Shown: positions 1-64,000 of the stretch, in pieces
Layout: every line of letters begins with the position of its first letter
How positions within the stretch are numbered: the stretch's first letter is position 1
Assembly: GCA_947469885.1 (NCBI GenBank)
Contig: CANIQT010000004.1
Span: forward strand, 62,001 to 126,000
Reading direction: 5' to 3'
DNA length: 64,000 bases
Source of the DNA: Bacteroidota bacterium
GTDB taxonomy: Bacteria; Bacteroidota; Bacteroidia; 2-12-FULL-35-15
Made by a program: the position numbers and the translations under genes
Notes under the pieces: model-generated
Told to the model about the DNA's origin: nothing
Databases searched by the model: none
Seen by the model: the letters and a program-made list of their open reading frames with translations, nothing else

Positions 1-599
1 CTACTTATCTTGGCAATGACGGAGAACGCTATTCGTACAATCTTAACGGACTAGATGCTGTGCATAAAGGCATTGAAATAGATTTTATTTATAAGTTGCT
101 TAAAAATCTCGACATTGAAGCACTTGCATCTATTGGCGATTGGAAAACAGTTTCGGCTCAAAAGGTATTTATATATGACGACCAACAAGTATTGCAAGAT
201 TCCGTGGACTTCAGCGCAAAGAACGTACATGTGGGCGATGCCGCACAAATACAATACGGGTTGAGTTTGCGTTACGAAATAATAAAAGGATTATACATCA
301 AACCTCGGTTTACTTATTTCGGAAAAAATTACGCTAATTTCGACCCTCTGCTTTTGGAAGACGAAAACAAAGACAGAGAATCGTGGAAAATGCCCAACTA
401 TGGTGTTCTTGATGTAAATGCTGGATATGATTTTAAGATTTGGAAAATGAATGTTGGAGTTATTGCAGGAGTGTCGAATGTTTTAAATGCTGTTTACATT
501 ACTGATGCACAAAACGGAAGTGGTTTTAATGCAAGTACAGCCACCGTTTACATGGGCATGGGCAGAAGATTTAATGTGGGATTGAAAATTGGGTTTTAA
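1..599 (+). CDS. TonB-dependent receptor, C-terminal end (partial)
   Basis: The open frame enters from the left edge (first full codon at base 3) and ends with TAA at 597-599, so only about 199 C-terminal residues are present; a GTG at 60 is internal. The visible part alternates aromatic and polar residues as outer-membrane beta strands do. It contains a segment like the last extracellular loops of TonB receptors (RFTYFGKNYANFDP) and ends in a strand with terminal Phe (RRFNVGLKIGF), the usual barrel end signal. The family imports siderophores, vitamins or glycans using TonB energy. The substrate cannot be told because plug and N-terminus are outside the window. Confidence 0.8.
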   Translation, partial: TYLGNDGERYSYNLNGLDAVHKGIEIDFIYKLLKNLDIEALASIGDWKTVSAQKVFIYDDQQVLQDSVDFSAKNVHVGDAAQIQYGLSLRYEIIKGLYIKPRFTYFGKNYANFDPLLLEDENKDRESWKMPNYGVLDVNAGYDFKIWKMNVGVIAGVSNVLNAVYITDAQNGSGFNASTATVYMGMGRRFNVGLKIGF

Positions 600-684
600 G
601 TATTTCCTGTTTTTTGAAATAAAACTGTAATCGTTCTTTGTTTTAGAGGAAAAAATATTTAAAAAACGGTAGTTTGCACTAATT

Positions 685-810
685 GCAAATGACCTTTTGT
701 CAGAAAAATACAGGTTGCAACCCGTTGCAGATGATGTTTTGTTTACAAAACACAGTTTGTTACACGTTACAGATGGCGTTTGGAATTCCAAACGCCATCT
801 GTTCCGCCTG
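685..810. repeat. Three-unit 42-bp tandem array of dyads
   Basis: Units at 685-726, 727-768 and 769-810 align without gaps (GCAAATGA, GCAGATGA, ACAGATGG at their starts). The second has a dyad GTTTTGTTTACAAAAC at 736-751 (centre 743.5). The third holds a perfect 34-base palindrome at 769-802 (centre 785.5), exactly 42 bases on. It lies in the 399-base gap after the TonB receptor, whose remainder is AT-rich with no gene. Confidence 0.75.
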
Positions 811-941
811 AAAATGAGCTATTTGCATTAATTTCTGCCAAAACAGCAGGAAAAAACGAAAAAATAAATTAATTGCAGGACTAAAATTATAGTAATAAAA
901 GAACTAAATAATAATAAATAATAATTAAACAACAAACCTCA

Positions 942-985
942 TTTCCCTCCCCTCTCCTTCTGAGAGGGGATAAAGGGGAGAGGTC
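942..985. repeat. Dispersed G/C-strand repeat (CTCCCCTCTCC family)
   Basis: A C-rich stretch (CCCTCCCCTCTCCTTCTGAG) followed by its approximate complement (GAGAGGGGATAAAGGGGAGA) just before the endonuclease gene. Related copies occur near 4722-4762, 24530-24573, 27990-28042, 28096-28143 and 48772-48812, always between genes. Confidence 0.7.
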
Positions 986-998
986 TAAATCAACAAAA

Positions 999-3215
999 AT
1001 GAAAAAACTAATTTACACAACATTATTTGCAATTGTTGCAAGTACAGTATCAATGGCACAAGTAAGTCTTCCTACAGGGTGGGATGCAAGCGGAGCACCA
1101 CCCGCAGGATGGTCGGTATCGGGCACAGCCAACTACACCAGCTCTGCTTATTGCGGAACGGCTTCTCCATCTATTAAATTAGACAACACCGGAGACTTTG
1201 TAATGGTTAATTTTGCTGACAATCCGGGTACATTGACGTATAAAATGCGAGGGGCAAGTTTGGCAGGAGCCACGTTTGCCTTCACGGTTCAAGAATCAGT
1301 GAATGGCACCGTGTGGACTACCCTTAGAGCATTTACGCAAGCCGACTTAACTTCGATTAATACTGCTATGGCTTCGTTCACCGATATGCCTTTGCAGGCA
1401 AGCCGCTACATTCGTTGGTTTTATACATTAAAATCAGCCGGTAACATTGCTTTGGACGATATGAACCTAACCATTGGTGCTGCTGGTCCGGCTCAAGAAA
1501 TCAACGTGCAGGTAGCTGCTGTTAACTATCCGAGCAACGCTACATATTATGCAAGCTCGCCTGTATCAACACCTTCAACCATTAATTTTACTATTCAAAA
1601 CGTGGGTACCACTAACACATTGAACATTGCATCAGCAGTTGTTTCAGGTTTAAATGCTGGAGATTTTGTGGTAGGCACTGTTCCTTCCACTGTAGCTGCT
1701 GCAAGTTCAGCAGCTTTGGTGGTTACTTTTACTCCAAGCATGGCAGGCACTCGCATTGCCGATTTAACTATTAATAGCGATGATGCTGATGAAGGTTCTT
1801 ATGTTATTCATTTTTATGGCGTAGGTGGCTCGTTTGCAACCACTCCTATTTATCAACCTACCGGACTAACATTTACAAACATAAAATCGTATCGCTTCAA
1901 TGCCTCATTTAACAATGCATTCGGAATGCCTGATGGTTATTTGGTGCTTCGCAAAAAAGGCTCTCCGATAACAGATGTTCCAACTGATGGCACTGCTTAT
2001 CAACGTGGAGATGTAATTGGAGGCTCTTCCGTTTTATATTCAGGTAGCGCTACAGCCTTTGCTCCTACTTACATTGTGGCAAATACACAATATTATTTCG
2101 CTATCTTTTCTTACAACGGTCCGGGCATTTACAGAAGCTATTTAACCGCAGCACCGCTTACAGGTAACGTTACCACAGCTGCCACCATGATGCCTGCCAA
2201 TACTTATAACACAGTGCATACAGGAGTTTCCACCTTTGTTGCCGATTTGCACAATGTGGTGTATCCCCACACCCACATGTACTACAGCGATTACGATGAC
2301 AATGTGGTAAACCTTTTCGCTTCGCGAGATACTACCAACGACCAACGTGTAGTTACCTGTGTTTACTCAGGAGAAAATAAAGTTTATACAGCACCATTCG
2401 ATTGGACCATCACCGGTTTCAGTCGCGAGCACTCGTACTGCAATCAGTGGATGCCAGCCGGAACGCTAACTACAGACGAGTGGTATGAAGACTATCACCA
2501 GTTATTTCCTGTCGACCAAAACAACGCAAATGCTGTTCGCAGTAATTATCCGTTGGGCAAAGTGGTTAACGTTAGTTACACTTATCTTGGTTGCAAATTA
2601 GGAACTGATGCGCTAGGGCACACTGTTTTCGAGCCAAGAGATTCGGACAAAGGAGATGCTGCACGTGCTATTATGTACGAAGCAATATGTTATACAACCA
2701 TTGCAGGAAATAACTGGGGCTTGCCAAATCCTATCAGTGTTACCATTCCTTATGGTGAAGACCAAAATATATTGAAACTTTGGAACATTCAAGATCCTCC
2801 TGATGCTTGGGAAATTTCGAGAAATGATTTTATTGATTCGGTTCAAGGAAATAGAAATCCGTTTGTAGATAGCAGTCATTATGCATGTTACATTGATTTT
2901 ACTAACATGTCTTACATTGCAACCAACTCTTGCAACGGGCTTGGAATAAAAGAAAACACCAACACCGATTTAATTTCAATTGCACCGAATCCAAACAACG
3001 GAAACTTTATGATTTATTATTCATCAGCAAAATTTCAAAAGGTAACAATGAAATTAATGGATGTAATGGGAAGAGTGGTTTATGCTAACGAAACAAAAGT
3101 AAACACAGGTGGCAACCCGATAGAAATGAATTTACAAAATGTGAGTAAAGGAATTTATTCGTTAGAGTTTGTTACCGAAAGCGGAAAACAAACCCAGAAA
3201 TTAATTATACAATAA
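999..3215 (+). CDS. Secreted endonuclease I family nuclease with T9SS sorting domain
   Basis: 738 residues. A Sec signal peptide (about 1-20, ending SMAQ) leads into a jelly-roll-like region (22-160), a choice-of-anchor-D/ASH-like beta domain (about 165-280) and an Fn3-like segment (285-390). An endonuclease I domain follows (about 400-640), with the family core FSREHSYCNQW near 473 and YEDYHQLFPVDQNNANAVRS near 497-517. The C-terminus from about 658 (ISIAPNPNNGNF to KLIIQ) is a type A T9SS sorting domain. The family cleaves DNA non-specifically with a divalent metal. The product is probably exported across the outer membrane and surface-held or released, scavenging extracellular DNA. It is much longer than minimal endonuclease I (about 230 residues) because of the added beta domains. 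Confidence 0.88.
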   Translation: MKKLIYTTLFAIVASTVSMAQVSLPTGWDASGAPPAGWSVSGTANYTSSAYCGTASPSIKLDNTGDFVMVNFADNPGTLTYKMRGASLAGATFAFTVQESVNGTVWTTLRAFTQADLTSINTAMASFTDMPLQASRYIRWFYTLKSAGNIALDDMNLTIGAAGPAQEINVQVAAVNYPSNATYYASSPVSTPSTINFTIQNVGTTNTLNIASAVVSGLNAGDFVVGTVPSTVAAASSAALVVTFTPSMAGTRIADLTINSDDADEGSYVIHFYGVGGSFATTPIYQPTGLTFTNIKSYRFNASFNNAFGMPDGYLVLRKKGSPITDVPTDGTAYQRGDVIGGSSVLYSGSATAFAPTYIVANTQYYFAIFSYNGPGIYRSYLTAAPLTGNVTTAATMMPANTYNTVHTGVSTFVADLHNVVYPHTHMYYSDYDDNVVNLFASRDTTNDQRVVTCVYSGENKVYTAPFDWTITGFSREHSYCNQWMPAGTLTTDEWYEDYHQLFPVDQNNANAVRSNYPLGKVVNVSYTYLGCKLGTDALGHTVFEPRDSDKGDAARAIMYEAICYTTIAGNNWGLPNPISVTIPYGEDQNILKLWNIQDPPDAWEISRNDFIDSVQGNRNPFVDSSHYACYIDFTNMSYIATNSCNGLGIKENTNTDLISIAPNPNNGNFMIYYSSAKFQKVTMKLMDVMGRVVYANETKVNTGGNPIEMNLQNVSKGIYSLEFVTESGKQTQKLIIQ

Positions 3216-3271
3216 AACAACAAAATAAACAGCAGAAACAAAACAGGAAATACGTTTTGTTTTTGCTGTTA

Positions 3272-4702
3272 CTATTTAATTTTTTTCATCAATGCAATAA
3301 AATCAGGAGAAGTTTGCATTGCTTTAAAAGCAGTATCGTTTTGCATTCGAGGCAAATCGTTGAACCCATTGATAACCGCTTTGTTTAAAGCTACTAGTGC
3401 TTCTGTTTCATTTCCTTGTTTTGCATTTACATCTGCTGTCAGATATTGTGCTTCGCTGTTGGTAGGGTCAACAAGCACATATATTTTACAAAAATAATCA
3501 GCAGCCGGTAGTTGATTTTGTTTTAATGCTCCGCTTGCCTGCATATATGCCACCAAACTGAGATATCCCAACACCCTTTTGTTCATCTGCATTTCGCTTT
3601 TGTTGTTTCCATTTTTTATTTTTTGGTTGAGCGCAGCAATTTCTTTTTTCCATTTTTCTAAATCCCCACTCTGAAATCCTTTCATGTAAAATTCTTTTAG
3701 CTTCTCTTCGTTTGCCCAAGTTATTTCTTCTTCTCTCAATGCTTTGTCAACGGCTTTGCTTGTTTGCAATGTTTTGTAAGTGGTAAGACAGTAGTTCAAA
3801 TCGGTGAGTCCGTCATAAAAATTTATTGTTTTCTTGCACAAATTAAAAGCTTCGAACTCCTGCTTTTTTTTCATGTACGTTTCAATTTGTTTGATGATTG
3901 GATTTACTCTTTTATTAATCAGGGAATCGTTTTTTGATTTAATGTTTCTTCTCATCTCGCACAACTCCAACCACCAAAAGGCTTCATCCATCACTTCTTT
4001 TTTGCACCATTCGTGTTTTCCTTCAAAAGTAATTAAGGCATGTTTGATGTTGTGTCCGGCAAGTTCTACTTTGTCGTATTTTTTCATTTCTGTAGAATTA
4101 AAATCTTCTTCGCCTGCAATGCCTAGCCAAGTATAGTTATTGCGAGGGTTAACAAAGTTGCTGGCAGGAGTGCTGGCACCTACACATATAACACCTGCAA
4201 TGGCACCGTTCATAATGGTGAGTCCGTTTGCCACCCGTGCACCGCCCGAAAATCCCAATAAATAAATACGCTCTGTGTTTATTGACAAACGATTTTGAGC
4301 ATCAGCTAATAATTTTTCGGCAATAACAGCCGACTCTTCCCAAGCTGTTCCGTTTTTTGAATTGTTGGAACCAACAAGGATATAACCGAATTGCTCTGCC
4401 AAATCTTTGTACATCGAAACTGGCAATTTGCCTGTACCATGTGCATCGAAAGCATACATTACGGGATATGTTTTATCAATAGAATAAGTAGAAGGCAGAT
4501 ACAACGCATAGCTTTGCGAAGCATCGATTTTGCAAATTACTTTTTCAATAATTTCTCCCTTCGGGAAATTTTCTTTTACAACAGGAACAATTGAATCCTT
4601 TGTTTGGTTAGCGGTATTTTCTTTTTGTTTATCACCGCCCGATGTGCAAGAGAAAAACAGGGAAGTAATAATGCTAATGGAAATAAATTTAATTCGAATC
4701 AT
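3272..4702 (-). CDS. Esterase-like alpha/beta-hydrolase lipoprotein with helical C-terminus
   Basis: 476 residues from the ATG at 4702; a GTG seven codons upstream is in frame but would spoil the signal peptide. The N-terminus (MIRIKFISISIITSLFFSC) is a lipoprotein signal with Cys19 as lipid site. Residues about 45-260 look like the esterase/PHB-depolymerase branch of alpha/beta hydrolases: YPVMYAFDAHGTG near the oxyanion region and nucleophile elbow GFSGGARVA near 150. The remaining 200 residues are helical and end in a TPR-like repeat (NETEALVALNKAV). Substrate unknown. It is convergent with the endonuclease gene and downstream of purB on the same strand, separated from it by a dispersed repeat. 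Confidence 0.7.
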   Translation of the reverse strand: MIRIKFISISIITSLFFSCTSGGDKQKENTANQTKDSIVPVVKENFPKGEIIEKVICKIDASQSYALYLPSTYSIDKTYPVMYAFDAHGTGKLPVSMYKDLAEQFGYILVGSNNSKNGTAWEESAVIAEKLLADAQNRLSINTERIYLLGFSGGARVANGLTIMNGAIAGVICVGASTPASNFVNPRNNYTWLGIAGEEDFNSTEMKKYDKVELAGHNIKHALITFEGKHEWCKKEVMDEAFWWLELCEMRRNIKSKNDSLINKRVNPIIKQIETYMKKKQEFEAFNLCKKTINFYDGLTDLNYCLTTYKTLQTSKAVDKALREEEITWANEEKLKEFYMKGFQSGDLEKWKKEIAALNQKIKNGNNKSEMQMNKRVLGYLSLVAYMQASGALKQNQLPAADYFCKIYVLVDPTNSEAQYLTADVNAKQGNETEALVALNKAVINGFNDLPRMQNDTAFKAMQTSPDFIALMKKIK

Positions 4703-4721
4703 ATTTGTTTTTTTTAGGTTC

Positions 4722-4762
4722 ACGTCCCTCTCCTTAGGAGAAGGGATTAAAGGGGACGTTTA
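4722..4762. repeat. Dispersed repeat copy between purB and the esterase gene
   Basis: ACGTCCCTCTCCTTAGGAG followed by AAGGGATTAAAGGGGACGT forms a hairpin-capable copy of the CTCCCCTCTCC family. It abuts the purB stop codon and may act as a terminator or processing site. Confidence 0.6.
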
Positions 4763-6106
4763 TATCCCTGTATAATTATGTGGCGAAATTTGTTTCAATT
4801 CTTTCTTCACTTTATCACTAACATTTAACGTATCAATAAAAGCAGCAATACTTTCTTTCGTAATATGTGTATTGGTGCGGGTTAGTTCTTTCAGTGCTTC
4901 ATAGGGTTTCGGATAACTTTCTCTGCGAAGAATGGTTTGAATGGCTTCTGCTACTACCGCCCAGTTGTTTTCCAAATCTTTTTCGAGAGCAGGTTTGTTT
5001 AAAATTAATTTATCCAATCCTTTTAATAAAGAAGTATAAGCAATTAAACTATGAGCCAATGGCACACCCACATTGCGCAGCACAGTAGAATCGGTTAAGT
5101 CGCGCTGCAAACGGGAGATGGGTAACTTGGCAGAAAAATGTTCGAACAGTGCATTGGCAATTCCAAGATTGCCTTCTGAGTTTTCAAAGTCAATCGGGTT
5201 TACTTTGTGGGGCATGGCTGACGAGCCAATCTCTCCTTCTTTTATTTTTTGTTTAAAATAATCCATCGAAATGTATTGCCATATATCCCTGTCCAAATCA
5301 ATAAGGATGTTGTTAATGCGTTTTAGGGCATCACAAAAAGCAGCAAAGGCATCATAATATTCAATTTGAGTTGTAGGAAAAGAGCGGCTCAACAAAAGTG
5401 TTTCGTTCACAAATTTAGCAGCAAACTGATGCCAATTGGTTTCGGGATAAGCCACATAGTGAGCATTCATATTGCCAGTAGCCCCGCCAAACTTGGCACA
5501 TTGAGGAATGTTTTTAAATACTTCCACCTGCTTTCGCAAACGAACAGCAAACACTTTAATTTCTTTTCCCAGTTTTGTAGGCGAGGCAGGCTGCCCGTGA
5601 GTGCGGGCAAGCATAGGTATTTCAGCCCATTCAGTAGCAAGCAAATCTAATTTGTTTATTACATCCTCAATTGCAGGTACAATTGATTGGTCTCTTGCAT
5701 CCTTAATAGAATAAGGAATAGCCGTATTATTAATATCCTGAGAGGTTAAACCAAAATGAACAAATTCTTTTTCATTTGTAAGTTTTAATACATCAAACTT
5801 TTCTTTGATAAAATATTCAACCGCTTTTACATCATGGTTGGTTGTTTTTTCAATGTCTTTTATTTGTTGCGCATCGGCTTCAGTAAAGTTTAAATAAATG
5901 TTTCGCAAAGCGGGAAACAATGATTTGTCAATACCTTTCAGTTGAGGCAAAGGCAATTCGCAAAGCGCAATAAAATATTCAATCTCCACCCGCACACGGT
6001 AGTTAATCAATGCAGACTCAGAAAAATAATCAGCAAGCTTTGCGGTGGTGTTTCTGTATCGCCCGTCAATTGGGGATATGGCAGTAAGTTTAGTTAATGA
6101 ACTCAT
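4760..6106 (-). CDS. purB: Adenylosuccinate lyase
   Basis: 448 residues from ATG at 6106; in-frame codons upstream (to 6169) would run across the promoter and into tadA, so they were not used. It belongs to the fumarase/aspartase superfamily, E. coli-like PurB branch (about 456 residues). It starts LTAISPIDGRYRN and carries the signature loop GSSAMPHKVNPIDFENSEGN near 295. It splits fumarate from SAICAR in IMP synthesis and from adenylosuccinate in AMP synthesis. No other purine gene is adjacent. It is divergent from tadA; TACCTTCG at 6135-6128 on this strand is a likely -7 element. Confidence 0.95.
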   Translation of the reverse strand: MSSLTKLTAISPIDGRYRNTTAKLADYFSESALINYRVRVEIEYFIALCELPLPQLKGIDKSLFPALRNIYLNFTEADAQQIKDIEKTTNHDVKAVEYFIKEKFDVLKLTNEKEFVHFGLTSQDINNTAIPYSIKDARDQSIVPAIEDVINKLDLLATEWAEIPMLARTHGQPASPTKLGKEIKVFAVRLRKQVEVFKNIPQCAKFGGATGNMNAHYVAYPETNWHQFAAKFVNETLLLSRSFPTTQIEYYDAFAAFCDALKRINNILIDLDRDIWQYISMDYFKQKIKEGEIGSSAMPHKVNPIDFENSEGNLGIANALFEHFSAKLPISRLQRDLTDSTVLRNVGVPLAHSLIAYTSLLKGLDKLILNKPALEKDLENNWAVVAEAIQTILRRESYPKPYEALKELTRTNTHITKESIAAFIDTLNVSDKVKKELKQISPHNYTGI

Positions 6107-6169
6107 AGTTGTTTTTAAAAAGAAAAGCGAAGGTAAGGAAAATATTGATTTTTGTTTTATCTTTATCAC

Positions 6170-6622
6170 ATGGAACTATCTGTTTTTTCTGACCAACATT
6201 TTATGCAGGAAGCATTCAAAGAAGCTAAAAGGGCTTTTGATGCTGACGAAATACCGGTGGGCGCGGTGGTGGTGTGTAACAATAAAATTATAGCCAGAGC
6301 GCACAATTTTACAGAGCGGCTGAACGATGTGACTGCTCATGCCGAAATGCAAGCTATAACTGCTTCTGCCAATTACCTTGGCGGAAAATACTTAAACGAA
6401 TGTACCTTGTATGTAACTCTTGAACCTTGCGTAATGTGTGCAGGAGCTATTGCCTGGGCACAATTAGGCAAACTGGTGTATGGTGCTTCGGATACAAAAA
6501 AGGGTTTTCATTTGATAAGTGAAAAAAAATTATTGCATCCTAAAACCGAAATAATTGCTGGTGTTTTGCAAAACGAATGCAGCGAAATACTTAAATTGTT
6601 TTTTCAAAAAAAAAGAGAATAA
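6170..6622 (+). CDS. tadA: tRNA-specific adenosine deaminase TadA
   Basis: 151 residues from ATG at 6170, giving the usual short N-terminus. Zinc-dependent cytidine/deoxycytidylate deaminase fold: His57 and catalytic Glu59 in TAHAEMQA, and zinc cysteines Cys87 and Cys90 in LEPCVMCAGA. The family converts A34 to inosine in the anticodon of tRNA-Arg(ACG). The tail KKGFHLISEKKLLHPKTEI matches TadA rather than a guanine or cytosine deaminase. It stands alone, 63 bases from divergent purB. Confidence 0.93.
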   Translation: MELSVFSDQHFMQEAFKEAKRAFDADEIPVGAVVVCNNKIIARAHNFTERLNDVTAHAEMQAITASANYLGGKYLNECTLYVTLEPCVMCAGAIAWAQLGKLVYGASDTKKGFHLISEKKLLHPKTEIIAGVLQNECSEILKLFFQKKRE

Positions 6623-6826
6623 GAATTTTTAATACCACACTTTTATAAAGCAATTCATTTATCGTAATTAATATGTCATTCATCTATATCCTGCAATTGT
6701 ATGTCAATACAATGCAACTATTTTGAGTTTATTTGCATCTTTGTAGATACACAGGGGAGATGAATATTGGTGAAATCAGAAAATAACAAGAGTTAGGTAA
6801 TAAATAGTGCGAAGTTTATAAACAAT

Positions 6827-7171
6827 ATGAAAAGAGTGTTAAATAAAAGGAAAAGGAAATCAGCTTTGATACTGTGTTTGGGAGGGGCTATGAGTGTAAT
6901 TATAGGAACAGCTACAGTGTTTCTTGGTACATATTCTATCCAAACAATGTTAGCAAACACATCTTCTGAAACCACCATTTATTTATCAGGATTCGCCATC
7001 ATGTTGCTTGGAATAGGTATTGTACTGCTTGGAACTATCACTATTTTATTCGGCAGAATTACCAATAATACAAAGAGTGCATACAGAACTATGCAAAAAG
7101 AAAGTCATCCCCAAAACAAAGTAACTACAGCTGAGTTTAAAAATATTCGTTTAAATAAAAAGGCAGCGTAG
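6827..7171 (+). CDS. Small membrane protein of unknown function
   Basis: 114 residues with a very basic start (KRVLNKRKRKS) and two hydrophobic segments (about 13-38 and 51-76), then a soluble basic tail. I do not recognise a family. The 200 bases upstream hold no gene. The gene stops inside a hairpin that probably terminates both it and convergent gyrB. Confidence 0.6.
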   Translation: MKRVLNKRKRKSALILCLGGAMSVIIGTATVFLGTYSIQTMLANTSSETTIYLSGFAIMLLGIGIVLLGTITILFGRITNNTKSAYRTMQKESHPQNKVTTAEFKNIRLNKKAA

Positions 7172-7194
7172 TTTTAACACCTCGCTGCCTTTTA
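7160..7194. terminator. Bidirectional hairpin terminator
   Basis: AAGGCAGCG (7160-7168) pairs with CGCTGCCTT (7183-7191) and is followed by T-rich sequence, with A-rich sequence on the other side. It overlaps the stop of the 114-residue membrane protein and faces gyrB. Confidence 0.8.
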
Positions 7195-7213
7195 TTATTG
7201 CGCTACCTTCTCT

Positions 7214-9211
<1,998 letters not shown>

Positions 9212-9376
9212 TTAGGGCACGTAAAAGTAGCTTTTTATATCGAATTCAGTGATGTTTTAGTGAAATAAAAATGGATTATTTTATTAACATTTTTTTGATA
9301 AAAATATGGAGTAAAAAAGGTGAGATTTTTTACGATAAAAATCAAGTAAAAAATGGTGCTTTGATTAAAAATTTGA

Positions 9377-9628
9377 CTTATTGAACTTTCCAACAACCTT
9401 CATGGACTTTCCAATAACTCGAAATTGGCATTAAAGAAACCTAATATACTTTCTAATAATCTTCTTATACTTTCTAATAATCTTCTTATACTTTCCAATA
9501 ACCTTCTTAGACTTTCTAATAACCTTCTTAGACTTTCTAATAATCTTCATAGACTTTCCAATAACCTTCATAGACTTTCCAATAACCTTGATAGACTTTC
9601 TAATAATCTTCATAGACTTTCTAATAAC
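9377..9628. repeat. Twelve-unit 21-bp direct-repeat array
   Basis: Units start at 9377, 9398, 9419, 9440 and so on every 21 bases to 9608. The consensus is CTTCWTAGACTTTCYAATAA plus one base; the 9419 unit is degenerate and those from 9461 on differ by one to three bases. It sits between the divergent gyrB and proline dehydrogenase genes. Both strands stay open only because the unit is a multiple of three; I do not call a protein. Confidence 0.92.
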
Positions 9629-9740
9629 TGTCCTAAAATTACGTAAAAGGCTAAATATTAGTGTTTAACGACACAAGCGTAAAAATTCTGGTATAACCCC
9701 TACTAAACAAGTTTGAAAAGTAAGGTCAACTCCTTTTTAC

Positions 9741-9748
9741 TATATTTG
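9741..9748 (+). promoter_or_regulatory. Putative -7 element for the proline dehydrogenase gene
   Basis: TATATTTG fits the Bacteroidota consensus TAnnTTTG and lies 21 bases before the ATG at 9770. No TTG is seen at the ideal -33 distance. It argues against the in-frame codons upstream of 9770. Confidence 0.5.
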
Positions 9749-9769
9749 TGCAATTATCCATCTATTCTT

Positions 9770-10936
9770 ATGCTGTCATTTAATAATACCGAAATATCGT
9801 TTTCAGGAAAAACCAACAAAGATTTAAACCGTTCGTACTGGCTTTTTAAGCTCATTTCTTATAACTGGTTTGTGAGTATGGGCAAAGTGCTAACTACCAT
9901 TGCCCTGAAATTACATTTACCAATAAAAGGAATCATCAAAGCAACCGTTTTTAAACAATTTTGCGGTGGCGAAACCATATTGGAATGTGATAAAGCAATA
10001 CACGATTTGGGCAAATTTAACATCGGAACCATATTGGATTATTCGGTAGAAGGAAAAGTGTCGGAACACGATTTGGATGCCTGTGCCACCGAAACCATTG
10101 CTACCATTGTCCGTGCCAAAAAAGACACCAACATTCCGTTTTCGGTTTTTAAAGTTACCGGGCTTGGGCGGATGGAAATATTGGAAAAAGTTTCGGCAAA
10201 AAAAGAATTAACTCATGCTGAGGATAAAGAATTTGCCCGTGTTTGTCACCGGGTGGGCAACATTTGTAAAGCCGCACACGATGCTGGTATTCCGGTTTTT
10301 ATTGATGCCGAGCACAGTTGGATTCAAAATGCAATTGATGAACTTGCCAACCAAATGATGGCCCTGTACAACATCCGTAAACCTATTGTTTACAACACTT
10401 TTCAATTGTACCGAAACGACAGGCTGGAATTTTTGAAACATTCGTTTGATTTGTCTGTTAAAGGAAATTATTACCTGGGCGCAAAACTAGTACGGGGTGC
10501 GTATATGGAAAAAGAAAGAGCGCGAGCAATTGCCAATAACTATCCATCGCCCATACATACTACCAAGCAGGAAACAGATAATGATTACAATGCTGCTATG
10601 TCGTTTTGTGTTCAGAATATTGACAGAATAGCCATTTGTGCCGGAACGCATAATGAAGATTCTTCTTTACTACTTGTGGAATTGATGCAAAAAAATAATA
10701 TTCATGCTCACAATAAACACATTTATTTTTCTCAATTATTAGGCATGAGCGACCACATTAGTTTCAATTTGGCTAAAGAAGGATACAATGTGGCAAAGTA
10801 TGTACCTTATGGTCCGGTGCGTGAAGTGGTGCCATATCTTATTCGCAGGGCGCAAGAAAATACTTCGGTGAAAGGGCAAACAGGAAGAGAGCTTGGATTA
10901 ATTATAAAAGAAAAGGAGAGAAGGGCAGCGATTTAA
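9770..10936 (+). CDS. Proline dehydrogenase (monofunctional)
   Basis: 388 residues from ATG at 9770, chosen because a -7 box lies just upstream and the family start (MLSFNNTEISFSGKTN) follows. FAD-dependent PRODH TIM barrel: PVFIDAEHSWIQ, YNTFQLYRNDRLEF, YYLGAKLVRGAYMEKERA, AGTHNEDSS, and the C-terminal helix YLIRRAQENTSVKGQTGREL with the substrate-carboxylate arginines. It oxidises proline to pyrroline-5-carboxylate and feeds electrons to quinone. The P5C dehydrogenase half of PutA is absent, normal for this phylum. Confidence 0.93.
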   Translation: MLSFNNTEISFSGKTNKDLNRSYWLFKLISYNWFVSMGKVLTTIALKLHLPIKGIIKATVFKQFCGGETILECDKAIHDLGKFNIGTILDYSVEGKVSEHDLDACATETIATIVRAKKDTNIPFSVFKVTGLGRMEILEKVSAKKELTHAEDKEFARVCHRVGNICKAAHDAGIPVFIDAEHSWIQNAIDELANQMMALYNIRKPIVYNTFQLYRNDRLEFLKHSFDLSVKGNYYLGAKLVRGAYMEKERARAIANNYPSPIHTTKQETDNDYNAAMSFCVQNIDRIAICAGTHNEDSSLLLVELMQKNNIHAHNKHIYFSQLLGMSDHISFNLAKEGYNVAKYVPYGPVREVVPYLIRRAQENTSVKGQTGRELGLIIKEKERRAAI

Positions 10937-11003
10937 TAATTTGCTGATGTGATGTGATGATTTTATTCATGAATCAGCAAATCAAAATATCAGCAAATCA
11001 GCA
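10937..11003. repeat. ATCAGCAAATC short repeat with inverted arm
   Basis: TTTGCTGATGTGATGTGATG is followed by AATCAGCAAATCAAAATATC and further CAGCAAATCAG copies, able to fold back. It lies between convergent genes. A similar AGCACATCAGCATATCAGCA stretch lies at 61384-61409. Confidence 0.6.
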
Positions 11004-11005
11004 AA

Positions 11006-11440
11006 TCATTTACAATCACAACTATCCTTCTCCATTCTCAAATCAATAGTAGTTACAATTTTCGAAATCGTATCCACATCATCAATTATAATTCTTAAAT
11101 TTTTTCCGGTTGATGTAAGACCCTCTATAGCGTAAGTAGGATAAGGCTTGTGATGCACATCACTTTTATCGTAATTCACTTTTCCGGTTCCTCTTGTTTC
11201 GCCTTTGCCTAAAATTTGTCTGATATCTTCTTCGGTAATATGCCTGCAAAGCATTCTGCATTCGGCATGTTTGGTGTATTCTAACTTTTGCCAGCCCAGT
11301 TCTTCCATTTTTGCAGAGTTTGGCATTTGGCATCCTTTGCCTTTGTAAACCATACTTACAATCAGCATTCCGATTAAAAATCCCAAACCATATAATCTGA
11401 AACGTCTGTATAAATCTGAATTTTTTGAAGGGATAGCCAT
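11006..11440 (-). CDS. DUF4258 domain protein with N-terminal membrane anchor
   Basis: 144 residues. One hydrophobic segment (about 14-31, YGLGFLIGMLIVSMVYKG) precedes a region matching DUF4258: YTKHAECRMLCRHITEEDI, then KPYPTYAIEGLTSTGKNLRIIID, and a Cys/Asp tail (DSCDCK). DUF4258 resembles small toxin-like RNase folds, but no antitoxin gene is beside it and the membrane anchor is unlike a free toxin. Function unknown. Confidence 0.7.
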   Translation of the reverse strand: MAIPSKNSDLYRRFRLYGLGFLIGMLIVSMVYKGKGCQMPNSAKMEELGWQKLEYTKHAECRMLCRHITEEDIRQILGKGETRGTGKVNYDKSDVHHKPYPTYAIEGLTSTGKNLRIIIDDVDTISKIVTTIDLRMEKDSCDCK

Positions 11441-11488
11441 AAAAATTAGTATTGAGTATTGAGATGTGAGTATTGAGACGTAATCTTG

Positions 11489-11537
11489 AAATTTGTAAAT
11501 TCGTATTTATTCGTAATTAGTAACCAATGAACCAATA
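11489..11537. repeat. TTCGTA-type dispersed AT-rich repeat
   Basis: TTTGTAAATTCGTATTTATT and the following CGTAATTAGTAACCAATGAA recur almost identically at 16171-16205 and share AACCAATGAACC with the rsmA upstream repeat at 36557-36663. Confidence 0.55.
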
Positions 11538-11539
11538 AA

Positions 11540-12757
11540 CTACATAGCAGCCATCAGTAAATTAATATCTTTATAAGGAAGGTTAAACATTTCGCCTAAC
11601 ATTTGGTTGGTGAGTGTGCCATTGTATAAATAAATTCCATTTCTCACACCAGCATCTCTTCTCAACATATTTTCTACTCCGCCCTGTTCGCCTATGTTTA
11701 AAAGAATGGGAGCAAAAATGGTACTGAGTGCATACGATGCAGTGCGCGAAACACGAGAAGCAATGTTAGGAACACAATAATGAATGACACCATGTTTACG
11801 AAAAACCGGTTTGGAGTGATTGGTGACTTCGGAAGTTTCGAAACATCCACCCTGGTCAATACTTACATCAATAATCACCGAGCCAGTTTTCATATCACTT
11901 ACCATTGATTCGGTAACTATCTGTGGCGTTCTTCCTTGTTTCGAACGGATAGCTCCAATAACTACATCCGCTGTTTTCAAATGTTTTGCTAATACTCTTG
12001 GTTGAATCACGGAAGTAAAAACACGTGTACCAATTGAAGTTTGCAAACGTCTTAATCGGTAAATAGAATTGTCGAACACTTTAACTGATGCACCCAAACC
12101 TAATGCAGCACGGGTAGCAAATTCGCCCACAGTGCCCGCACCCAGAATAATAACTTCGGTTGGCGAAATTCCGGAAATGCCTCCTAATATAGCTCCCTGC
12201 CCATGATTCACGTTACTTAAATATTCGGCAGCAATCAAAATAGAAGTTCCGCCTGCAATTTCACCCATCGAACGAATAACGGTATAAATGCCATCTTCCC
12301 CTTTTATCCAGTCGAACGCAATGGCAGTTATACGTTTTGCCATTAGTTGTTTAATATAATCTTCGGGTTGAACGGTAAGTTGTAAGGCAGAAATAAGAGT
12401 TTGCCGTTGTTGCATCATTTCTATTTCCTGCGGAGATGGCGGGGCAACTTTAAGAATTATGTCTGCTTTATAAACTTCTTCGGCACTTGCCACCACTTGT
12501 GCACCCGCTTCCGAATAATCATGGTCCTGAAAATTTGCCATTGCGCCGGCATTGGTTTCCACCACCACCTGATGTCCATTATTGATTAGCAAACCAACAG
12601 CATCGGGAACTAGCGGGACCCTGTTTTCCTGAAACGAAATTTCTCTTGGTATTCCGATAAACAATTTCCCCTTTTTTCTACCTACCTCCAGCATCTCTTC
12701 CTGAGGCATTCGGGCAGTCATGGTTAATTCCGCCATTATTTCTTTCGAAGTTTTCAT
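11540..12757 (-). CDS. ald: Alanine dehydrogenase (AlaDH/PNT family)
   Basis: 405 residues. N-terminal AlaDH/PNT domain (IGIPREISFQENRVPLVPDAV) and Rossmann domain with EVIILGAGTVGEFATRAAL followed by VKVFDNS; conserved IIDVSIDQGGCFETS. The family interconverts alanine and pyruvate plus ammonia with NAD. The sequence is somewhat longer and more divergent than Bacillus Ald, as is common in Bacteroidota, so a transhydrogenase-alpha-like role is possible, but no pntB partner is adjacent. A -7 box precedes it. Confidence 0.85.
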   Translation of the reverse strand: MKTSKEIMAELTMTARMPQEEMLEVGRKKGKLFIGIPREISFQENRVPLVPDAVGLLINNGHQVVVETNAGAMANFQDHDYSEAGAQVVASAEEVYKADIILKVAPPSPQEIEMMQQRQTLISALQLTVQPEDYIKQLMAKRITAIAFDWIKGEDGIYTVIRSMGEIAGGTSILIAAEYLSNVNHGQGAILGGISGISPTEVIILGAGTVGEFATRAALGLGASVKVFDNSIYRLRRLQTSIGTRVFTSVIQPRVLAKHLKTADVVIGAIRSKQGRTPQIVTESMVSDMKTGSVIIDVSIDQGGCFETSEVTNHSKPVFRKHGVIHYCVPNIASRVSRTASYALSTIFAPILLNIGEQGGVENMLRRDAGVRNGIYLYNGTLTNQMLGEMFNLPYKDINLLMAAM

Positions 12758-12785
12758 TGTCTATCTCATTATTAAAATAGAAAAC

Positions 12786-12793
12786 AAATTTAA
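12786..12793 (-). promoter_or_regulatory. Putative -7 element for ald
   Basis: On the minus strand this reads TAAATTTG, a perfect TAnnTTTG, about 28 bases before the ald start. Confidence 0.5.
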
Positions 12794-12876
12794 GAAAACT
12801 ATTTGAATACTCTTCTTTATAATTACTTAGTTTTCAAAAAACAATTGTTAGCACAAACAAATGTATAGACGCAAAA

Positions 12877-12909
12877 AAACCTTGAAAGATTTTAACTCCT
12901 TCAAGGTTT
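12877..12909 (-). terminator. Rho-independent terminator of the hmgA-hppD operon
   Basis: AAACCTTGAA pairs with TTCAAGGTTT across a 13-base loop. On the minus strand the stem is followed by a run of T. It lies 29 bases past the hppD stop. Confidence 0.85.
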
Positions 12910-12937
12910 CATGTTTTTTGATGAAAAGGTGAACTAA

Positions 12938-14098
12938 TTAAAGCGTTCCTCTTTTTTCTTGCTCTCTTTCTATTGATTCAAATAATGCTTTAAAGTTTCC
13001 TGCTCCAAAACCTTTAGCTCCCATTCTCTGAATGATCTCGAAAAATACGGTTGGACGATCTTCAAGAGGTTTTGTAAATATTTGAAGTAAATAACCGTCT
13101 TCATCAGCATCAACTAAAATAGCTAATTTTTCAATCACCTTCAAATCTTCGTGCATCATTTCCATGTGTTTGCCTAGGCGTTTTGGAATTTCTTCGTAAT
13201 ACGCAGGTGGTGGTGCTGATAAAAATTCCACTCCCCTTGCTCTCAGTTCCATTACGGTTTTAATAATATCGTCAGTTGCAATTGCCATGTGTTGTACTCC
13301 CGGGCTTTCATAAAAATCAATGTATTCTTCAATTTGTGATTTCTTTTTCCCTTTAGCTGGCTCGTTTATTGGGAATTTAATTCTACCGTTTCCATTACTC
13401 ATCACTTTACTCATCAATGCCGAATATTCGGTAGTAATTTGTTTGTCGTCAAATGAAAGAAAATTAACAAAACCCATAACTTCTTCATACCATTTCACCC
13501 ATTGATTCATTTCACCCCAGCCAACATTTCCGACCATATGATCAATAAATTTTAATCCGGTTGTGGTCGGGTTGTAATCCGATTTCCAAGCAGAGTAACC
13601 AGGAAGAAACATTCCATTGTAATTTTTGCGCTCAACAAAAACATGTATGGTTTCTCCATAAGTATAAATTCCAGAACGGATAACTTCACCATGTTCGTCT
13701 TTTTCTGTAACAGGCTCCATAAAAGGTTTTGCGCCCCGTTTTACTGTTTCTTCAAAAGATTTGGTTGCGTCTTCTACCCACAGTGCAATTACTTTTACAC
13801 CATCGCCATGCTTTGCTAAATGTGCATTAATAGGCGATTGAGAATTAAGCGGAGTAGTTAACACAATCCGGATTTTATCCTGCGAAAGCACATACGATGC
13901 GTAATCCTTACAACCTGTTTCTAGTCCTTTGTATGCATACGACTGAAACCCAAAAGCGGTTTTGTAAAAGTGGGCAGCCTGCTTGGCGTTGCCTACATAA
14001 AATTCTACATAATCGGTTCCTAATAAAGGAAGAAAGTCCTGTGCTCCTTCGAATATTTTTTCTAAACCGTACTCTACATTTTTTACTTCTTTGCTCAT
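12938..14098 (-). CDS. hppD: 4-hydroxyphenylpyruvate dioxygenase
   Basis: 386 residues, two vicinal-oxygen-chelate domains. Iron ligands are visible as His in FIDHMVGNV (about 187), His in GVQHMAIAT and Glu in TVFFEIIQR near the C-terminus, with the terminal helix GAGNFKALFESIEREQ. It converts 4-hydroxyphenylpyruvate to homogentisate in tyrosine breakdown. It lies 39 bases downstream of hmgA on the same strand, so the two genes for consecutive steps are probably one operon, ended by the hairpin at 12877-12909. Confidence 0.96.
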   Translation of the reverse strand: MSKEVKNVEYGLEKIFEGAQDFLPLLGTDYVEFYVGNAKQAAHFYKTAFGFQSYAYKGLETGCKDYASYVLSQDKIRIVLTTPLNSQSPINAHLAKHGDGVKVIALWVEDATKSFEETVKRGAKPFMEPVTEKDEHGEVIRSGIYTYGETIHVFVERKNYNGMFLPGYSAWKSDYNPTTTGLKFIDHMVGNVGWGEMNQWVKWYEEVMGFVNFLSFDDKQITTEYSALMSKVMSNGNGRIKFPINEPAKGKKKSQIEEYIDFYESPGVQHMAIATDDIIKTVMELRARGVEFLSAPPPAYYEEIPKRLGKHMEMMHEDLKVIEKLAILVDADEDGYLLQIFTKPLEDRPTVFFEIIQRMGAKGFGAGNFKALFESIEREQEKRGTL

Positions 14099-14137
14099 TG
14101 TTTTATTTAATTAATAATTCATCATTTATAATTTCCC

Positions 14138-15295
14138 CTATTCCCCCCAACTCTTATAATACTTCCCGTCATCAATTGCCATTGCTTCTTCGGTTACCAT
14201 TAACGGACGGAAGGTATCTACCATCACTGCTAACTCCTGTGTTTCTTTTTGTCCGATGCTTCTTTCATAAGCTCCAGGTGCAGGTCCGTGTGGAATCCCT
14301 TTTGGGTGCAACGTAATATGTCCCTGTTCAATATTATTACGACTCATAAAATCTCCATCCACATAATATAATACCTCATCGCTATCAATATTGCTATGAT
14401 TATAAGGAGCAGGAATTGCTTTTGGATGATAATCGTACAACCTCGGACAAAACGAACAAACCACAAATGCAGTTGTTTCAAAAGTTTGATGAACAGGTGG
14501 TGGTTGATGTACTCTGCCTGTTATCGGTTCAAAATTATGAATGCTGAATCCGAAAGGAAAATTATAACCATCCCAACCGACAACATCGAAAGGGTGAGTG
14601 GCATAAGCTATTTCGTGCATCATTCCTTCTTTTTTTATTTTGATAATGAAATCACCTTTTTCATCATAAGTCTCCAATTCTGTTGGCAAAATAAAATCGC
14701 GCTCACAAAAAGGGGAATGCTCTAATAATTGCCCGGATGAACTTTTATACCGTTTAGGTGTATAAAAGGGAGAATGAGATTCAACATAAAATATTCGATT
14801 ATCATTTGTATCAAAATCTATTTGATATATCATACCTCTTGGAATAATAAGGTAATCGCCATATCCGAAAGGAATGTTTCCCATCATGGTGCGGAGCTTC
14901 CCTTTTCCTCTATGAATAAAAAGCATTTCGTCTGAATCGGCATTTTTATAAAAATAAGCTTTCAATGATTTTTGAGGAGCAGCCAAACCTATTATACAAT
15001 CAGCATTCACTAGCATCGGCTTACGACTTTCTAAAAAGTCTTCTGTTGGCTTTACATCAAAACCTTTTAACAACAATGCTTTTATGTTTTTATCAATCGC
15101 AATTTTAGGAACAACGCTGTACGATTTTAAAATTTCTTTTACTTGTGTTGGGCGATGCACTTCATATAATAATGAAGAATGTCCGTTGAACCCTTCCGTT
15201 CCGAAAAGCTGTTCGTAATACAAACCACCGTTTGTTTTTTCAAATTGTATGTGTCGCTTTTGAGGAAATTTCCCTAGCTTATGATAGATTGGCAT
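14138..15295 (-). CDS. hmgA: Homogentisate 1,2-dioxygenase
   Basis: 385 residues, cupin fold, shorter than the roughly 430-residue proteobacterial enzyme as is usual in this phylum. Iron-binding region PAPYNHSNIDSDEVLYYVDG, then ITLHPKGIPHGPAPG; N-terminus begins PIYHKLGKFPQKRH. It opens the homogentisate ring to maleylacetoacetate, the step after HppD, encoded just downstream. Fumarylacetoacetase and the isomerase are not in this window. A -7 box lies 22 bases upstream. Confidence 0.95.
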   Translation of the reverse strand: MPIYHKLGKFPQKRHIQFEKTNGGLYYEQLFGTEGFNGHSSLLYEVHRPTQVKEILKSYSVVPKIAIDKNIKALLLKGFDVKPTEDFLESRKPMLVNADCIIGLAAPQKSLKAYFYKNADSDEMLFIHRGKGKLRTMMGNIPFGYGDYLIIPRGMIYQIDFDTNDNRIFYVESHSPFYTPKRYKSSSGQLLEHSPFCERDFILPTELETYDEKGDFIIKIKKEGMMHEIAYATHPFDVVGWDGYNFPFGFSIHNFEPITGRVHQPPPVHQTFETTAFVVCSFCPRLYDYHPKAIPAPYNHSNIDSDEVLYYVDGDFMSRNNIEQGHITLHPKGIPHGPAPGAYERSIGQKETQELAVMVDTFRPLMVTEEAMAIDDGKYYKSWGE

Positions 15296-15317
15296 TTTTT
15301 AGTTCTTAAATTTTCAA

Positions 15318-15325
15318 CAAAAGTA
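15318..15325 (-). promoter_or_regulatory. Putative -7 element for hmgA-hppD
   Basis: The minus strand reads TACTTTTG, fitting TAnnTTTG, 22 bases before the hmgA start. It lies back to back with an element for the divergent tatD-like gene. Confidence 0.5.
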
Positions 15326-15336
15326 AACTTTCTTCC

Positions 15337-15344
15337 TAAATTTG
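15337..15344 (+). promoter_or_regulatory. Putative -7 element for the TatD-family gene
   Basis: TAAATTTG fits TAnnTTTG. It implies a leader of about 50 bases before the ATG at 15400. Confidence 0.4.
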
Positions 15345-15399
15345 GTACTAAAATAATGGATGATTTATATCAGTTTATTATTTATCGTAATATTGCACT

Positions 15400-16170
15400 A
15401 TGATTTTAACAGATACCCATACCCATCTTTATTCAAAAGAATTTGATGCCGACAGAACCGCTTTGATTGAAAAAGCAATAGAAAGGGGTGTAAAACGTTT
15501 CTTTCTTCCCAACGTGGATACAGAAACTATTCCTGCAATGTTTCAGGTGGAAAAACAATTTCCCAATAATTGTTTTGCTATGATTGGTTTGCATCCATGC
15601 TCAGTAAATGCCCGTTATCAGCAGGAAATACAGGTGATGGAACATTGGCTGAGCAAACGGAAATTTGTAGCCATTGGCGAAATTGGAATGGATTTGTACT
15701 GGAACAAAATATTTTATGCACAGCAACAAGATGCCTTCCGAATGCAAATTGAATTGGCAAGAAAGTATAATCTGCCTTATGTAATTCATTGCAGAAATGC
15801 TTTTGAGGAAACTATGGATATTATAAAAGAATATTCAAATGATTTCAGTAAAGCAATCTTTCATTGTTTTAGCGGAAATGTAGAACAGGCTCGACAAGTT
15901 ATTGATGCTGGTAATTTTAAATTAGGAATTGGTGGCGTGGTCACTTTTAAAAATTCAGGGTTGGATAAAGTGGTAGAAGCAATTGATTTAAAACATTTAG
16001 TTTTAGAAACCGATGCTCCCTATCTTGCTCCAGACCCCTACCGTGGCAAACGAAACGAACCGGATTATTTATTATTGGTTGCAAAAAAAGTGGCAGAAAT
16101 AAAAAATATTAGTTTAGAAGAAGTCGCTGCTGTTACTACGCAAAATTCGATTGATGTTTTTGGAATCTAG
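15400..16170 (+). CDS. TatD-family metal-dependent DNase
   Basis: 256 residues, TIM-barrel metallohydrolase. Metal-site motifs in order: DTHTHL (5-10), IGEIGMD (about 91-97), VIHCRN, FHCFSGN and LETDAPYLAP. The family acts as 3'-5' exonuclease and in DNA repair, and it is a common single-copy gene in Bacteroidota. It is followed 36 bases later by the asparaginase gene, through an AT-rich dispersed repeat, so co-transcription is possible. Confidence 0.9.
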   Translation: MILTDTHTHLYSKEFDADRTALIEKAIERGVKRFFLPNVDTETIPAMFQVEKQFPNNCFAMIGLHPCSVNARYQQEIQVMEHWLSKRKFVAIGEIGMDLYWNKIFYAQQQDAFRMQIELARKYNLPYVIHCRNAFEETMDIIKEYSNDFSKAIFHCFSGNVEQARQVIDAGNFKLGIGGVVTFKNSGLDKVVEAIDLKHLVLETDAPYLAPDPYRGKRNEPDYLLLVAKKVAEIKNISLEEVAAVTTQNSIDVFGI

Positions 16171-16205
16171 ATTTGTAAATTCGTATCTATTCGTAATTCG
16201 TAAAT
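16171..16205. repeat. TTCGTA-type dispersed AT-rich repeat
   Basis: TTTGTAAATTCGTATCTATT followed by CGTAATTCGTAAATAATGA; a near copy of 11489-11537. It directly precedes, and includes, the ansA start codon. Confidence 0.55.
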
Positions 16206-16206
16206 A

Positions 16207-17229
16207 ATGAAAAGCAAGGTTCTTCTTATATATACAGGCGGCACAATCGGAATGATGCAGGATGCAAGTTCAGGACAACTAAAACCATTTGACTTTAAAC
16301 ACCTCACCAACCAAATCCCAGAGTTAAATAAATTTGATATTGACTTGTCGGCTGTTTCGTTTGAAAAACCAATTGATTCAAGTGATATGCAACCCGTCAT
16401 TTGGATGGAGTTGGTAAAAACCATTGAACAAAATTATAACAAAGTGGATGGATTTGTAATTCTGCACGGAAGCGATACCATGTCGTTCACTGCATCGGCA
16501 TTAAGTTTTATGCTGGAGAACGTGAACAAACCAGTAATTCTTACCGGCTCTCAATTACCAATAGGAACGATACGTACAGATGGAAAAGAAAACCTCATAA
16601 CAGCAATTGAGATTGCAGGAGCAAAAGAAAAAGGCAAATCCATTATCTCAGAAGTATGTATTTATTTTGAATATAAATTGTATCGTGGAAATAGGACTCA
16701 TAAATATAATGCCGAACATTTTAATGCATTCCAGTCTGCTAATTACCCAATTCTTGCTGAAGCGGGAGTATATATAAAGTATAATTATTCCGCTCTTAAA
16801 AAAGCGACATTGAAAAAATTAAAAACACACATTAACTTAAATCCAAACATTGCGATACTGAAATTATTTCCTGGTATTACTCCTGATGTGGTAAATGCAA
16901 TTCTTGGAATTGAAAACGGCAAAGCCGTTATTTTAGAAACATTTGGTTCAGGAAATGCAAGTACACAAAAGTGGTTTGTTGATGCAATTAAAAAAGCAAT
17001 TGATAGTGGAATCATTATATTAAATGTTACCCAATGCAATGCAGGGGCTGTGGTGCAAGGTAAATATGCAACCAGTTCAGAATTGAAGAAATTTGGAGTA
17101 ATAAGTGGCAATGATATGACCACCGAAGCGGCAGTTACTAAACTTATGTTTCTTCTGGCAGTTTCTAAAAGCAAAAAAGAAACAGAAAAATTATTGCAAA
17201 CCGATTTGAGAGGGGAAATGTCATTATAA
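16207..17229 (+). CDS. ansA: Type I (cytoplasmic) L-asparaginase
   Basis: 340 residues with no signal peptide. Asparaginase/glutaminase fold: first catalytic Thr in IYTGGTIGM (about 10-13), second Thr/Asp in LHGSDTMSFTASAL (near 92) and the AnsA-type block GSQLPIGTIRTDGKENL. It hydrolyses asparagine to aspartate and ammonia. Length and the RTDGKENL block favour the low-affinity cytosolic enzyme over periplasmic AnsB. Confidence 0.93.
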   Translation: MKSKVLLIYTGGTIGMMQDASSGQLKPFDFKHLTNQIPELNKFDIDLSAVSFEKPIDSSDMQPVIWMELVKTIEQNYNKVDGFVILHGSDTMSFTASALSFMLENVNKPVILTGSQLPIGTIRTDGKENLITAIEIAGAKEKGKSIISEVCIYFEYKLYRGNRTHKYNAEHFNAFQSANYPILAEAGVYIKYNYSALKKATLKKLKTHINLNPNIAILKLFPGITPDVVNAILGIENGKAVILETFGSGNASTQKWFVDAIKKAIDSGIIILNVTQCNAGAVVQGKYATSSELKKFGVISGNDMTTEAAVTKLMFLLAVSKSKKETEKLLQTDLRGEMSL

Positions 17230-17296
17230 TATTCTTTCAACATCAATCTGTTGATAATAAACCAAGACAGGCATATTATAGAAATTAGTAAAGAGG

Positions 17297-17304
17297 TAGT
17301 TTTG
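17297..17304 (+). promoter_or_regulatory. Putative -7 element for the 90-residue protein
   Basis: TAGTTTTG fits TAnnTTTG and is 20 bases before the ATG at 17325. Confidence 0.5.
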
Positions 17305-17324
17305 TCCCAACAAATTTCCTCAAC

Positions 17325-17597
17325 ATGAAAAAACCAACAGACCTGTTAAATAAGTACAATTCCAAAACTGATATTGGCGGTGCCCCTAGCATTAATGATT
17401 TGCGGGAAAACGAATTTAATAATGTGCCTCTTACAGCGAAAGAAAGACAAGCACTCATTAATTTCGACCGTTATAGAATAAGCGAATTAAATTCTCAGTC
17501 GGGAGATACGGCATTTCACAAGCGTTACCGAGAACTTCAGGTGATGGCAAATATGTACGATTACCAAGAATTTTTAAAAGAAAAGTACTTCATTTAG
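17325..17597 (+). CDS. Small conserved-looking hypothetical protein
   Basis: 90 residues, charged, no signal peptide or membrane segment, and probably mostly helical (LTAKERQALINFDRYRISEL, then RYRELQVMANMYDYQEFL). I do not recognise a family. A good -7 element upstream, a strong terminator downstream and isolation from neighbours argue that it is a real, separately transcribed gene. Confidence 0.65.
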   Translation: MKKPTDLLNKYNSKTDIGGAPSINDLRENEFNNVPLTAKERQALINFDRYRISELNSQSGDTAFHKRYRELQVMANMYDYQEFLKEKYFI

Positions 17598-17617
17598 ATT
17601 GTTTATTTCCATTTCTT

Positions 17618-17645
17618 AAAAGCCACTTAGTTTAGAGTGGCTTTT
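17618..17645 (+). terminator. Rho-independent terminator
   Basis: AAAAGCCACT pairs with AGTGGCTTTT across an 8-base loop and runs into seven T. It is 21 bases past the 90-residue protein. Confidence 0.88.
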
Positions 17646-17714
17646 TTTATTTTCACAATTTGATATTAATTCCCTATTATATTGTAATTTAGCATCTGTA
17701 AATCACATAACTAA

Positions 17715-17740
17715 GGCAACGATTTTGAATTTTTACGTCT
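17715..17740 (+). promoter_or_regulatory. ECF-type promoter before the sigma factor gene
   Basis: GGCAAC (17715-17720), 15-base spacer, CGTCT (17736-17740) followed by TATAAGTAGA. ECF promoters commonly have an AAC-containing -35 and CGTC -10. The same arrangement recurs at 19077-19102. Confidence 0.65.
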
Positions 17741-17786
17741 TATAAGTAGAGAATCACAATGTTGGTAGCCAAGTAAGTGCTGCATA

Positions 17787-18350
17787 ATGGATGAAATTGA
17801 AATTATTAAGGGCTGTTTAAGGAAAGATAGGGCGAGCCAGAAAGCCCTTTACGATTACTATTTTTCAGCTATGCTTGGTGTTTGTTTGAGATATGCGAAT
17901 AACCAGGAACAGGCTAACGACATTGTTCATGAAGGGTTTTTAAAAGCTTTTTTAGGGCTTAAAAATTTTAATCATTCGGGTACTTTAGAAGGTTGGTTGA
18001 GAAGGATTATGGTGAACACCGCCATTGATGTGTTACGAAAAAACAAACAGAGTTATCAGATTGTCAGTACTGTGCATCCTGATGATAAAACAATAGAAAT
18101 ACCGGAAGAAATAGCAGATGAGGAGGTTTTTATTCACATTGAAAAAGAAGATATTTTAAAAGCAGTTCAGGAGTTAACACCAGCATACCGAACCGTTTTT
18201 AATTTATATGTAATAGAAAATTATTCGCACAAAGAAATTGCTGAAATGCTTGAAATAAGTGAAGGGACATCGAAATCTAATTTATCAAAAGCAAAATATA
18301 ATTTGAGAAAAAATTTAATTCATTTAATAAAAGTACCGCATGGAAAATAA
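17787..18350 (+). CDS. ECF RNA polymerase sigma factor
   Basis: 187 residues. Sigma region 2 spans about 20-90 (LYDYYFSAMLGVCLRYANNQ, ANDIVHEGFLKAFLGLKNF, GWLRRIMVNTAIDVLRKNK) and region 4 about 125-180 (LTPAYRTVFNLYVIENYSHK, then EIAEMLEISEGTSKSNLSKA). Regions 1 and 3 are missing, as in group IV sigma factors. The last codons overlap the next gene, a membrane protein likely to be its partner, and an ECF-type promoter precedes it, suggesting autoregulation. In Porphyromonas an ECF factor (SigP) controls T9SS genes; the PorP/SprF gene downstream makes a comparable role plausible here. Confidence 0.92.
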   Translation: MDEIEIIKGCLRKDRASQKALYDYYFSAMLGVCLRYANNQEQANDIVHEGFLKAFLGLKNFNHSGTLEGWLRRIMVNTAIDVLRKNKQSYQIVSTVHPDDKTIEIPEEIADEEVFIHIEKEDILKAVQELTPAYRTVFNLYVIENYSHKEIAEMLEISEGTSKSNLSKAKYNLRKNLIHLIKVPHGK

Positions 18351-19011
18351 TTCATCTAACAAAAACCTTGACGATAAAATTAAGGAATCGTTGAGCAAAT
18401 ATCTGGCATCAAAAGAGGCTTCTGACTGGACACGTATGGAAACCATGTTAGACTCCACTACCAAGGCAAGTTCGTTCAAGTGGTCATATATTATGAATGC
18501 CTTTATTGGATTAGTAGTTTTGGGCGGAGCATATTTAGTATATACCAATTTGAATGTTTCTTCATCGGGAGTTAAAACAGAAATTACTACCCCTAATTTT
18601 CATGCGGAAACCCCTGTAAAAACTGTTGTTTCAAATCCAGCCACCCAGCCAACAGAAACAAATTCTGTTATGAGTAGTAAAAATGAAAAAGCAGTTGCAA
18701 AAGAAAAAACAACGAATAATGTACTTAACAGTGCGGCTGCGGAGAACATTATTAAAACAAATGCAACTAAAGCTAAAAACACCAAACAGCAGCAGATTTT
18801 TGTAATGGGCAACGAGCCAGTGTTTGGCGATATGCTTGATTCTACAAAGGGAATTGTTGGAGAAACAAAAGAAAACGAAGAAACAAAAAAAGCAGCATTG
18901 GAAAATTCTGACAAACCCATTGGTTGGGACAAAATTATCAATGAAGACAGTTTAAAAAAACTGAACGAAGAAAAACTTAAAAACCCGACTAAGGATAGAG
19001 GTCCTAAATAG
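18340..19011 (+). CDS. Single-pass membrane protein, probable partner of the ECF sigma
   Basis: 223 residues, starting 11 bases inside the sigma gene, so translationally coupled. A cytoplasmic N-terminus (about 1-46, LSKYLASKEASDWTRMETML) precedes one membrane helix (about 47-67, YIMNAFIGLVVLGGAYLVY). A long low-complexity Ser/Thr/Lys-rich periplasmic part follows, ending KNPTKDRGPK. No recognisable anti-sigma zinc motif. Position and topology match anti-sigma factors of this phylum; the function is inferred only from context. Confidence 0.75.
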   Translation: MENNSSNKNLDDKIKESLSKYLASKEASDWTRMETMLDSTTKASSFKWSYIMNAFIGLVVLGGAYLVYTNLNVSSSGVKTEITTPNFHAETPVKTVVSNPATQPTETNSVMSSKNEKAVAKEKTTNNVLNSAAAENIIKTNATKAKNTKQQQIFVMGNEPVFGDMLDSTKGIVGETKENEETKKAALENSDKPIGWDKIINEDSLKKLNEEKLKNPTKDRGPK

Positions 19012-19033
19012 ATAAGTAGAACTTCTCACATAT

Positions 19034-19066
19034 AAAAGGCCTTCCGATTTATCTGGAGGCTTTTTT
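19034..19066 (+). terminator. Probable terminator after the sigma/partner genes
   Basis: AAGGCCTTCC pairs imperfectly (one bulge) with GGAGGCTTTT, followed by T. It separates the sigma operon from the PorP/SprF gene, which has its own ECF-type promoter just downstream. Confidence 0.6.
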
Positions 19067-19076
19067 GTTCAATATA

Positions 19077-19102
19077 GGCAACCGTTTCAGATTATTACGT
19101 CT
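19077..19102 (+). promoter_or_regulatory. ECF-type promoter before the PorP/SprF gene
   Basis: GGCAAC (19077-19082), 15-base spacer, CGTCT (19098-19102). It aligns without gaps with 17715-17740: the -35 box and ten bases around the -10 (ACGTCTTATA) are identical. Confidence 0.65.
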
Positions 19103-19132
19103 TATATATATAGACTATTAATAAATTGAAAC

Positions 19133-20083
19133 ATGAAAAAAAATTACACTCTTATTATTATTGCGTCATTGGTTTTTATTTTTAAAAATGCTAAGGCTCA
19201 GGATCCTGAGTTTACACAGTTTTATGCAAATCCATTGTACCTGAACCCCGCTCTGGCGGGTTCCAATATGTGCCCTCGGGTATGTATCAACTACCGCAAC
19301 CAATGGCCTGCTATTACGGCAACGTATGTAACCACTAGTGCATCGTACGATAAATATATTCACCAGATAAAAGGAGGATTGGGATTTCTGGTTACTAACG
19401 ATAGGGCTGGGCAGGGAACTTTGAACTCTACTACGGTGAGTGGTATGTATGCCTATCAGTTAAGAATAACCCGAAAGTTTACCATGAACTTTGGTTTTGA
19501 AGCCACTTACGGACAAAAAGTGCTTGACTGGAGCAAACTTACTTTTGGCGACCAGATTGATGAAAAACAAGGTTTCGTTTACAATACACACGAAGTACAA
19601 AAGTCGTCTAAAAAAGAATATGCCGATTTTGATGCAGGAATTGTGGCTTTTACCAAACGTTTTTATGTTGGTGTTGCTGCCAATCATTTAACCAGACCAA
19701 ACGAAGGATTTATAACCGAAAGCCGATTGCCCATAAAAATTACTGCTCATGCAGGGGCTGTGTTTGCTATAAAAGGAAGAAAAGACGTGTCCATTTCTCC
19801 CAATATGCTTTTCCAGATGCAGGGAAATTTTCAGCAGTTTGATATTGGCCTGTATGCCACCAAGGGTGCAATTATTGGAGGATTGTGGTATAGAAGCAAC
19901 GATTCGTTTATTGCTCTGGTGGGATTAAAGAAAGGAATGTTTAAGTGCGGATACAGTTATGACATTACTGTTTCTAAACTCACCAACGCAACTGCAGGTG
20001 CACATGAACTATCGGTAGGGTTGATGTTTAAATGTAAAAAACCAAGGATACGATACCGACCAGATATTTGCCCAGTATTTTAA
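19133..20083 (+). CDS. PorP/SprF family outer-membrane protein
   Basis: 316 residues with signal peptide (about 1-22, ending AKA|QD). Opening QDPEFTQFYANPLYLNPALAGS is the hallmark of the PorP/SprF family, and the rest is beta-barrel-like (NYRNQWPAI, GGLGFLVTNDRAG, GTLNSTTVSGMYAYQ). The tail KCKKPRIRYRPDICPVF is short and Cys-containing. The family supports T9SS secretion or display of particular cargo such as adhesins; paralogues are numerous. It is downstream of an ECF sigma and carries a matching promoter. The cognate adhesin is not in this window. Confidence 0.88.
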   Translation: MKKNYTLIIIASLVFIFKNAKAQDPEFTQFYANPLYLNPALAGSNMCPRVCINYRNQWPAITATYVTTSASYDKYIHQIKGGLGFLVTNDRAGQGTLNSTTVSGMYAYQLRITRKFTMNFGFEATYGQKVLDWSKLTFGDQIDEKQGFVYNTHEVQKSSKKEYADFDAGIVAFTKRFYVGVAANHLTRPNEGFITESRLPIKITAHAGAVFAIKGRKDVSISPNMLFQMQGNFQQFDIGLYATKGAIIGGLWYRSNDSFIALVGLKKGMFKCGYSYDITVSKLTNATAGAHELSVGLMFKCKKPRIRYRPDICPVF

Positions 20084-20112
20084 GAAAGCACTATCAGCTT
20101 TGCTGAATCCGC

Positions 20113-21330
20113 TTATTTTCTCGCAGGTCGTCTGTCTTTATTAAAACTTTTCTTTTTCAAAAAAGGTTTTTTTATTTTCACCAACGGGGTGTATGCTGGT
20201 CCTACTCCAACAGATGGGGGTAATGGAATTTTCTTTACTTCGCTTCCTATCAACGTTTCTATTTGCAAAAACTTTTGTTGGTCAAATTCATTAATGAAAG
20301 TCAAGGCAACTCCTGTTGAAGCGGCACGGGCAGTACGTCCGATACGGTGAATATAATCTTCGGCATCTCCCGGCACATCGTAATTAATTACCAAACCTAT
20401 GTCTTCTATATCTATTCCTCTTGAAAGAATATCTGTAGCAACTAATATTTGTAATTGTTTGCTACGGAAATTACGAAGCACTTCTTCTCTTTCGTTTTGT
20501 TCTAAGTCGGAATGAATGGCTTTTGCTTTTAGTTTTGCTTTTTGCAAATCGCGCTCCAGTTCTTTTACTTTTATTTTAGTAGAAACAAAAATGATAACAC
20601 TTGTCAGTTCTTTTCCTTCCAACAATGATTTGATTAGAGCATTTTTCTGAGTGTCGTAAACCAAATATGCACCTTGTATTACACCTTCTGCAGGTTTGGA
20701 AATAGAAATACTTATCTGTTCCGGATTATGCAAAAGTTTGGTAGCAAGTGTTCTTATTGCCGATGGCATGGTTGCCGAAAACATTAACGTTTGTCTTGTT
20801 TTGGGAAGAAAGGTTGTAATCTTCAATATATCATCCACAAAACCCATATCGAGCATACGATCGGCTTCATCAAGTATTAATGTTTCTACTTTATCAAACT
20901 TTACATAGCCCATGTTTAAGTGAGCCATCAATCTGCCTGGTGTTGCAATAATAATGTTGGCACCATCAGTCAAAGCTCTTCTTTCTTTTTCAAATACAAT
21001 TCCATCACTTCCGCCATAAATAGCGATGGAACTAACCGATGTGAAATACGAAAACCCCTGTAATGCCTGATCTATCTGCAATGCAAGTTCACGTGTGGGA
21101 ACTACTATTAATGTATTAACAGAATCTGTTGGATGAACGGATAACTTATTGAGAATAGGAAGCAAGAAAGCAGCCGTTTTGCCGGTACCTGTTTGTGCGC
21201 AACCTATTAAATCTTTATTGTTCTGAATGATGGGGATTGCTTGTTCCTGGATAGGTGTTGGGTTTTCAAAACCCATTGAATCAAGTCCTTCCTGCAGGTT
21301 AGATTCAAAATTAAAATCTTTAAATATCAA
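20113..21330 (-). CDS. DEAD-box ATP-dependent RNA helicase
   Basis: 405 residues, close to the RecA-like core with a short basic tail (KKPFLKKKSFNKDRRPARK). Motifs in order: Q motif GFENPTPIQEQAIP, I AQTGTGKT, Ia PTREL, Ib TPGR, II DEAD, III SAT, then VFVSTK, SRGIDIEDI and VI HRIGRTARA. RhlE-like by the short C-terminus. It unwinds RNA in ribosome assembly or decay. TACCTTCG about 25 bases upstream on this strand may be its -7 box. Confidence 0.92.
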   Translation of the reverse strand: MIFKDFNFESNLQEGLDSMGFENPTPIQEQAIPIIQNNKDLIGCAQTGTGKTAAFLLPILNKLSVHPTDSVNTLIVVPTRELALQIDQALQGFSYFTSVSSIAIYGGSDGIVFEKERRALTDGANIIIATPGRLMAHLNMGYVKFDKVETLILDEADRMLDMGFVDDILKITTFLPKTRQTLMFSATMPSAIRTLATKLLHNPEQISISISKPAEGVIQGAYLVYDTQKNALIKSLLEGKELTSVIIFVSTKIKVKELERDLQKAKLKAKAIHSDLEQNEREEVLRNFRSKQLQILVATDILSRGIDIEDIGLVINYDVPGDAEDYIHRIGRTARAASTGVALTFINEFDQQKFLQIETLIGSEVKKIPLPPSVGVGPAYTPLVKIKKPFLKKKSFNKDRRPARK

Positions 21331-21464
21331 ATTGTTTTTTATTATTTATTTCCACGAAGGTAGGTAAATATTTTGAACTGGCAATAAAACAAAGGGATAC
21401 AGCAATTCAGGATTTAGGATTTTTTGATTTAGGATTGCGAAAACGAAGACAAAAACAATTAGGA

Positions 21465-22784
21465 CTATCTTGCTCTTGTAATTTCGAAACTACCTGCACC
21501 TAATGCATAAGCTGTTACATCGCCATTGTCGTTGTACTTTGGTTCTACTTTTACATCACGACCTGTAAGTTTACTAACTCCTTTTGCTACCGCTTTGGCT
21601 AAATCCCAGCCACTTAATTTTTTCAAACGCCCGCTTTTCTTTTCAGCTGCCAAGGTTTTTTCATCCAACGTGTTTTCTTTAAATTTTTTAACTGCCATTT
21701 CTGTTAACGAAAGAAATTCCTCCTCATTGTTTAGCGTTGGCTGACTGGTAATTGGTGATTGGTTATCAGCAACCGGATTCTCCTTTTTCGGAACAGATAT
21801 ATCCATCTCATTTGTTGGTTCATTTAAGTTATATGTTGACTCCATGATATTAATTTCCGAAATGCTGGTTATATCCTGATTGGTTAATTGTTTAGCTTTA
21901 TTTTTCTTTGTAGGCAATTGCTGAGGTAAAGATTTTTTTACTGCTAAAGTAGCTAACTCTGGAACAATAATGTTGTTGTCCTTTATTTCTTTTGTATTTG
22001 TTTTATCGGATGAACTTGGCTGAACTTTTATTGTTGATTGATTTTTAAAATTTGGTAAACTATTTGTTGCGAATTGTTCTCCTTTATTATTGTTGAACAT
22101 AAAGAATAATCCAAACAGCAATAATATGGCAGCTGCAGCCATGTAATAATACAGAGGAATAACTTTTCTTTCTTTGCGTTTTAAATCGTTCTTGTTTTCA
22201 AAAACAATAGTTGTATCCGCCAAAAGTTTTGTTTGCATATACAAGGCAACTTCTTTTTGCAATTCAACATCACCTGCAATTTGTTTTTTAAACAATCCTT
22301 CTTCTTCTTCAGATAAAACTCCTTCAACCAAAGAAATTAGTGCCTCACTCCTCTCTTCTGCTAACGCAGAAAAATGCTGAGGAGTGAGGACTTTTTTCAT
22401 TTTATCTTTATTTTCAAAAACAATGTTTGCATTTGCCTGCAATTTTGTTTGCTGAAATAAATGATAATCAACTATAACATGGGGATGTTGTTTGATGTAA
22501 TTGTCTAATAATTTCTTTTCTGCAGGAGATAACGTATTTTCTACCGCTTTAATAAAATACTCTTCCTGATTGGCTTCTGTAATTTCTTTCTTTAGTCCTG
22601 CTTTGTTTTCAAACGTAATGGTTGAATAATCCTGAATAGAAAAGTTCTCGAAGCTTTCTAATTCTTCTTTTAGTTCAGGATGGTTCTGAACAAACAATAA
22701 AACATCCGCCACCTGTTGAGGTGATAGGTTTCCTTCGTGATAATCGAGGAAAAAGGCTTCGTAGTTATTTTTGTTAATTTCCAT
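21465..22784 (-). CDS. Membrane protein, probable anti-sigma factor with three N-terminal repeats
   Basis: 439 residues, starting one base after the upstream ECF sigma gene. The cytoplasmic part (1-210) is three repeats of about 60 residues, each a helical stretch ending in a near-identical strand: ITFENKAGLKKE, IVFENKDKMKK, IVFENKNDLKRK. One membrane helix follows (about 212-232, YYYMAAAAILLLFGLFFMFN), then a Ser/Asn-rich periplasmic linker and a small C-terminal domain (SGWDLAKAVAKGVSKLTGRD to GSFEITRAR). Gene order and topology suggest an anti-sigma or sensor; no known anti-sigma domain is certain. Confidence 0.72.
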   Translation of the reverse strand: MEINKNNYEAFFLDYHEGNLSPQQVADVLLFVQNHPELKEELESFENFSIQDYSTITFENKAGLKKEITEANQEEYFIKAVENTLSPAEKKLLDNYIKQHPHVIVDYHLFQQTKLQANANIVFENKDKMKKVLTPQHFSALAEERSEALISLVEGVLSEEEEGLFKKQIAGDVELQKEVALYMQTKLLADTTIVFENKNDLKRKERKVIPLYYYMAAAAILLLFGLFFMFNNNKGEQFATNSLPNFKNQSTIKVQPSSSDKTNTKEIKDNNIIVPELATLAVKKSLPQQLPTKKNKAKQLTNQDITSISEINIMESTYNLNEPTNEMDISVPKKENPVADNQSPITSQPTLNNEEEFLSLTEMAVKKFKENTLDEKTLAAEKKSGRLKKLSGWDLAKAVAKGVSKLTGRDVKVEPKYNDNGDVTAYALGAGSFEITRAR

Positions 22785-22785
22785 T

Positions 22786-23271
22786 TTAAATCACATTCTC
22801 CATTTTACCGATATACTCTTTCAAAAATCCTCTTGCCCGGAAAATATAAACCTTCACTTGCGATTCTTTCAACCCCGTTATATCTCCTATCTCTGCATAA
22901 TTATATCCTTCGTAATCACGGAGCAAAACAACAGTGCGTTGTATTTCGGGCAGTTTACTTAGTGCTTCGTTCAACACTTCTTTCAAATCGCTGTATTTGT
23001 TGTTGCTTTGCAAGGTGTTCATTCTTACTTCCGACATATCTCCTCTGTTCTTTTCTTTTTTAATTGCATCGAGCATGGTTCTATATCCTGTTGTAAACAT
23101 GTAGGCTTTGGCATTGGTGGTTTCTACATCCGAAACTTTGAGCCATAGTTTTTCGTACGTGTCCTGCACTATATCCCGCGCTTTGTCCACATCCTTAATG
23201 TTGCTAAGGATAAACCGATACAGATTATCAGCATATAAATCAACTGTTTGGTTGAATTCTTCTACTGTCAT
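22786..23271 (-). CDS. ECF RNA polymerase sigma factor
   Basis: 161 residues. Region 2: LYADNLYRFILSNIKDVDKA, RDIVQDTYEKLWLKV, AYMFTTGYRTMLDAIKKEK. Region 4: LSKLPEIQRTVVLLRDYEGY, then EIGDITGLKESQVKVYIFRA. It is followed directly by its likely membrane partner. A minus-strand TGTAAC-N17-CGTCT promoter-like pair lies 32-59 bases upstream, so this sigma may also be autoregulated, with a different -35 from the 17.8 kb factor. Confidence 0.92.
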   Translation of the reverse strand: MTVEEFNQTVDLYADNLYRFILSNIKDVDKARDIVQDTYEKLWLKVSDVETTNAKAYMFTTGYRTMLDAIKKEKNRGDMSEVRMNTLQSNNKYSDLKEVLNEALSKLPEIQRTVVLLRDYEGYNYAEIGDITGLKESQVKVYIFRARGFLKEYIGKMENVI

Positions 23272-23302
23272 TGATAGCGTTTTTTGTGCAAGTTTTGTAG
23301 TA

Positions 23303-23330
23303 AGACGATTGTGATAGGGGTAAAGTTACA
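23303..23330 (-). promoter_or_regulatory. ECF-type promoter before the second sigma gene
   Basis: Minus strand: TGTAAC (23330-23325), 17-base spacer, CGTCT (23307-23303) then TACTAC. It lies 32 bases before the start codon. Confidence 0.5.
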
Positions 23331-23353
23331 GCGTTTTGAAAATATATTTAAAA

Positions 23354-23464
23354 AATAGGTTTCACGCAAAGACGCAAAGGTCGCAAAGAAAAAAGGATGC
23401 CACATATTCACTGATTAAAAATGCTTTCATTCCTAATTCTGTCATCCTGAGCCTGTCGAAGGAC
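23354..23464. repeat. Dispersed intergenic repeats (CACGCAAAGACGCAAAG and GTCATCCTGAGCC types)
   Basis: TTTCACGCAAAGACGCAAAG at about 23360 is the same type as the hairpin at 31823-31913. TCATCCTGAGCCTGTCGAAG at 23441-23461 resembles a motif I know as widely dispersed in bacterial genomes. No gene is seen here. Confidence 0.55.
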
Positions 23465-24400
23465 TTAATTCTTAATTAGCTTCCTCATCTCCACCCCATC
23501 TCCCGTTTGTATCTTTACAATATAAACCCCTTCTGCAAAACCGCTTATATCTATTGTTGCACTTTTACTGTTCACTATTAACTGTTCACTATTCACTAAT
23601 TTCCCTGTAACATCTGTTATGGTTACCACTACTTTTTTAGTTGTTTTACCAAAAGCAATGGTGAGGTTATTGGTGGCAGGGTTGGGGTAAAGGGTGATTG
23701 TTGATTGTTGATTGTTAATTTCAGATATACCACTTGTACTATTTTGTACAACAAGGGTAAAACCTGAAGTTCGCACTATGTTACCTGCCGAATCAATTCC
23801 AATTATATGACAATAAGAGCAGGAGTCGCCTGATGCAATATATATTTTCAAACAAACATTATAGAGACTATCAATAGCGAATGTATGTGTTGGTGTGGCA
23901 AGTATAGATGAAGTGCCATCACCAAAATCCCAGTAATAACCCGTAGCCATAGCTGATGTAGCATTATCAACATATAAGGTAAATGTATTTAATGTTGAAT
24001 CATAATAAGTAGTATCATGAGCAAAACAATTGCTGGAAGGGTAGCTTGCTGTAAATGCTCCGGTCATTCCTATATGAAAGGTACATTGGTAGTTATAAGT
24101 ACCTGCAACGGTTACAGGATAAATATACGTCTGACCCGCAGTAGTTAAAGTTCCTGAACTCATAGGAGAGGCTCCTGCAGGAACAGATGTGCTCGTGACA
24201 TTATGCTGAACAGTGCCATAAGCAAGAACAAATACGATGGTGTCACCCACATTTACATAGTTAATAATTGATGGAAAAAAAGTATTAGCTTGATTACCGC
24301 TATTGTCAACTCCAACAGCTATATTAATTACCGTTCCATTGGCTTTTATTGTTAATAACAGAAATGCAGAACCTAGAATAAGAGTATAAAGTTTTTTCAT
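23465..24400 (-). CDS. Secreted cupredoxin-PKD protein with T9SS sorting domain
   Basis: 312 residues from the second ATG (24400), which gives a clean signal peptide (MKKLYTLILGSAFLLLTIKA); twelve codons upstream duplicate MKKL. Residues about 22-120 form a plastocyanin-like domain with copper ligands His in TVQHNVTS and Cys, His and Met in YQCTFHIGMTG. A PKD-like domain follows (YYWDFGDGTSS), then linker and a T9SS type A sorting domain (ITLYPNPATNNLTIAFG to MRKLIKN). Probably an exported surface copper or electron-transfer protein. It shares the C-x2-x-H-x-G-M end with the two collagen-like proteins at 52.7-54.8 kb. Confidence 0.83.
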   Translation of the reverse strand: MKKLYTLILGSAFLLLTIKANGTVINIAVGVDNSGNQANTFFPSIINYVNVGDTIVFVLAYGTVQHNVTSTSVPAGASPMSSGTLTTAGQTYIYPVTVAGTYNYQCTFHIGMTGAFTASYPSSNCFAHDTTYYDSTLNTFTLYVDNATSAMATGYYWDFGDGTSSILATPTHTFAIDSLYNVCLKIYIASGDSCSYCHIIGIDSAGNIVRTSGFTLVVQNSTSGISEINNQQSTITLYPNPATNNLTIAFGKTTKKVVVTITDVTGKLVNSEQLIVNSKSATIDISGFAEGVYIVKIQTGDGVEMRKLIKN

Positions 24401-24529
24401 TTTGTATTTGGTTTTAAGTTGTAATAATTTTTTCATTTTATTGAAGTAGTATTTATTTCCTCCCCCAAAGATACTCCTTTATATATAGCAGCTATAAATT
24501 ATTTTAAGAAACAAACGTCACACCCTGGC

Positions 24530-24625
24530 TCCCCTCTCCTTTTTTCAAGGAGAGGGGTCGGGGGTGAGGTCTATTTTCAAGAAAAAAACTTCACCTCCTT
24601 CTTTCGCGAGGTCAAAGGCAGGGTC
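24530..24625. repeat. Dispersed repeat copy plus related fragment
   Basis: CTCCCCTCTCCTTTTTTCAA pairs with AAGGAGAGGGGTCGGGGGTG and leads into AGGTCT. A second TTCACCTCCTTCTTTCGCGA block follows. It lies just downstream of the small HTH gene. Confidence 0.65.
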
Positions 24626-24628
24626 ATA

Positions 24629-24904
24629 CTAAGGCACAATTATACTCCCATACCTTGCACTCATTATTTGAATCCAGTCCTGATAAGTAATGATATCTGC
24701 TTCCATAGCAAATATCATCGCTTCCTGTTCCGAATGGCACATGATAATCTGATAAAGCTCCTTTCTGAATGTCTTCATACTATCATACGAATAAATAGAT
24801 TGGTTGGCAATTTGCCGCGTAGTTTGTCCTAAAGCTACCGACTTCAAAATTTCGAGTTGCAAAGCACTAAGTGTACTTGCAAGATAAACTGCTTGTTTTT
24901 TCAT
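24629..24904 (-). CDS. Small stand-alone LuxR-type helix-turn-helix protein
   Basis: 91 residues. The centre reads like a GerE/LuxR DNA-binding domain: LSALQLEILKSVALGQTTRQ, IANQS, YSYDSMKTFRKELYQII. There is no receiver or sensor domain, and the C-terminal 30 residues (MIFAMEADIITYQDWIQIMS) are unfamiliar. It is divergent from the unknown gene at 25359, and the space between holds an array of dyads (25144-25331). A role in binding them is a hypothesis only. Real gene judged by domain fit and clean start. Confidence 0.6.
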   Translation of the reverse strand: MKKQAVYLASTLSALQLEILKSVALGQTTRQIANQSIYSYDSMKTFRKELYQIIMCHSEQEAMIFAMEADIITYQDWIQIMSARYGSIIVP

Positions 24905-25143
24905 AATAAAATTGTTTTTTTAGTTTATTTATTTATAATTCAATAAATAAAGCTAAAAAAGATTTTTTTATTTTATCCCCTGCGGGGGATTGTGGAGGTA
25001 ATAAAACAGGCGTACGTTTGCCTCCGATTTCGGACGGGCGGAATTCAACAACCAATGAAACAAAAGAGGGCAGTATTTGCCAAAAAGTCGTAAATCATTG
25101 AAAAAGAAGGCAAAATAAGGTACATATTTCTTTACAAGAAGAT

Positions 25144-25331
25144 ACCTTACCAACTGGTAAGGTCTATATTTCTAAAGAAACTTTAACCTTACCAGTTGGT
25201 AAGGTCGAAAAAAGGAAAGAAATTTATAACTTACCAGTTGGTAAACCCGAATAATGTAAAACAATTAAAACCTTACTTTATGGTAAGGGAGAATTTGATT
25301 AAAAAATAAATACCTTACTAACAATTTATAA
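25144..25331. repeat. Five-unit 42-bp array of ACCTTA-N8-TAAGGT dyads
   Basis: Dyads start at 25144 (ACCTTACCAACTGGTAAGGT), 25186 (ACCTTACCAGTTGGTAAGGT), 25228 (flanks altered, TTACCAGTTGGTAA kept), 25270 (CTTTAT centre) and 25312 (left half only). The shared TTAC is at 25147, 25189, 25231, 25273 and 25315, exactly 42 apart. Spacers are A-rich. The rest of the 454-base gap (24905-25358) holds a G/C patch at 24975-25040 and no gene. Confidence 0.9.
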
Positions 25332-25358
25332 AAATAATTAACCTAAAAAACAAAACAA

Positions 25359-26288
25359 ATGTCAGCAGAAGCCAAACAACAACCAAAGAGTAACCGCACC
25401 CGCAAAGCAGGTTTGGATACAGGAAAACAAAAACTAACTGCTATGGGATTAAGCAGTTTTATTACTGCAGCAACCGCAGCATTAGTTAATGCACTTCAAC
25501 CGAGTTATTTCGGATTGATGTCAACCGTAAATGCTAAAAAAGCAGTATTTTACATTGCTACAGCAGAAAAAGATAGAAAAGTGGCTATTTGCAGAATGTT
25601 ATGTTCTCATTTTATCCAGGTATTTTACATGGCTACACAACGGGGAGTGTTTCCGGTGGGGGCACTTGCGTATTATGACGTAAACGAAAAAGGAAACCTG
25701 CCCGACATGAGTACCGATGCAAAAGTGTTGTCTGTGGCAGCCACTTTGATTCAGGGCGATGCCGACCGTGTGTCAGATGGGGGAGCAGCAATGGCAATGC
25801 CCCTGATAAGTGATGTGGCAACAGCTAAAACGGATGTGGAAAATTCATTCATTGCTCAGAATAATGCAGAGCAGGCGTTGAAAACGGCTCAAATTAATTG
25901 TAATGCGTTGAACCCGCAGGTGGATGCTTGTTTGAACCTGCTTTGGGGCGAAGTAGAAACTCATTTTATAAACCTGCCACGTCCAACCATGCGTGACGAA
26001 GCCCGACTATGGGGAGTTATTTATCAGCGCGAAGGAGGACCTAAAACAGTTACCGGCTCGGTGAAAGACAGTGTTACCAATGAGGATATAATAGGAGCAG
26101 AAATTTATTTTACAAGCGGAAGAAATGATGATGAAAGTGGTCCAAGGGGTTATTCGCTTAACACATCGCTCATGGATGTTCAGCAACTAAATGCCAATCA
26201 TCCGTTGTACGAAGATTTTCAGACGGATGTAACCTTAGTGGAAGGTCAGAATCCGATTGTAAATATTGTGATGGTTAGTAGACCGTAA
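25359..26288 (+). CDS. Hypothetical protein with C-terminal CarboxypepD_reg-like segment
   Basis: 309 residues, no signal peptide. Residues 1-215 are mixed helical (RKAGLDTGKQKLTAMGLSSF; AAMAMPLISDVATAKTDVEN; NLPRPTMRDEARLWG) and not recognised. Residues about 228-290 resemble a carboxypeptidase-regulatory-like beta domain (TVTGSVKDSVTNEDIIGAEI). The lack of a signal peptide on such a domain is odd. The start follows an AACAAAACAA leader. It is preceded by the 42-bp dyad array and followed by two hairpins. Confidence 0.65.
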   Translation: MSAEAKQQPKSNRTRKAGLDTGKQKLTAMGLSSFITAATAALVNALQPSYFGLMSTVNAKKAVFYIATAEKDRKVAICRMLCSHFIQVFYMATQRGVFPVGALAYYDVNEKGNLPDMSTDAKVLSVAATLIQGDADRVSDGGAAMAMPLISDVATAKTDVENSFIAQNNAEQALKTAQINCNALNPQVDACLNLLWGEVETHFINLPRPTMRDEARLWGVIYQREGGPKTVTGSVKDSVTNEDIIGAEIYFTSGRNDDESGPRGYSLNTSLMDVQQLNANHPLYEDFQTDVTLVEGQNPIVNIVMVSRP

Positions 26289-26293
26289 TATTC

Positions 26294-26325
26294 CCTCCGA
26301 ATTCGGTCCTTTCCGAATTTGGAGG
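26294..26325 (+). terminator. Hairpin after the 25.4 kb gene
   Basis: CCTCCGAATTCGG pairs with CCGAATTTGGAGG (one mismatch) around a 6-base loop, starting 5 bases after the stop. Part of it recurs at 26826-26846. Confidence 0.6.
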
Positions 26326-26342
26326 TTTGAACACTAAACATA

Positions 26343-26376
26343 AAATCCTGCTCTCGAAAAAAGGGCAGGATTTTTT
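26343..26376 (+). terminator. Rho-independent terminator
   Basis: AAATCCTGC pairs with GCAGGATTT and is followed by a T run. A decayed copy lies at 27128-27160. Confidence 0.8.
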
Positions 26377-26426
26377 TATTATAAAGAAATTCTTATTTTT
26401 ACAATCTGAATCCAATTTCAAGCCAA

Positions 26427-26792
26427 ATGAAAAAACTAACTATCCTTATTCTTATTGTTATTGTAGGATGTATTACGATGAATGCCCAAACAAAAGAGAA
26501 ACAAGAGTTTTATATAAACAAAGCACAGAATGATACCTTGAAACTTTCGGAAAATTGGGAAGATTTAGAACTCATTCCAATTGATAAAAATCTGAAAGTA
26601 GTTAGTTTTGAAATGAGTGAAGTAAATGGGTTATTGTTTGATGAAGCTAAAAAAGGAAATAAATTTTCAATATTGAAGTCGAGAATTGTAAATAATAAAA
26701 AACCAGTTAAGTGTGTTTTTGTTCAACGTATAGTTGCTACTGATGGAAAAAAAAATAAAACATACAAAGGATTTACGGTTTACTTGAAATAA
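26427..26792 (+). CDS. Small secreted or lipoprotein of unknown function
   Basis: 121 residues. A strong hydrophobic N-terminus (KKLTILILIVIVGCITMNAQ) could be a Sec signal cut after AQ or a lipoprotein signal at Cys15. The remaining 100 residues are charged and probably beta-rich (FYINKAQNDTLKLSENWEDL; KVVSFEMSEVNGLLFDEA; KTYKGFTVYLK). Not recognised. It lies between two related terminator copies. Confidence 0.6.
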   Translation: MKKLTILILIVIVGCITMNAQTKEKQEFYINKAQNDTLKLSENWEDLELIPIDKNLKVVSFEMSEVNGLLFDEAKKGNKFSILKSRIVNNKKPVKCVFVQRIVATDGKKNKTYKGFTVYLK

Positions 26793-26819
26793 TAGTACAA
26801 ACCACTTCAGGCGCCGGCT

Positions 26820-27170
26820 CCCCTATCCTTTGCGAGTTTGGAGGTTCAGTACTTGCCCCCCCTGTCAGGGTTCAAAACCAAGGGTGTACGAAACAATTAA
26901 TATATCGTCCCTACGGGACTTTTAGAAAGGACTTGTATATTATTACTACCGATATTTCGTTCTTTAAAGAGAACTATTTAACTAAGGATGTATGCCCCGT
27001 TAGGGGCAAAATATCGGTAGTAAACAAAATAGAAACATGCTTAAAGTCCCGTAGGGACGACATATAACAAGAGTTTGCAAGGTTTCGTGCAACCTTTGTT
27101 CAAAACCCTGACAGGGGTAAAACAAAAAATCCTTCTTTGTAAAAAGGGCAGGATTTTTTTATTTCAAACG
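26820..27170. repeat. Second terminator copy, split by an inverted-repeat element
   Basis: CCTTTGCGAGTTTGGAGGTT (26827-26846) resembles 26308-26327. AAAATCC..GGGCAGGATTTTTT (27126-27160) resembles 26343-26376. Between them sits the element 26855-27119. Removing it rejoins a sequence collinear with the first copy. Confidence 0.65.
26855..27119. mobile_element. MITE-like imperfect inverted-repeat element
   Basis: About 265 bases with nested inverted arms. CCCCCTGTCAGGGTTCAAAA at the left pairs with CAAAACCCTGACAGGGG at the right. TCGTCCCTACGGGACTTT (26905-26922) pairs exactly with 27043-27060, TTACTACCGATATTT (26943-26957) with 27008-27022, and GCCCCGT/TAGGGGC (26994-27007) lies inside. No ORF. 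The CCCCTGTCAGGGTT end recurs as a compact hairpin at 34328-34362. Confidence 0.7.
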
Positions 27171-27178
27171 TCAACTTC

Positions 27179-27943
27179 TTATTTTATAAATCCCATCACA
27201 CTCTCAAAAAACTCCTTCGGTTTTTCTGCATGTATCCAATGCCCTGCACCAGCAATAGTTTCCAGTTTGCTTTGAGGAAAGAGTTCATCAATCATCTTCA
27301 TATCACTATCCAAAACATAATTTGATTTTTCTCCTCTGATAAATAATGTTGGAGTAGTGGTATTGTATTTCGAAATAATTTCTGCACCCACATTTGCAAT
27401 GTGTTTACCGATTGCATTCAGATTAAATCTCCATGCAAGTTCAGTATCTGTTTTCCAGTAAAGATTCTTTAAGAGAAATTGTCGGGTGCCCATATCATCA
27501 ATAGATTCAGATAAAATAGCTTCGGCTTCTTTTCTTGTTTTAACAATAGTAAAGTCAACTGCATTTAATCCTTCTAATACTTTATGATGATGAGGAGCAT
27601 AACTTTTAGGGGCAATATCCACTACAATTAATTTATCCAAAAATTCAGAATGATGTAAGGCAAATTGCATCGCTACTTTTCCGCCCAGCGAATGCCCCAT
27701 GAGGATGACGCTTTGAAGGTGATTGTCTTCAATGAGTTCTAAAACATCATCACTCATCACCTCATAATTAAAATCATCACTGTGAGGAGACAGCCCGTGG
27801 TTGCGTAAATCAACAGTATATACTTCAAAGTTTTGTTCAGCAAATAATTTGGCGTGAGTTGTCCAGTTGTCGCTTTGCCCAAACAAACCATGAAGGATAA
27901 TTAGTGGTTGCCCGCTTCCATATTTTCTAAATGCTAATTTCAT
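27179..27943 (-). CDS. Alpha/beta-hydrolase (YbfF-like esterase)
   Basis: 254 residues. Oxyanion motif HGLFGQSDNW, nucleophile elbow LMGHSLGGKVAM (Ser near 95), acid in IRGEKSNYV region and catalytic His in AGAGHWIHAEKP near the end. Cytosolic, no signal. The NWTTHAKLFAE and VDLRNHGLSPHSD blocks are typical of the YbfF/ABHD11 acyl-ester hydrolase branch. Physiological substrate unknown. Downstream of pdxJ on the same strand with 230 bases of repeats between. Confidence 0.88.
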   Translation of the reverse strand: MKLAFRKYGSGQPLIILHGLFGQSDNWTTHAKLFAEQNFEVYTVDLRNHGLSPHSDDFNYEVMSDDVLELIEDNHLQSVILMGHSLGGKVAMQFALHHSEFLDKLIVVDIAPKSYAPHHHKVLEGLNAVDFTIVKTRKEAEAILSESIDDMGTRQFLLKNLYWKTDTELAWRFNLNAIGKHIANVGAEIISKYNTTTPTLFIRGEKSNYVLDSDMKMIDELFPQSKLETIAGAGHWIHAEKPKEFFESVMGFIK

Positions 27944-27989
27944 AATGTTGTAATTAAAACGAATGAACTAAATAACTCTAAAAATTTTC

Positions 27990-28143
27990 TTCAGACCTCA
28001 CCCCTTTATCCCCTCCCCTTGAAAAAAGGGGAGGGGGAAGGACGAATAGATTGGCAAATGGTACCCGTCTTTTTAATACAAAGTTCTTCAGGAAACGGCT
28101 CCCCTCTCCTTTTTTCAAGGAGAGGGGTTGGGGGTGAGGTCTG
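27990..28143. repeat. Two inverted copies of the CTCACCCC repeat, forming a 150-bp hairpin element
   Basis: The left copy begins CAGACCTCACCCC and the right ends GGGGTGAGGTCTGA, so the pair makes an inverted repeat with about 55 bases between. Each copy also has its own stem (CCCTCCCCTTGAAAAAAGGG and CTCCTTTTTTCAAGGAG). It fills most of the 230-base gap before the esterase gene. Confidence 0.72.
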
Positions 28144-28173
28144 AAAAGTGAAATTTGTATAGTAGTTTCCATA

Positions 28174-28899
28174 CTAATTCATTTTCAACTGCCGTAAATA
28201 AAGTTGAATAGTATTCTCTATTCCAAAATAAATTGCATCCGAAATCAACGCATGTCCAATGGAAACTTCCAGCAAACCATTAATATGTTTTGCAAAATAA
28301 TTCAGGTTCTCCAAACTTAAGTCATGCCCTGCATTAATTCCTAAATTTAATTCATTAGCTCTGTTGGCAGCTATTATAAAGGGTTGTATGGCTTTGTCTT
28401 TATTTTCAGAATATTCTTTAGCATACGATTCAGTATATAATTCAATCCGGTCAGTTCCTGTTTCTTTTGCACCTTCAATCATTTTTACATCCGCATCCAC
28501 AAATATAGAAGTACGAATTCCTGCATCTTTAAATCGAGAAATAATATCTTTCAGATAATCTAAATGAGTAACAGTATCCCATCCATGATTGGAAGTAATC
28601 TGCCCTAAAGCATCAGGAACCAAAGTAACTTGCGCTGGTTTTATTTTCATTACCAAATCCACAAATTTTTGTTCTTTTGGATTTCCTTCAATATTAAATT
28701 CGGTAGTTAATAATGGTTTCAAATCCATCACATCCTGATAACGGACATGTCTTTCATCGGGACGGGGATGCACCGTAATTCCCTGAGCACCGTAACGTTC
28801 GCAATCCTTTGCAAATTTCAGCAAGTCGGGAACATTACCTCCCCGTGCATTCCTGAGAGTAGCTATTTTATTAATATTTACACTTAACTTTGTTGCCAT
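28174..28899 (-). CDS. pdxJ: Pyridoxine 5'-phosphate synthase
   Basis: 241 residues, normal length. TIM barrel with family blocks [83 protein letters not shown] and [12 protein letters not shown]. It condenses 3-amino-2-oxopropyl phosphate with deoxyxylulose phosphate in vitamin B6 synthesis. It is divergent from the CBS-nadK pair, a common Bacteroidota arrangement. Confidence 0.96.
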
Positions 28900-28933
28900 A
28901 GTTTTAAAATAAAGTGTAAAGCTAAAAAATTAG

Positions 28934-28941
28934 TAAGTTTG
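28934..28941 (+). promoter_or_regulatory. Putative -7 element for the CBS-nadK operon
   Basis: TAAGTTTG fits TAnnTTTG and lies 20 bases before the ATG at 28962. Confidence 0.5.
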
Positions 28942-28961
28942 CCATTCAATAAAAAAATAAA

Positions 28962-29624
28962 ATGTTAGCAAAAGATATTATCACTGATTATATACCGCCA
29001 TTAAAAGCTACTGAAAATAGTTTGATAGCCCTTAACTGGATGGACGAATTTAAAGTATCGCATCTTCCAATTGTAAATAAAAAGGAATATTTAGGATTGA
29101 TTTCTGATACCGAAATTTATGATGCACAATTATCTGACGAGCCGTTTACTAAATGTAAACTTACCTTGATTCGCCCGTATGTGTTGGAAAGTCAGCACGT
29201 GTACGAAGTCATCAAAATGATTTCGAACATGAATCTTACTTTATTACCAGTGCTGGACGATGAATTAAATTATTCTGGAGTTATTCCGGCTGCTTCGTTA
29301 ACACACATCTTTTCTACCCTTGCTGCAACAAAAGAACCTGGCGGTATTCTTGTTTTGGAAATGAATACACTTGACTACACGCTTACTCAAATTGCTCAAA
29401 TTGTAGAAGGCAATGATGCTAAAATATTAAGTTGTTATGTCAATCATATTCCAGATTCTACTAGGATGGAAGTTACTTTAAAACTTAACCGACAAGACCT
29501 TTCTGCAATCATTCAAACTTTCAATCGTTATAATTATAATGTAAAAGCATCCTTTCATCAAAAAGAATTTGGTGATGATATGAAGAGCAGGTGGGATAAT
29601 TTTATGAATTACTTAAATATGTAA
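28962..29624 (+). CDS. CBS-domain protein with C-terminal ACT-like domain
   Basis: 220 residues. A tandem CBS pair fills about 1-125 (MDEFKVSHLPIVNKKEYLGL; NLTLLPVLDDELNYSGVI), followed by an ACT-like segment (GILVLEMNTLDYTLTQIAQI, then VEGNDAKILSCYV). CBS and ACT domains usually sense nucleotides or amino acids. It lies 14 bases before nadK, so it is probably co-transcribed and may modulate a related function. The pair is conserved in the phylum; the ligand is unknown. Confidence 0.85.
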   Translation: MLAKDIITDYIPPLKATENSLIALNWMDEFKVSHLPIVNKKEYLGLISDTEIYDAQLSDEPFTKCKLTLIRPYVLESQHVYEVIKMISNMNLTLLPVLDDELNYSGVIPAASLTHIFSTLAATKEPGGILVLEMNTLDYTLTQIAQIVEGNDAKILSCYVNHIPDSTRMEVTLKLNRQDLSAIIQTFNRYNYNVKASFHQKEFGDDMKSRWDNFMNYLNM

Positions 29625-29638
29625 TTCTACCAGAAACA

Positions 29639-30517
29639 ATGAAAATAGCTATTTACGCACGTAATACCACTGATAATGTTTCCGAACATATTCAATTGCT
29701 GTTTAATATACTCAAGGAACTTAATGTAGAGGTGCTTATTTTCGAATCGTTTTACAATTTCGTAAAAACCGAATTAGCTATTGATTGTAATTTTAAAACA
29801 TTTTCGTCTCACAACGATTTAAAGGACAAAGTAGATTATGTTTTAAGCCTTGGCGGTGATGGAACTTTTCTGGAAACAATCACGTTTGTGCGCGACTCGG
29901 AGATACCAGTGTTAGGTATCAATACAGGGCGTTTAGGTTTTCTTGCCAATGTTGCAAAAGAAGAAATAAATGATGCGATTGATTCTTTGATGAATAAAAA
30001 ATTTGCCATCGAAAAGAGAACATTACTTAATGTTACTAATCCGAAAGATTTGTTTGGTGAAGTAAATTATGGGTTGAATGAATTAACGATTCTCAAAAAG
30101 GATTCTTCTTCCATGATTATCATTCACACTTTTATTAATGGAAATTTTTTGAATTCTTATTTTGCAGATGGATTAATCATTGCAACTCCCACCGGCTCCA
30201 CTGCTTATTCATTGAGTTGTGGTGGACCTTTAGTAATGCCGGGTTCTCAGAACTTTGTAATTACTCCAATTGCTCCGCATAATCTGAATGTTCGTCCCTT
30301 GGTTATTTCAGACAATAATATCATTACACTTAAAGTAGAAGGCAGAAGTCCGAATTACCTTTTATCACTCGATTCCCGCAATGTGGTGATTGATTCTTCC
30401 ATTGAACTTACTTTACAAAAAGCAGATTTTTGTATTCATTTGATTCAATTAGAAAATCAAAATTTCTACACCACCATCCGTAACAAACTGCTGTGGGGCT
30501 TGGATAAAAGAGTTTAG
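29639..30517 (+). CDS. nadK: NAD kinase
   Basis: 292 residues. GGDGTFLE motif near 73, NELTILKKDSSSMI, and the substrate loop TPTGSTAYSLSCGGP near 184. It phosphorylates NAD to NADP. It follows the CBS protein by 14 bases; kynU comes 34 bases later, and with kmo this makes a local NAD(P)-related group. Confidence 0.95.
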   Translation: MKIAIYARNTTDNVSEHIQLLFNILKELNVEVLIFESFYNFVKTELAIDCNFKTFSSHNDLKDKVDYVLSLGGDGTFLETITFVRDSEIPVLGINTGRLGFLANVAKEEINDAIDSLMNKKFAIEKRTLLNVTNPKDLFGEVNYGLNELTILKKDSSSMIIIHTFINGNFLNSYFADGLIIATPTGSTAYSLSCGGPLVMPGSQNFVITPIAPHNLNVRPLVISDNNIITLKVEGRSPNYLLSLDSRNVVIDSSIELTLQKADFCIHLIQLENQNFYTTIRNKLLWGLDKRV

Positions 30518-30551
30518 TTTTAAAATAATAATCCCCGAATAATATTCGTTT

Positions 30552-31820
30552 ATGATTTACCAAAACACATTAGCATTTGCACAAGAAATGGATGCAAAGG
30601 ATAGTTTAAAAGGCTATCGCGAAAAGTTTTACTTCCCAATGATGCACGGAAAAAAGACTATTTATTTTACCGGGAATTCGCTCGGGCTCCAACCTACCAC
30701 CACACAAGATTATGTCCTTAATGAATTAGAAGATTGGGCAACCTTTGGAGTAGAAGGACATTTTCATGCACGTAATAAATGGCTTTCGTATCACGAACAA
30801 TTTGCTGAACCCGTTGCGAAAATTGTTGGTGCATTGCCAACTGAGGTAGTAGTAATGAATCAACTCACTGTAAATTTACATTTGCTAATGGTGAGTTTCT
30901 ATCGCCCTAATGATAAGCGTTACAAAATACTTTTCGAATCAAAAGCATTTCCTTCTGACCAATATGCTATGCAGTCGCAGGTAAAGTTTCATGGGTACAA
31001 ACCCGATGACGCTATTATTGAAGTGGCACCGAGAGAAGGAGAAAATTGTATTCGTCAAGAAGATATTCTGGAAGCAATTGAAAAGAATAAAGATTCACTT
31101 GCATTGATACTGATAGGTGGTGTAAATTATTTTACCGGGCAGGTATTCAACATGAAAGGCATTACCGAAGCAGGCCACAAAGCAGGTGCAATGGTTGGTT
31201 TCGATTTAGCACATGCAGCAGGGAATTTAAAATTAGAACTTCATAATTGGAATGTTGACTTTGCCTGCTGGTGTTCTTACAAATATTTAAACTCTGGTCC
31301 AGGAGGAGTTGCTGGAGTTTATATAAATGAAAAACATTTAACCGAAAAAGATATTCCTCGCTTTTCAGGCTGGTGGGGGCATGATAAGGGAACCCGATTT
31401 AAAATGGAAAAAGATTTTGTTGCAATTCCTACAGCAGAAGCCTGGCAAATGAGTAATGCACCTGTGCTTTCAATGGCTGCACACAAAGCAGCAGTTGATA
31501 TTTTTGATGAAGCGGGAATGGATGCACTGGTTGAAAAAGCAGAATTGCTTACCGGTTATCTTGAATTCGTTATTGATGAAATAAATAAATCATTAGAACA
31601 AAAACTGGAAATCATCACACCAAGAGATAAAACTCAGAGGGGATGTCAAATATCCATTGTAGCGCATGGAAGAGGAAAAGATTTGTTCAATAAACTATCC
31701 GAAGCCGGAGTTATTTCCGATTGGAGAGAGCCCAATGTTATTCGCTGTGCACCTGTTCCGTTGTATAATTCGTTTGAAGATGTGTTTACCTTTGGGGAGA
31801 TTTTGAAGAGTAGTTTGTAA
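30552..31820 (+). CDS. kynU: Kynureninase
   Basis: 422 residues, fold type I PLP enzyme. Family blocks YFTGNSLGLQPTTTQDYV, NQLTVNLHLLMVSFYRP, VGFDLAHAAGNLKL, and the PLP-lysine site CWCSYKYLNSGPGG (Lys244), then SGWWGHDKGTRFKM. It cleaves kynurenine or 3-hydroxykynurenine to (3-hydroxy)anthranilate plus alanine. With kmo about 800 bases on it covers two steps of tryptophan-to-quinolinate; the first and later enzymes are not in this window. Confidence 0.95.
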   Translation: MIYQNTLAFAQEMDAKDSLKGYREKFYFPMMHGKKTIYFTGNSLGLQPTTTQDYVLNELEDWATFGVEGHFHARNKWLSYHEQFAEPVAKIVGALPTEVVVMNQLTVNLHLLMVSFYRPNDKRYKILFESKAFPSDQYAMQSQVKFHGYKPDDAIIEVAPREGENCIRQEDILEAIEKNKDSLALILIGGVNYFTGQVFNMKGITEAGHKAGAMVGFDLAHAAGNLKLELHNWNVDFACWCSYKYLNSGPGGVAGVYINEKHLTEKDIPRFSGWWGHDKGTRFKMEKDFVAIPTAEAWQMSNAPVLSMAAHKAAVDIFDEAGMDALVEKAELLTGYLEFVIDEINKSLEQKLEIITPRDKTQRGCQISIVAHGRGKDLFNKLSEAGVISDWREPNVIRCAPVPLYNSFEDVFTFGEILKSSL

Positions 31821-31822
31821 TG

Positions 31823-31913
31823 GTGTCACGCAAAGAGGCAAAGAATAAATAAATACTAATGATTTATAATAATTCAACTTCTCCTTTGTTTTCTTTGCGT
31901 CTCTGCGTGACAC
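31823..31913. repeat. Dispersed GTGTCACGCAAAG inverted repeat
   Basis: Left arm 31823-31845 (GTGTCACGCAAAGAGGCAAA..) and right arm 31891-31913 pair at 21 of 23 positions with a 45-base AT-rich loop. It lies right after kynU. The same arm type occurs singly at about 23358-23390. Confidence 0.72.
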
Positions 31914-31943
31914 AAAATTCTCTTTGCTACAAATCATTATACA

Positions 31944-32558
31944 ATGGCAACAAAAAATAAGCACAACCCTGATGCAAAGTTTTTGATTGATGATGGCATT
32001 GACAAAGCGGAGCCTTTTGCAAAAGATATTTGTAAAAAACTTCGTTCAATTATTTTTACTGCTGAACCCAACATAATTGAAGACTGGAAATGGGGACCGA
32101 ATTATTATTGCGAAGGAATGGTGTGTGGGTTCTGGTATTTTAAGAAACATGTTTCGTTTGTTTTCTTTCAAGGGTCGCTATTAAAAGATAAATACAAAGT
32201 GCTGCAGGCTAATCCTGACAATGTTCACAACAGGCATATAAAATATACAGATGTATCTGAGGTGGATGAAAAATTATTAATTGAATACATTAAAGAAGCT
32301 GTTGCAAATAATAAAAAGGGAATTAAAATTACCGAAGCAAAAGATAAAACTGTTGTTGTTCCTGATGATTTTAAAAAGCTATTGATAAAAAATAAATTGT
32401 TTCCTTATTTCGAAAACCTTGCTTATTCGCACCGTAAGGAATACGTGATGTGGATTGAAGATGCAAAGAAAGAAGAAACTAGAATAAAGAGAATGAATAC
32501 TGCCATCGAAAAATTAATTACAAAAGAAGGAATGCACGATAAATACAAGAAGAAATGA
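31944..32558 (+). CDS. DUF1801 / YdeI-OmdA family protein
   Basis: 204 residues, cytosolic. N-terminal part (about 12-110) looks like DUF1801 (IIEDWKWGPNYYCEGMVCGF; KKHVSFVFFQGSLLKD). The C-terminal 60 residues (VPDDFKKLLIKNKLFPYFEN; HRKEYVMWIEDAKKEETRIK) match the YdeI/OmpD-associated domain. Biochemical role unknown; some relatives were linked to bacteriocin protection. It sits between kynU and kmo without obvious functional link. Confidence 0.8.
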   Translation: MATKNKHNPDAKFLIDDGIDKAEPFAKDICKKLRSIIFTAEPNIIEDWKWGPNYYCEGMVCGFWYFKKHVSFVFFQGSLLKDKYKVLQANPDNVHNRHIKYTDVSEVDEKLLIEYIKEAVANNKKGIKITEAKDKTVVVPDDFKKLLIKNKLFPYFENLAYSHRKEYVMWIEDAKKEETRIKRMNTAIEKLITKEGMHDKYKKK

Positions 32559-32615
32559 TAAATATCATTTTTCTTTTGATTCAAAAAAACTTTTCTTTGT
32601 ATAAAATAAAAAAAC

Positions 32616-33962
32616 ATGAATAATAAAAATGTAACATTGGTAGGAGCTGGATTGGTTGGCTCCCTGTTGAGCATCTATCTTGCAAAGCGTGGATACAAAG
32701 TAAATGTATTTGAGCGCAGACCCGACATGCGCAAAGCAACTATTTCAGCAGGAAAATCGATTAACCTTGCATTAAGCGACCGTGGGTGGAAAGGATTGGA
32801 AGGAGTTGGAATAGCTGATGAAATAAGGAAGATAGCAATACCGATGTACGGACGTTTTATTCATAATAAAAATGGCACCACTGCTTTTCAACCTTATGGC
32901 AAAGACAATCAGGCTATCTATTCTGTTTCGCGTGCTGATATAAATATGAAATTGATGGATTTAGCAGAACAGCAACCAAACGTAAAGATTAGTTTTGAAG
33001 AGCGTTGCACTTCCATCGACAGAAAAAACCTGGAAGCACATTTCGAAAATGACTCAACAAAACAAACTACAAAAATAAAAAGTGATTTGCTGTTTGGTGC
33101 CGATGGTGCATTTGCTGCTTCGCGTTTAAACATGCAACTTACCAGCGACAGGTTTGAGTATAAGCAACATTATATTGAAGCAGGTTATAAAGAATTAATT
33201 ATTCCTCCGGGTAAAGATGGGGAATTCCTGATGGAGAAAAATGCACTTCACATCTGGCCCCGCGGAAGTTTTATGATGATAGCTTTACCCAATCCGGACG
33301 GTAATTTTACGTGTACTTTATTCCTTCCTTTTGAGGGAGAAAAATCTTTTGCCAACTTAAAAACAAAGGAACAAATTAAACTGTTTTTTGAAACAGAGTT
33401 TCCTGACGCTGTTCCCCTGATGCCGACATTGATTGATGACTTTATGAAAAATCCTGCTGCATCATTGGTTACAGTAAAATGTTTTCCGTGGACATTTGAT
33501 AATAAAATTGGATTGATTGGTGATGCTGCGCATGCCATAGTTCCTTTCTTCGGACAAGGCATGAATTGCGGGTTTGAGGACTGTGTGGTATTAAATGATT
33601 TGATAGAAAAACACAAAGAGGATTGGGATAAAATATTTCCTGAATACGAATCTCTTCGTAAGCCCGATGGTGATGCAATAGCTGATTTGGCAATTGCCAA
33701 CTTTGTGGAAATGCGCGACAAAACAGGTAACCCCGCATTTTTATTACAAAAGAAAATAGAAGCACAATTTAGTTCTAAACATCCTGATAAATGGATTCCG
33801 CTTTATTCGATGGTAACGTATAGTCCTCATATCCGCTATTCCACTGCCATGAGCGAAGGACAAAAACAGGAAGCCATTATGCAAAAAATAATGGCTATGC
33901 CTGATATTGAAAATAAATGGGAGAGTGAAGAAGTGGAAAAAGCGATGCTTGGGTATTTGTAG
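32616..33962 (+). CDS. kmo: Kynurenine 3-monooxygenase
   Basis: 448 residues, class A flavoprotein hydroxylase. FAD motif VTLVGAGLVGSLLSIYLAKR at the start, ERRPDMR, SINLALSDRGW, LLFGADGAFAASR, and GLIGDAAHAIVPFFGQGMNC for the second FAD contact. The C-terminal helix pair is retained. It hydroxylates kynurenine using NADPH and oxygen, giving the KynU substrate. It implies aerobic de novo NAD synthesis from tryptophan or tryptophan use. Confidence 0.95.
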   Translation: MNNKNVTLVGAGLVGSLLSIYLAKRGYKVNVFERRPDMRKATISAGKSINLALSDRGWKGLEGVGIADEIRKIAIPMYGRFIHNKNGTTAFQPYGKDNQAIYSVSRADINMKLMDLAEQQPNVKISFEERCTSIDRKNLEAHFENDSTKQTTKIKSDLLFGADGAFAASRLNMQLTSDRFEYKQHYIEAGYKELIIPPGKDGEFLMEKNALHIWPRGSFMMIALPNPDGNFTCTLFLPFEGEKSFANLKTKEQIKLFFETEFPDAVPLMPTLIDDFMKNPAASLVTVKCFPWTFDNKIGLIGDAAHAIVPFFGQGMNCGFEDCVVLNDLIEKHKEDWDKIFPEYESLRKPDGDAIADLAIANFVEMRDKTGNPAFLLQKKIEAQFSSKHPDKWIPLYSMVTYSPHIRYSTAMSEGQKQEAIMQKIMAMPDIENKWESEEVEKAMLGYL

Positions 33963-34017
33963 TTTATTTTTAGTATTACAACTTAAATTAAGAAATTCAA
34001 ACACACAGTTGTCCCCA

Positions 34018-34314
34018 ATGATTTATCTCAAAAAATATCTGCGGGTGAAATTACTTATTGAAAATGTGAGTAAATATGAGTTGATGGGCATTTACCGCCC
34101 GCAGGCATATATAAAAGAAACAAAAAGTTATTGCACCGAGTGTCAGATAGAATTTTATAAAAAACCACTGGAGCAAGGCGAAAGCCGTGTAATCAATGCC
34201 GTACTTTTTGCCCCTCATGGATATGGAGAGCATTTAAAACAAGGAAGTTTGTTAACTTTGCGCAATGGTATGGATATTGAGGCAAAGGCGGTAGTACTTG
34301 AAATTAAGAATTAA
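34018..34314 (+). CDS. Small beta-rich protein, faint EF-Tu domain resemblance
   Basis: 98 residues from ATG at 34018; in-frame codons before it overlap kmo and were rejected. The sequence is mostly beta (YLRVKLLIENVSKYELMG; ESRVINAVLFAPHGYGEHLK). IYRPQAYIKE vaguely recalls the GYRPQFYFRT strand of EF-Tu C-terminal barrels, but there is no GTPase. Function unknown. Followed by a palindromic hairpin. Confidence 0.62.
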   Translation: MIYLKKYLRVKLLIENVSKYELMGIYRPQAYIKETKSYCTECQIEFYKKPLEQGESRVINAVLFAPHGYGEHLKQGSLLTLRNGMDIEAKAVVLEIKN

Positions 34315-34327
34315 GAATTAGGAATTA

Positions 34328-34362
34328 TACCCCTGTCAGGGTTTAGAACCCTGACAGGGGTA
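34328..34362. repeat. CCCCTGTCAGGGTT perfect hairpin
   Basis: 16-base arms (34328-34343, 34347-34362) with loop TAG, the same sequence as the ends of the element at 26855-27119. It lies 13 bases before the TPR gene. It may be a solo end or a minimal form of that element. Confidence 0.75.
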
Positions 34363-34374
34363 ATAAAATAATAA

Positions 34375-36198
34375 ATGAAAAAAATAAAATACATATTATT
34401 CTTTCTTGCTTTTGTTGCAATACACACTAACATCATCGCTCAACCCACCACGGATGAACAATTAGCGGAACAATATTTTCAGAACAGAGAATTTGATAAA
34501 GCATTGGATTATTACGAAAAGCTATACAACAAAAAATCGCCCGACCAGTTTTATTCTCCTTACTTGTATTGCCTTTTGGAAACAAAAGATTTTAAGAAAG
34601 CAGAAAAAATTGCAAAAAAACAAATCAAACAATATCCCGATAATCTTACGTTCAGTGTTGATTTGGGTACCGTATATATACGCAGTGAGCTACCTGATAA
34701 AGCAAAGACCACTTGGGAACAGACAATAAAATCAATCAAAGCAGACGACCAGGTATTTACACTAGCTACAGCTTTTATGGCAATTCGTCAATACAATTTG
34801 GCAATAGCTACCTATTATAAAGGGAGAAAAATAACACAGAATAATTATCCTTACAACTTTGAACTAGCTGCTGTGTATCGCGAAAAAGGAGACAAGGCAG
34901 CCATGATAAGTGAATATCTGGATGCACTGGAAATAAATGATTCGTACATACAAACGGTTCAAAACTCTTTGCAAACAAGCTTTGCAAGCGATGCCGACCA
35001 GAAACAAAATGAATTATTAAAAACAGAATTGCTGAAACGTATTCAGCGAAGCCCTGATAAAACAATACTTTCGGAGTTTTTAATCTGGATACAAATTCAG
35101 CAGCACGACTGGGAAGGAGCATTTGTACAAGGCAAAGCATTAGACAAAAGAAAGAAAGAAGAAGGCAACCGAATCATGGCACTCGGACAATTGTTTGCAC
35201 AAAATGAAAGTTACGACATGGCTGCAAAAGCCTATCAATATGTGGTTGCTAAAGGGAATAGCAATGGGTATTATACACAGGCACGAATGGAATTGCTGAA
35301 TGTGAGTTATCAAAGAGTGCTTACCAAAGGAAATTACACCCAGGCTGATTTAACCGAATTAGAAAATAATTTTAATATCACCATCAATGAATTGGGCAAA
35401 TCTGCGGGCACAGAGCCGATATTAAAAAACTTTGCCCACCTCAAGGCATTCTATTTAAACAAATCTGCTGAAGCAATTTATCTGTTGGAAGAAGCCATTG
35501 CATTACCCCAATTAACTTTGCAGGCACAAGCTGATTGCAAACTGGAACAAGCAGATATATTGCTGATGACAGGCGATGTGTGGGAAGCATCGCTGCGATA
35601 TTCGCAGGTAGAAAAATCGTTTAAGCACGATGAGATAGGACAGGAAGCAAAATTCCGCAATGCAAAAATATCTTATTACACCGGAGATTTTAAATGGGCA
35701 CAGGCACAACTAGATGTACTGAAAGGAGCAACAGCCAAGTTGATTGCAAATGATGCGTTGAATTTATCAATGATGATAAGCGATGCATTAGCTGTTGATA
35801 CGAATGAAGCACCGCTTCTTATTTTTGCCCGGGCAGATTTACTAGCGTTTCAGAACAAGGATAACGAAGCAATCACCTCATTGGATTCTATAAATACATT
35901 ATATCCTAATCATGCCTTGGCAGACGATATACTTTATAAAAAAGCTCAGATAGCCCTCAAACATGCTGATTATACTAAAGCTGCCGTGTACTATGATACA
36001 ATCATCAAAAAGTTTGGTGACGATATTTTAGGAGATGATGCGTTGTTCAAATTGGCAGACATTACCGAAAATCAATTTAAGGAAACTGATAAAGCAAAAG
36101 AAATGTATCAACAGTTGCTCGAAAAATATCCTGCAAGTCTTTATGTAGTGGAGGCAAGAAAGCGATTCAGAAAGTTGAGAGGAGATTCTATTAATTAA
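34375..36198 (+). CDS. Secreted tetratricopeptide-repeat protein
   Basis: 607 residues with signal peptide (about 1-23, ending IIAQ). TPR units are clear at the N-terminus (LAEQYFQNREFDKALDYYEK; LLETKDFKKAEKIAKKQIKQ; ATAFMAIRQYNLAIATYYKG) and again at the C-terminus (KAQIALKHADYTKAAVYYDT; ETDKAKEMYQQLLEKYPASL). Probably periplasmic and a protein-protein scaffold. The gene is followed by DUF4286 and rsmA on the same strand. It resembles the YbgF/BamD type only in its last 100 residues. Partner unknown. Confidence 0.82.
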   Translation: MKKIKYILFFLAFVAIHTNIIAQPTTDEQLAEQYFQNREFDKALDYYEKLYNKKSPDQFYSPYLYCLLETKDFKKAEKIAKKQIKQYPDNLTFSVDLGTVYIRSELPDKAKTTWEQTIKSIKADDQVFTLATAFMAIRQYNLAIATYYKGRKITQNNYPYNFELAAVYREKGDKAAMISEYLDALEINDSYIQTVQNSLQTSFASDADQKQNELLKTELLKRIQRSPDKTILSEFLIWIQIQQHDWEGAFVQGKALDKRKKEEGNRIMALGQLFAQNESYDMAAKAYQYVVAKGNSNGYYTQARMELLNVSYQRVLTKGNYTQADLTELENNFNITINELGKSAGTEPILKNFAHLKAFYLNKSAEAIYLLEEAIALPQLTLQAQADCKLEQADILLMTGDVWEASLRYSQVEKSFKHDEIGQEAKFRNAKISYYTGDFKWAQAQLDVLKGATAKLIANDALNLSMMISDALAVDTNEAPLLIFARADLLAFQNKDNEAITSLDSINTLYPNHALADDILYKKAQIALKHADYTKAAVYYDTIIKKFGDDILGDDALFKLADITENQFKETDKAKEMYQQLLEKYPASLYVVEARKRFRKLRGDSIN

Positions 36199-36251
36199 AC
36201 AATAAGCAATTTGACATTTATAATTCATAACCCATAATTCATAACTTAAAA

Positions 36252-36551
36252 GTGATTATATATAACGTAACAATAAATATTGAGAATGACGTTCGTGAAG
36301 AATGGCTTCAATGGATGAAACAAAGACACATACCAGATGTGATGGCAACAGGTTATTTTATTGAAAATAAAATTTGCAAAGTATTGGTGGACGAAGAACA
36401 GGGCACAACTTATTCTATTCAATACACCTGTGCAAATATGGAAGATTTGGAAGAATACAGACGCGACCATGCACCAAGATTGCAAAAGGAAGTGAATGAT
36501 AAATACGCAAATAAGTTTGTAGCATTCAGAACGGTGCTGGAAGTAGTATAA
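36252..36551 (+). CDS. DUF4286 family protein
   Basis: 99 residues beginning with GTG at 36252 (IIYNVTINIENDVREEWLQW follows), the only start that preserves the family N-terminus. Probably a ferredoxin-like dimeric alpha/beta barrel (HIPDVMATGYFIENKICKVL; RRDHAPRLQKEVNDKYANKF). Function unknown; commonly next to rsmA in this phylum, as here. Confidence 0.8.
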   Translation: MIIYNVTINIENDVREEWLQWMKQRHIPDVMATGYFIENKICKVLVDEEQGTTYSIQYTCANMEDLEEYRRDHAPRLQKEVNDKYANKFVAFRTVLEVV

Positions 36552-36556
36552 TAATC

Positions 36557-36663
36557 ATTGGTTCACTAGTTCATTCGTTCATTGGTATTACGAATAAACC
36601 AATGAACGAATGAACTAGTGAACCAATGAACGAATGAACCAATGAACTAGTGAACAAATGAAC
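36557..36663. repeat. 30-base-arm hairpin plus octamer tandem repeat reaching the rsmA start
   Basis: Arms 36557-36586 and 36598-36627 are perfect inverted copies around an 11-base loop ATTACGAATAA. From 36600 to 36663 there are eight 8-base units of form NNNTGAAC; the last contains the rsmA start codon (36658-36660). Confidence 0.9.
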
Positions 36664-37437
36664 CAACAAGTAAGGGCAAAAAAACATTTAGGACAACACT
36701 TTCTCAAAGATGAAACCATTGCTCTTGATATTGTAAAAGCTTTAAAACACACCGACCTTTACAAAAAAGTTTTGGAAGTTGGTCCCGGAATGGGAGTACT
36801 CACCAAATACTTAATCACCGAAACCGCTTACGAAACGCACATCATAGACATTGATTGGGATTCGATAGCTTATCTGAAAAAACAATTTCCTTCACTTGAA
36901 AATAAAATTATTGAAGGAGATTTTCTGCAACTTGATTTTAATAATTTGTTTAGCAACGAACCTTTCGCTGTGATTGGAAATTTCCCTTACAACATTTCCA
37001 CAGAAATATTATTTAAAGTACTAGACTATAAAAACCAAGTGCCGGAAGTTGTTGGGATGTTTCAGAAAGAAGTGGCAGAGCGTATTGCATCTAAACCAAG
37101 AAATAAAACGTATGGAATTACAAGTGTATTGCTTCAGGCATTTTATGATATAGAATATTTATTTACTGTTAACGAAAATGTTTTTAATCCCCCACCAAGA
37201 GTGAAGTCTGCTGTTATTCGGTTAACAAGAAACAAAGTTCAACAATTGGATTGCAACGAAAAATTATTTAAACAATTGGTAAAGGCTGGTTTCAATCAGC
37301 GAAGGAAAACATTACGAAATTCCATTAAAGCATTTAAACTAAAGCCGGAATTCCTCGACCATAAATATCTTACCCAACGTGCCGAGGAATTATCCGTTGC
37401 TGATTTTGTTGCGTTGACAAATATGGTGGAGGTTTAA
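36658..37437 (+). CDS. rsmA: 16S rRNA dimethyladenosine transferase (RsmA/KsgA)
   Basis: 259 residues. SAM-dependent methyltransferase blocks: AKKHLGQHFLKD at the start, VLEVGPGMGVLTKYL, EGDFLQLDF, and the catalytic NFPYNIST. The C-terminal domain ends FNQRRKTLRNSIK and AEELSVADFVAL. It dimethylates A1518 and A1519 of 16S rRNA late in small-subunit assembly. The ATG lies in the last unit of an octamer repeat, so the upstream spacing is probably slippage-prone. Confidence 0.96.
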   Translation: MNQQVRAKKHLGQHFLKDETIALDIVKALKHTDLYKKVLEVGPGMGVLTKYLITETAYETHIIDIDWDSIAYLKKQFPSLENKIIEGDFLQLDFNNLFSNEPFAVIGNFPYNISTEILFKVLDYKNQVPEVVGMFQKEVAERIASKPRNKTYGITSVLLQAFYDIEYLFTVNENVFNPPPRVKSAVIRLTRNKVQQLDCNEKLFKQLVKAGFNQRRKTLRNSIKAFKLKPEFLDHKYLTQRAEELSVADFVALTNMVEV

Positions 37438-37473
37438 ATTTCCATTTATCAATTCTCCCATAATTAATAATCT

Positions 37474-37481
37474 TACCTTTG
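37474..37481 (+). promoter_or_regulatory. Putative -7 element for mgtE
   Basis: TACCTTTG fits TAnnTTTG, 30 bases before the GTG at 37512. Confidence 0.5.
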
Positions 37482-37511
37482 CAACCGTTAAAAATTTAAA
37501 AAGTTTATCAG

Positions 37512-38906
37512 GTGCAATTTGAATTAACAAATGATTTTTTACAGAAGCTGCGGGATGCTATTTATAAGCAGAACGGAGCGTATGTTATTTCACAACTCCA
37601 CGAGTTGTACCCGCCTGATATTGCCGAAATTTTTAACGAACTGGAAATTGAAGAAGCAAAATATGTTTACAAACAATTAGACGACCAGCTTGCCACAGAT
37701 GTATTGGTGGAATTGGATGACGATGTGCGTGAAGAGTTTTTGGCTTCGCTTACCTCTAAAGAAATTGCAGAGCAGTTCATCGACAACATGGATTCGGATG
37801 ATGCAGCCGATGTAATTGCCGAATTGCCCGACAATGTGCAAGATGAAGTATTATCTCATATTGAAGACAGCGAACAGGCAAGTGATATTGTTGACCTTTT
37901 AAATTATGATGAGCACACTGCCGGAGGGTTGATGGCTACTGAGTTGGTGCGTGTGCATGTCAACAGTGATGCATTGGAATGTGTTCGTGAAATCCGCAGA
38001 CAGAGCGATGAAGTAGGGCACATCTATACTATTTATGTTGTTGATGATGATGAAAAACTGGTTGGTTTGTTATCATTAAAAAAACTCGTTATCTCACCAA
38101 CCCGCTCCAAAGTAGCTGATATATATGAATCCAAGGTAATATCCGTAAAAACAAATACTCCTGACGAAGAAGTTGCTGACATCATGGATAAATACAATTT
38201 GGTTGTATTGCCTGTGGTAGATGGGCTTGGCAGGTTGGTAGGTAGGATTACTATTGATGATGTGGTGGATGTAAGACGGGAAGAAGAAACGGAAGATGTT
38301 CAGAAAATGGGTGCGATGGAGGCTTTGGAAGAGCCATACATGAGTACTCCTTTTTTGCAAATGATAAAAAAACGAGCAGGATGGTTAATCGTTTTATTTC
38401 TTGGTGAAACACTAACTGCTACTGCCATGGCTTTTTTCGAAGACCAGATTGCAAAGGCAGTAATACTAGCTTTGTTTATTCCTTTGATTATTTCCAGTGG
38501 TGGTAACAGTGGCTCTCAGGCATCAACACTAATAATTCGTGCGTTGGCATTAGGAGAAATAACCATTCGTGATTGGTGGAAAATTATTAAAAAGGAATTA
38601 TCAACCGGTTTTGCAATTGGTTTAATACTTGGCTTCATCGGGTTTGTAAGGGTAGCTGCCTGGTCTTATTTTGTTGCTAGCTATGGTCCACACTGGATGC
38701 TGATTGCATTTACTGTTAGCTTTTCTTTAGTGGGAGTGGTAATGTGGGGAACATTAATGGGTTCGCTTCTTCCTTTAGGTTTAAAAAGATTAGGGTTGGA
38801 CCCTGCTGTTTCTTCCGCACCATTTGTTGCCACATTGGTTGATGTTACCGGCTTGATCATTTATTTCACCTTTGCAATTCTTTTCTTAAAAGGAGTAATG
38901 TTGTAA
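37512..38906 (+). CDS. mgtE: Magnesium transporter MgtE
   Basis: 464 residues from GTG at 37512. N-terminal helical domain (YPPDIAEIFNELEIEEAKYV; MDSDDAADVIAELPDNVQDE), two CBS domains (about 135-255), then five membrane segments with the pore sequence LIISSGGNSGSQASTLIIRA and DPAVSSAPFVATLVD. Cytosolic Mg2+ bound to the N and CBS domains closes the channel. It is followed, overlapping by one base, by the SerA-like gene, so the two are coupled. Confidence 0.95.
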   Translation: MQFELTNDFLQKLRDAIYKQNGAYVISQLHELYPPDIAEIFNELEIEEAKYVYKQLDDQLATDVLVELDDDVREEFLASLTSKEIAEQFIDNMDSDDAADVIAELPDNVQDEVLSHIEDSEQASDIVDLLNYDEHTAGGLMATELVRVHVNSDALECVREIRRQSDEVGHIYTIYVVDDDEKLVGLLSLKKLVISPTRSKVADIYESKVISVKTNTPDEEVADIMDKYNLVVLPVVDGLGRLVGRITIDDVVDVRREEETEDVQKMGAMEALEEPYMSTPFLQMIKKRAGWLIVLFLGETLTATAMAFFEDQIAKAVILALFIPLIISSGGNSGSQASTLIIRALALGEITIRDWWKIIKKELSTGFAIGLILGFIGFVRVAAWSYFVASYGPHWMLIAFTVSFSLVGVVMWGTLMGSLLPLGLKRLGLDPAVSSAPFVATLVDVTGLIIYFTFAILFLKGVML

Positions 38907-39844
38907 TGCGTATTCTTTTCATAGATTCTAATCATCCTTCTCTTCACGAAACACTTGAAAAGGTAGGTCACACATGTGATTTGAATTATCAATGGACAGA
39001 AGAAGAAATAAAAAGCAATATTCATCTGTATGAGGGAATTGTTATCCGTAGTAAAATAAAAATCACCAAAGAAGTTATTGATAAGGCTGTAAACCTTAAA
39101 TTCATTGCCCGTGCCGGAGCTGGCATGGAAAACATTGATGTGATTTATGCAGAAACAAAAGGAATAAAATGTTTACATGCACCAGAAGGAAACCGAGATG
39201 CTGTGGCTGAACATGCCATTGCGATGTTGCTTTCATTATTCAATAATATAGGCAGATCAGATAAAGAAGTAAGGCAAGGCAAGTGGATTCGCGAAGGCAA
39301 CAGGGGTGTGGAGTTAATGGGCAAAACAGTTGGGCTAATTGGATATGGTAATATGGGCAGCGCATTTGCAGAACGATTAAAAGGTTTTGGAGTAAAAGTG
39401 TTAGTGTATGATAAATACCGTAAAGGTTTCGGAAATGATTTCGTCATAGAAACAACCCTTGAAGATATTTTTGAACAGACAGATGTATTGAGTTTGCATA
39501 TTCCTTTAACTGATGAAACAAATTACTTAGTAAACAATTCATCCATTAGTAATTTCAAAAAGAATATTTACATAATAAATACTTCGCGCGGGAAATGCCT
39601 GAATACCGAGGATTTGGTGAAGAACATTAAATCAGGAAAAGTGTTAGGTGCTTGTCTGGATGTTCTGGAATATGAAATGACTTCTTTTGAAACTCTTGAT
39701 AAGAATAATTTGCCGGAGGCATTTCAATATTTAATTCAAAGTGATAAGGTAGTTTTGACTCCTCACATCGCTGGCTGGACAAAAGAGAGCAATGAGAAAA
39801 TAGCTAAAGTGCTTGCAGAGAAAATTATTAATTTGAAATTATAG
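38906..39844 (+). CDS. D-isomer 2-hydroxyacid dehydrogenase (SerA-like)
   Basis: 312 residues; its ATG overlaps the mgtE stop (TAATG). NAD-binding GLIGYGNMGSAFAERLKGFG, RAGAGMENID, NTSRGKCLNTEDLV and catalytic His in LTPHIAGWTKES. The core is complete but there is no C-terminal ACT domain, so this is the short form of phosphoglycerate dehydrogenase or another 2-hydroxyacid dehydrogenase. Convergent with the aspartate kinase gene with no base between stop codons. Confidence 0.87.
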   Translation: MRILFIDSNHPSLHETLEKVGHTCDLNYQWTEEEIKSNIHLYEGIVIRSKIKITKEVIDKAVNLKFIARAGAGMENIDVIYAETKGIKCLHAPEGNRDAVAEHAIAMLLSLFNNIGRSDKEVRQGKWIREGNRGVELMGKTVGLIGYGNMGSAFAERLKGFGVKVLVYDKYRKGFGNDFVIETTLEDIFEQTDVLSLHIPLTDETNYLVNNSSISNFKKNIYIINTSRGKCLNTEDLVKNIKSGKVLGACLDVLEYEMTSFETLDKNNLPEAFQYLIQSDKVVLTPHIAGWTKESNEKIAKVLAEKIINLKL

Positions 39845-41116
39845 TTACCCTTTTTTTACCACTAGTTGCACAGTATATCTACTCCTTACTTCCAGTAAAA
39901 TAATTTTCCCAAGAGTTAATTTATCAATTGTTGTCTGATCGTAATAACGAATAGTTATTAATTCCAAATTGTCATTGTACAAAACACGATAATCTTTTTG
40001 AAGGGTTTTAATTAAGTCGGGTAGCTTGCGTTCATTATTGTCAACACTCAAAGAAAAACTTATAGCAGAATTTTGCATTACATTTATTTTCGCTTGTCTT
40101 TCTGCAAACAGGTTAAATATATCACTAAAGTTTTCTTCCACAATAAAAGAAAAATCTTTAGGTGAAATAGAAATCAATACCTGGTTGGTTTTAAAAATAA
40201 AGCATGGAATAGGCAATGGTGATTGGTTTTCGCTGATTACAGTTCCTGTATCTTCAGGATGAATAAATGATTTCACATATAGAGGAATCTTTTTATTTTG
40301 TAATGGCTTAATTGTTTTAGGATGAATAACAGACACTCCATAATAGGCTAACTCTATTGCATCCTGATAAGAGATTTGTTCCAGCTTTTGTGTTTCATCA
40401 AAATACTTTGGATCTGCATTGAGCACTCCGGGAACATCTTTCCAAATGGTTACACTTTCTGCATTTGTAGTGAACGAAAGTATTGCAGCCGTATAATCAC
40501 TGCCTTCTCTTCCAAGTGTGGTAGTATAATTTTCGGAAGTGCCGCCAATAAATCCCTGGGTGATAACAATTGAATTCTTTGTATTGTCAAAATAGGGAAT
40601 AAGATTTTTATTTACCAATGTTTGTGTCAACTCCCAATCCACTTTACCTTCTCTATAGGTATTATCAGTCTGAATAAAATCACGAACATCCCACCATTTA
40701 CTATTTATTCCAGATTCATTCAAATAAGCATTTACAATTTTTGTAGATATAATTTCGCCCATACAAACTATCTTATCATACTCAAAATCATAATTAGAAA
40801 TGGCTTCTTCTTCTATTGCCCAATCCAATTCAACAAATGTGTTACTGATTTCATCATAAACAGGATTATTTTTGTCGGGGAATAATTGATTGATAATATC
40901 AAAGTGGTATTTTTTAATTTCATCTAAAACATCCGAAGGATTTTCCTTTTTATAATAGAGAGAATTAACAAGTCGCTCCAAAGCATTAGTAACTTTACCC
41001 ATTGCCGAAACAACAACAATAATATTTTCATTGGGGAAACGTTTCAGGATACTTAAAACATTTTTTACTGCTTCTGCATCTTTTACAGATGCGCCTCCAA
41101 ATTTAAAAACTTTCAT
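39845..41116 (-). CDS. lysC: Aspartate kinase (monofunctional)
   Basis: 423 residues. KFGGASVKDAEAVKN at the start, VVSAMGKVTNALERLV, GEIISTKIV, TTLGREGSDYTAAIL and WKDVPGVLNADPKY identify the amino-acid kinase domain; two weak ACT domains follow from about 300. It phosphorylates aspartate for the Lys/Thr/Met pathway. The ACT region (SISPKDFSFIVEENFSDIFN) is diverged, so feedback sensitivity cannot be judged. It lies 9 bases downstream of the GNAT gene. Confidence 0.92.
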   Translation of the reverse strand: MKVFKFGGASVKDAEAVKNVLSILKRFPNENIIVVVSAMGKVTNALERLVNSLYYKKENPSDVLDEIKKYHFDIINQLFPDKNNPVYDEISNTFVELDWAIEEEAISNYDFEYDKIVCMGEIISTKIVNAYLNESGINSKWWDVRDFIQTDNTYREGKVDWELTQTLVNKNLIPYFDNTKNSIVITQGFIGGTSENYTTTLGREGSDYTAAILSFTTNAESVTIWKDVPGVLNADPKYFDETQKLEQISYQDAIELAYYGVSVIHPKTIKPLQNKKIPLYVKSFIHPEDTGTVISENQSPLPIPCFIFKTNQVLISISPKDFSFIVEENFSDIFNLFAERQAKINVMQNSAISFSLSVDNNERKLPDLIKTLQKDYRVLYNDNLELITIRYYDQTTIDKLTLGKIILLEVRSRYTVQLVVKKG

Positions 41117-41125
41117 AAATCAATT

Positions 41126-41599
41126 TTACAATTTATATTCCTGTATCTGTTCTCCTGTCAACTTACAATTTATCCATTCAGAATCAAAATGCGAATTAAC
41201 TTTCTCATAAAATTTAATTGCAGGTTCATTCCATTCTAATACCTGCCATTCCAATCTGCGGACATTTAAATCTTTTGCGGCTTTCACTACTTCATCAAAT
41301 AATTGTTTACCTATTCCATGCTTCCTGAAATCTTCTGTAACAATTATATCTTCAAGGAAAACACATTTGCCTTTCCATGTAGAATACTTTATGTAATATA
41401 AAGATATACCAACAATTTTATTTTCAATTTCAGCAACAAAGAATTTATATACAGGATTATCACAAAATCCAGCTTGCTCCATTTCTTCAATAGAAACAGA
41501 AACTTCATTTGGAGCCTTTTCATAGGCAGCCAATTCTTTTACCAAACTTAAAGCCTGAGGAATATCTTTTTTTTCTCCTTTTCTGATTGTAAATTTCAT
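41126..41599 (-). CDS. GNAT-family N-acetyltransferase
   Basis: 157 residues with the GNAT acetyl-CoA signature EDIIVTEDFRKHGIGKQLFD and the following LEWQVLEWNEPAIKFYEKVN. This block resembles diamine (spermidine-type) N-acetyltransferases. Substrate uncertain. It is just upstream of lysC on the same strand and has a good -7 element. Confidence 0.87.
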   Translation of the reverse strand: MKFTIRKGEKKDIPQALSLVKELAAYEKAPNEVSVSIEEMEQAGFCDNPVYKFFVAEIENKIVGISLYYIKYSTWKGKCVFLEDIIVTEDFRKHGIGKQLFDEVVKAAKDLNVRRLEWQVLEWNEPAIKFYEKVNSHFDSEWINCKLTGEQIQEYKL

Positions 41600-41615
41600 A
41601 ACTAAAAATAGAAAA

Positions 41616-41623
41616 CAAAGGTA
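41616..41623 (-). promoter_or_regulatory. Putative -7 element for GNAT-lysC
   Basis: The minus strand reads TACCTTTG, fitting TAnnTTTG, 16 bases before the GNAT start. Confidence 0.5.
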
Positions 41624-41711
41624 TTTATTTCTTTGAAAGTAGGGGTTTCATTTTATAATGTTCCACTTTAAAATTATTACGATATTTGTACCACAAAAAT
41701 TAAATAAAACA

Positions 41712-42728
41712 ATGAGCAGAGTAAAAACATTAGGACAATTTATTATTGAAAAGCAAGCCGACTTCCCATTTTCTAAGGGAGAGTTGTCAAGGCTTTTAAG
41801 GGATATAGGCATTGCATCAAAAATAGTAAACCGTGAAGTAAACAAAGCAGGGTTGGCAGATATATTGGGCGATGCAGGTGAAATAAATATACAGGGAGAG
41901 AATGTAAAAAAACTGGATGTTTTTGCGAACGAACAATTTATTTCTGCATTGAGTGCTGGTGGAGAATGTTGCGCTATTGCTTCGGAAGAAAACGAAGACA
42001 TTATCCTTGTTGAAAACGAAATGTCGAAGAATGCAAAGTATGTTGTGGCAATGGACCCTTTGGATGGCTCTTCCAACATTGATGTTAATGTTTCGGTTGG
42101 AACTATTTTTTCCATCTATCGCAGAACAACACTTACAGGACCTGGTACTCCCGAAGATTTTTTTCAGAGAGGAACAGAACAAGTTGCAGCAGGTTATGTA
42201 ATTTATGGTTCCTCTTGTATGCTGGTGTATACTACCGGAAAGGGAGTTAATGGGTTTACATTAGATCCATCTATAGGCGAATTTTGTTTGTCTCATCCGA
42301 ATATGCAGACACCTAAAACTGCTAAAACATACTCTATTAACGAAGGAAACTATGTACACTTTCCTGATGGAGTAAAAAAATATATTAAGTATTGTCAGGA
42401 AGAAGACGATGCCACCAACCGTCCGTATTCATCTCGTTACATAGGTTCGGGGGTTGCTGATATCCACCGTAATTTAATTACTGGTGGAATTTATATTTAT
42501 CCAACTACTTCCAAATCTCCGAAAGGGAAATTACGTTTGTTGTATGAATGCAATCCGCTTGCGTTTATCGTTGAGCAGGCAGGGGGTAAGGCTACAGATG
42601 GAAGCAAACGCATTTTGGAATTGGATATTAAAGAACTTCATCAGCGCACACCATTATTCCTTGGTTCCGCTGATATGGTGGATTTGGCTTGTGAATACAT
42701 GAAGAAATATGCTGCAACTACAGTTTAA
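41712..42728 (+). CDS. fbp: Fructose-1,6-bisphosphatase class I
   Basis: 338 residues from ATG at 41712; codons from 41658 lie over the likely promoter (GATATTTG at 41681). FBPase-I blocks: metal site [55 protein letters not shown], and active-site [20 protein letters not shown]. It dephosphorylates fructose-1,6-bisphosphate in gluconeogenesis, consistent with the amino-acid catabolic genes nearby. A terminator follows. Confidence 0.95.
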
Positions 42729-42754
42729 TATATAGCCTTTTTTATTTTCTAGTT

Positions 42755-42790
42755 AAACCCTCATTTGTTCATTCAAATGGGGGTTTATTT
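42755..42790 (+). terminator. Rho-independent terminator after fbp
   Basis: AAACCCTCATTTG pairs with CAAATGGGGGTTT (one mismatch), loop TTCATT, followed by T-rich sequence. Confidence 0.88.
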
Positions 42791-42794
42791 TTTG

Positions 42795-42802
42795 TACTTT
42801 TG
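42795..42802 (+). promoter_or_regulatory. Putative -7 element deciding the mfd start
   Basis: TACTTTTG fits TAnnTTTG. Transcription would begin near 42808-42810, so the in-frame TTG at 42800 cannot be used and GTG at 42821 is the best start. Confidence 0.5.
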
Positions 42803-42820
42803 CATTCCTTTTTGAGAATC

Positions 42821-45800
42821 GTGACGAAAGAAGATATATTACGCAAGACCGGAGAATCAACTAACAATACCCTGCTAACAGAGGAATTGAAGGGGGAAGG
42901 TGTGCGCGTTCAACTCAAAGGTGTTATTGGTTCTGGTGCTTCTTTCATTGCTGCTGCTGCCTATCAGCACATTCACAAAACCAATTTATTAATTCTTGCT
43001 GATAAAGAAGAAGCCGCTTATTTTCTAAATGATTTGGAAAATATTATCGGTGAAGAAAATGTATTGTTCTTCCCAGCTTCCTATCGTATGCCTTATGAAC
43101 ATGAGGACATTGACAATGCAAATATTTTACTTCGTGCGGAAGTGTTGAATAAAATAAACTCTGGCAAAAAACATATTTGTATTGTTACCTATCCGGAGGC
43201 ATTGACAGAAAAGGTGGTTACCAAAACTCATCTTACTAAAAACACTCTTTCATTAAAACAGGGAGAAAAAATATCTATTGATTTTATTACTGAAGTTTTA
43301 AATGAATATGAATTTGCAAGAGTAGATTATGTGGTAGAACCCGGACAATTCTCTGTTCGTGGGGGAATTGTAGATATTTTTTCTTTCTCTAATGACAATC
43401 CATATCGGGTTGAGTTTTTAGGAAATGAAGTTGATTCGATTAGAAGTTTTGATTCGGTTACACAATTATCTATTCAAAAACTTTCTTACTGTGCTATTAT
43501 TCCAAATGTTCAAACTAAACTTTTGCAGGAAAGCAGGCAAACTTTTTTTGAGTTTATTCCTGAAACTTCTGTTATCTGGTTCAAACATTTTCAATTGACT
43601 GTGGATAGAATTGAAAAAGCATTTGCACAGGCTGAAACATCTTTTGCCGCTTTGGATTCGGTTATTGCACAGCTGGAACCATTGGAGCTTTACATTGATA
43701 AAGATACTTTTACAAAACAAGTTTTATCGTTTCCTGTTGTTGAGTTTGGAAATCATTTTTCATTAACCCCAACCAAAACCCTTACTTATAATTATTCTCC
43801 TCAACCAAGTTTTAATAAAAACTTTACTTACCTGAACGATAACTTCAAAAGCAATATTCGTAATGGTTTGAAGAATGTTATTTTTTCGGACACTTCAAAA
43901 CAAATTGAAAGACTCTATAAAATATTTGAAGATATTTCTCCAAAGAAAAGTGAAGACCCTGAATTGTTCACACCTATACTTCTTTCTATTCACGAAGGTT
44001 TTATTGATAATGAATTAAAAATTGCCTGTTATACCGATCACCAGATATTCGACCGCTATCATCGTTTCAGACTAAAAAATAGTTTTAATAAAACAAACGA
44101 AGCACTTACTTTAAAAGAATTGAAAGGATTGAATCCCGGAGATTATATTACTCATATAGATTATGGAGTAGGGCGCTATGGCGGATTGGAAACCATTGAG
44201 GTAAATGGCAAAACACAAGAAACAATCCGACTTGTGTATAAAGATAATGATGTGGTAAACATTAGTATTCATTCGCTTCATCGTATTGCCAAGTACTCCG
44301 GAAAGGAAGGAACAGAGCCGAAGATAAACAAACTAGGAACAGCCAATTGGACAAAACTAAAACAAAAAACAAAAACAAAAGTTAAAGAAATTGCTTTTGA
44401 TTTAATTCAGTTGTATGCAAAACGAAAAGCGCTGAAAGGTTTTAAATTCAGTCCTGACAACTATTTGCAGAATGAACTGGAAGCCTCTTTTATATATGAA
44501 GACACACCTGATCAGATAAAATCAACTGCTGATGTAAAGAAAGACATGGAGAGTGAATATCCTATGGATAGGCTGGTGTGTGGTGATGTGGGTTTTGGCA
44601 AAACAGAAGTAGCAATTCGTGCGGCATTCAAAGCAGTGTGCGACAGTAAACAAGTTGCTATACTTGTACCGACCACTATTCTTGCCTTGCAACATTACAA
44701 AACATTTAAAGAACGATTGAAAGATTTGCCATGTAATGTTGATTATATCAACCGTTATAAATCAGCGAAGCAACAAAAGGAAACGCTTGAGAAGGTTGAG
44801 AAAGGAACAGTTGATATTTTAATTGGAACACACGGTATAGTTGGAAAGTCAGTTAAGTTTAAAGATCTGGGATTAATTATTATTGACGAAGAACAAAAGT
44901 TTGGAGTGGGTGTAAAAGATAAATTGAAATTATTCAAATCGAATGTGGATACACTGACACTTACTGCAACTCCAATTCCAAGAACATTACAATTTTCGAT
45001 GATGGGTGCAAGAGATTTATCGGTTATCAGCACCGCACCACCCAATCGCTACCCTGTGCAGACAGAGCTGCATACGTATAACGAAGAAATTATTCGTGAT
45101 GCTGTTTCGTTTGAAGTTTCTCGTGGCGGACAAGTATTTTTTGTTCATAATCGAGTTCAGAATATTATGGAAGTTGCCGGAATGATTTCTCGTTTGTGTC
45201 CTGATGTAAGGGTTGCCATCGGACATGGACAACTGGACGGAGATAAGCTGGAACAAGTAATGCTTGGTTTTGTGGAAGGAGAATATGATGTGTTAGTTGC
45301 TACCACTATCATTGAATCAGGATTAGATATTTCGAATGCAAATACAATCATCATCAACAATGCACAGATGTTTGGTTTGAGCGATTTGCACCAGATGAGA
45401 GGTAGGGTTGGACGTTCGAACAAAAAAGCATTTTGTTACCTGCTTACAACTCCTGTTTCATTGCTAACCAACGAAGCACGAAAAAGATTAAAAGCCATTG
45501 AAGAATTTTCGGACCTTGGAAGCGGCTTTAACATTGCCATGCGCGACCTTGACATTCGTGGTGCTGGAAATTTATTAGGAGGAGAACAAAGTGGATTTAT
45601 TAATGAAATTGGTTTTGAAATGTATCAGAAGATATTGGACGAAGCGATTATGGAATTGCGCAACGAGCATGAAGAGCTTGCACTTACAGATGTTGGAGGA
45701 ACACAACGATTTACTCAAAAGCAACACAGCAAATACATTTCGGATTGTGTAATAGATACTGACATGGAAATTTTAATTCCTGATGAGTATGTAAATAATA

Positions 45801-46189
45801 TTACAGAACGATTGAATTTATATCGCGAGCTGGATGATTCTAAAAATGAAACACAGTTGGTTAATTTTGAAATGCACCTTGCGGACCGCTTTGGGCCTGT
45901 GCCTTCGCAAGCTTTAGAATTAATTCATACCGTTAGGTTAAGATGGATAGCAATGGAAATTGGTTTTGAGAAACTGATTCTAAAGAACAACAGAATGACA
46001 GGATACTTTATTCCAAAACAAGATTCCCCTTATTATCAAAGTGAGATGTTCAACAAAGTTTTAAAGTTTGTACAACACAATCCTCGCATTTGTAAAATGA
46101 AAGAGAACAATAATAAGCTTACTCTTTCGTTCGAAAATATTAAATCTGTGGATGATGGCATTGTGGTGCTGAAGCCGCTGTTGGAGTAA
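42821..46189 (+). CDS. mfd: Transcription-repair coupling factor Mfd
   Basis: 1122 residues from GTG at 42821 (TTG at 42800 lies inside the -7 element). UvrB-like N-terminal region (FFPASYRMPYEHEDID; VEPGQFSVRGGIVDIFSFSN), RNAP-interacting domain (LNPGDYITHIDYGVGRYGGL), and RecG-like translocase motifs GDVGFGKTE (about 588), IIDEEQKFGV, TATPIPRTL, ATTIIESGLDI and QMRGRVGRS. The TRCF C-terminal domain ends GIVVLKPLLE. It displaces stalled RNA polymerase and recruits UvrA. A decayed copy of its last 120 bases lies at 48655-48771. Confidence 0.95.
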   Translation: MTKEDILRKTGESTNNTLLTEELKGEGVRVQLKGVIGSGASFIAAAAYQHIHKTNLLILADKEEAAYFLNDLENIIGEENVLFFPASYRMPYEHEDIDNANILLRAEVLNKINSGKKHICIVTYPEALTEKVVTKTHLTKNTLSLKQGEKISIDFITEVLNEYEFARVDYVVEPGQFSVRGGIVDIFSFSNDNPYRVEFLGNEVDSIRSFDSVTQLSIQKLSYCAIIPNVQTKLLQESRQTFFEFIPETSVIWFKHFQLTVDRIEKAFAQAETSFAALDSVIAQLEPLELYIDKDTFTKQVLSFPVVEFGNHFSLTPTKTLTYNYSPQPSFNKNFTYLNDNFKSNIRNGLKNVIFSDTSKQIERLYKIFEDISPKKSEDPELFTPILLSIHEGFIDNELKIACYTDHQIFDRYHRFRLKNSFNKTNEALTLKELKGLNPGDYITHIDYGVGRYGGLETIEVNGKTQETIRLVYKDNDVVNISIHSLHRIAKYSGKEGTEPKINKLGTANWTKLKQKTKTKVKEIAFDLIQLYAKRKALKGFKFSPDNYLQNELEASFIYEDTPDQIKSTADVKKDMESEYPMDRLVCGDVGFGKTEVAIRAAFKAVCDSKQVAILVPTTILALQHYKTFKERLKDLPCNVDYINRYKSAKQQKETLEKVEKGTVDILIGTHGIVGKSVKFKDLGLIIIDEEQKFGVGVKDKLKLFKSNVDTLTLTATPIPRTLQFSMMGARDLSVISTAPPNRYPVQTELHTYNEEIIRDAVSFEVSRGGQVFFVHNRVQNIMEVAGMISRLCPDVRVAIGHGQLDGDKLEQVMLGFVEGEYDVLVATTIIESGLDISNANTIIINNAQMFGLSDLHQMRGRVGRSNKKAFCYLLTTPVSLLTNEARKRLKAIEEFSDLGSGFNIAMRDLDIRGAGNLLGGEQSGFINEIGFEMYQKILDEAIMELRNEHEELALTDVGGTQRFTQKQHSKYISDCVIDTDMEILIPDEYVNNITERLNLYRELDDSKNETQLVNFEMHLADRFGPVPSQALELIHTVRLRWIAMEIGFEKLILKNNRMTGYFIPKQDSPYYQSEMFNKVLKFVQHNPRICKMKENNNKLTLSFENIKSVDDGIVVLKPLLE

Positions 46190-46196
46190 AAATTTC

Positions 46197-46297
46197 AACC
46201 ACAAAGTACACAAAGAAAAAAATACACAGAGTTCACGAAGAACAATATATTTTCTCTGTGTTCTTTGTGTAAAACCTTGGTGAACTTTGTGGTAAAA
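46197..46297. repeat. ACCACAAAG dispersed inverted repeat after mfd
   Basis: ACCACAAAGTACACAAAGAA at the left and its approximate inverse (ACTTTGTGGT end) at the right, with a second pair CACAGAG/CTCTGTG inside. It separates convergent mfd and the Omp28-like pseudogene and could terminate both. Confidence 0.7.
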
Positions 46298-46299
46298 TT

Positions 46300-48171
46300 T
46301 TACTGCACAACTATTTTCTTATTCATTACATTATTTTTCTCATCAATAATCTGCACAAAATAAATTCCCTTTTCAAAACCACTTAAATCTATTACAGATT
46401 TTGGGTTATTTACCGTTGATTGAAATACACATTCGCCAATAACATTCATCACTTTAATATTTTTAATATCAATAGTTGAACTTGAAATTTGAAACTTTCC
46501 GGTAGTTGGGTTTGGATATAAACTTATTTCGTTTTCAGACGATAAATCATTAATTCCTACAGCATTATTTAAATTAATGTTATCTATATAAAGATTATCA
46601 CCACCTCTCGAAATGCCTTTAAATCGTATTAATACATCAGGTTGACTGCCAATGGTAGAAAAGTCGACTGTATCTTTTCGCCATTGGGTTGAATTAGGTA
46701 TAAATGGAATGGTGCCTGATGATGAAGGAACAGTAGCAAGAGCAACGTCTCCTTTTGTATAAAAACTATTCCATGTTAAACCACAATCAGTCGAAGCTTC
46801 CACTTTAAGTGAATCATGATAAGTAGTTGAGTAAGGGCGATAAGCCACATCAAACGTAAGTTGCAAAGGCTGCTGAGCAATGGAAAAATTAACGGCTGGC
46901 AGGTATAAATTATCAACTCTGCCTGCCTGGATAAACCAAAACTGCAAACGGGAGGAAGAAGTGCTTGCACCAAACCCACCAACAGTATCAACCTTTTCCC
47001 ATGTATAATCATTATCAGGATTATCAATGCGCCAGTCGGTTGAAGGAAAAGTTGCTGATTGGAAACCTTCGAAAATAGAAGAAGTTACGCTGGATAGAGG
47101 TGCCATGATAAATGAAACGGAATAAGGGTTGTTAAAATTATTGTAATCAGTAGTACCGTTGGGAGAAGAAGTATAACAAGTAAAAATATGGTTTGTCGAA
47201 TTAGTTACGAATTGTGTAGGAAGTGTAATTATGTCGGTTGCATTCGTAGTCAAATTACCGGTCCAGCTTTGAGTCTGCAGGTTTATTCCATCAGTAGAAT
47301 AATTAATAATACAAGATGTAAGCGGGTTTGGTCCGTAGTTTTTAACCGTTACTACTGGTGTAAACGAAGTGCCGCAACTAGTAGGAGGTATGGATGAAAT
47401 CAAAGAAATTCCGGCATCGTCCGCTATCAGATGCGGAGCAGCAGAACCTGCCTGATAAACCATTTTGGTGGCATTGCTCTGAATAAAAGCAACAACAGAC
47501 AACTGGCTTAAATTAAAAGCAAAAATATTGATAGGAGAAACCAAATGAATGGTTTGTGTTTGACCGTTTGTCCATGCAGTATCGATTGGTGTACCATTTG
47601 CATCAGGAACCATTTTGCGCATTACTGTATAAAAATGATGTAACCCCGAACCTCCATTATAATTAGGAAGATGAACTCTGTCTTCGGCAATTGCTGCCTG
47701 CAACACAGGTTGCGCAATGGTTACATTCTGAGTACAGGTGATGGTAACATCGATAATCATCGAATCACCCGATGAGTTAAATGCAGAGGATACAGAAATA
47801 GTAAACGGGGAAGGAATGTTGTACTCATTGTCAATATTAACCTGCGTAATATTAGATACGTGAACGGGTGTTTGCCCATCCACACTTCCATAAGGGACAA
47901 GAGAGATATTGTAATAACCCGCCCGTGTATTTACATCCGTAGGATTTTGCAGATACATAGGGTCGGGCGAAGGAAAAGGTGGTCCCTGATACATAATGGA
48001 TACAGCTTTTGCGGTGTTGTGTGCCAAAAGTGTATCTAATGTCGGGTCGTAAGTTCCGCTTGGCGGACAAGTGCCCGAAGTAAATTCTTCAACTAATACG
48101 GTGCGTTAGCTTTGTGCATTTGCAATCATAGCAACGAACAAGAAAATAAAAATGGGAAAGAGTTTTTTCAT
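46300..48171 (-). pseudogene. Omp28-like secreted protein with T9SS domain, interrupted by one in-frame stop
   Basis: Reading from ATG at 48171: a signal peptide (MKKLFPIFIFLFVAMIANAQ), then AGC TAA CGC, then in the same frame RTVLVEEFTSGTCPPSGTYD and on without further break to 46300. The TAA (48108-48106) replaces what would naturally be CAA, a single C-to-T change. After it an open frame from TTG at 48027 (575 residues) carries the Omp28-like region, a beta domain with a CARDB-like piece, a MAM/jelly-roll-like domain and a T9SS sorting domain (SLYPNPTTGKFQISSSTIDI to KKIVVQ). Recent nonsense mutation or sequence error are both possible. Confidence 0.78.
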
Positions 48172-48223
48172 GGTTCATACATTTAATTTGTTAATGCAAA
48201 TTTATAAATATTTTTAAATATGC

Positions 48224-48256
48224 AAAAAAGCCTGGCATTTCTGTCAGGCTTTTTTG
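48224..48256 (-). terminator. Hairpin terminator of the 114-residue gene
   Basis: AAAAAAGCCTG pairs with CAGGCTTTTTT, loop GCATTTCTGT. T runs lie on both sides, so it may work in both directions. Confidence 0.82.
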
Positions 48257-48274
48257 TTCCCAATTATAATCTTA

Positions 48275-48619
48275 CTATTTCACGATAATTACGAAAATTG
48301 CATCTCCCAACGGACCTGCCTTGTTTCGTGCATTGAGATAATAAGCTTTGATATAAACTTTCATACCAATGTCAGAAGTAGTAAAAAACTTTTCGAAAAT
48401 GGTTTTGTTTTCCGCTGTTTGATTAACGTAATCTTCCGGAGCAGGTTCGGGTGCATCCGCTGCAACTATCACCATCATTATTCCAATGGAATGAACATCT
48501 TTTGGTTTTGCTTTTTTTGTAGGAAACTCCGGATCAAATGCAAAAAAAGTTAACGTTAAAGGGTTTCTGGCGATGCAAGCAATTCCCGGACAAATTTCTT
48601 GGTCGGTGTATATGTCCAT
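48275..48619 (-). CDS. Hypothetical small protein, possibly beta-sandwich
   Basis: 114 residues, no signal peptide, Cys pair in CPGIACIARN near the start. The C-terminal half (FTTSDIGMKVYIKAYYLNAR, NKAGPLGDAIFVIIVK) reads like the last strands of an Fn3-type domain. The same pattern (GKKVFVQGAGVGASKHLVWS) ends the protein at 49562-50179. Unknown function. It has its own terminator. Confidence 0.6.
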   Translation of the reverse strand: MDIYTDQEICPGIACIARNPLTLTFFAFDPEFPTKKAKPKDVHSIGIMMVIVAADAPEPAPEDYVNQTAENKTIFEKFFTTSDIGMKVYIKAYYLNARNKAGPLGDAIFVIIVK

Positions 48620-48654
48620 TTTTTTTACTGGTTAGCGTACAGGTTAATTAATAT

Positions 48655-48771
48655 AGTTTTAAAGTTTGTACAACATAATACCCTCATTTGAAAAATGAAG
48701 GAGAACAGTAATAAACTTACTTTTCGTTTGAAAATATTAAATTGGTGGATGATGGGATAGCGGTGCTGAAA
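48655..48771 (+). pseudogene. Decayed duplicate of the mfd 3' end
   Basis: AGTTTTAAAGTTTGTACAAC, then ATGAA.GAGAACA.TAATAA, TGAAAATATTAAAT and GTGGATGATGG run in the same order and nearly the same spacing as mfd 46057-46173. Its first frame reads VLKFVQHN, then a stop, then KMKENSNKLTF, then loses frame. It is 2.5 kb downstream of mfd, same orientation. Confidence 0.85.
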
Positions 48772-48812
48772 GACCTCACCCCCAGCCCCTCTCCTTGAAG
48801 GAAGGAGAGGGG
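48772..48812. repeat. Dispersed CTCACCCC repeat copy abutting the mfd remnant
   Basis: ACCTCACCCCCAGCCCCTCT leads into CTCCTTGAAGGAAGGAG and GGGGAG. It starts at the point where similarity to mfd ends. Confidence 0.7.
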
Positions 48813-48848
48813 AGCGATTTCTGGAAGTAATATGCATTTATTTTTTTA

Positions 48849-49415
48849 TTAATACTGCATCTTTTTAAAACCAAATCTAAACCCTATATTCAGCATCACC
48901 AATGGGTTTGGCTCTTTATCATTGAGCATATACGAACAACTTAATCCGGTAACGGGATAAATTCCAAAACCTTTATTTCTTGGAAATGGTTTAAAATCAT
49001 AACCAGTTTCAAAAGCCACTCCAGTGCGGTGAATAATGAACTGACCATTTCCCATGGAAGAACCCATTGGGTCTTCTATATAATGGTCCATTGCTATTTC
49101 GTGATTGTGTGCAAACCCTGCTCCAAGGTAAAAACCTTTTACAAGAAACAGTCGGTAAGTCAAGGTTATTGCACCTGCTTCGCGTTGTGGCGAATTGATA
49201 TAAATTTCTTTCGCACGAAAATCGAGAGCACTTTGTTTGTTACCAGTTTTGAAAAATACTCCTGCTGCACCATATACTCCACCAGCCGGGGAGGCATTGT
49301 ACATTCCGCCACTATAGCCTATTTCAATATACAATTTATGACGATTGTTTAATTCCTGTGCTTTTGCATTTAATGCAAACACACTTAAAACGAGCACTAC
49401 TATTAAGTTTTTCAT
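48849..49415 (-). CDS. Outer-membrane beta-barrel-like protein
   Basis: 188 residues with signal peptide (about 1-19, ending NAKA|QE). The mature part alternates strands (KLYIEIGYSGGMYNASPAGG; GAITLTYRLFLVKGFYLGAG; TGVAFETGYDFKPFPRNKGF; LVMLNIGFRFGFKKMQY), typical of small eight-stranded barrels. No enzyme signature. Function unknown. Confidence 0.7.
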   Translation of the reverse strand: MKNLIVVLVLSVFALNAKAQELNNRHKLYIEIGYSGGMYNASPAGGVYGAAGVFFKTGNKQSALDFRAKEIYINSPQREAGAITLTYRLFLVKGFYLGAGFAHNHEIAMDHYIEDPMGSSMGNGQFIIHRTGVAFETGYDFKPFPRNKGFGIYPVTGLSCSYMLNDKEPNPLVMLNIGFRFGFKKMQY

Positions 49416-49561
49416 TTGTTTTAAGATTTAAATTGATTAGTAATTAAATTTATTTACCCAAAGTTTTAAAAAAAGCAGCGGAAACATCTATAAAAACGTC
49501 AGTTGCAACTAGCGCTACAATTCGATGTTCCCGGTGCTTTGTGGTTTTTAGCTCTCTGTCA

Positions 49562-50179
49562 CTAGATGACATACATGTATATCACATTGCTCCACACTAG
49601 GTGTTTGCTTGCGCCAACACCAGCGCCCTGAACGAAAACTTTTTTCCCGCTTTCAAGCAAGTCTAATAAGACTTTCCTGTCGGACGAAACTTTAGTCTTC
49701 CATGTTTCCCGATCGCTGCCTTCCACTTGCGTGTACCTGAAAATGTAGGAATTGGCGCTACGACCTAAGGAATCCATGCTGGCATATACCTCTCCGGAGT
49801 TATCACCAACACCTAAGGTAAAACCTTTTGGTTTAGGCAAATCTCCTACAGGAGTTCCAGTTTTCCAGATGTCAAATCCGCTTTTCAATGCAGTTTCCTC
49901 ATCATTACCGCAATTCTGCTGAACATACAACGCCAGCGCAGTAATCCAATCGATGAGTGATTTTCTTGCAGAATTTTTGGCAGCGGTTTTAGCCTTGCTG
50001 CCTCTGTCTGCAAGTTTATCCGAAAATGTATTGATTTTCGTTTGACCTGAAGCAAGTGAGGGTGACGGAGTCGGATAATCTACCGAATCTGCCTCTGTAT
50101 CATCATGAATTTTCTGAGCTGCCACAACAAGGTCGCTATCCTTTGTTTTGGAAAAACCATACTTAATCTTGACTTTCAT
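49562..50179 (-). CDS. Hypothetical cytosolic protein, Fn3-like C-terminus
   Basis: 205 residues, no signal peptide. A lysine-rich start (KVKIKYGFSKTKDSDLVVAA), a Ser/Ala/Lys helical middle (LADRGSKAKTAAKNSARKSL; WITALALYVQQNCGNDEETA) and a beta C-terminus (SANSYIFRYTQVEGSDRETW, then GKKVFVQGAGVGASKHLVWS). Not recognised. Ends like the 114-residue protein at 48275, suggesting kinship. A G/C level slightly above the neighbours is visible by eye. Confidence 0.62.
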   Translation of the reverse strand: MKVKIKYGFSKTKDSDLVVAAQKIHDDTEADSVDYPTPSPSLASGQTKINTFSDKLADRGSKAKTAAKNSARKSLIDWITALALYVQQNCGNDEETALKSGFDIWKTGTPVGDLPKPKGFTLGVGDNSGEVYASMDSLGRSANSYIFRYTQVEGSDRETWKTKVSSDRKVLLDLLESGKKVFVQGAGVGASKHLVWSNVIYMYVI

Positions 50180-50377
50180 ATCTCAATTGTTTTTGGACTC
50201 GTTATTTTGATTACATCTTTCATTTTGTTGTGTTCCGAGAATTCCGCTGGTGAATCAAATTTACTTGCGGAAACATCGCACTTGCGCAGTGTTATATGTT
50301 TATAAAATTTATTTTTTCCTATTTTAAACTATTTTTGTTCAATTTTTTAATCAATACCAGTGTTGCCAATGTTTTTT

Positions 50378-50650
50378 GGAACGTCCCAAAAACATTTTTC
50401 GTACAGACGAAAAACATTTTGCCTGTACAAAAATGATTTTTGCCCAGGCAAAAAACATTTTGGGACGTTACTTAAGTGTTTTTGCCTGGACGAAAACCTT
50501 TTTGAAACGTTACAAAGGCATTTTTGCCTGTTCCAAACCTATTTAGTAACGTCCCAAAACGCCAATGGGACGTTCCAAAATTCCATTTCCATGTTGAAAT
50601 GGAACATTTCCGGGTACAAAAACTCCATCGCCAACAGGCAAAACAGTGTT
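50378..50650. repeat. Thirteen-unit 21-bp degenerate array with dyads
   Basis: Thirteen 21-base units, of the types GGGACGTYnCAAAAnCATTT and TGCCTGGACGAAAACCTTTT. Dyads mark the period: TTTTTCGT/ACGAAAAA (centre 50404.5), TTTTG/CAAAA (50424.5), TTTTTGCC/GGCAAAAA (50445.5), GTTTT/AAAAC (50487.5), AACGTCCCA/TGGGACGTT (50561), TTCCATTTC/GAAATGGAA (50592.5). It fills the centre of the 861-base gap 50180-51040. The rest of the gap is AT-rich with scattered TAAGGT motifs and no gene. Confidence 0.82.
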
Positions 50651-51040
50651 TTTATTCCAATTTTAAGCATTGAAACAAAGCAAAACAGTTCATTTATTCA
50701 ATCAAAGAACGAAAAACGCTTAATATTAAGCGTACTTTAAAAATTTGTGATTTGTTGCCCAACCATACTATTACAGGTTCAAGGACTTTTTAAAGTAGTA
50801 AGGTTCACTACATGCGGTTTGATTTAGGTATTTGTAATTTAATTAATGCTTCTGATAGGTTATACGTTGACTTTGAAAATAAGGTTTCACTTTTTTGCAA
50901 TTATTTTTTTGCTGGTCATATAAGGTTATAAGCAGGGTTTCGGAAAGGGTTACGTTTTTTTGCAAATATTTTTTAAAATAAAATCCTTCCTGATTTTATT
51001 ATGCCTTAGTGGTAAATTCCAAAAGTATTAAATCTTACTT

Positions 51041-52585
51041 TTATTTCAACCCCTGCAATGCCTTTTTAAAACTAACTTTCTCTTCTATTATTTCAGATAG
51101 TTTATCAATAGAAACTCTTTCTTGTAACATTGTATCGCGATAACGGATAGTTACTTTATTATCAGTCAAAGAATCATGGTCAATGGTAATGCAGAACGGA
51201 GTACCAATGGCATCCTGTCTCCGGTAACGTTTACCAATCGTGTCTTTTTCATCGTACGTACAAGAGTTGTCAAACTTTAACATATCCATTATTTCACGGG
51301 CTTTTTCGGGTAAACCGTCTTTTTTTACTAAAGGAAGTATAGCAACTTTAATAGGAGCTAAAAATGCAGGAAGGTTAAGAGCCACACGGGTGGTGCCGTC
51401 TTCCAGTTTTTCTTCAATGAATGCTTTTGATAAAACAGCAAGGAACAAACGGTCAAGCCCTACTGATGTTTCCACCACATAAGGCACATAATTCTGGTTG
51501 AGTTCCGGGTCAAAATATTGTAATTTTTTTCCTGAATGTTGCTCGTGTGCTTTCAAATCGAAATCCGTCCTACTGTGAATTCCTTCTAGTTCCTTAAATC
51601 CGAAAGGGAAGTTAAATTCAATATCGCAAGCGGCATTGGCATAATGTGCTAATTTTAAATGGTCATGAAAACGGTAATTATCTTTTCCTAAACCTAACGA
51701 AAGGTGCCAGTTCATCCGGGTTTGTTTCCATTGGTTATACCATTCCATCTCTGTTCCCGGGCGGACAAAATATTGCATTTCCATTTGTTCAAACTCGCGC
51801 ATTCTGAAAATAAATTGACGGGCTACAATCTCGTTACGAAACGCTTTCCCGGTTTGTGCAATACCAAAAGGAATTTTCATTCTTCCTGATTTCTGAACAT
51901 TCAGAAAGTTTACAAATATTCCCTGTGCTGTTTCAGGGCGGAGATAAATAATGTTTGAATCCTCAGTAACAGCACCCATTGAAGTGCTGAACATTAAATT
52001 AAACTGTCTTACTTCAGTCCAGTTTTTTGTACCTGAAATAGGGCAAACAATTTCGCAATCAATAATTATCTGTCTTACTTCTTCAAGGTTATTTTTTTCT
52101 AGAGCATCCTTAAAGCGTGAAAGTATTCCATCCGCTTTTGCCTGATTTTCTAATACTCTTGGGTTAGTGGTACAAAATGTTTCTTCATTAAATGATTCAC
52201 CAAAACGTTCTTTTGCTTTGTCCACTTCTTTCTGAATCTTTGCTTCAATCTTCGCCACATGCTCCTCTATTAGCACATCTGCCCGATAACGTTTCTTGCT
52301 GTCTTTGTTATCAATCAAGGGGTCGTTAAAGGCATCTATATGTCCAGAAGCCTTCCAAGTAGTAGGGTGCATAAAGATGGCTGCATCAATACCCACAATG
52401 TTTTCGTGCATCTGTACCATAGCTTTCCACCAGTAGTCGCGCAGGTTTTTTTTTAATTCCACACCCATTTGTCCGTAATCATACACAGCACTCAAGCCAT
52501 CATAAATTTCACTGCTTTGAAAAATAAATCCGTATTCTTTTGAATGCGAAATAATGTTTTTAAAAATATCTTCTTGGTTTGCCAT
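51041..52585 (-). CDS. glyS: Glycyl-tRNA synthetase (eukaryote/archaeal-like, single chain)
   Basis: 514 residues. Class II core: motif 2/3 blocks AFRNEIVARQFIFRMREFEQ and YVPYVVETSVGLDRLFLAVL, substrate loop YLRPETAQGIFVNFLN and the start YGFIFQSSEIYDGLSAVYDY. The C-terminal anticodon-binding domain ends QERVSIDKLSEIIEEKVSFK. It charges tRNA-Gly as an alpha2 dimer, unlike the alpha2beta2 GlyQS of E. coli. A -7 element lies about 28 bases upstream. Confidence 0.96.
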   Translation of the reverse strand: MANQEDIFKNIISHSKEYGFIFQSSEIYDGLSAVYDYGQMGVELKKNLRDYWWKAMVQMHENIVGIDAAIFMHPTTWKASGHIDAFNDPLIDNKDSKKRYRADVLIEEHVAKIEAKIQKEVDKAKERFGESFNEETFCTTNPRVLENQAKADGILSRFKDALEKNNLEEVRQIIIDCEIVCPISGTKNWTEVRQFNLMFSTSMGAVTEDSNIIYLRPETAQGIFVNFLNVQKSGRMKIPFGIAQTGKAFRNEIVARQFIFRMREFEQMEMQYFVRPGTEMEWYNQWKQTRMNWHLSLGLGKDNYRFHDHLKLAHYANAACDIEFNFPFGFKELEGIHSRTDFDLKAHEQHSGKKLQYFDPELNQNYVPYVVETSVGLDRLFLAVLSKAFIEEKLEDGTTRVALNLPAFLAPIKVAILPLVKKDGLPEKAREIMDMLKFDNSCTYDEKDTIGKRYRRQDAIGTPFCITIDHDSLTDNKVTIRYRDTMLQERVSIDKLSEIIEEKVSFKKALQGLK

Positions 52586-52612
52586 AAATTATTTACTTTT
52601 TTTGTTGAGGTG

Positions 52613-52620
52613 CAAAAGTA
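52613..52620 (-). promoter_or_regulatory. Putative -7 element for glyS
   Basis: The minus strand reads TACTTTTG, fitting TAnnTTTG, about 27 bases before the glyS start. Confidence 0.5.
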
Positions 52621-52661
52621 TATCTTATTGTTTATTTATATGCATTTTCAATATAAAATAT

Positions 52662-52669
52662 TATTTTTG
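52662..52669 (+). promoter_or_regulatory. Putative -7 element for the first collagen-like gene
   Basis: TATTTTTG fits TAnnTTTG, 28 bases before the ATG at 52698. Confidence 0.45.
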
Positions 52670-52697
52670 TTTCCAATAATTTTAAATAAAATCGTTT

Positions 52698-53306
52698 ATG
52701 AAAAAAAGCAAATTAGTATTTCTATTCGTTCTATCACTGGGTATTTCAACAATTTCATTGGCTCAACAAGGCCCTCCGGGCAAACAGGGTCCAACGGGTC
52801 CACAAGGTGCGCAGGGTCCTGCTGGTCCTCAAGGTCCTTCTGGACCACAAGGGCAGTCGGGTTTGCCAGGTCCTCAAGGTCCGGCCGGCATTCAAGGTGC
52901 GCAAGGTCTTCAAGGTCCTCAGGGAGTTCAAGGTCCGAAAGGGCAGTTAGGAGCCACAGGCGCTATGTCCACTTTTGCGGTTTCGTTTAATGTTGAAAAT
53001 AAAGAATCTTCTGCGTGGTTGATTGGTGATAAAGCGGATTATAATTCTGGTTCCAATTCAAATCCTACTCTTGTTTTGTACAGAGGTTTTACCTATCAAT
53101 TTAACATCAACGTTGCCGGTTTTCCTTTCAGAATTCAGTCTGTAAATATTGCAAATGGTGCACTTTATACAATAGGAATGACGCCAAGTATTCAAAATGT
53201 AGAAAAAGGAATTCTTACATTTAAAGTTCCGATGGATGCTCCAAATCAATTGTATTATATGTGTGATACTCATCCTGGAATGACTGGAGTAATAAATATA
53301 AAATAG
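52698..53306 (+). CDS. Secreted collagen-like protein with cupredoxin-like C-terminus
   Basis: 202 residues. Signal peptide about 1-23 (ending SLAQ), then about 22 Gly-X-Y triplets (from [20 protein letters not shown] to KGQLGATGA, about 24-91). A 100-residue beta domain follows, with [17 protein letters not shown] and ending [16 protein letters not shown]. The Cys, His and Met fit a type-1 copper site, but the first His position is Phe (GFPF), so copper binding may be weakened. Paralogue of the next gene, 43 bases downstream. Probably a surface fibrous protein; not shown to be a T9SS cargo. Confidence 0.82.
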
Positions 53307-53349
53307 AGCATAAAGTAGAAATTATAAATCCTAAAATCTAGATTATCAA

Positions 53350-54771
53350 ATGAAAAAACAAACTATTCTTTTAGCAGTCATTATAACTTGTCAATTATCA
53401 ATTGTCAATTCCTTTGCCCAATCACCGCAAGGATTCAATTACCAAGCAGTAGCACGAACCTCTTCGGGAGTGGCAATTACCAATCAATCTATCGGGTTGC
53501 AAATTCGACTTTTGCAAGGCAGTGCTACAGGTACTGTGGTTTATACCGAAACACATACCTCTACTTCTAATAATATTGGTTTATTAAATGTAGTGGTTGG
53601 TACAGGAATTACTATTGATAATTTCAATTTAATTGACTGGGCAAATGGTCCTTATTTTATTGAAATAAGTATGGATGTAACAGGAGGTGCTACGTATGTA
53701 TTGATGGGCGCTCAACAATTAATGAGTGTGCCTTATGCCCTGTATGCTGCCAATGGCGGCACAACAGGAGCTACAGGAGCCACAGGAGGTATAGGTCCTC
53801 AGGGAGTGATTGGTTTGACAGGAGCGACAGGTGATGTGGGTCCCACAGGAAATACAGGTGCAACAGGTTTCAGTGGCTCCGATGGCGATAGGTATGCAAC
53901 TTCTTCTACCGATATGCTGACCATTGGATTGGGGATGCAAAGTTTAACTGTTCAAACGGGATTACAATATTCAGTTGGACAAACGGTACTAATAGCAAAT
54001 TCTGTTACTGATTTAATGAAAGGAAACTGTGTTTCTTATAATCCTTTGACAGGAGCATTGGTTGTGAATGTTACCATCGTTTCTGGTTCAGGGACATTTG
54101 GTAGTTGGAATGTTAATTTGGATGGAGCACCAGGTCCTGTGGGAGCTGCAGGGGCAACAGGACCTGCGGGTGCAAATGGTACTAACGGCAGTAACGGGGC
54201 AACAGGGGCCACAGGAGATAACGGAACTAATGGAACAAATGGTGTTAATGGCGCAACAGGTGCAACAGGAACTAATGGAACAAACGGAACCAATGGTGTG
54301 AACGGAGCAACAGGAGCTACCGGTGCGAATGGAACAAATGGTGTTAATGGTGCTACAGGTGCTACAGGAGCAACAGGAACTAATGGAATAAACGGTACAA
54401 ATGGAACCAATGGCGCAACCGGTGCGACAGGTGCTGCCGGGGTTTATGCCGCCCAGTTTAATTTTGTGAACAATGGTTTTACCTCGTGGTTAGTGGGCAA
54501 TGTTTCTGATTATGTATCCGGAAATAATTCGAATCCTACTCTTAATTTATATAAAGGACACACCTATTATTTTAACGTAACTGTAAGCGGACATCCTTTA
54601 AGAATTTCTTCAACCAATGTATTCCCTGGAACACCATTTAATACAGGTGTCACCAACCAGGATGCTCAAAACAGTGTATTGGTTTTTAAAGTGCCTCAGG
54701 ATGCACCCGCTACTTTATATTATAATTGTATTTATCATTCAGGCATGTTAGGGGTTATTAGTATTCACTAG
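53350..54771 (+). CDS. Large collagen-like protein with cupredoxin-like C-terminus
   Basis: 473 residues. Signal peptide about 1-24 (ending SFAQ), then a Bacteroidota exoprotein N-domain (PQGFNYQAVARTSSGVAITN; QQLMSVPYALYAANGG). Gly-X-Thr repeats run at 136-180 and, longer, at about 255-370 (GATGATGTNGTNGTNGVNGA), separated by a beta region. The C-terminal domain is homologous to the previous gene and ends YYNCIYHSGMLGVISI. It keeps the first His (SGHPLRIS), so all four type-1 copper ligands are present. GXT repeats are the threonine-rich variant that favours glycosylation in bacterial collagens. A terminator follows. Confidence 0.84.
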   Translation: MKKQTILLAVIITCQLSIVNSFAQSPQGFNYQAVARTSSGVAITNQSIGLQIRLLQGSATGTVVYTETHTSTSNNIGLLNVVVGTGITIDNFNLIDWANGPYFIEISMDVTGGATYVLMGAQQLMSVPYALYAANGGTTGATGATGGIGPQGVIGLTGATGDVGPTGNTGATGFSGSDGDRYATSSTDMLTIGLGMQSLTVQTGLQYSVGQTVLIANSVTDLMKGNCVSYNPLTGALVVNVTIVSGSGTFGSWNVNLDGAPGPVGAAGATGPAGANGTNGSNGATGATGDNGTNGTNGVNGATGATGTNGTNGTNGVNGATGATGANGTNGVNGATGATGATGTNGINGTNGTNGATGATGAAGVYAAQFNFVNNGFTSWLVGNVSDYVSGNNSNPTLNLYKGHTYYFNVTVSGHPLRISSTNVFPGTPFNTGVTNQDAQNSVLVFKVPQDAPATLYYNCIYHSGMLGVISIH

Positions 54772-54788
54772 GTTACAATTTATTTAAT

Positions 54789-54828
54789 AAAAGCCCTGTT
54801 TCGAATTTTTTCGAAGCAGGGCTTTTTT
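54789..54828 (+). terminator. Rho-independent terminator after the collagen-like genes
   Basis: AAAAGCCCTG pairs with CAGGGCTTTTTT, with an inner TTCGAA repeat. Confidence 0.88.
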
Positions 54829-54871
54829 ATAACAATGAATTTTCAAAAGAGTAAACAATTAATAAAAACAA

Positions 54872-54879
54872 TACATTTG
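54872..54879 (+). promoter_or_regulatory. Putative -7 element for the DUF3109 gene
   Basis: TACATTTG fits TAnnTTTG, 12 bases before the ATG at 54892, which favours this start over the ATG at 54835. Confidence 0.45.
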
Positions 54880-54891
54880 CAAAAACAAAAT

Positions 54892-55455
54892 ATGATAGCA
54901 ATAGACAATACCATAGTTTCAGAACATTTATTAGAAAAAAAATTTGTGTGCGATTTGAACGCATGTAAGGGAGAATGCTGTGTAGCTGGAGATTCCGGAG
55001 CCCCATTGGATTTTGAAGAAATTGCAATTATGGAACATGTGCTAGATGAGGTGAAACCTTACTTACCAAAAGATGGGCTCAAATCTATTGAAAAATATGG
55101 TGTTTTCGTGATTGATGATGATGGTGATTACACCACTCCTTTAGTAAAAGGTAAACATTGTGCATTTACTTTATTTGAAGAGGGTATTGCTAAATGTGCC
55201 ATTGAGAAAGCGTTTTACGATGGTAAAATAAAGTGGAAAAAACCTGTCTCCTGTCATTTATATCCTGTACGTATTACTAAATATAAGGATTACGAAGCGG
55301 TGAATTATCATAAATGGGAGATATGTAAACCGGCATGTGAGTGTGGTGCGAAATTGGATGTGCCTGTATATAAATTTTTGCGCGAACCATTAATCCGAAA
55401 ATTTGGCGAGGGCTGGTACAAGAAATTGGAACTTGCCGACAAAATGAAAAAGTAG
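54892..55455 (+). CDS. DUF3109 family cysteine-rich protein
   Basis: 187 residues from ATG at 54892, chosen over 54835 because a -7 box lies between. Conserved cysteines in CDLNACKGECCVAG, KHCAFTLFEEGIAKCAIEKA, VSCHLYPVRI and ICKPACECGAKL suggest an Fe-S or zinc centre of the YkgJ type. Function unknown; the family is near-universal in Bacteroidota. Cytosolic. Confidence 0.86.
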   Translation: MIAIDNTIVSEHLLEKKFVCDLNACKGECCVAGDSGAPLDFEEIAIMEHVLDEVKPYLPKDGLKSIEKYGVFVIDDDGDYTTPLVKGKHCAFTLFEEGIAKCAIEKAFYDGKIKWKKPVSCHLYPVRITKYKDYEAVNYHKWEICKPACECGAKLDVPVYKFLREPLIRKFGEGWYKKLELADKMKK

Positions 55456-55862
55456 TGCTTCTATAACTATTGATTTTACAGCCTTTACAGAACAAAATCC
55501 CCTGAAACGTCAGTATCTCTAAAAACGTTTTTTTTGATTGTTGCAACTTTTTTTACATTTATTTTTCAGATTTTTTTCGATAGTAGTCTAACATAATGCA
55601 GGTAAGTACATTGGTGATTTATCAACATTCAACTGTTAATTTCCTGTGTTAGTAACTTCGGCCAAATGTTAATTCTATAGCCCCAATAAGCACAATTTTT
55701 TTCTGAACATTTGTACTCCTAAAATTCAATAACACTATTTTATTAAAATGTGACAAGAAAGCAGTTGGGCTTTCAGGGGATTTTTACTCTTATATTTTAA
55801 AAACAAGCGAGGAAACGGATAGGATTTATAGGGGATTTGCAAATTATAATACAATAAATAAA

Positions 55863-56831
55863 ATGGCTGAAGAATCGATACTAAAAGAAAACAAAGACAG
55901 GTTTGTACTGTTTCCAATTAAGCACAGAGAGATTTGGGAGATGTATAAAAAAGCAGAAGCAAGTTTTTGGACTGCCGAAGAAATAGATTTGAATCCTGAT
56001 TTGCAGGATTGGGAAAATAAATTGAATGATGATGAAAAACATTTCATCAAACATGTCCTTGCATTTTTTGCCGCAAGTGATGGAATTGTAAATGAAAATC
56101 TTGCGGTTAATTTTATGAGTGAAGTGCAATATCCAGAAGCGCGTTGTTTTTATGGCTTTCAGATAATGATGGAAAACATCCATTCCGAAACCTACTCCTT
56201 ATTAATAGACTCTTATATTAAAGACCCAAACGAAAAAGATAAACTTTTTCATTCGATTGATACATTACCATGTGTTGGAAAAAAAGCGGCATGGGCTATT
56301 AAATGGATAAATAATGGAAGTTTTGCTGAACGACTAATTGCTTTTGCTGCCGTTGAAGGCATTTTCTTTTCAGGAAGCTTCTGTTCCATTTTCTGGTTGA
56401 AAAAGCGTGGGTTGATGCCAGGATTAACTTTCTCCAACGAATTAATTTCGCGTGACGAAGGTTTGCACTGTGACTTTGCCTGTCTATTATATTCTCAATT
56501 AGATAATCTATTACCCAAAGAACAAGTAACAGCAATCATTACCAATGCTGTCGAGATAGAAAAAGAATTCGTTTCTGATGCTTTACCTGTTCGATTAATT
56601 GGAATGAATGCAACCATGATGTGTCAATACATCGAGTTCGTAGCCGACAGATTATTAGTTGCCCTTGGTTGCGAAAAAGCTTACAACGCTACCAATCCAT
56701 TCGATTTCATGGAATTGATTTCATTGCAAGGCAAAACTAATTTTTTTGAAAAAAGAGTTGCTGAATACCAAAAGTCAGGGGTGATGGGTAAGAAAGAAGA
56801 CAATATTTTTTCATTGGATGAAGATTTTTAA
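55863..56831 (+). CDS. nrdB: Ribonucleotide reductase class I small subunit
   Basis: 322 residues, ferritin-like di-iron fold. Residues near the metal: Glu104, His107 and the radical Tyr111 in [31 protein letters not shown] later in the chain. The C-terminal peptide NIFSLDEDF docks with NrdA. It generates the tyrosyl radical for deoxynucleotide synthesis. It is followed 88 bases later by nrdA. The 407 bases before it (55456-55862) are AT-rich with no gene and no NrdR box I can recognise. Confidence 0.96.
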
Positions 56832-56919
56832 GGTTGTTGCCAATAAACGAATCAAAACGAATTTACAAAAAGAAAAAAATAACAAACAAAACATTTATAA
56901 TATATAACACTCAAAAAAT

Positions 56920-59388
56920 ATGTACGTAATTAAAAGAGACGGAAACCGAGAGTCGGTGAAATTTGACAAAGTAACTGCCCGAATTCAAAAACTTTGCTAC
57001 AACTTGGACCCTTCGCATGTAAGTGCCATCAATGTTGCTATGAAGGTAATTGAAGGTATTTACGAAGGAGTAACCACCAGCGAATTGGATAACCTTGCTG
57101 CAGAAACTGCTGCATCGTTAACCACCAAACACCCAGACTATGCGCTATTGGCGAGCCGCATAGCAGTATCTAACCTTCATAAAAACACAAACAAATCGTT
57201 TTCGAAAACGATGGAATTGTTGTATAATTATGTTGACTCAAAAACGGGTAAGAAAGCCCCATTGATTGCTGATGATGTTCACAAAATCATTCAAGATAAT
57301 GCACAAGAGTTAGATTCTACGATTATCTATGACAGAGATTTTGGATATGATTTTTTCGGATTCAAAACACTAGAAAAAAGTTATTTATTAAAATTAAATG
57401 GTAAAGTTGCTGAGCGCCCTCAACACATGATTATGCGTGTGGCTGTGGGTATTCACAAAGATGATATTGCATCGGTAATCGAAACATATAATTTAATGAG
57501 TGAGCGTTGGTTCACTCACGCTACTCCTACTTTGTTTAATGCAGGAACCCCAAAACCACAAATGTCGTCTTGCTTTTTATTGACAACAAAAGATGACAGC
57601 ATTGATGGTATTTATGATACTTTGAAAAACTGTGCAAAGATTTCTCAAAGCGCAGGTGGTATTGGGTTGAGTATTCATAATATTCGTGCTACCGGTTCTT
57701 ACATCCGTGGAACAAATGGAACTTCAAATGGTATCATTCCTATGTTGCGTGTGTTCAACGATACTGCCCGTTATGTGGACCAAGGTGGTGGAAAACGCAA
57801 AGGCTCGTTTGCTATTTATTTGGAGCCATGGCACGCTGATATATTTGAATTTTTAGATTTGCGCAAGAACACTGGCAAGGAAGAAGCCCGTGCCCGCGAT
57901 TTGTTCACTGCCATGTGGACTCCCGATTTGTTTATGAAACGGGTGGAAGAAAATGGCAAGTGGAGTTTGTTCTGCCCGAATGAATCGCCTGGGTTGGCGG
58001 ACTGTTGGGGAGAGGAATTTGAAAAACTTTATACTAGATATGAATCGGAAGGCAAAGCCCGCAAAACCATACAGGCACGTGAGTTGTGGACAGCCATCAT
58101 TGATTCACAAATTGAAACAGGCAATCCGTATATGTTATACAAAGATGCTTGCAATAGTAAAAGCAATCAGCAAAACCTTGGTACAATTAAATCTTCCAAC
58201 CTATGTACTGAGATAATTGAATATACATCTCCAGACGAAATTGCTGTATGTAACCTTGCTTCTATTGCATTGCCTCGTTTTGTGGAAGATGGAAAATTTG
58301 ACCACAAAAGATTGTTTGATGTAACTTATGTAATTACTAAAAACTTAAATAAAATAATTGACCGCAATTATTATCCTGTTGCGGAAGCTCGTAATTCCAA
58401 CATGCGTCACCGCCCAATCGGAATAGGAGTGCAGGGTTTGGCTGATGCATTTATTCTTTGCCGTTTCCCTTTCGATTCTCCTGAAGCAGTGAAATTGAAT
58501 AAAGAAATTCACGAAACCATTTATTATGCTGCAATGACAGCTTCTAAAGATTTGGCAAAAGTGGATGGTGCTTACGAGTCATTCCCGGGTTCGCCTGTAT
58601 CTAAAGGTATTTTCCAGTTTGATATGTGGAAAGATGACAAAGGAAACAAAATTGTTCCTTCGTCTCGCTGGGAATGGGATGTATTAAAAGAAGAGGTGAT
58701 AAAACATGGAGTTCGCAATTCCTTACTATTAGCTCCAATGCCGACTGCAAGTACTTCGCAGATACTTGGTAACAACGAATGTTTCGAACCTTATACTTCC
58801 AACATTTATTCACGCAGAGTATTGTCAGGCGAGTTTGTAATAGTAAACAAACATCTGATGAAAGACCTGGTAAAACTAGGCATCTGGAATGACGGATTAA
58901 AAAATAAAATCATTATTGCAAATGGTTCGGTGCAGGGAATAAACGAAATACCTGATAACGTAAAAGCATTGTATAAAACAGTTTGGGAAATTTCTCAGAA
59001 AGTAATTATCAATATGGCTGCCGACCGTGGTGCTTACATCTGCCAATCGCAATCATTAAATTTATTTGTACAGGATGCCAACTTTGCAAAACTTTCGAGT
59101 ATGCACTTTTATGGCTGGAAAGCAGGATTAAAAACCGGTATGTATTATTTAAGAACTAAAGCTGCTGCTGATGCCATTAAATTTACCGCTGACCATGCTG
59201 CTGCAAAACAGCCTGCTGAAGTTCTTGGAAACGAAGATGCATTGGTAATAGAGCGCGAGCAACAAATAGGTACAGAGCGCCAACAACAAATAAGTGCAGA
59301 GCGCCAGGCAATACTGGAAGCAGAGAAAGCCGCACAAATAACTTGTTCTATTGATAACAAGGATGATTGTGAGGCGTGCGGAAGTTAA
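56920..59388 (+). CDS. nrdA: Ribonucleoside-diphosphate reductase large subunit
   Basis: 822 residues. ATP cone at the N-terminus ([20 protein letters not shown]), then the ten-stranded barrel with [43 protein letters not shown] and CNLASIALP. Active-site Cys pairs are completed by the C-terminal CEACGS swivel pair. It reduces NDPs with NrdB. The tail (about 775-815) is Gln/Arg/Glu-rich with near-repeats ([20 protein letters not shown]), longer than in E. coli NrdA. A terminator follows. Confidence 0.95.
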
Positions 59389-59414
59389 TAGGAATTATAA
59401 ATTAGGAATTACAA

Positions 59415-59444
59415 GAGCCCTGCAATTTTGTGCGGGGCTTTTTT
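59415..59444 (+). terminator. Rho-independent terminator after nrdA
   Basis: AGCCCTGCA pairs with TGCGGGGCT (one G-T or mismatch), loop ATTTTG, followed by six T. Confidence 0.87.
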
Positions 59445-59619
59445 ATGTTTTAAAATAAAGAAATATTAAATAATTTCTCCTTTTATTCTCATTACCTCCA
59501 AGCAAAAAATAAAAGAGATACATATCTAATATATTGCACAAGTTTGTTGTTCAATCCGAAATTACCATAGAGGTAGCCAAAAACACATCATTTTTTAAAT
59601 AAAACACCTAAAACGTTAA

Positions 59620-59800
59620 AAAAAAACTACTTATATGGTAATTGTTGGTTGCCCAAATGCTACCTTATCACATTCTAAGGTACTACTTTCTTTAACCAAA
59701 TACTACCTTAGTGGTTACTAAGGTAATACCCGGTAGGGCAAATATCGTCTGGGCGACTACCGAGGTAGCATTTGGGCAACAAAATGCCACCTCGGTAGTC
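59620..59800. repeat. 42/43-bp array of ACCTTA-N8-TAAGGT dyads (second locus)
   Basis: ACCTTATCACATTCTAAGGT (59662-59681) and ACCTTAGTGGTTACTAAGGT (59705-59724) are the same 20-base dyad as the 25.1 kb array, 43 apart. GGTA repeats at 59637, 59679, 59722 and 59765. Outer inverted repeats: GTTGCCCAAATGCTACCT (from about 59649) with its complement (59764-59781), and GACTACCGAGGT (59755-59766) with ACCTCGGTAGTC (59789-59800). Confidence 0.78.
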
Positions 59801-59934
59801 GTTAAAAAGGCATTTTTGAGGAAAGAAATTATATAACCTAATAAATATCAATAAATTAGTAAGTGTATGGCTATTTGGTCTGAAAATGTAATCCGGAGGA
59901 GTATAAAGATAAACTAATCAATAAAACGCTAAAA

Positions 59935-59997
59935 GATGAATTTGGGTGGTTTGAGGACGAATTTGGGTAGTTTGAGGATGAATTTGGAAATAAGTAT
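59935..59997. repeat. Three-unit 21-bp direct repeat
   Basis: Units at 59935, 59956 and 59977: GAYGAATTTGGGTRGTTTGA plus one base, the third diverging after 11 bases. It lies in the 731-base gap between nrdA and the B12-binding gene. The rest of the gap is the dyad array and AT-rich sequence, with no gene. Confidence 0.88.
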
Positions 59998-60119
59998 ATC
60001 CTAAAATGATACCGCAAACCAAATCCTATAAGCCAAATTATCCTTTCAATGTATGAAACAGGAAACAGGAAACTAACTTTTGCTTATCTTCGCAACTAAT
60101 TAAAAAATCAACTCTTTAT

Positions 60120-60527
60120 ATGAATCGCCCAATACGTGTGTTAATTGCTAAAGTAGGTCTGGATGGTCACGACAGAGGAGCAAAAATAATAGCTACTTTT
60201 CTGAGAGATGCCGGAATGGAAGTAATTTATACCGGACTAAGACAAACACCTGAAATGGTTGTGAATGCTGCTTTGCAGGAAGATGTTGATGCAATTGGCA
60301 TAAGCATTTTGTCTGGTGCTCACAATACTGTTTTTCCTAAAATTATTAAATTAATGAAAGAAAAAGGATTGGATGATGTTTTGTTGACGGGTGGTGGAAT
60401 TATTCCTGAACAGGACATGAAAAAGCTACAGGAATTAGGCGTTGGAAAACTATTCCCTCCGGGAACAAATACGGATGAAATAGTTACTTACATAAAAGAG
60501 TATGCAGAAAAGAATCGTAACTATTAA
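60120..60527 (+). CDS. Stand-alone cobalamin-binding domain protein (methylmalonyl-CoA mutase C-terminal type)
   Basis: 135 residues. B12-binding signature with the axial His in DGHDRG (Asp15, His17, Gly20), then SILSGAHN and [12 protein letters not shown], as in the C-terminal domain of methylmalonyl-CoA mutases. Full mutases carry it fused to a catalytic barrel; small-subunit mutases (isobutyryl- or 2-hydroxyisobutyryl-CoA type) have it separate, as here. No catalytic subunit is in the window. It is 15 bases upstream of an enoyl-CoA hydratase gene. TATCTTCG at 60085 resembles a -7 box. Confidence 0.88.
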
Positions 60528-60542
60528 AACAAAAAAGAAATA

Positions 60543-61328
60543 ATGGGAAGCTTTGAGAACCTTTTAACAACAATGGATAATGGAACATTAACCATCACCA
60601 TTAATCGTCCTGATAAATTAAATGCTTTAAATAAAAAAACAATTGAAGAATTAAATGTGGCTTTAAAAAATGCAGAAGGAGATGGTGTTGTAAAAGTAAT
60701 TGTAATTACAGGGTCAGGACCAAAAGCATTTGTGGCAGGAGCCGATATTTCAGAGTTTGCAGATTTTAATGTAGAACAGGGAAAAGCATTAAGTGCAGAT
60801 GGACAAAAAAAATTATTTGATGTAATTCAAAACTTAACCAAGCCTGTAATTGCTGCTATTAATGGTTTTGCATTGGGAGGCGGTTTAGAACTAGCAATGG
60901 CTTGTCACATTCGAGTTGCATCCGACAATGCAAAAATGGGATTGCCCGAAGTATCGCTTGGTGTAATACCCGGCTATGGCGGCACACAGCGGTTAACTCA
61001 ATTGGTTGGAAAAGGAAAAGCATTTGAAATGATTATGACGGCTGATATGATTAATGCAGAAGACGCGCTGAAATGGGGGTTGGTAAATCACATCATTGCT
61101 CAAGAGAATTTATTAACGAAATGTAATGAGTTAGCAACTAAAATTATTTCTCGTTCGCCTTCAGCAATTGCAAGTGCTATCCGCTCTGTCAATGCCAACT
61201 TTCAGGATAGCGTAAATGGTTTTGAAGTAGAAATAGAAGAGTTCGGAAAATGTTTTGCAACACAAGATTTTAAAGAAGGAACTACTGCTTTTTTAGAAAA
61301 AAGAAAACCAAATTTTACAGGCAAATAA
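60543..61328 (+). CDS. Enoyl-CoA hydratase/isomerase family protein
   Basis: 261 residues, crotonase fold. FVAGADISEF and the oxyanion AAINGFALGGGLELAMACHI, followed by GLPEVSLGVIPGYGGTQRL, where both catalytic glutamates fit short-chain hydratases. C-terminal FLEKRKPNFTGK is normal. It probably hydrates short enoyl-CoAs; with the upstream B12 domain it suggests branched-chain or propionate-linked acyl-CoA metabolism. The exact substrate is not determined. Confidence 0.9.
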   Translation: MGSFENLLTTMDNGTLTITINRPDKLNALNKKTIEELNVALKNAEGDGVVKVIVITGSGPKAFVAGADISEFADFNVEQGKALSADGQKKLFDVIQNLTKPVIAAINGFALGGGLELAMACHIRVASDNAKMGLPEVSLGVIPGYGGTQRLTQLVGKGKAFEMIMTADMINAEDALKWGLVNHIIAQENLLTKCNELATKIISRSPSAIASAIRSVNANFQDSVNGFEVEIEEFGKCFATQDFKEGTTAFLEKRKPNFTGK

Positions 61329-61383
61329 AAAATCAATGTGTTGATGATTTGATTTGCCGATTTCCGATTAATACTAAACACAT

Positions 61384-61409
61384 TCAGCACATCAGCATAT
61401 CAGCACATC
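61384..61409. repeat. CAGCACATCAGCATATCAG short repeat
   Basis: Short ATCAGCA-type iterations just before the flippase TTG start, similar to 10937-11003. Confidence 0.5.
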
Positions 61410-61421
61410 AATAAATCAAAA

Positions 61422-62906
61422 TTGAACCCACTAAAAAAACTTGCCTCACAAACTGCAATCTATGGTTTACCAACCATTGTGGGGAGGCTGCTTAATTATT
61501 TACTCACTCCACTTTATACCTATAATTTCTCTCCAGGTGAATATGGAGTAAATACAACTGCCTATTCTTATGTTTCATTTCTGCTTGTGTTTTTAACTTA
61601 CGGAATGGAAACAACCTTGTTTCGTTTCTCACAAACAGAAACAGATAAGGCAAAAGTTTACACTACTTCATTGATTTCTTTATTCTTTACATCTATTTTA
61701 TTTATTTTTATTTGCACTTTGTTTTCGGGTAACTTAGCCGAAATAGCCAAATTTACTGGTCATCCGGAATATGTTGTATGGTTTGCAATCATTATAGGTA
61801 CGGATGCATTTGCTGCTATTCCTTTTGCAAAACTAAGAGAACAAGGCAAAGCCAAACGTTTTGCAAAGATTAAAGCAATTAATATTGCAGTAAACATTGG
61901 CTTAAATTTATTTTTTATTTTGTTTTGTAAACACATTCACGATTCTCCAAGTTCTTCTCTAAAGCCTTTTATTGATAGTATTTACAATCCGAAAATAGGA
62001 ATAGGATATATTTTTATTTCTAATCTTATTGCGAGTTTAATAACACTGGTAATGCTTTCTCCTGAAATCTTTAGAGTTCAATATGTGTTTGATTCCATAC
62101 TCTGGAAATTGATGATGAAGTATTCCCTCCCTTTATTAATTGCAGGTTTGGCAGGAATGGTTAACGAAACATTAGACCGGATTTTATTATCTCATATGTT
62201 ACCGGAAAAAGTAGCAATGATACAAACGGGTATTTACGGAGCATGTTATAAGATTTCCATCATCATGACTATTTTTGTTCAGACATTTCGGTTTGCAGCA
62301 GAGCCGTTCTTTTTTAATCATTCGAAAGAAAAAGATTCCAAAAAAACATATTCCGTGGTAATGAATTACTTTGTAATTGTTTGTTCCCTGATATTTTTAG
62401 GAACAATGATGAACATGGAGTGGATTCAATATTTTGTTGGAGAAAAGTACAGATCCGGATTAGCAGTGGTTCCTATTTTGCTGCTTGCAAATATGTTTCT
62501 TGGTGTATTCTTCAATCAATCCATCTGGTACAAACTGACAGGACAAACACATTACGGTGCTTTTTTAACAATATTTGGGGCAATAATTACCATCGTTCTT
62601 AATATTTACTGGATACCACGGATAGGCTATATGGGCAGTGCTTGGGCTACATTAATTTGCTATGCAAGTATGATGATTGCTTCTTATTTTTTAGGTAATA
62701 AACATTACCCTGTTAATTATGAGTTAAAACGCATATTGGGATACATTGGTTTATCAGTAACTTTGTATTTTATCAGTACATTTATTCAAACCAATTCTAC
62801 AACAATAAAATTAATTATTGATAATTTATTGCTCGTTTGTTTTATCGCAGTTGTTTGGAAAATGGATGGAAAAAAATTAATACCAGAGAGGATAAATGAA
62901 AATTAA
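61422..62906 (+). CDS. Polysaccharide flippase-like membrane protein (MOP/MATE superfamily)
   Basis: 494 residues from TTG at 61422 ([20 protein letters not shown] follows, the usual N-terminal pattern). About 12-14 hydrophobic segments, including [40 protein letters not shown] and [15 protein letters not shown]. The MOP signature [20 protein letters not shown] and conserved arginines fit the Wzx/polysaccharide biosynthesis branch. It probably moves a lipid-linked saccharide across the inner membrane. It overlaps dut by 11 bases, and a sugar nucleotidyltransferase follows. Confidence 0.86.
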
Positions 62907-63330
62907 GATTATAAATAAATCAAAACATGAACTGCCAGCCTATGCATCAGATGCAGCAGCAGGAATGGATTTGAGAGCTAACCTGGACGAACCCATTGTT
63001 TTGAAATCGCTGGAAAGAACATTGGTACCAACAGGTTTGTTTATTGAATTACCAATTGGCTCTGAAGCTCAAATTCGTCCGCGCAGTGGGTTGGCATTTA
63101 AAAGCGGATTAACTGTACTCAACTCTCCGGGGACTATTGATGCTGATTACCGAGGAGAAATAAAAGTAATATTGGTAAATCTTTCTCACCAGGATTTTAC
63201 GATAAATGATGGCGAGCGGGTGGCGCAAATGGTTATTGCAAAGCACGAACAAGCCGAATGGATTGAAGTAGAACAATTAGAGGAAACCGCAAGAGGTGAA
63301 GGCGGTTTTGGAAGTACAGGAAAAAAATAA
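62896..63330 (+). CDS. dut: dUTP diphosphatase
   Basis: 144 residues, trimeric dUTPase. Motifs: 1 [10 protein letters not shown], 2 RPRSGLAFK, 3 [13 protein letters not shown], 4 [10 protein letters not shown] and 5 [12 protein letters not shown], all intact. It hydrolyses dUTP to dUMP, keeping uracil out of DNA. Translationally coupled to the flippase gene by an 11-base overlap; next gene 9 bases later. Confidence 0.96.
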
Positions 63331-63339
63331 AATAAGTTT

Positions 63340-64000
63340 ATGAAAATAATTATTCCGATGGCAGGAATGGGCAAACGTATGCGCCCACACACATTAACAA
63401 CTCCCAAACCATTAATTCCTATTGCTGGGAGACCAATGGTGCAGCGAATAGTAGAAGATATCACTAAAGTTTGTGATGAAACAGTAGATGAAATAGCCTT
63501 TGTTATAGGTCGTTTCGGAAAAGAGGCGGAAGACAATTTGGTAAAGGTTGCCGAAAGTTTGGGTGCAAAAGGAAGTATTCATTATCAGGACCAACCATTG
63601 GGAACAGCACATGCAATCATGTGTGCAAAAGAATGTTTAACAGGCAAAGTAGTAATTGCCTTTGCTGATACTTTATTCAAAGCCGACTTTAAATTGGATT
63701 CTTCTCAAGAAGGAATTATTTGGGTGCAAAAAGTGGATGACCCGAAACCTTTTGGTGTGGTGAAGATTGATGCAAACAATGTGATTACTGATTTTGTTGA
63801 AAAGCCTCAAACCTTTGTTTCGGACTTAGCTATTATCGGAATTTATTATTTCAAAGATGGGGAATACTTGAAGAGTGAATTACAATATTTACTCGATAAC
63901 AATATTAAAGAAAAAGGAGAATATCAATTGACCAATGCGTTGGAAAATATGAAAGCCAAAGGAACAAAATTTAATCCTGGCAAAGTAACGGAATGGTTGG
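63340..64000 (+). CDS. Sugar-phosphate nucleotidyltransferase (partial, runs off right edge)
   Basis: About 220 residues are visible from ATG at 63340. IIPMAGMGKRMRPHTLTTPK and KPLIPIAGRPMVQRIVEDI are the nucleotide-binding start of the RfbA/GalU-type family; later IAFADTLFKADF and FVEKPQTFVSDLAIIGIYYF. It probably makes a dTDP-, UDP- or GDP-sugar. The flippase upstream agrees with an envelope polysaccharide role. The reaction cannot be fixed without the C-terminus. Confidence 0.88.
   Translation, partial: MKIIIPMAGMGKRMRPHTLTTPKPLIPIAGRPMVQRIVEDITKVCDETVDEIAFVIGRFGKEAEDNLVKVAESLGAKGSIHYQDQPLGTAHAIMCAKECLTGKVVIAFADTLFKADFKLDSSQEGIIWVQKVDDPKPFGVVKIDANNVITDFVEKPQTFVSDLAIIGIYYFKDGEYLKSELQYLLDNNIKEKGEYQLTNALENMKAKGTKFNPGKVTEWL

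What the first reader, a model, noticed from the sequence alone, without database searches (positions are those of the whole stretch)
685..59997. Six intergenic arrays with a common 21 or 42-43 bp period but mostly unrelated sequences
At 685-810 (42), 9377-9628 (21), 25144-25331 (42), 50378-50650 (21), 59620-59800 (42-43) and 59935-59997 (21) tandem units repeat every 21 bases or twice that. Unit sequences differ between loci, except the pair sharing ACCTTA-N8-TAAGGT, so one ancestral repeat cannot explain them. 21 and 42 are two and four turns of B-DNA, so every unit faces the same side of the helix. At 685-810, 25144, 50378 and 59620 dyad centres, not only direct repeats, keep the period. 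All lie in gaps, mostly before start codons or between divergent genes. They could be DNA-binding scaffolds, curvature elements or a repeat-generating process that acts with a fixed step. I do not know a description of this.
Basis: partly seen in the sequence, partly recalled or inferred. Interest (0 to 1): 0.85.

Follow-up and report, generated by a model that had tools for sequence, protein, structure and literature searches.

The report
Sequence-free arrays locked at 21 bases
In this Bacteroidota bacterium and its closest relatives, many gaps between genes hold tandem arrays that share a 21-base step but not a sequence; they are likely platforms on which DNA-binding proteins would line up on one face of the helix, which would make spacing rather than sequence the conserved feature.

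Summary
In 464 kb sampled from the window's genome, intergenic self-similarity peaks at lags 42, 21, 84 and 63 (1516, 1484, 984, 937 hits; shuffles 6-17). In 664 kb, 29 of 43 strong intergenic arrays have periods that are multiples of 21. Units of different arrays are on average no more alike than shuffled units. The trait is concentrated in one supported clade (7 of 20 genomes in a tree), and absent or sporadic outside it. Of 333 unit distances in 50 arrays, 318 are multiples of 21, 13 off by one, none by 2-9; flanking DNA would predict about 215 register breaks. Array 4 (50378-50650) lies in a duplicated element; its unit is an 18-bp dyad plus 3-bp spacer, kept symmetric by paired changes without RNA-type bias. 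Curvature, LytTR motifs, HU/IHF counts and RNA hairpins do not explain it. Best reading: spacing is under selection as a two-turn protein platform (inferred, 0.45); main rival: a clade-specific copying process with a 21-bp step (0.35). Nine literature searches found no description.

The parts
661..810 (.). Array 1, 42-bp period with dyads, about 3 units, between genes 60-599 and 999-3215; orthologous 42-bp arrays with diverged units in G034 and G012
   Evidence: lag 42 = 38, 0 of 200 shuffles; orthologues: lag 42 = 265 in G034, 232 in G012
9377..9628 (.). Array 2, 21-bp direct repeats, about 11 units, no clear dyads, between gyrB (7214-9172, -) and proline dehydrogenase (9713-10936, +)
   Evidence: BLAST of the array finds only weak unit matches in 2 of 35 relatives
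25116..25331 (.). Array 3, 20-bp dyad ACCTTACC-AGTT-GGTAAGGT and variants every 42 bp, upstream of gene 25359-26288
   Evidence: related palindromic array in the same genome at G000:C4:32383-32545
50378..50650 (.). Array 4, 21-bp step, two dyad types that tend to alternate (42-bp super-period); 18-bp dyad plus 3-bp spacer; core of a duplicated element
   Evidence: a 126-aa GTG ORF (50360-50740) happens to run through it
50220..50293 (+). Conserved left module of the element around array 4 (weak in this genome, about 71% to a G034 copy; stronger among copies of G034 and G012); limits approximate
50680..50835 (+). Conserved right module of the element (77-89% identity in the longer matches); short inverted repeats visible by eye; 10 BLAST places in 4 of 36 genomes
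   Evidence: no Rfam match at gathering score and only sub-threshold ones in the gap
59620..59800 (.). Array 5, weak 43-bp period with an ACCTTAGT-GGTT-ACTAAGGT dyad
59935..59997 (.). Array 6, 21-bp direct repeats, about 2.5 units; a shorter form lies downstream of the ribonucleotide reductase gene in G034

Best explanation
These are intergenic tandem arrays whose 21-bp step (two turns of B-DNA) is conserved while their sequence is not, and they most likely serve as platforms on which DNA-binding proteins would sit side by side on one face of the helix. Shown: the step is genome-wide, concentrated in one clade, and kept with few register-breaking indels although neighbouring units differ at about a quarter of positions; in the best-studied family the unit is an 18-bp dyad plus a 3-bp spacer, with the two dyad halves matched unit by unit. 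Inferred: the period is held by selection on helical register; units turn over by tandem duplication and loss, which homogenises each array separately, so that each locus and species ends with its own unit; dyad arrays would hold dimers and direct-repeat arrays would hold asymmetric binders in a row. Untested: which proteins bind, whether one protein with loose specificity or many serve the arrays, and what the bound platform does (nucleoid organisation or insulation between genes seems likelier than promoter control, because arrays also lie between convergent genes).
For: Lags 21, 42, 63 and 84 stand at 87 to 217 times shuffles in the sampled genome. Units unrelated across loci: mean best match 8.68 against 8.60 shuffled, 378 pairs of 28 arrays. 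318 of 333 unit distances are multiples of 21, 13 off by one, 2 are 11, none off by 2-9; the flank indel rate predicts 215 breaks, 86 of them of 2 bp or more, against 15 seen, of which only the two distances of 11 are not single-base shifts. Dyads: 523 of 729 pairs Watson-Crick against 447 (sd 14) when right halves are permuted within elements, 0 of 2000 as high; four of the seven best covarying column pairs are dyad partners, the top two included, one of these being the two central neighbours; G-T 51 and A-C 52 mismatches, so symmetry is at DNA level. Mean in-register palindrome z = 2.06 over 44 arrays, 14 above 3. Orthologous arrays keep the period in three species.
Against: No binding protein identified and no shared motif, so one sequence-specific protein cannot serve all arrays. 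13 of 44 arrays have palindrome z below 1 and in 27 of 50 no inverted unit is found: many are pure direct repeats. 14 of 43 strong own-genome arrays have other periods, though four of these (20, 22, and two of 106 = 5 x 21 + 1) are near the rule. Recent duplications (2-3 copies, 90% identity) are at 21 or 42 in 42 of 68 cases, which a fixed-step process predicts equally. Arrays were found by their period, which favours regular ones; a process that can only copy in-register arrays could also give the indel deficit. HU/IHF counts do not track the arrays and LytTR counts only loosely. The one-face pattern of conserved columns is only about 2 standard errors above chance.
Confidence: 0.45

Rival explanations
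1. The arrays are neutral or nearly neutral satellites laid down by a clade-specific replication, repair or recombination process that copies DNA in fixed steps of about two helical turns, likely in any intergenic gap.
For: Explains free sequence, presence in all kinds of gap including convergent, concentration in one clade, and the 21/42 lock of recent duplications, 42 of 68 (some of these may be parts of larger arrays). The outgroup sample has no array with a multiple of 21 among its 3 strong ones.
Against: The indel deficit (15 seen, about 215 expected) and DNA-level dyads matched unit by unit look like constraint. Close relatives also use 22 or about 41.5 bp (G023, G019), so the step follows roughly two helical turns more than an exact number. 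No enzyme candidate.
Confidence: 0.35
2. Arrays are selected for intrinsic DNA curvature: any unit repeated every 21 bp adds its bend in phase.
For: Explains why sequence is free and 21/42/63 are favoured over 10/11 or 31/32. Arrays bend about twice as much as fully shuffled sequence in both models.
Against: They bend no more than arrays with permuted unit columns: z 0.21 +- 0.16 (Olson), 0.29 +- 0.18 (Bolshoy), -0.06 +- 0.12 (AT dinucleotides), 50 arrays. No 10-bp sub-period in units (mean z -0.15). The bending parameters were recalled.
Confidence: 0.08
3. The arrays are RNA: trains of hairpins that act after transcription.
For: Dyads with compensatory changes in the element family; inverted repeats in its right module.
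Against: G-T and A-C mismatches are equal (51 and 52), so no strand is favoured; no Rfam match at gathering score in the window; many arrays have no dyad.
Confidence: 0.05
4. All arrays descend from one ancestral 21-bp repeat that spread through the clade's ancestor and then diverged past recognition.
For: Orthologous arrays diverge strongly while keeping the period. Paralogous elements keep modules while their arrays fall into different types. A few pairs of distant arrays exceed the largest shuffled score, such as array 2 and one in G025.
Against: Most arrays share no flanks; overall similarity between loci is at chance while orthologous units are still recognisable. It explains origin, not maintenance, and can be true together with the best explanation.
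Confidence: 0.2

Closest known systems
BrickBuilt, minisatellite inside a MITE of Porphyromonas gingivalis (PMC4596501; abstract, outline and one passage read)
   Same: Bacteroidota; intergenic; tandem units without spacer between conserved leader and tail parts, like the element around array 4
   Different: One tandemly repeated 23-nt sequence in its 19 copies; here unit sequences differ per locus, most arrays lack shared flanks, and the step is 21
Intergenic VNTR minisatellites (for example MIRU, BOX; recalled)
   Same: Tandem units between genes, copy number changing by whole units
   Different: Unit lengths of known sets vary from locus to locus (recalled); here 29 of 43 strong arrays of the own-genome sample have multiples of one length
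Operator or centromere arrays such as ParR/parC, HipB and LytTR sites at 20-22 bp spacing (recalled)
   Same: Binding sites about two helical turns apart, direct or dyad
   Different: Those serve one cognate protein with one motif (recalled); here no common motif and on the order of 170 loci (extrapolated)
REP/BIME palindromes and RAYT systems (recalled; PMC3733652 seen in a search listing only)
   Same: Intergenic palindromic units in clusters
   Different: REPs share sequence across loci; these do not

Membership tests
BrickBuilt-type MITE minisatellite | Same unit sequence in all copies | tested here: not met
   Cross-array similarity at the shuffled level on average, 378 pairs of 28 arrays
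BrickBuilt-type MITE minisatellite | Conserved leader and tail around the array | tested here: inconclusive
   Met for the family of array 4; for most other arrays no shared flank found
CRISPR array | Identical repeats separated by unique spacers | tested here: not met
   Units abut and vary at scattered columns; only the element family has a 3-bp variable part (read by eye)
REP/BIME palindromes | Recurrent sequence at many loci | tested here: not met
LytTR operator arrays | Core [TA][AC][CA]GTTN[AG][TG] (recalled) in the unit | tested here: not met
   1 of 28 unit consensus sequences against 0.79 in shuffles
LytTR operator arrays | Enough LytTR genes, tracking the arrays | tested here: inconclusive
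   Counts are 17-23 in five of seven clade genomes but 10-11 in the other two; G014, G024 and G001 without arrays have 13-16, and G013 with a weak 43-bp repeat has 19
Phased A-tract or curvature elements | Bend greater than expected for the composition and period | tested here: not met
RNA hairpin arrays | Excess of G-U over A-C mismatches on the transcribed strand | tested here: not met
   51 against 52 over 81 units; Rfam none at gathering score
Protein-binding platform (works like) | Spacing under constraint and DNA-level site symmetry | tested here: met
   indirect, and dyads only in part of the arrays
Protein-binding platform (works like) | A protein that binds with 21-bp spacing | not testable with these tools
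   No binding data are at hand

The most novel reading that the evidence does not exclude
A bacterial lineage has evolved a genome-wide 'spacing code': on the order of 170 intergenic arrays that are read by geometry alone, two helical turns per unit, with sequence free to change, by a clade-specific protein or copying machine not yet known.
Probability: 0.3. Interest if true: 0.92.

Novelty: new variant of a known kind. Interest (0 to 1): 0.8.

Why it matters
Intergenic tandem repeats are usually families of one sequence or a mix of unit lengths (general knowledge). Here unrelated sequences share one length tied to the DNA helix, in one clade, with register-breaking indels rare. Either a nucleoid or regulatory system reads spacing instead of sequence, or a mutational process has a two-turn step; each would be new, and population sequencing can tell them apart.

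Tried and rejected
Tried and rejected: (1) Curvature, AT phasing and a 10-bp sub-period. (2) LytTR operators: motif not enriched; gene counts are higher in five of seven clade genomes (17-23) but 10-11 in array-bearing G021 and G020 and 13-16 in array-free G014, G024 and G001, and about 17 genes could hardly serve about 170 arrays. (3) HU/IHF expansion: 1-5 genes per same-genus genome with or without arrays. (4) Protein-coding heptads: no ORF of 80 aa or more with a usual start runs through array 2, and unit distances of 18 or 24 never occur. Against this, a 126-aa ORF does run through array 4 and a 102-aa one overlaps array 1, and three other arrays sit inside ORFs that my caller accepted. 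(5) RNA families: none at gathering score, only sub-threshold ones near array 4. (6) Promoter-only role: 7 of 27 placed arrays are convergent. (7) Rearrangement breakpoints as cause: arrays lie at some synteny breaks, but several breaks in window 1-16000 have no array (read by eye). (8) Phage link of the gene next to array 3: no match.

Caveats: genes were called by my own ORF and hexamer script; in predicted genes (404 kb) lags 63, 126, 42 and 21 are also the top ones (883, 882, 697, 642), at far lower density than in gaps, due to three swallowed arrays plus collagen-like and other protein repeats. (180 of 181 distances exactly 21) used only arrays already regular and is superseded, which used 50 of 53 arrays (three too short) including nine added by hand, three of them because they break register. 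One search used 44 arrays with periods 21-126; one search shows a 29th own-genome array with a longer multiple of 21 that was not used. One search used 25 of 52 arrays. The 31 rows count array L009 three times. The 81 element units include four counted twice, since G012 C136 and C284 read as two ends of one broken copy; 73 units are distinct. The phase of each element was chosen for best pairing, which inflates the pairing total but not G-T against A-C. Outgroup samples are small (7.8-60 kb each).

Papers: PMC4596501 abstract, outline and one passage; PMC4060949 passages; all others only in search listings. 'Not in print' rests on nine searches of open-licence PubMed Central papers only.
Full report
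What was given. Six intergenic stretches of the window were said to share a 21 or 42 bp step without sharing sequence. I read all of them, ran Tandem Repeats Finder and tested each against 200 dinucleotide shuffles. All six pass at their best lag with 0 of 200 shuffles as high. Array 5 (59620-59800) is weakest, at lag 43.

Genome-wide test. The window is 64 kb of a 4.07 Mb assembly in 50 contigs. I sampled twenty further 20-kb stretches, called genes with a simple ORF and hexamer score, and counted 16-bp windows with at least 12 matches at each lag in 172 intergenic regions (45 kb of 464 kb). Lag 42 gave 1516, 21 gave 1484, 84 gave 984, 63 gave 937, 105 gave 622, 126 gave 605; shuffles gave 6-17 and the median lag 16. 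Without the window, lags 21 and 42 still give 1274 and 1254. Lags 20, 22, 41 and 43 give 57, 237, 24 and 133. Of 172 regions, 35 have some clear lag; the best lag is 21 in 12, 42 in 10, 63 in 1, 22 in 1, 20 in 2, 14 in 4 and others in 5. With more sampling (664 kb), Tandem Repeats Finder gave 156 intergenic arrays of period 9 or more. Of the 43 with a score of at least 95, 29 have a multiple of 21 as period; the other 14 have 20, 22, 23, 36 (two), 38, 39 (two), 40, 52, 73, 106 (two) and 167, and the two of 106 are 21-bp arrays with one extra base per five units. In G034, G012, G025 and G021 together 16 of 28 are multiples of 21, in the outgroup sample 0 of 3. I worked with the 28 own-genome arrays of period 21-126 and 16 from relatives. 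Scaled up, 28 in 664 kb is roughly 170 per genome (extrapolation). Three further arrays hide inside ORFs that my caller accepted.

Unrelated sequences. For 28 arrays (own genome and relatives) with an informative 21-column profile, the best match of every pair over all shifts and both strands averages 8.68, against 8.60 for column-shuffled profiles. About 10% of pairs exceed the 95th percentile of shuffles and 4% the 99th, so a few pairs are related, such as array 2 and an array of G025. Flanks of most arrays match nothing else in the sequence held, or only short dispersed repeats.

Where they lie. Of 94 own-genome gaps of 200 bp or more, arrays occur in 10 of 52 tandem, 10 of 27 divergent and 7 of 15 convergent gaps (27 arrays counted). 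A promoter role cannot be general.

Who has them. In samples of relatives, the 21/42 signal is strong in G034, G012, G020, G021 and G025. G023 has 22 and 42. Outside that group G019 has one long array with 41/42/83 and one with 21, and G013 a weak 43. It is not seen in G001, G003, G005, G006, G007, G010, G014, G017, G018, G024, G026, G031, G033 and G035 (20-60 kb each), nor in 7.8 kb of G022, which has other periods. In a proline dehydrogenase tree of 20 genomes, G000, G034, G012, G020, G021, G023 and G025 form one group with support 100/99; three of the 20 were not sampled for arrays. In clade genomes 31 rows of five or more copies include 19 at 21 and 7 at 42 (one array counted three times); the outgroup sample has none by the same count, and one 8-bp and one 25-bp array with its own gene model. 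Among 80 gyrB loci of Bacteroidota (3-12 kb each), L027, which is G034 itself, has a 42-bp array and L049 a short 21-bp one; some others have 14/21/28-bp or unrelated repeats, and there is no general dominance of 21/42.

Evolution of single arrays. At array 1, G034 and G012 have arrays in the orthologous gap with the same 42-bp period (lag 42 = 265 and 232). Their units are still recognisably related to each other (26 of 42 columns in the best shift) and weakly to the window (20 of 42; shuffled 16), each homogeneous within its species. BLAST with array 2 finds only weak unit matches in two relatives. Array 4 is the middle of an element. Its right module (50680-50835) matches 10 places in 4 of 36 genomes: 1 in G000, 5 in G012, 3 in G034 and 1 in G023. 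The copies inspected carry a 21-step dyad array on the same side of the module, of several sequence types (C29 and C31 of G034 are alike, C209 and C273 of G012 are alike); the short contig G012 C311 shows only a remnant. In G034 the copies on C5 and C29 have modules about 87-93% identical while the arrays between them are of different types. Length differences between copies include a gap of about one unit.

Anatomy of the unit. In ten aligned pieces (nine elements, one read as broken over two contigs) the array unit is an 18-bp dyad plus a 3-bp spacer. Of 729 pair cells, 523 are Watson-Crick, 51 G-T, 52 A-C and 103 other. Permuting right halves among units of the same element gives 447 (sd 14), never as high in 2000 tries. 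Among column pairs the two best covarying are dyad partners (one of them the two central neighbours), and four of the best seven are. The equality of G-T and A-C argues for double-stranded DNA as the selected form. Across 44 arrays, in-register palindromy has mean z 2.06; 14 exceed 3 and 13 are below 1. In 27 of 50 arrays no inverted unit is found.

Register. Scanning 50 arrays with a four-unit profile at free spacing gives 333 distances: 292 of 21, 17 of 42, 6 of 63, 3 of 84, and 15 others (20 twice, 22 seven times, 41 once, 43 twice, 62 once, 11 twice). Adjacent units differ at 28% of positions. Flanking intergenic DNA between the genome and G034/G012 has 192 gaps per 1795 mismatches over 74 alignments, 40% of them 2 bp or more. 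At that ratio 215 register breaks would be expected in the arrays, 86 of them of 2 bp or more. The arrays were found by periodicity, so the size of the deficit is an upper estimate; the absence of offsets 2-9 is the clearest part. A cruder control is weaker: the repeat finder's own indel percentage is 3.6 for 21-multiples against 5.9 for short-unit arrays in this genome, 1.9 against 2.3 in G034, and 0 for three short-unit outgroup arrays. Substitutions in arrays are ordinary in kind (51% transitions, flanks 44%).

Explanations. Spacing under constraint, free sequence, DNA-level dyads and presence in all kinds of gap point to a geometric requirement, most simply proteins bound side by side every two turns. 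This is inference; no binder is known. A fixed-step copying process explains origin well and maintenance less well; that relatives also use 22 or about 41.5 bp fits two helical turns with some play better than an exact ruler. Curvature is a by-product rather than a target. HU/IHF does not track the trait and LytTR only loosely. RNA is disfavoured.

Known kinds. The nearest described thing found is BrickBuilt in Porphyromonas gingivalis: a 23-nt minisatellite between leader and tail, 19 copies in one strain (PMC4596501). It resembles the element of array 4 but not the genome-wide set. Nine literature searches in open PubMed Central papers found no description of arrays with one period and many sequences.

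Verdict. Real, strong, concentrated in one clade and not described in the literature searched; mechanism inferred.

Noticed in passing
50680-50835: A conserved intergenic module with short inverted repeats, 1-5 places in four genomes of the clade, beside a dyad array in the copies inspected; it may be a non-coding RNA or the end of a mobile element.
   Followed up: partly
48769-48816: A dispersed short element with many matches in G034, G012 and G025 (query 2770-2816).
   Followed up: no
46299-46460: Another dispersed intergenic repeat with many matches in relatives (query 300-460).
   Followed up: no
52698-54771: Two collagen-like genes (Pfam PF01391) with in-frame repeats, not far from array 4.
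   Followed up: no
59389-60119 and 50180-51040: Genes on the two sides of arrays 4, 5 and 6 lie on different contigs in G034, so gene order seems broken at these gaps.
   Followed up: partly
24629-24904: A 91-aa LuxR-type (GerE) protein beside array 3.
   Followed up: no
L011:148-419, L022:12913-13145, L010:12071-12332: 21/42-bp arrays that stay open in one frame and would be annotated as 7- or 14-residue protein repeats.
   Followed up: partly
L166:18995-19477: In G019, outside the clade, a long array alternating 41 and 42 bp units.
   Followed up: no
36593-36666: An 8-bp array overlapping the start of ORF 36658-37437.
   Followed up: no
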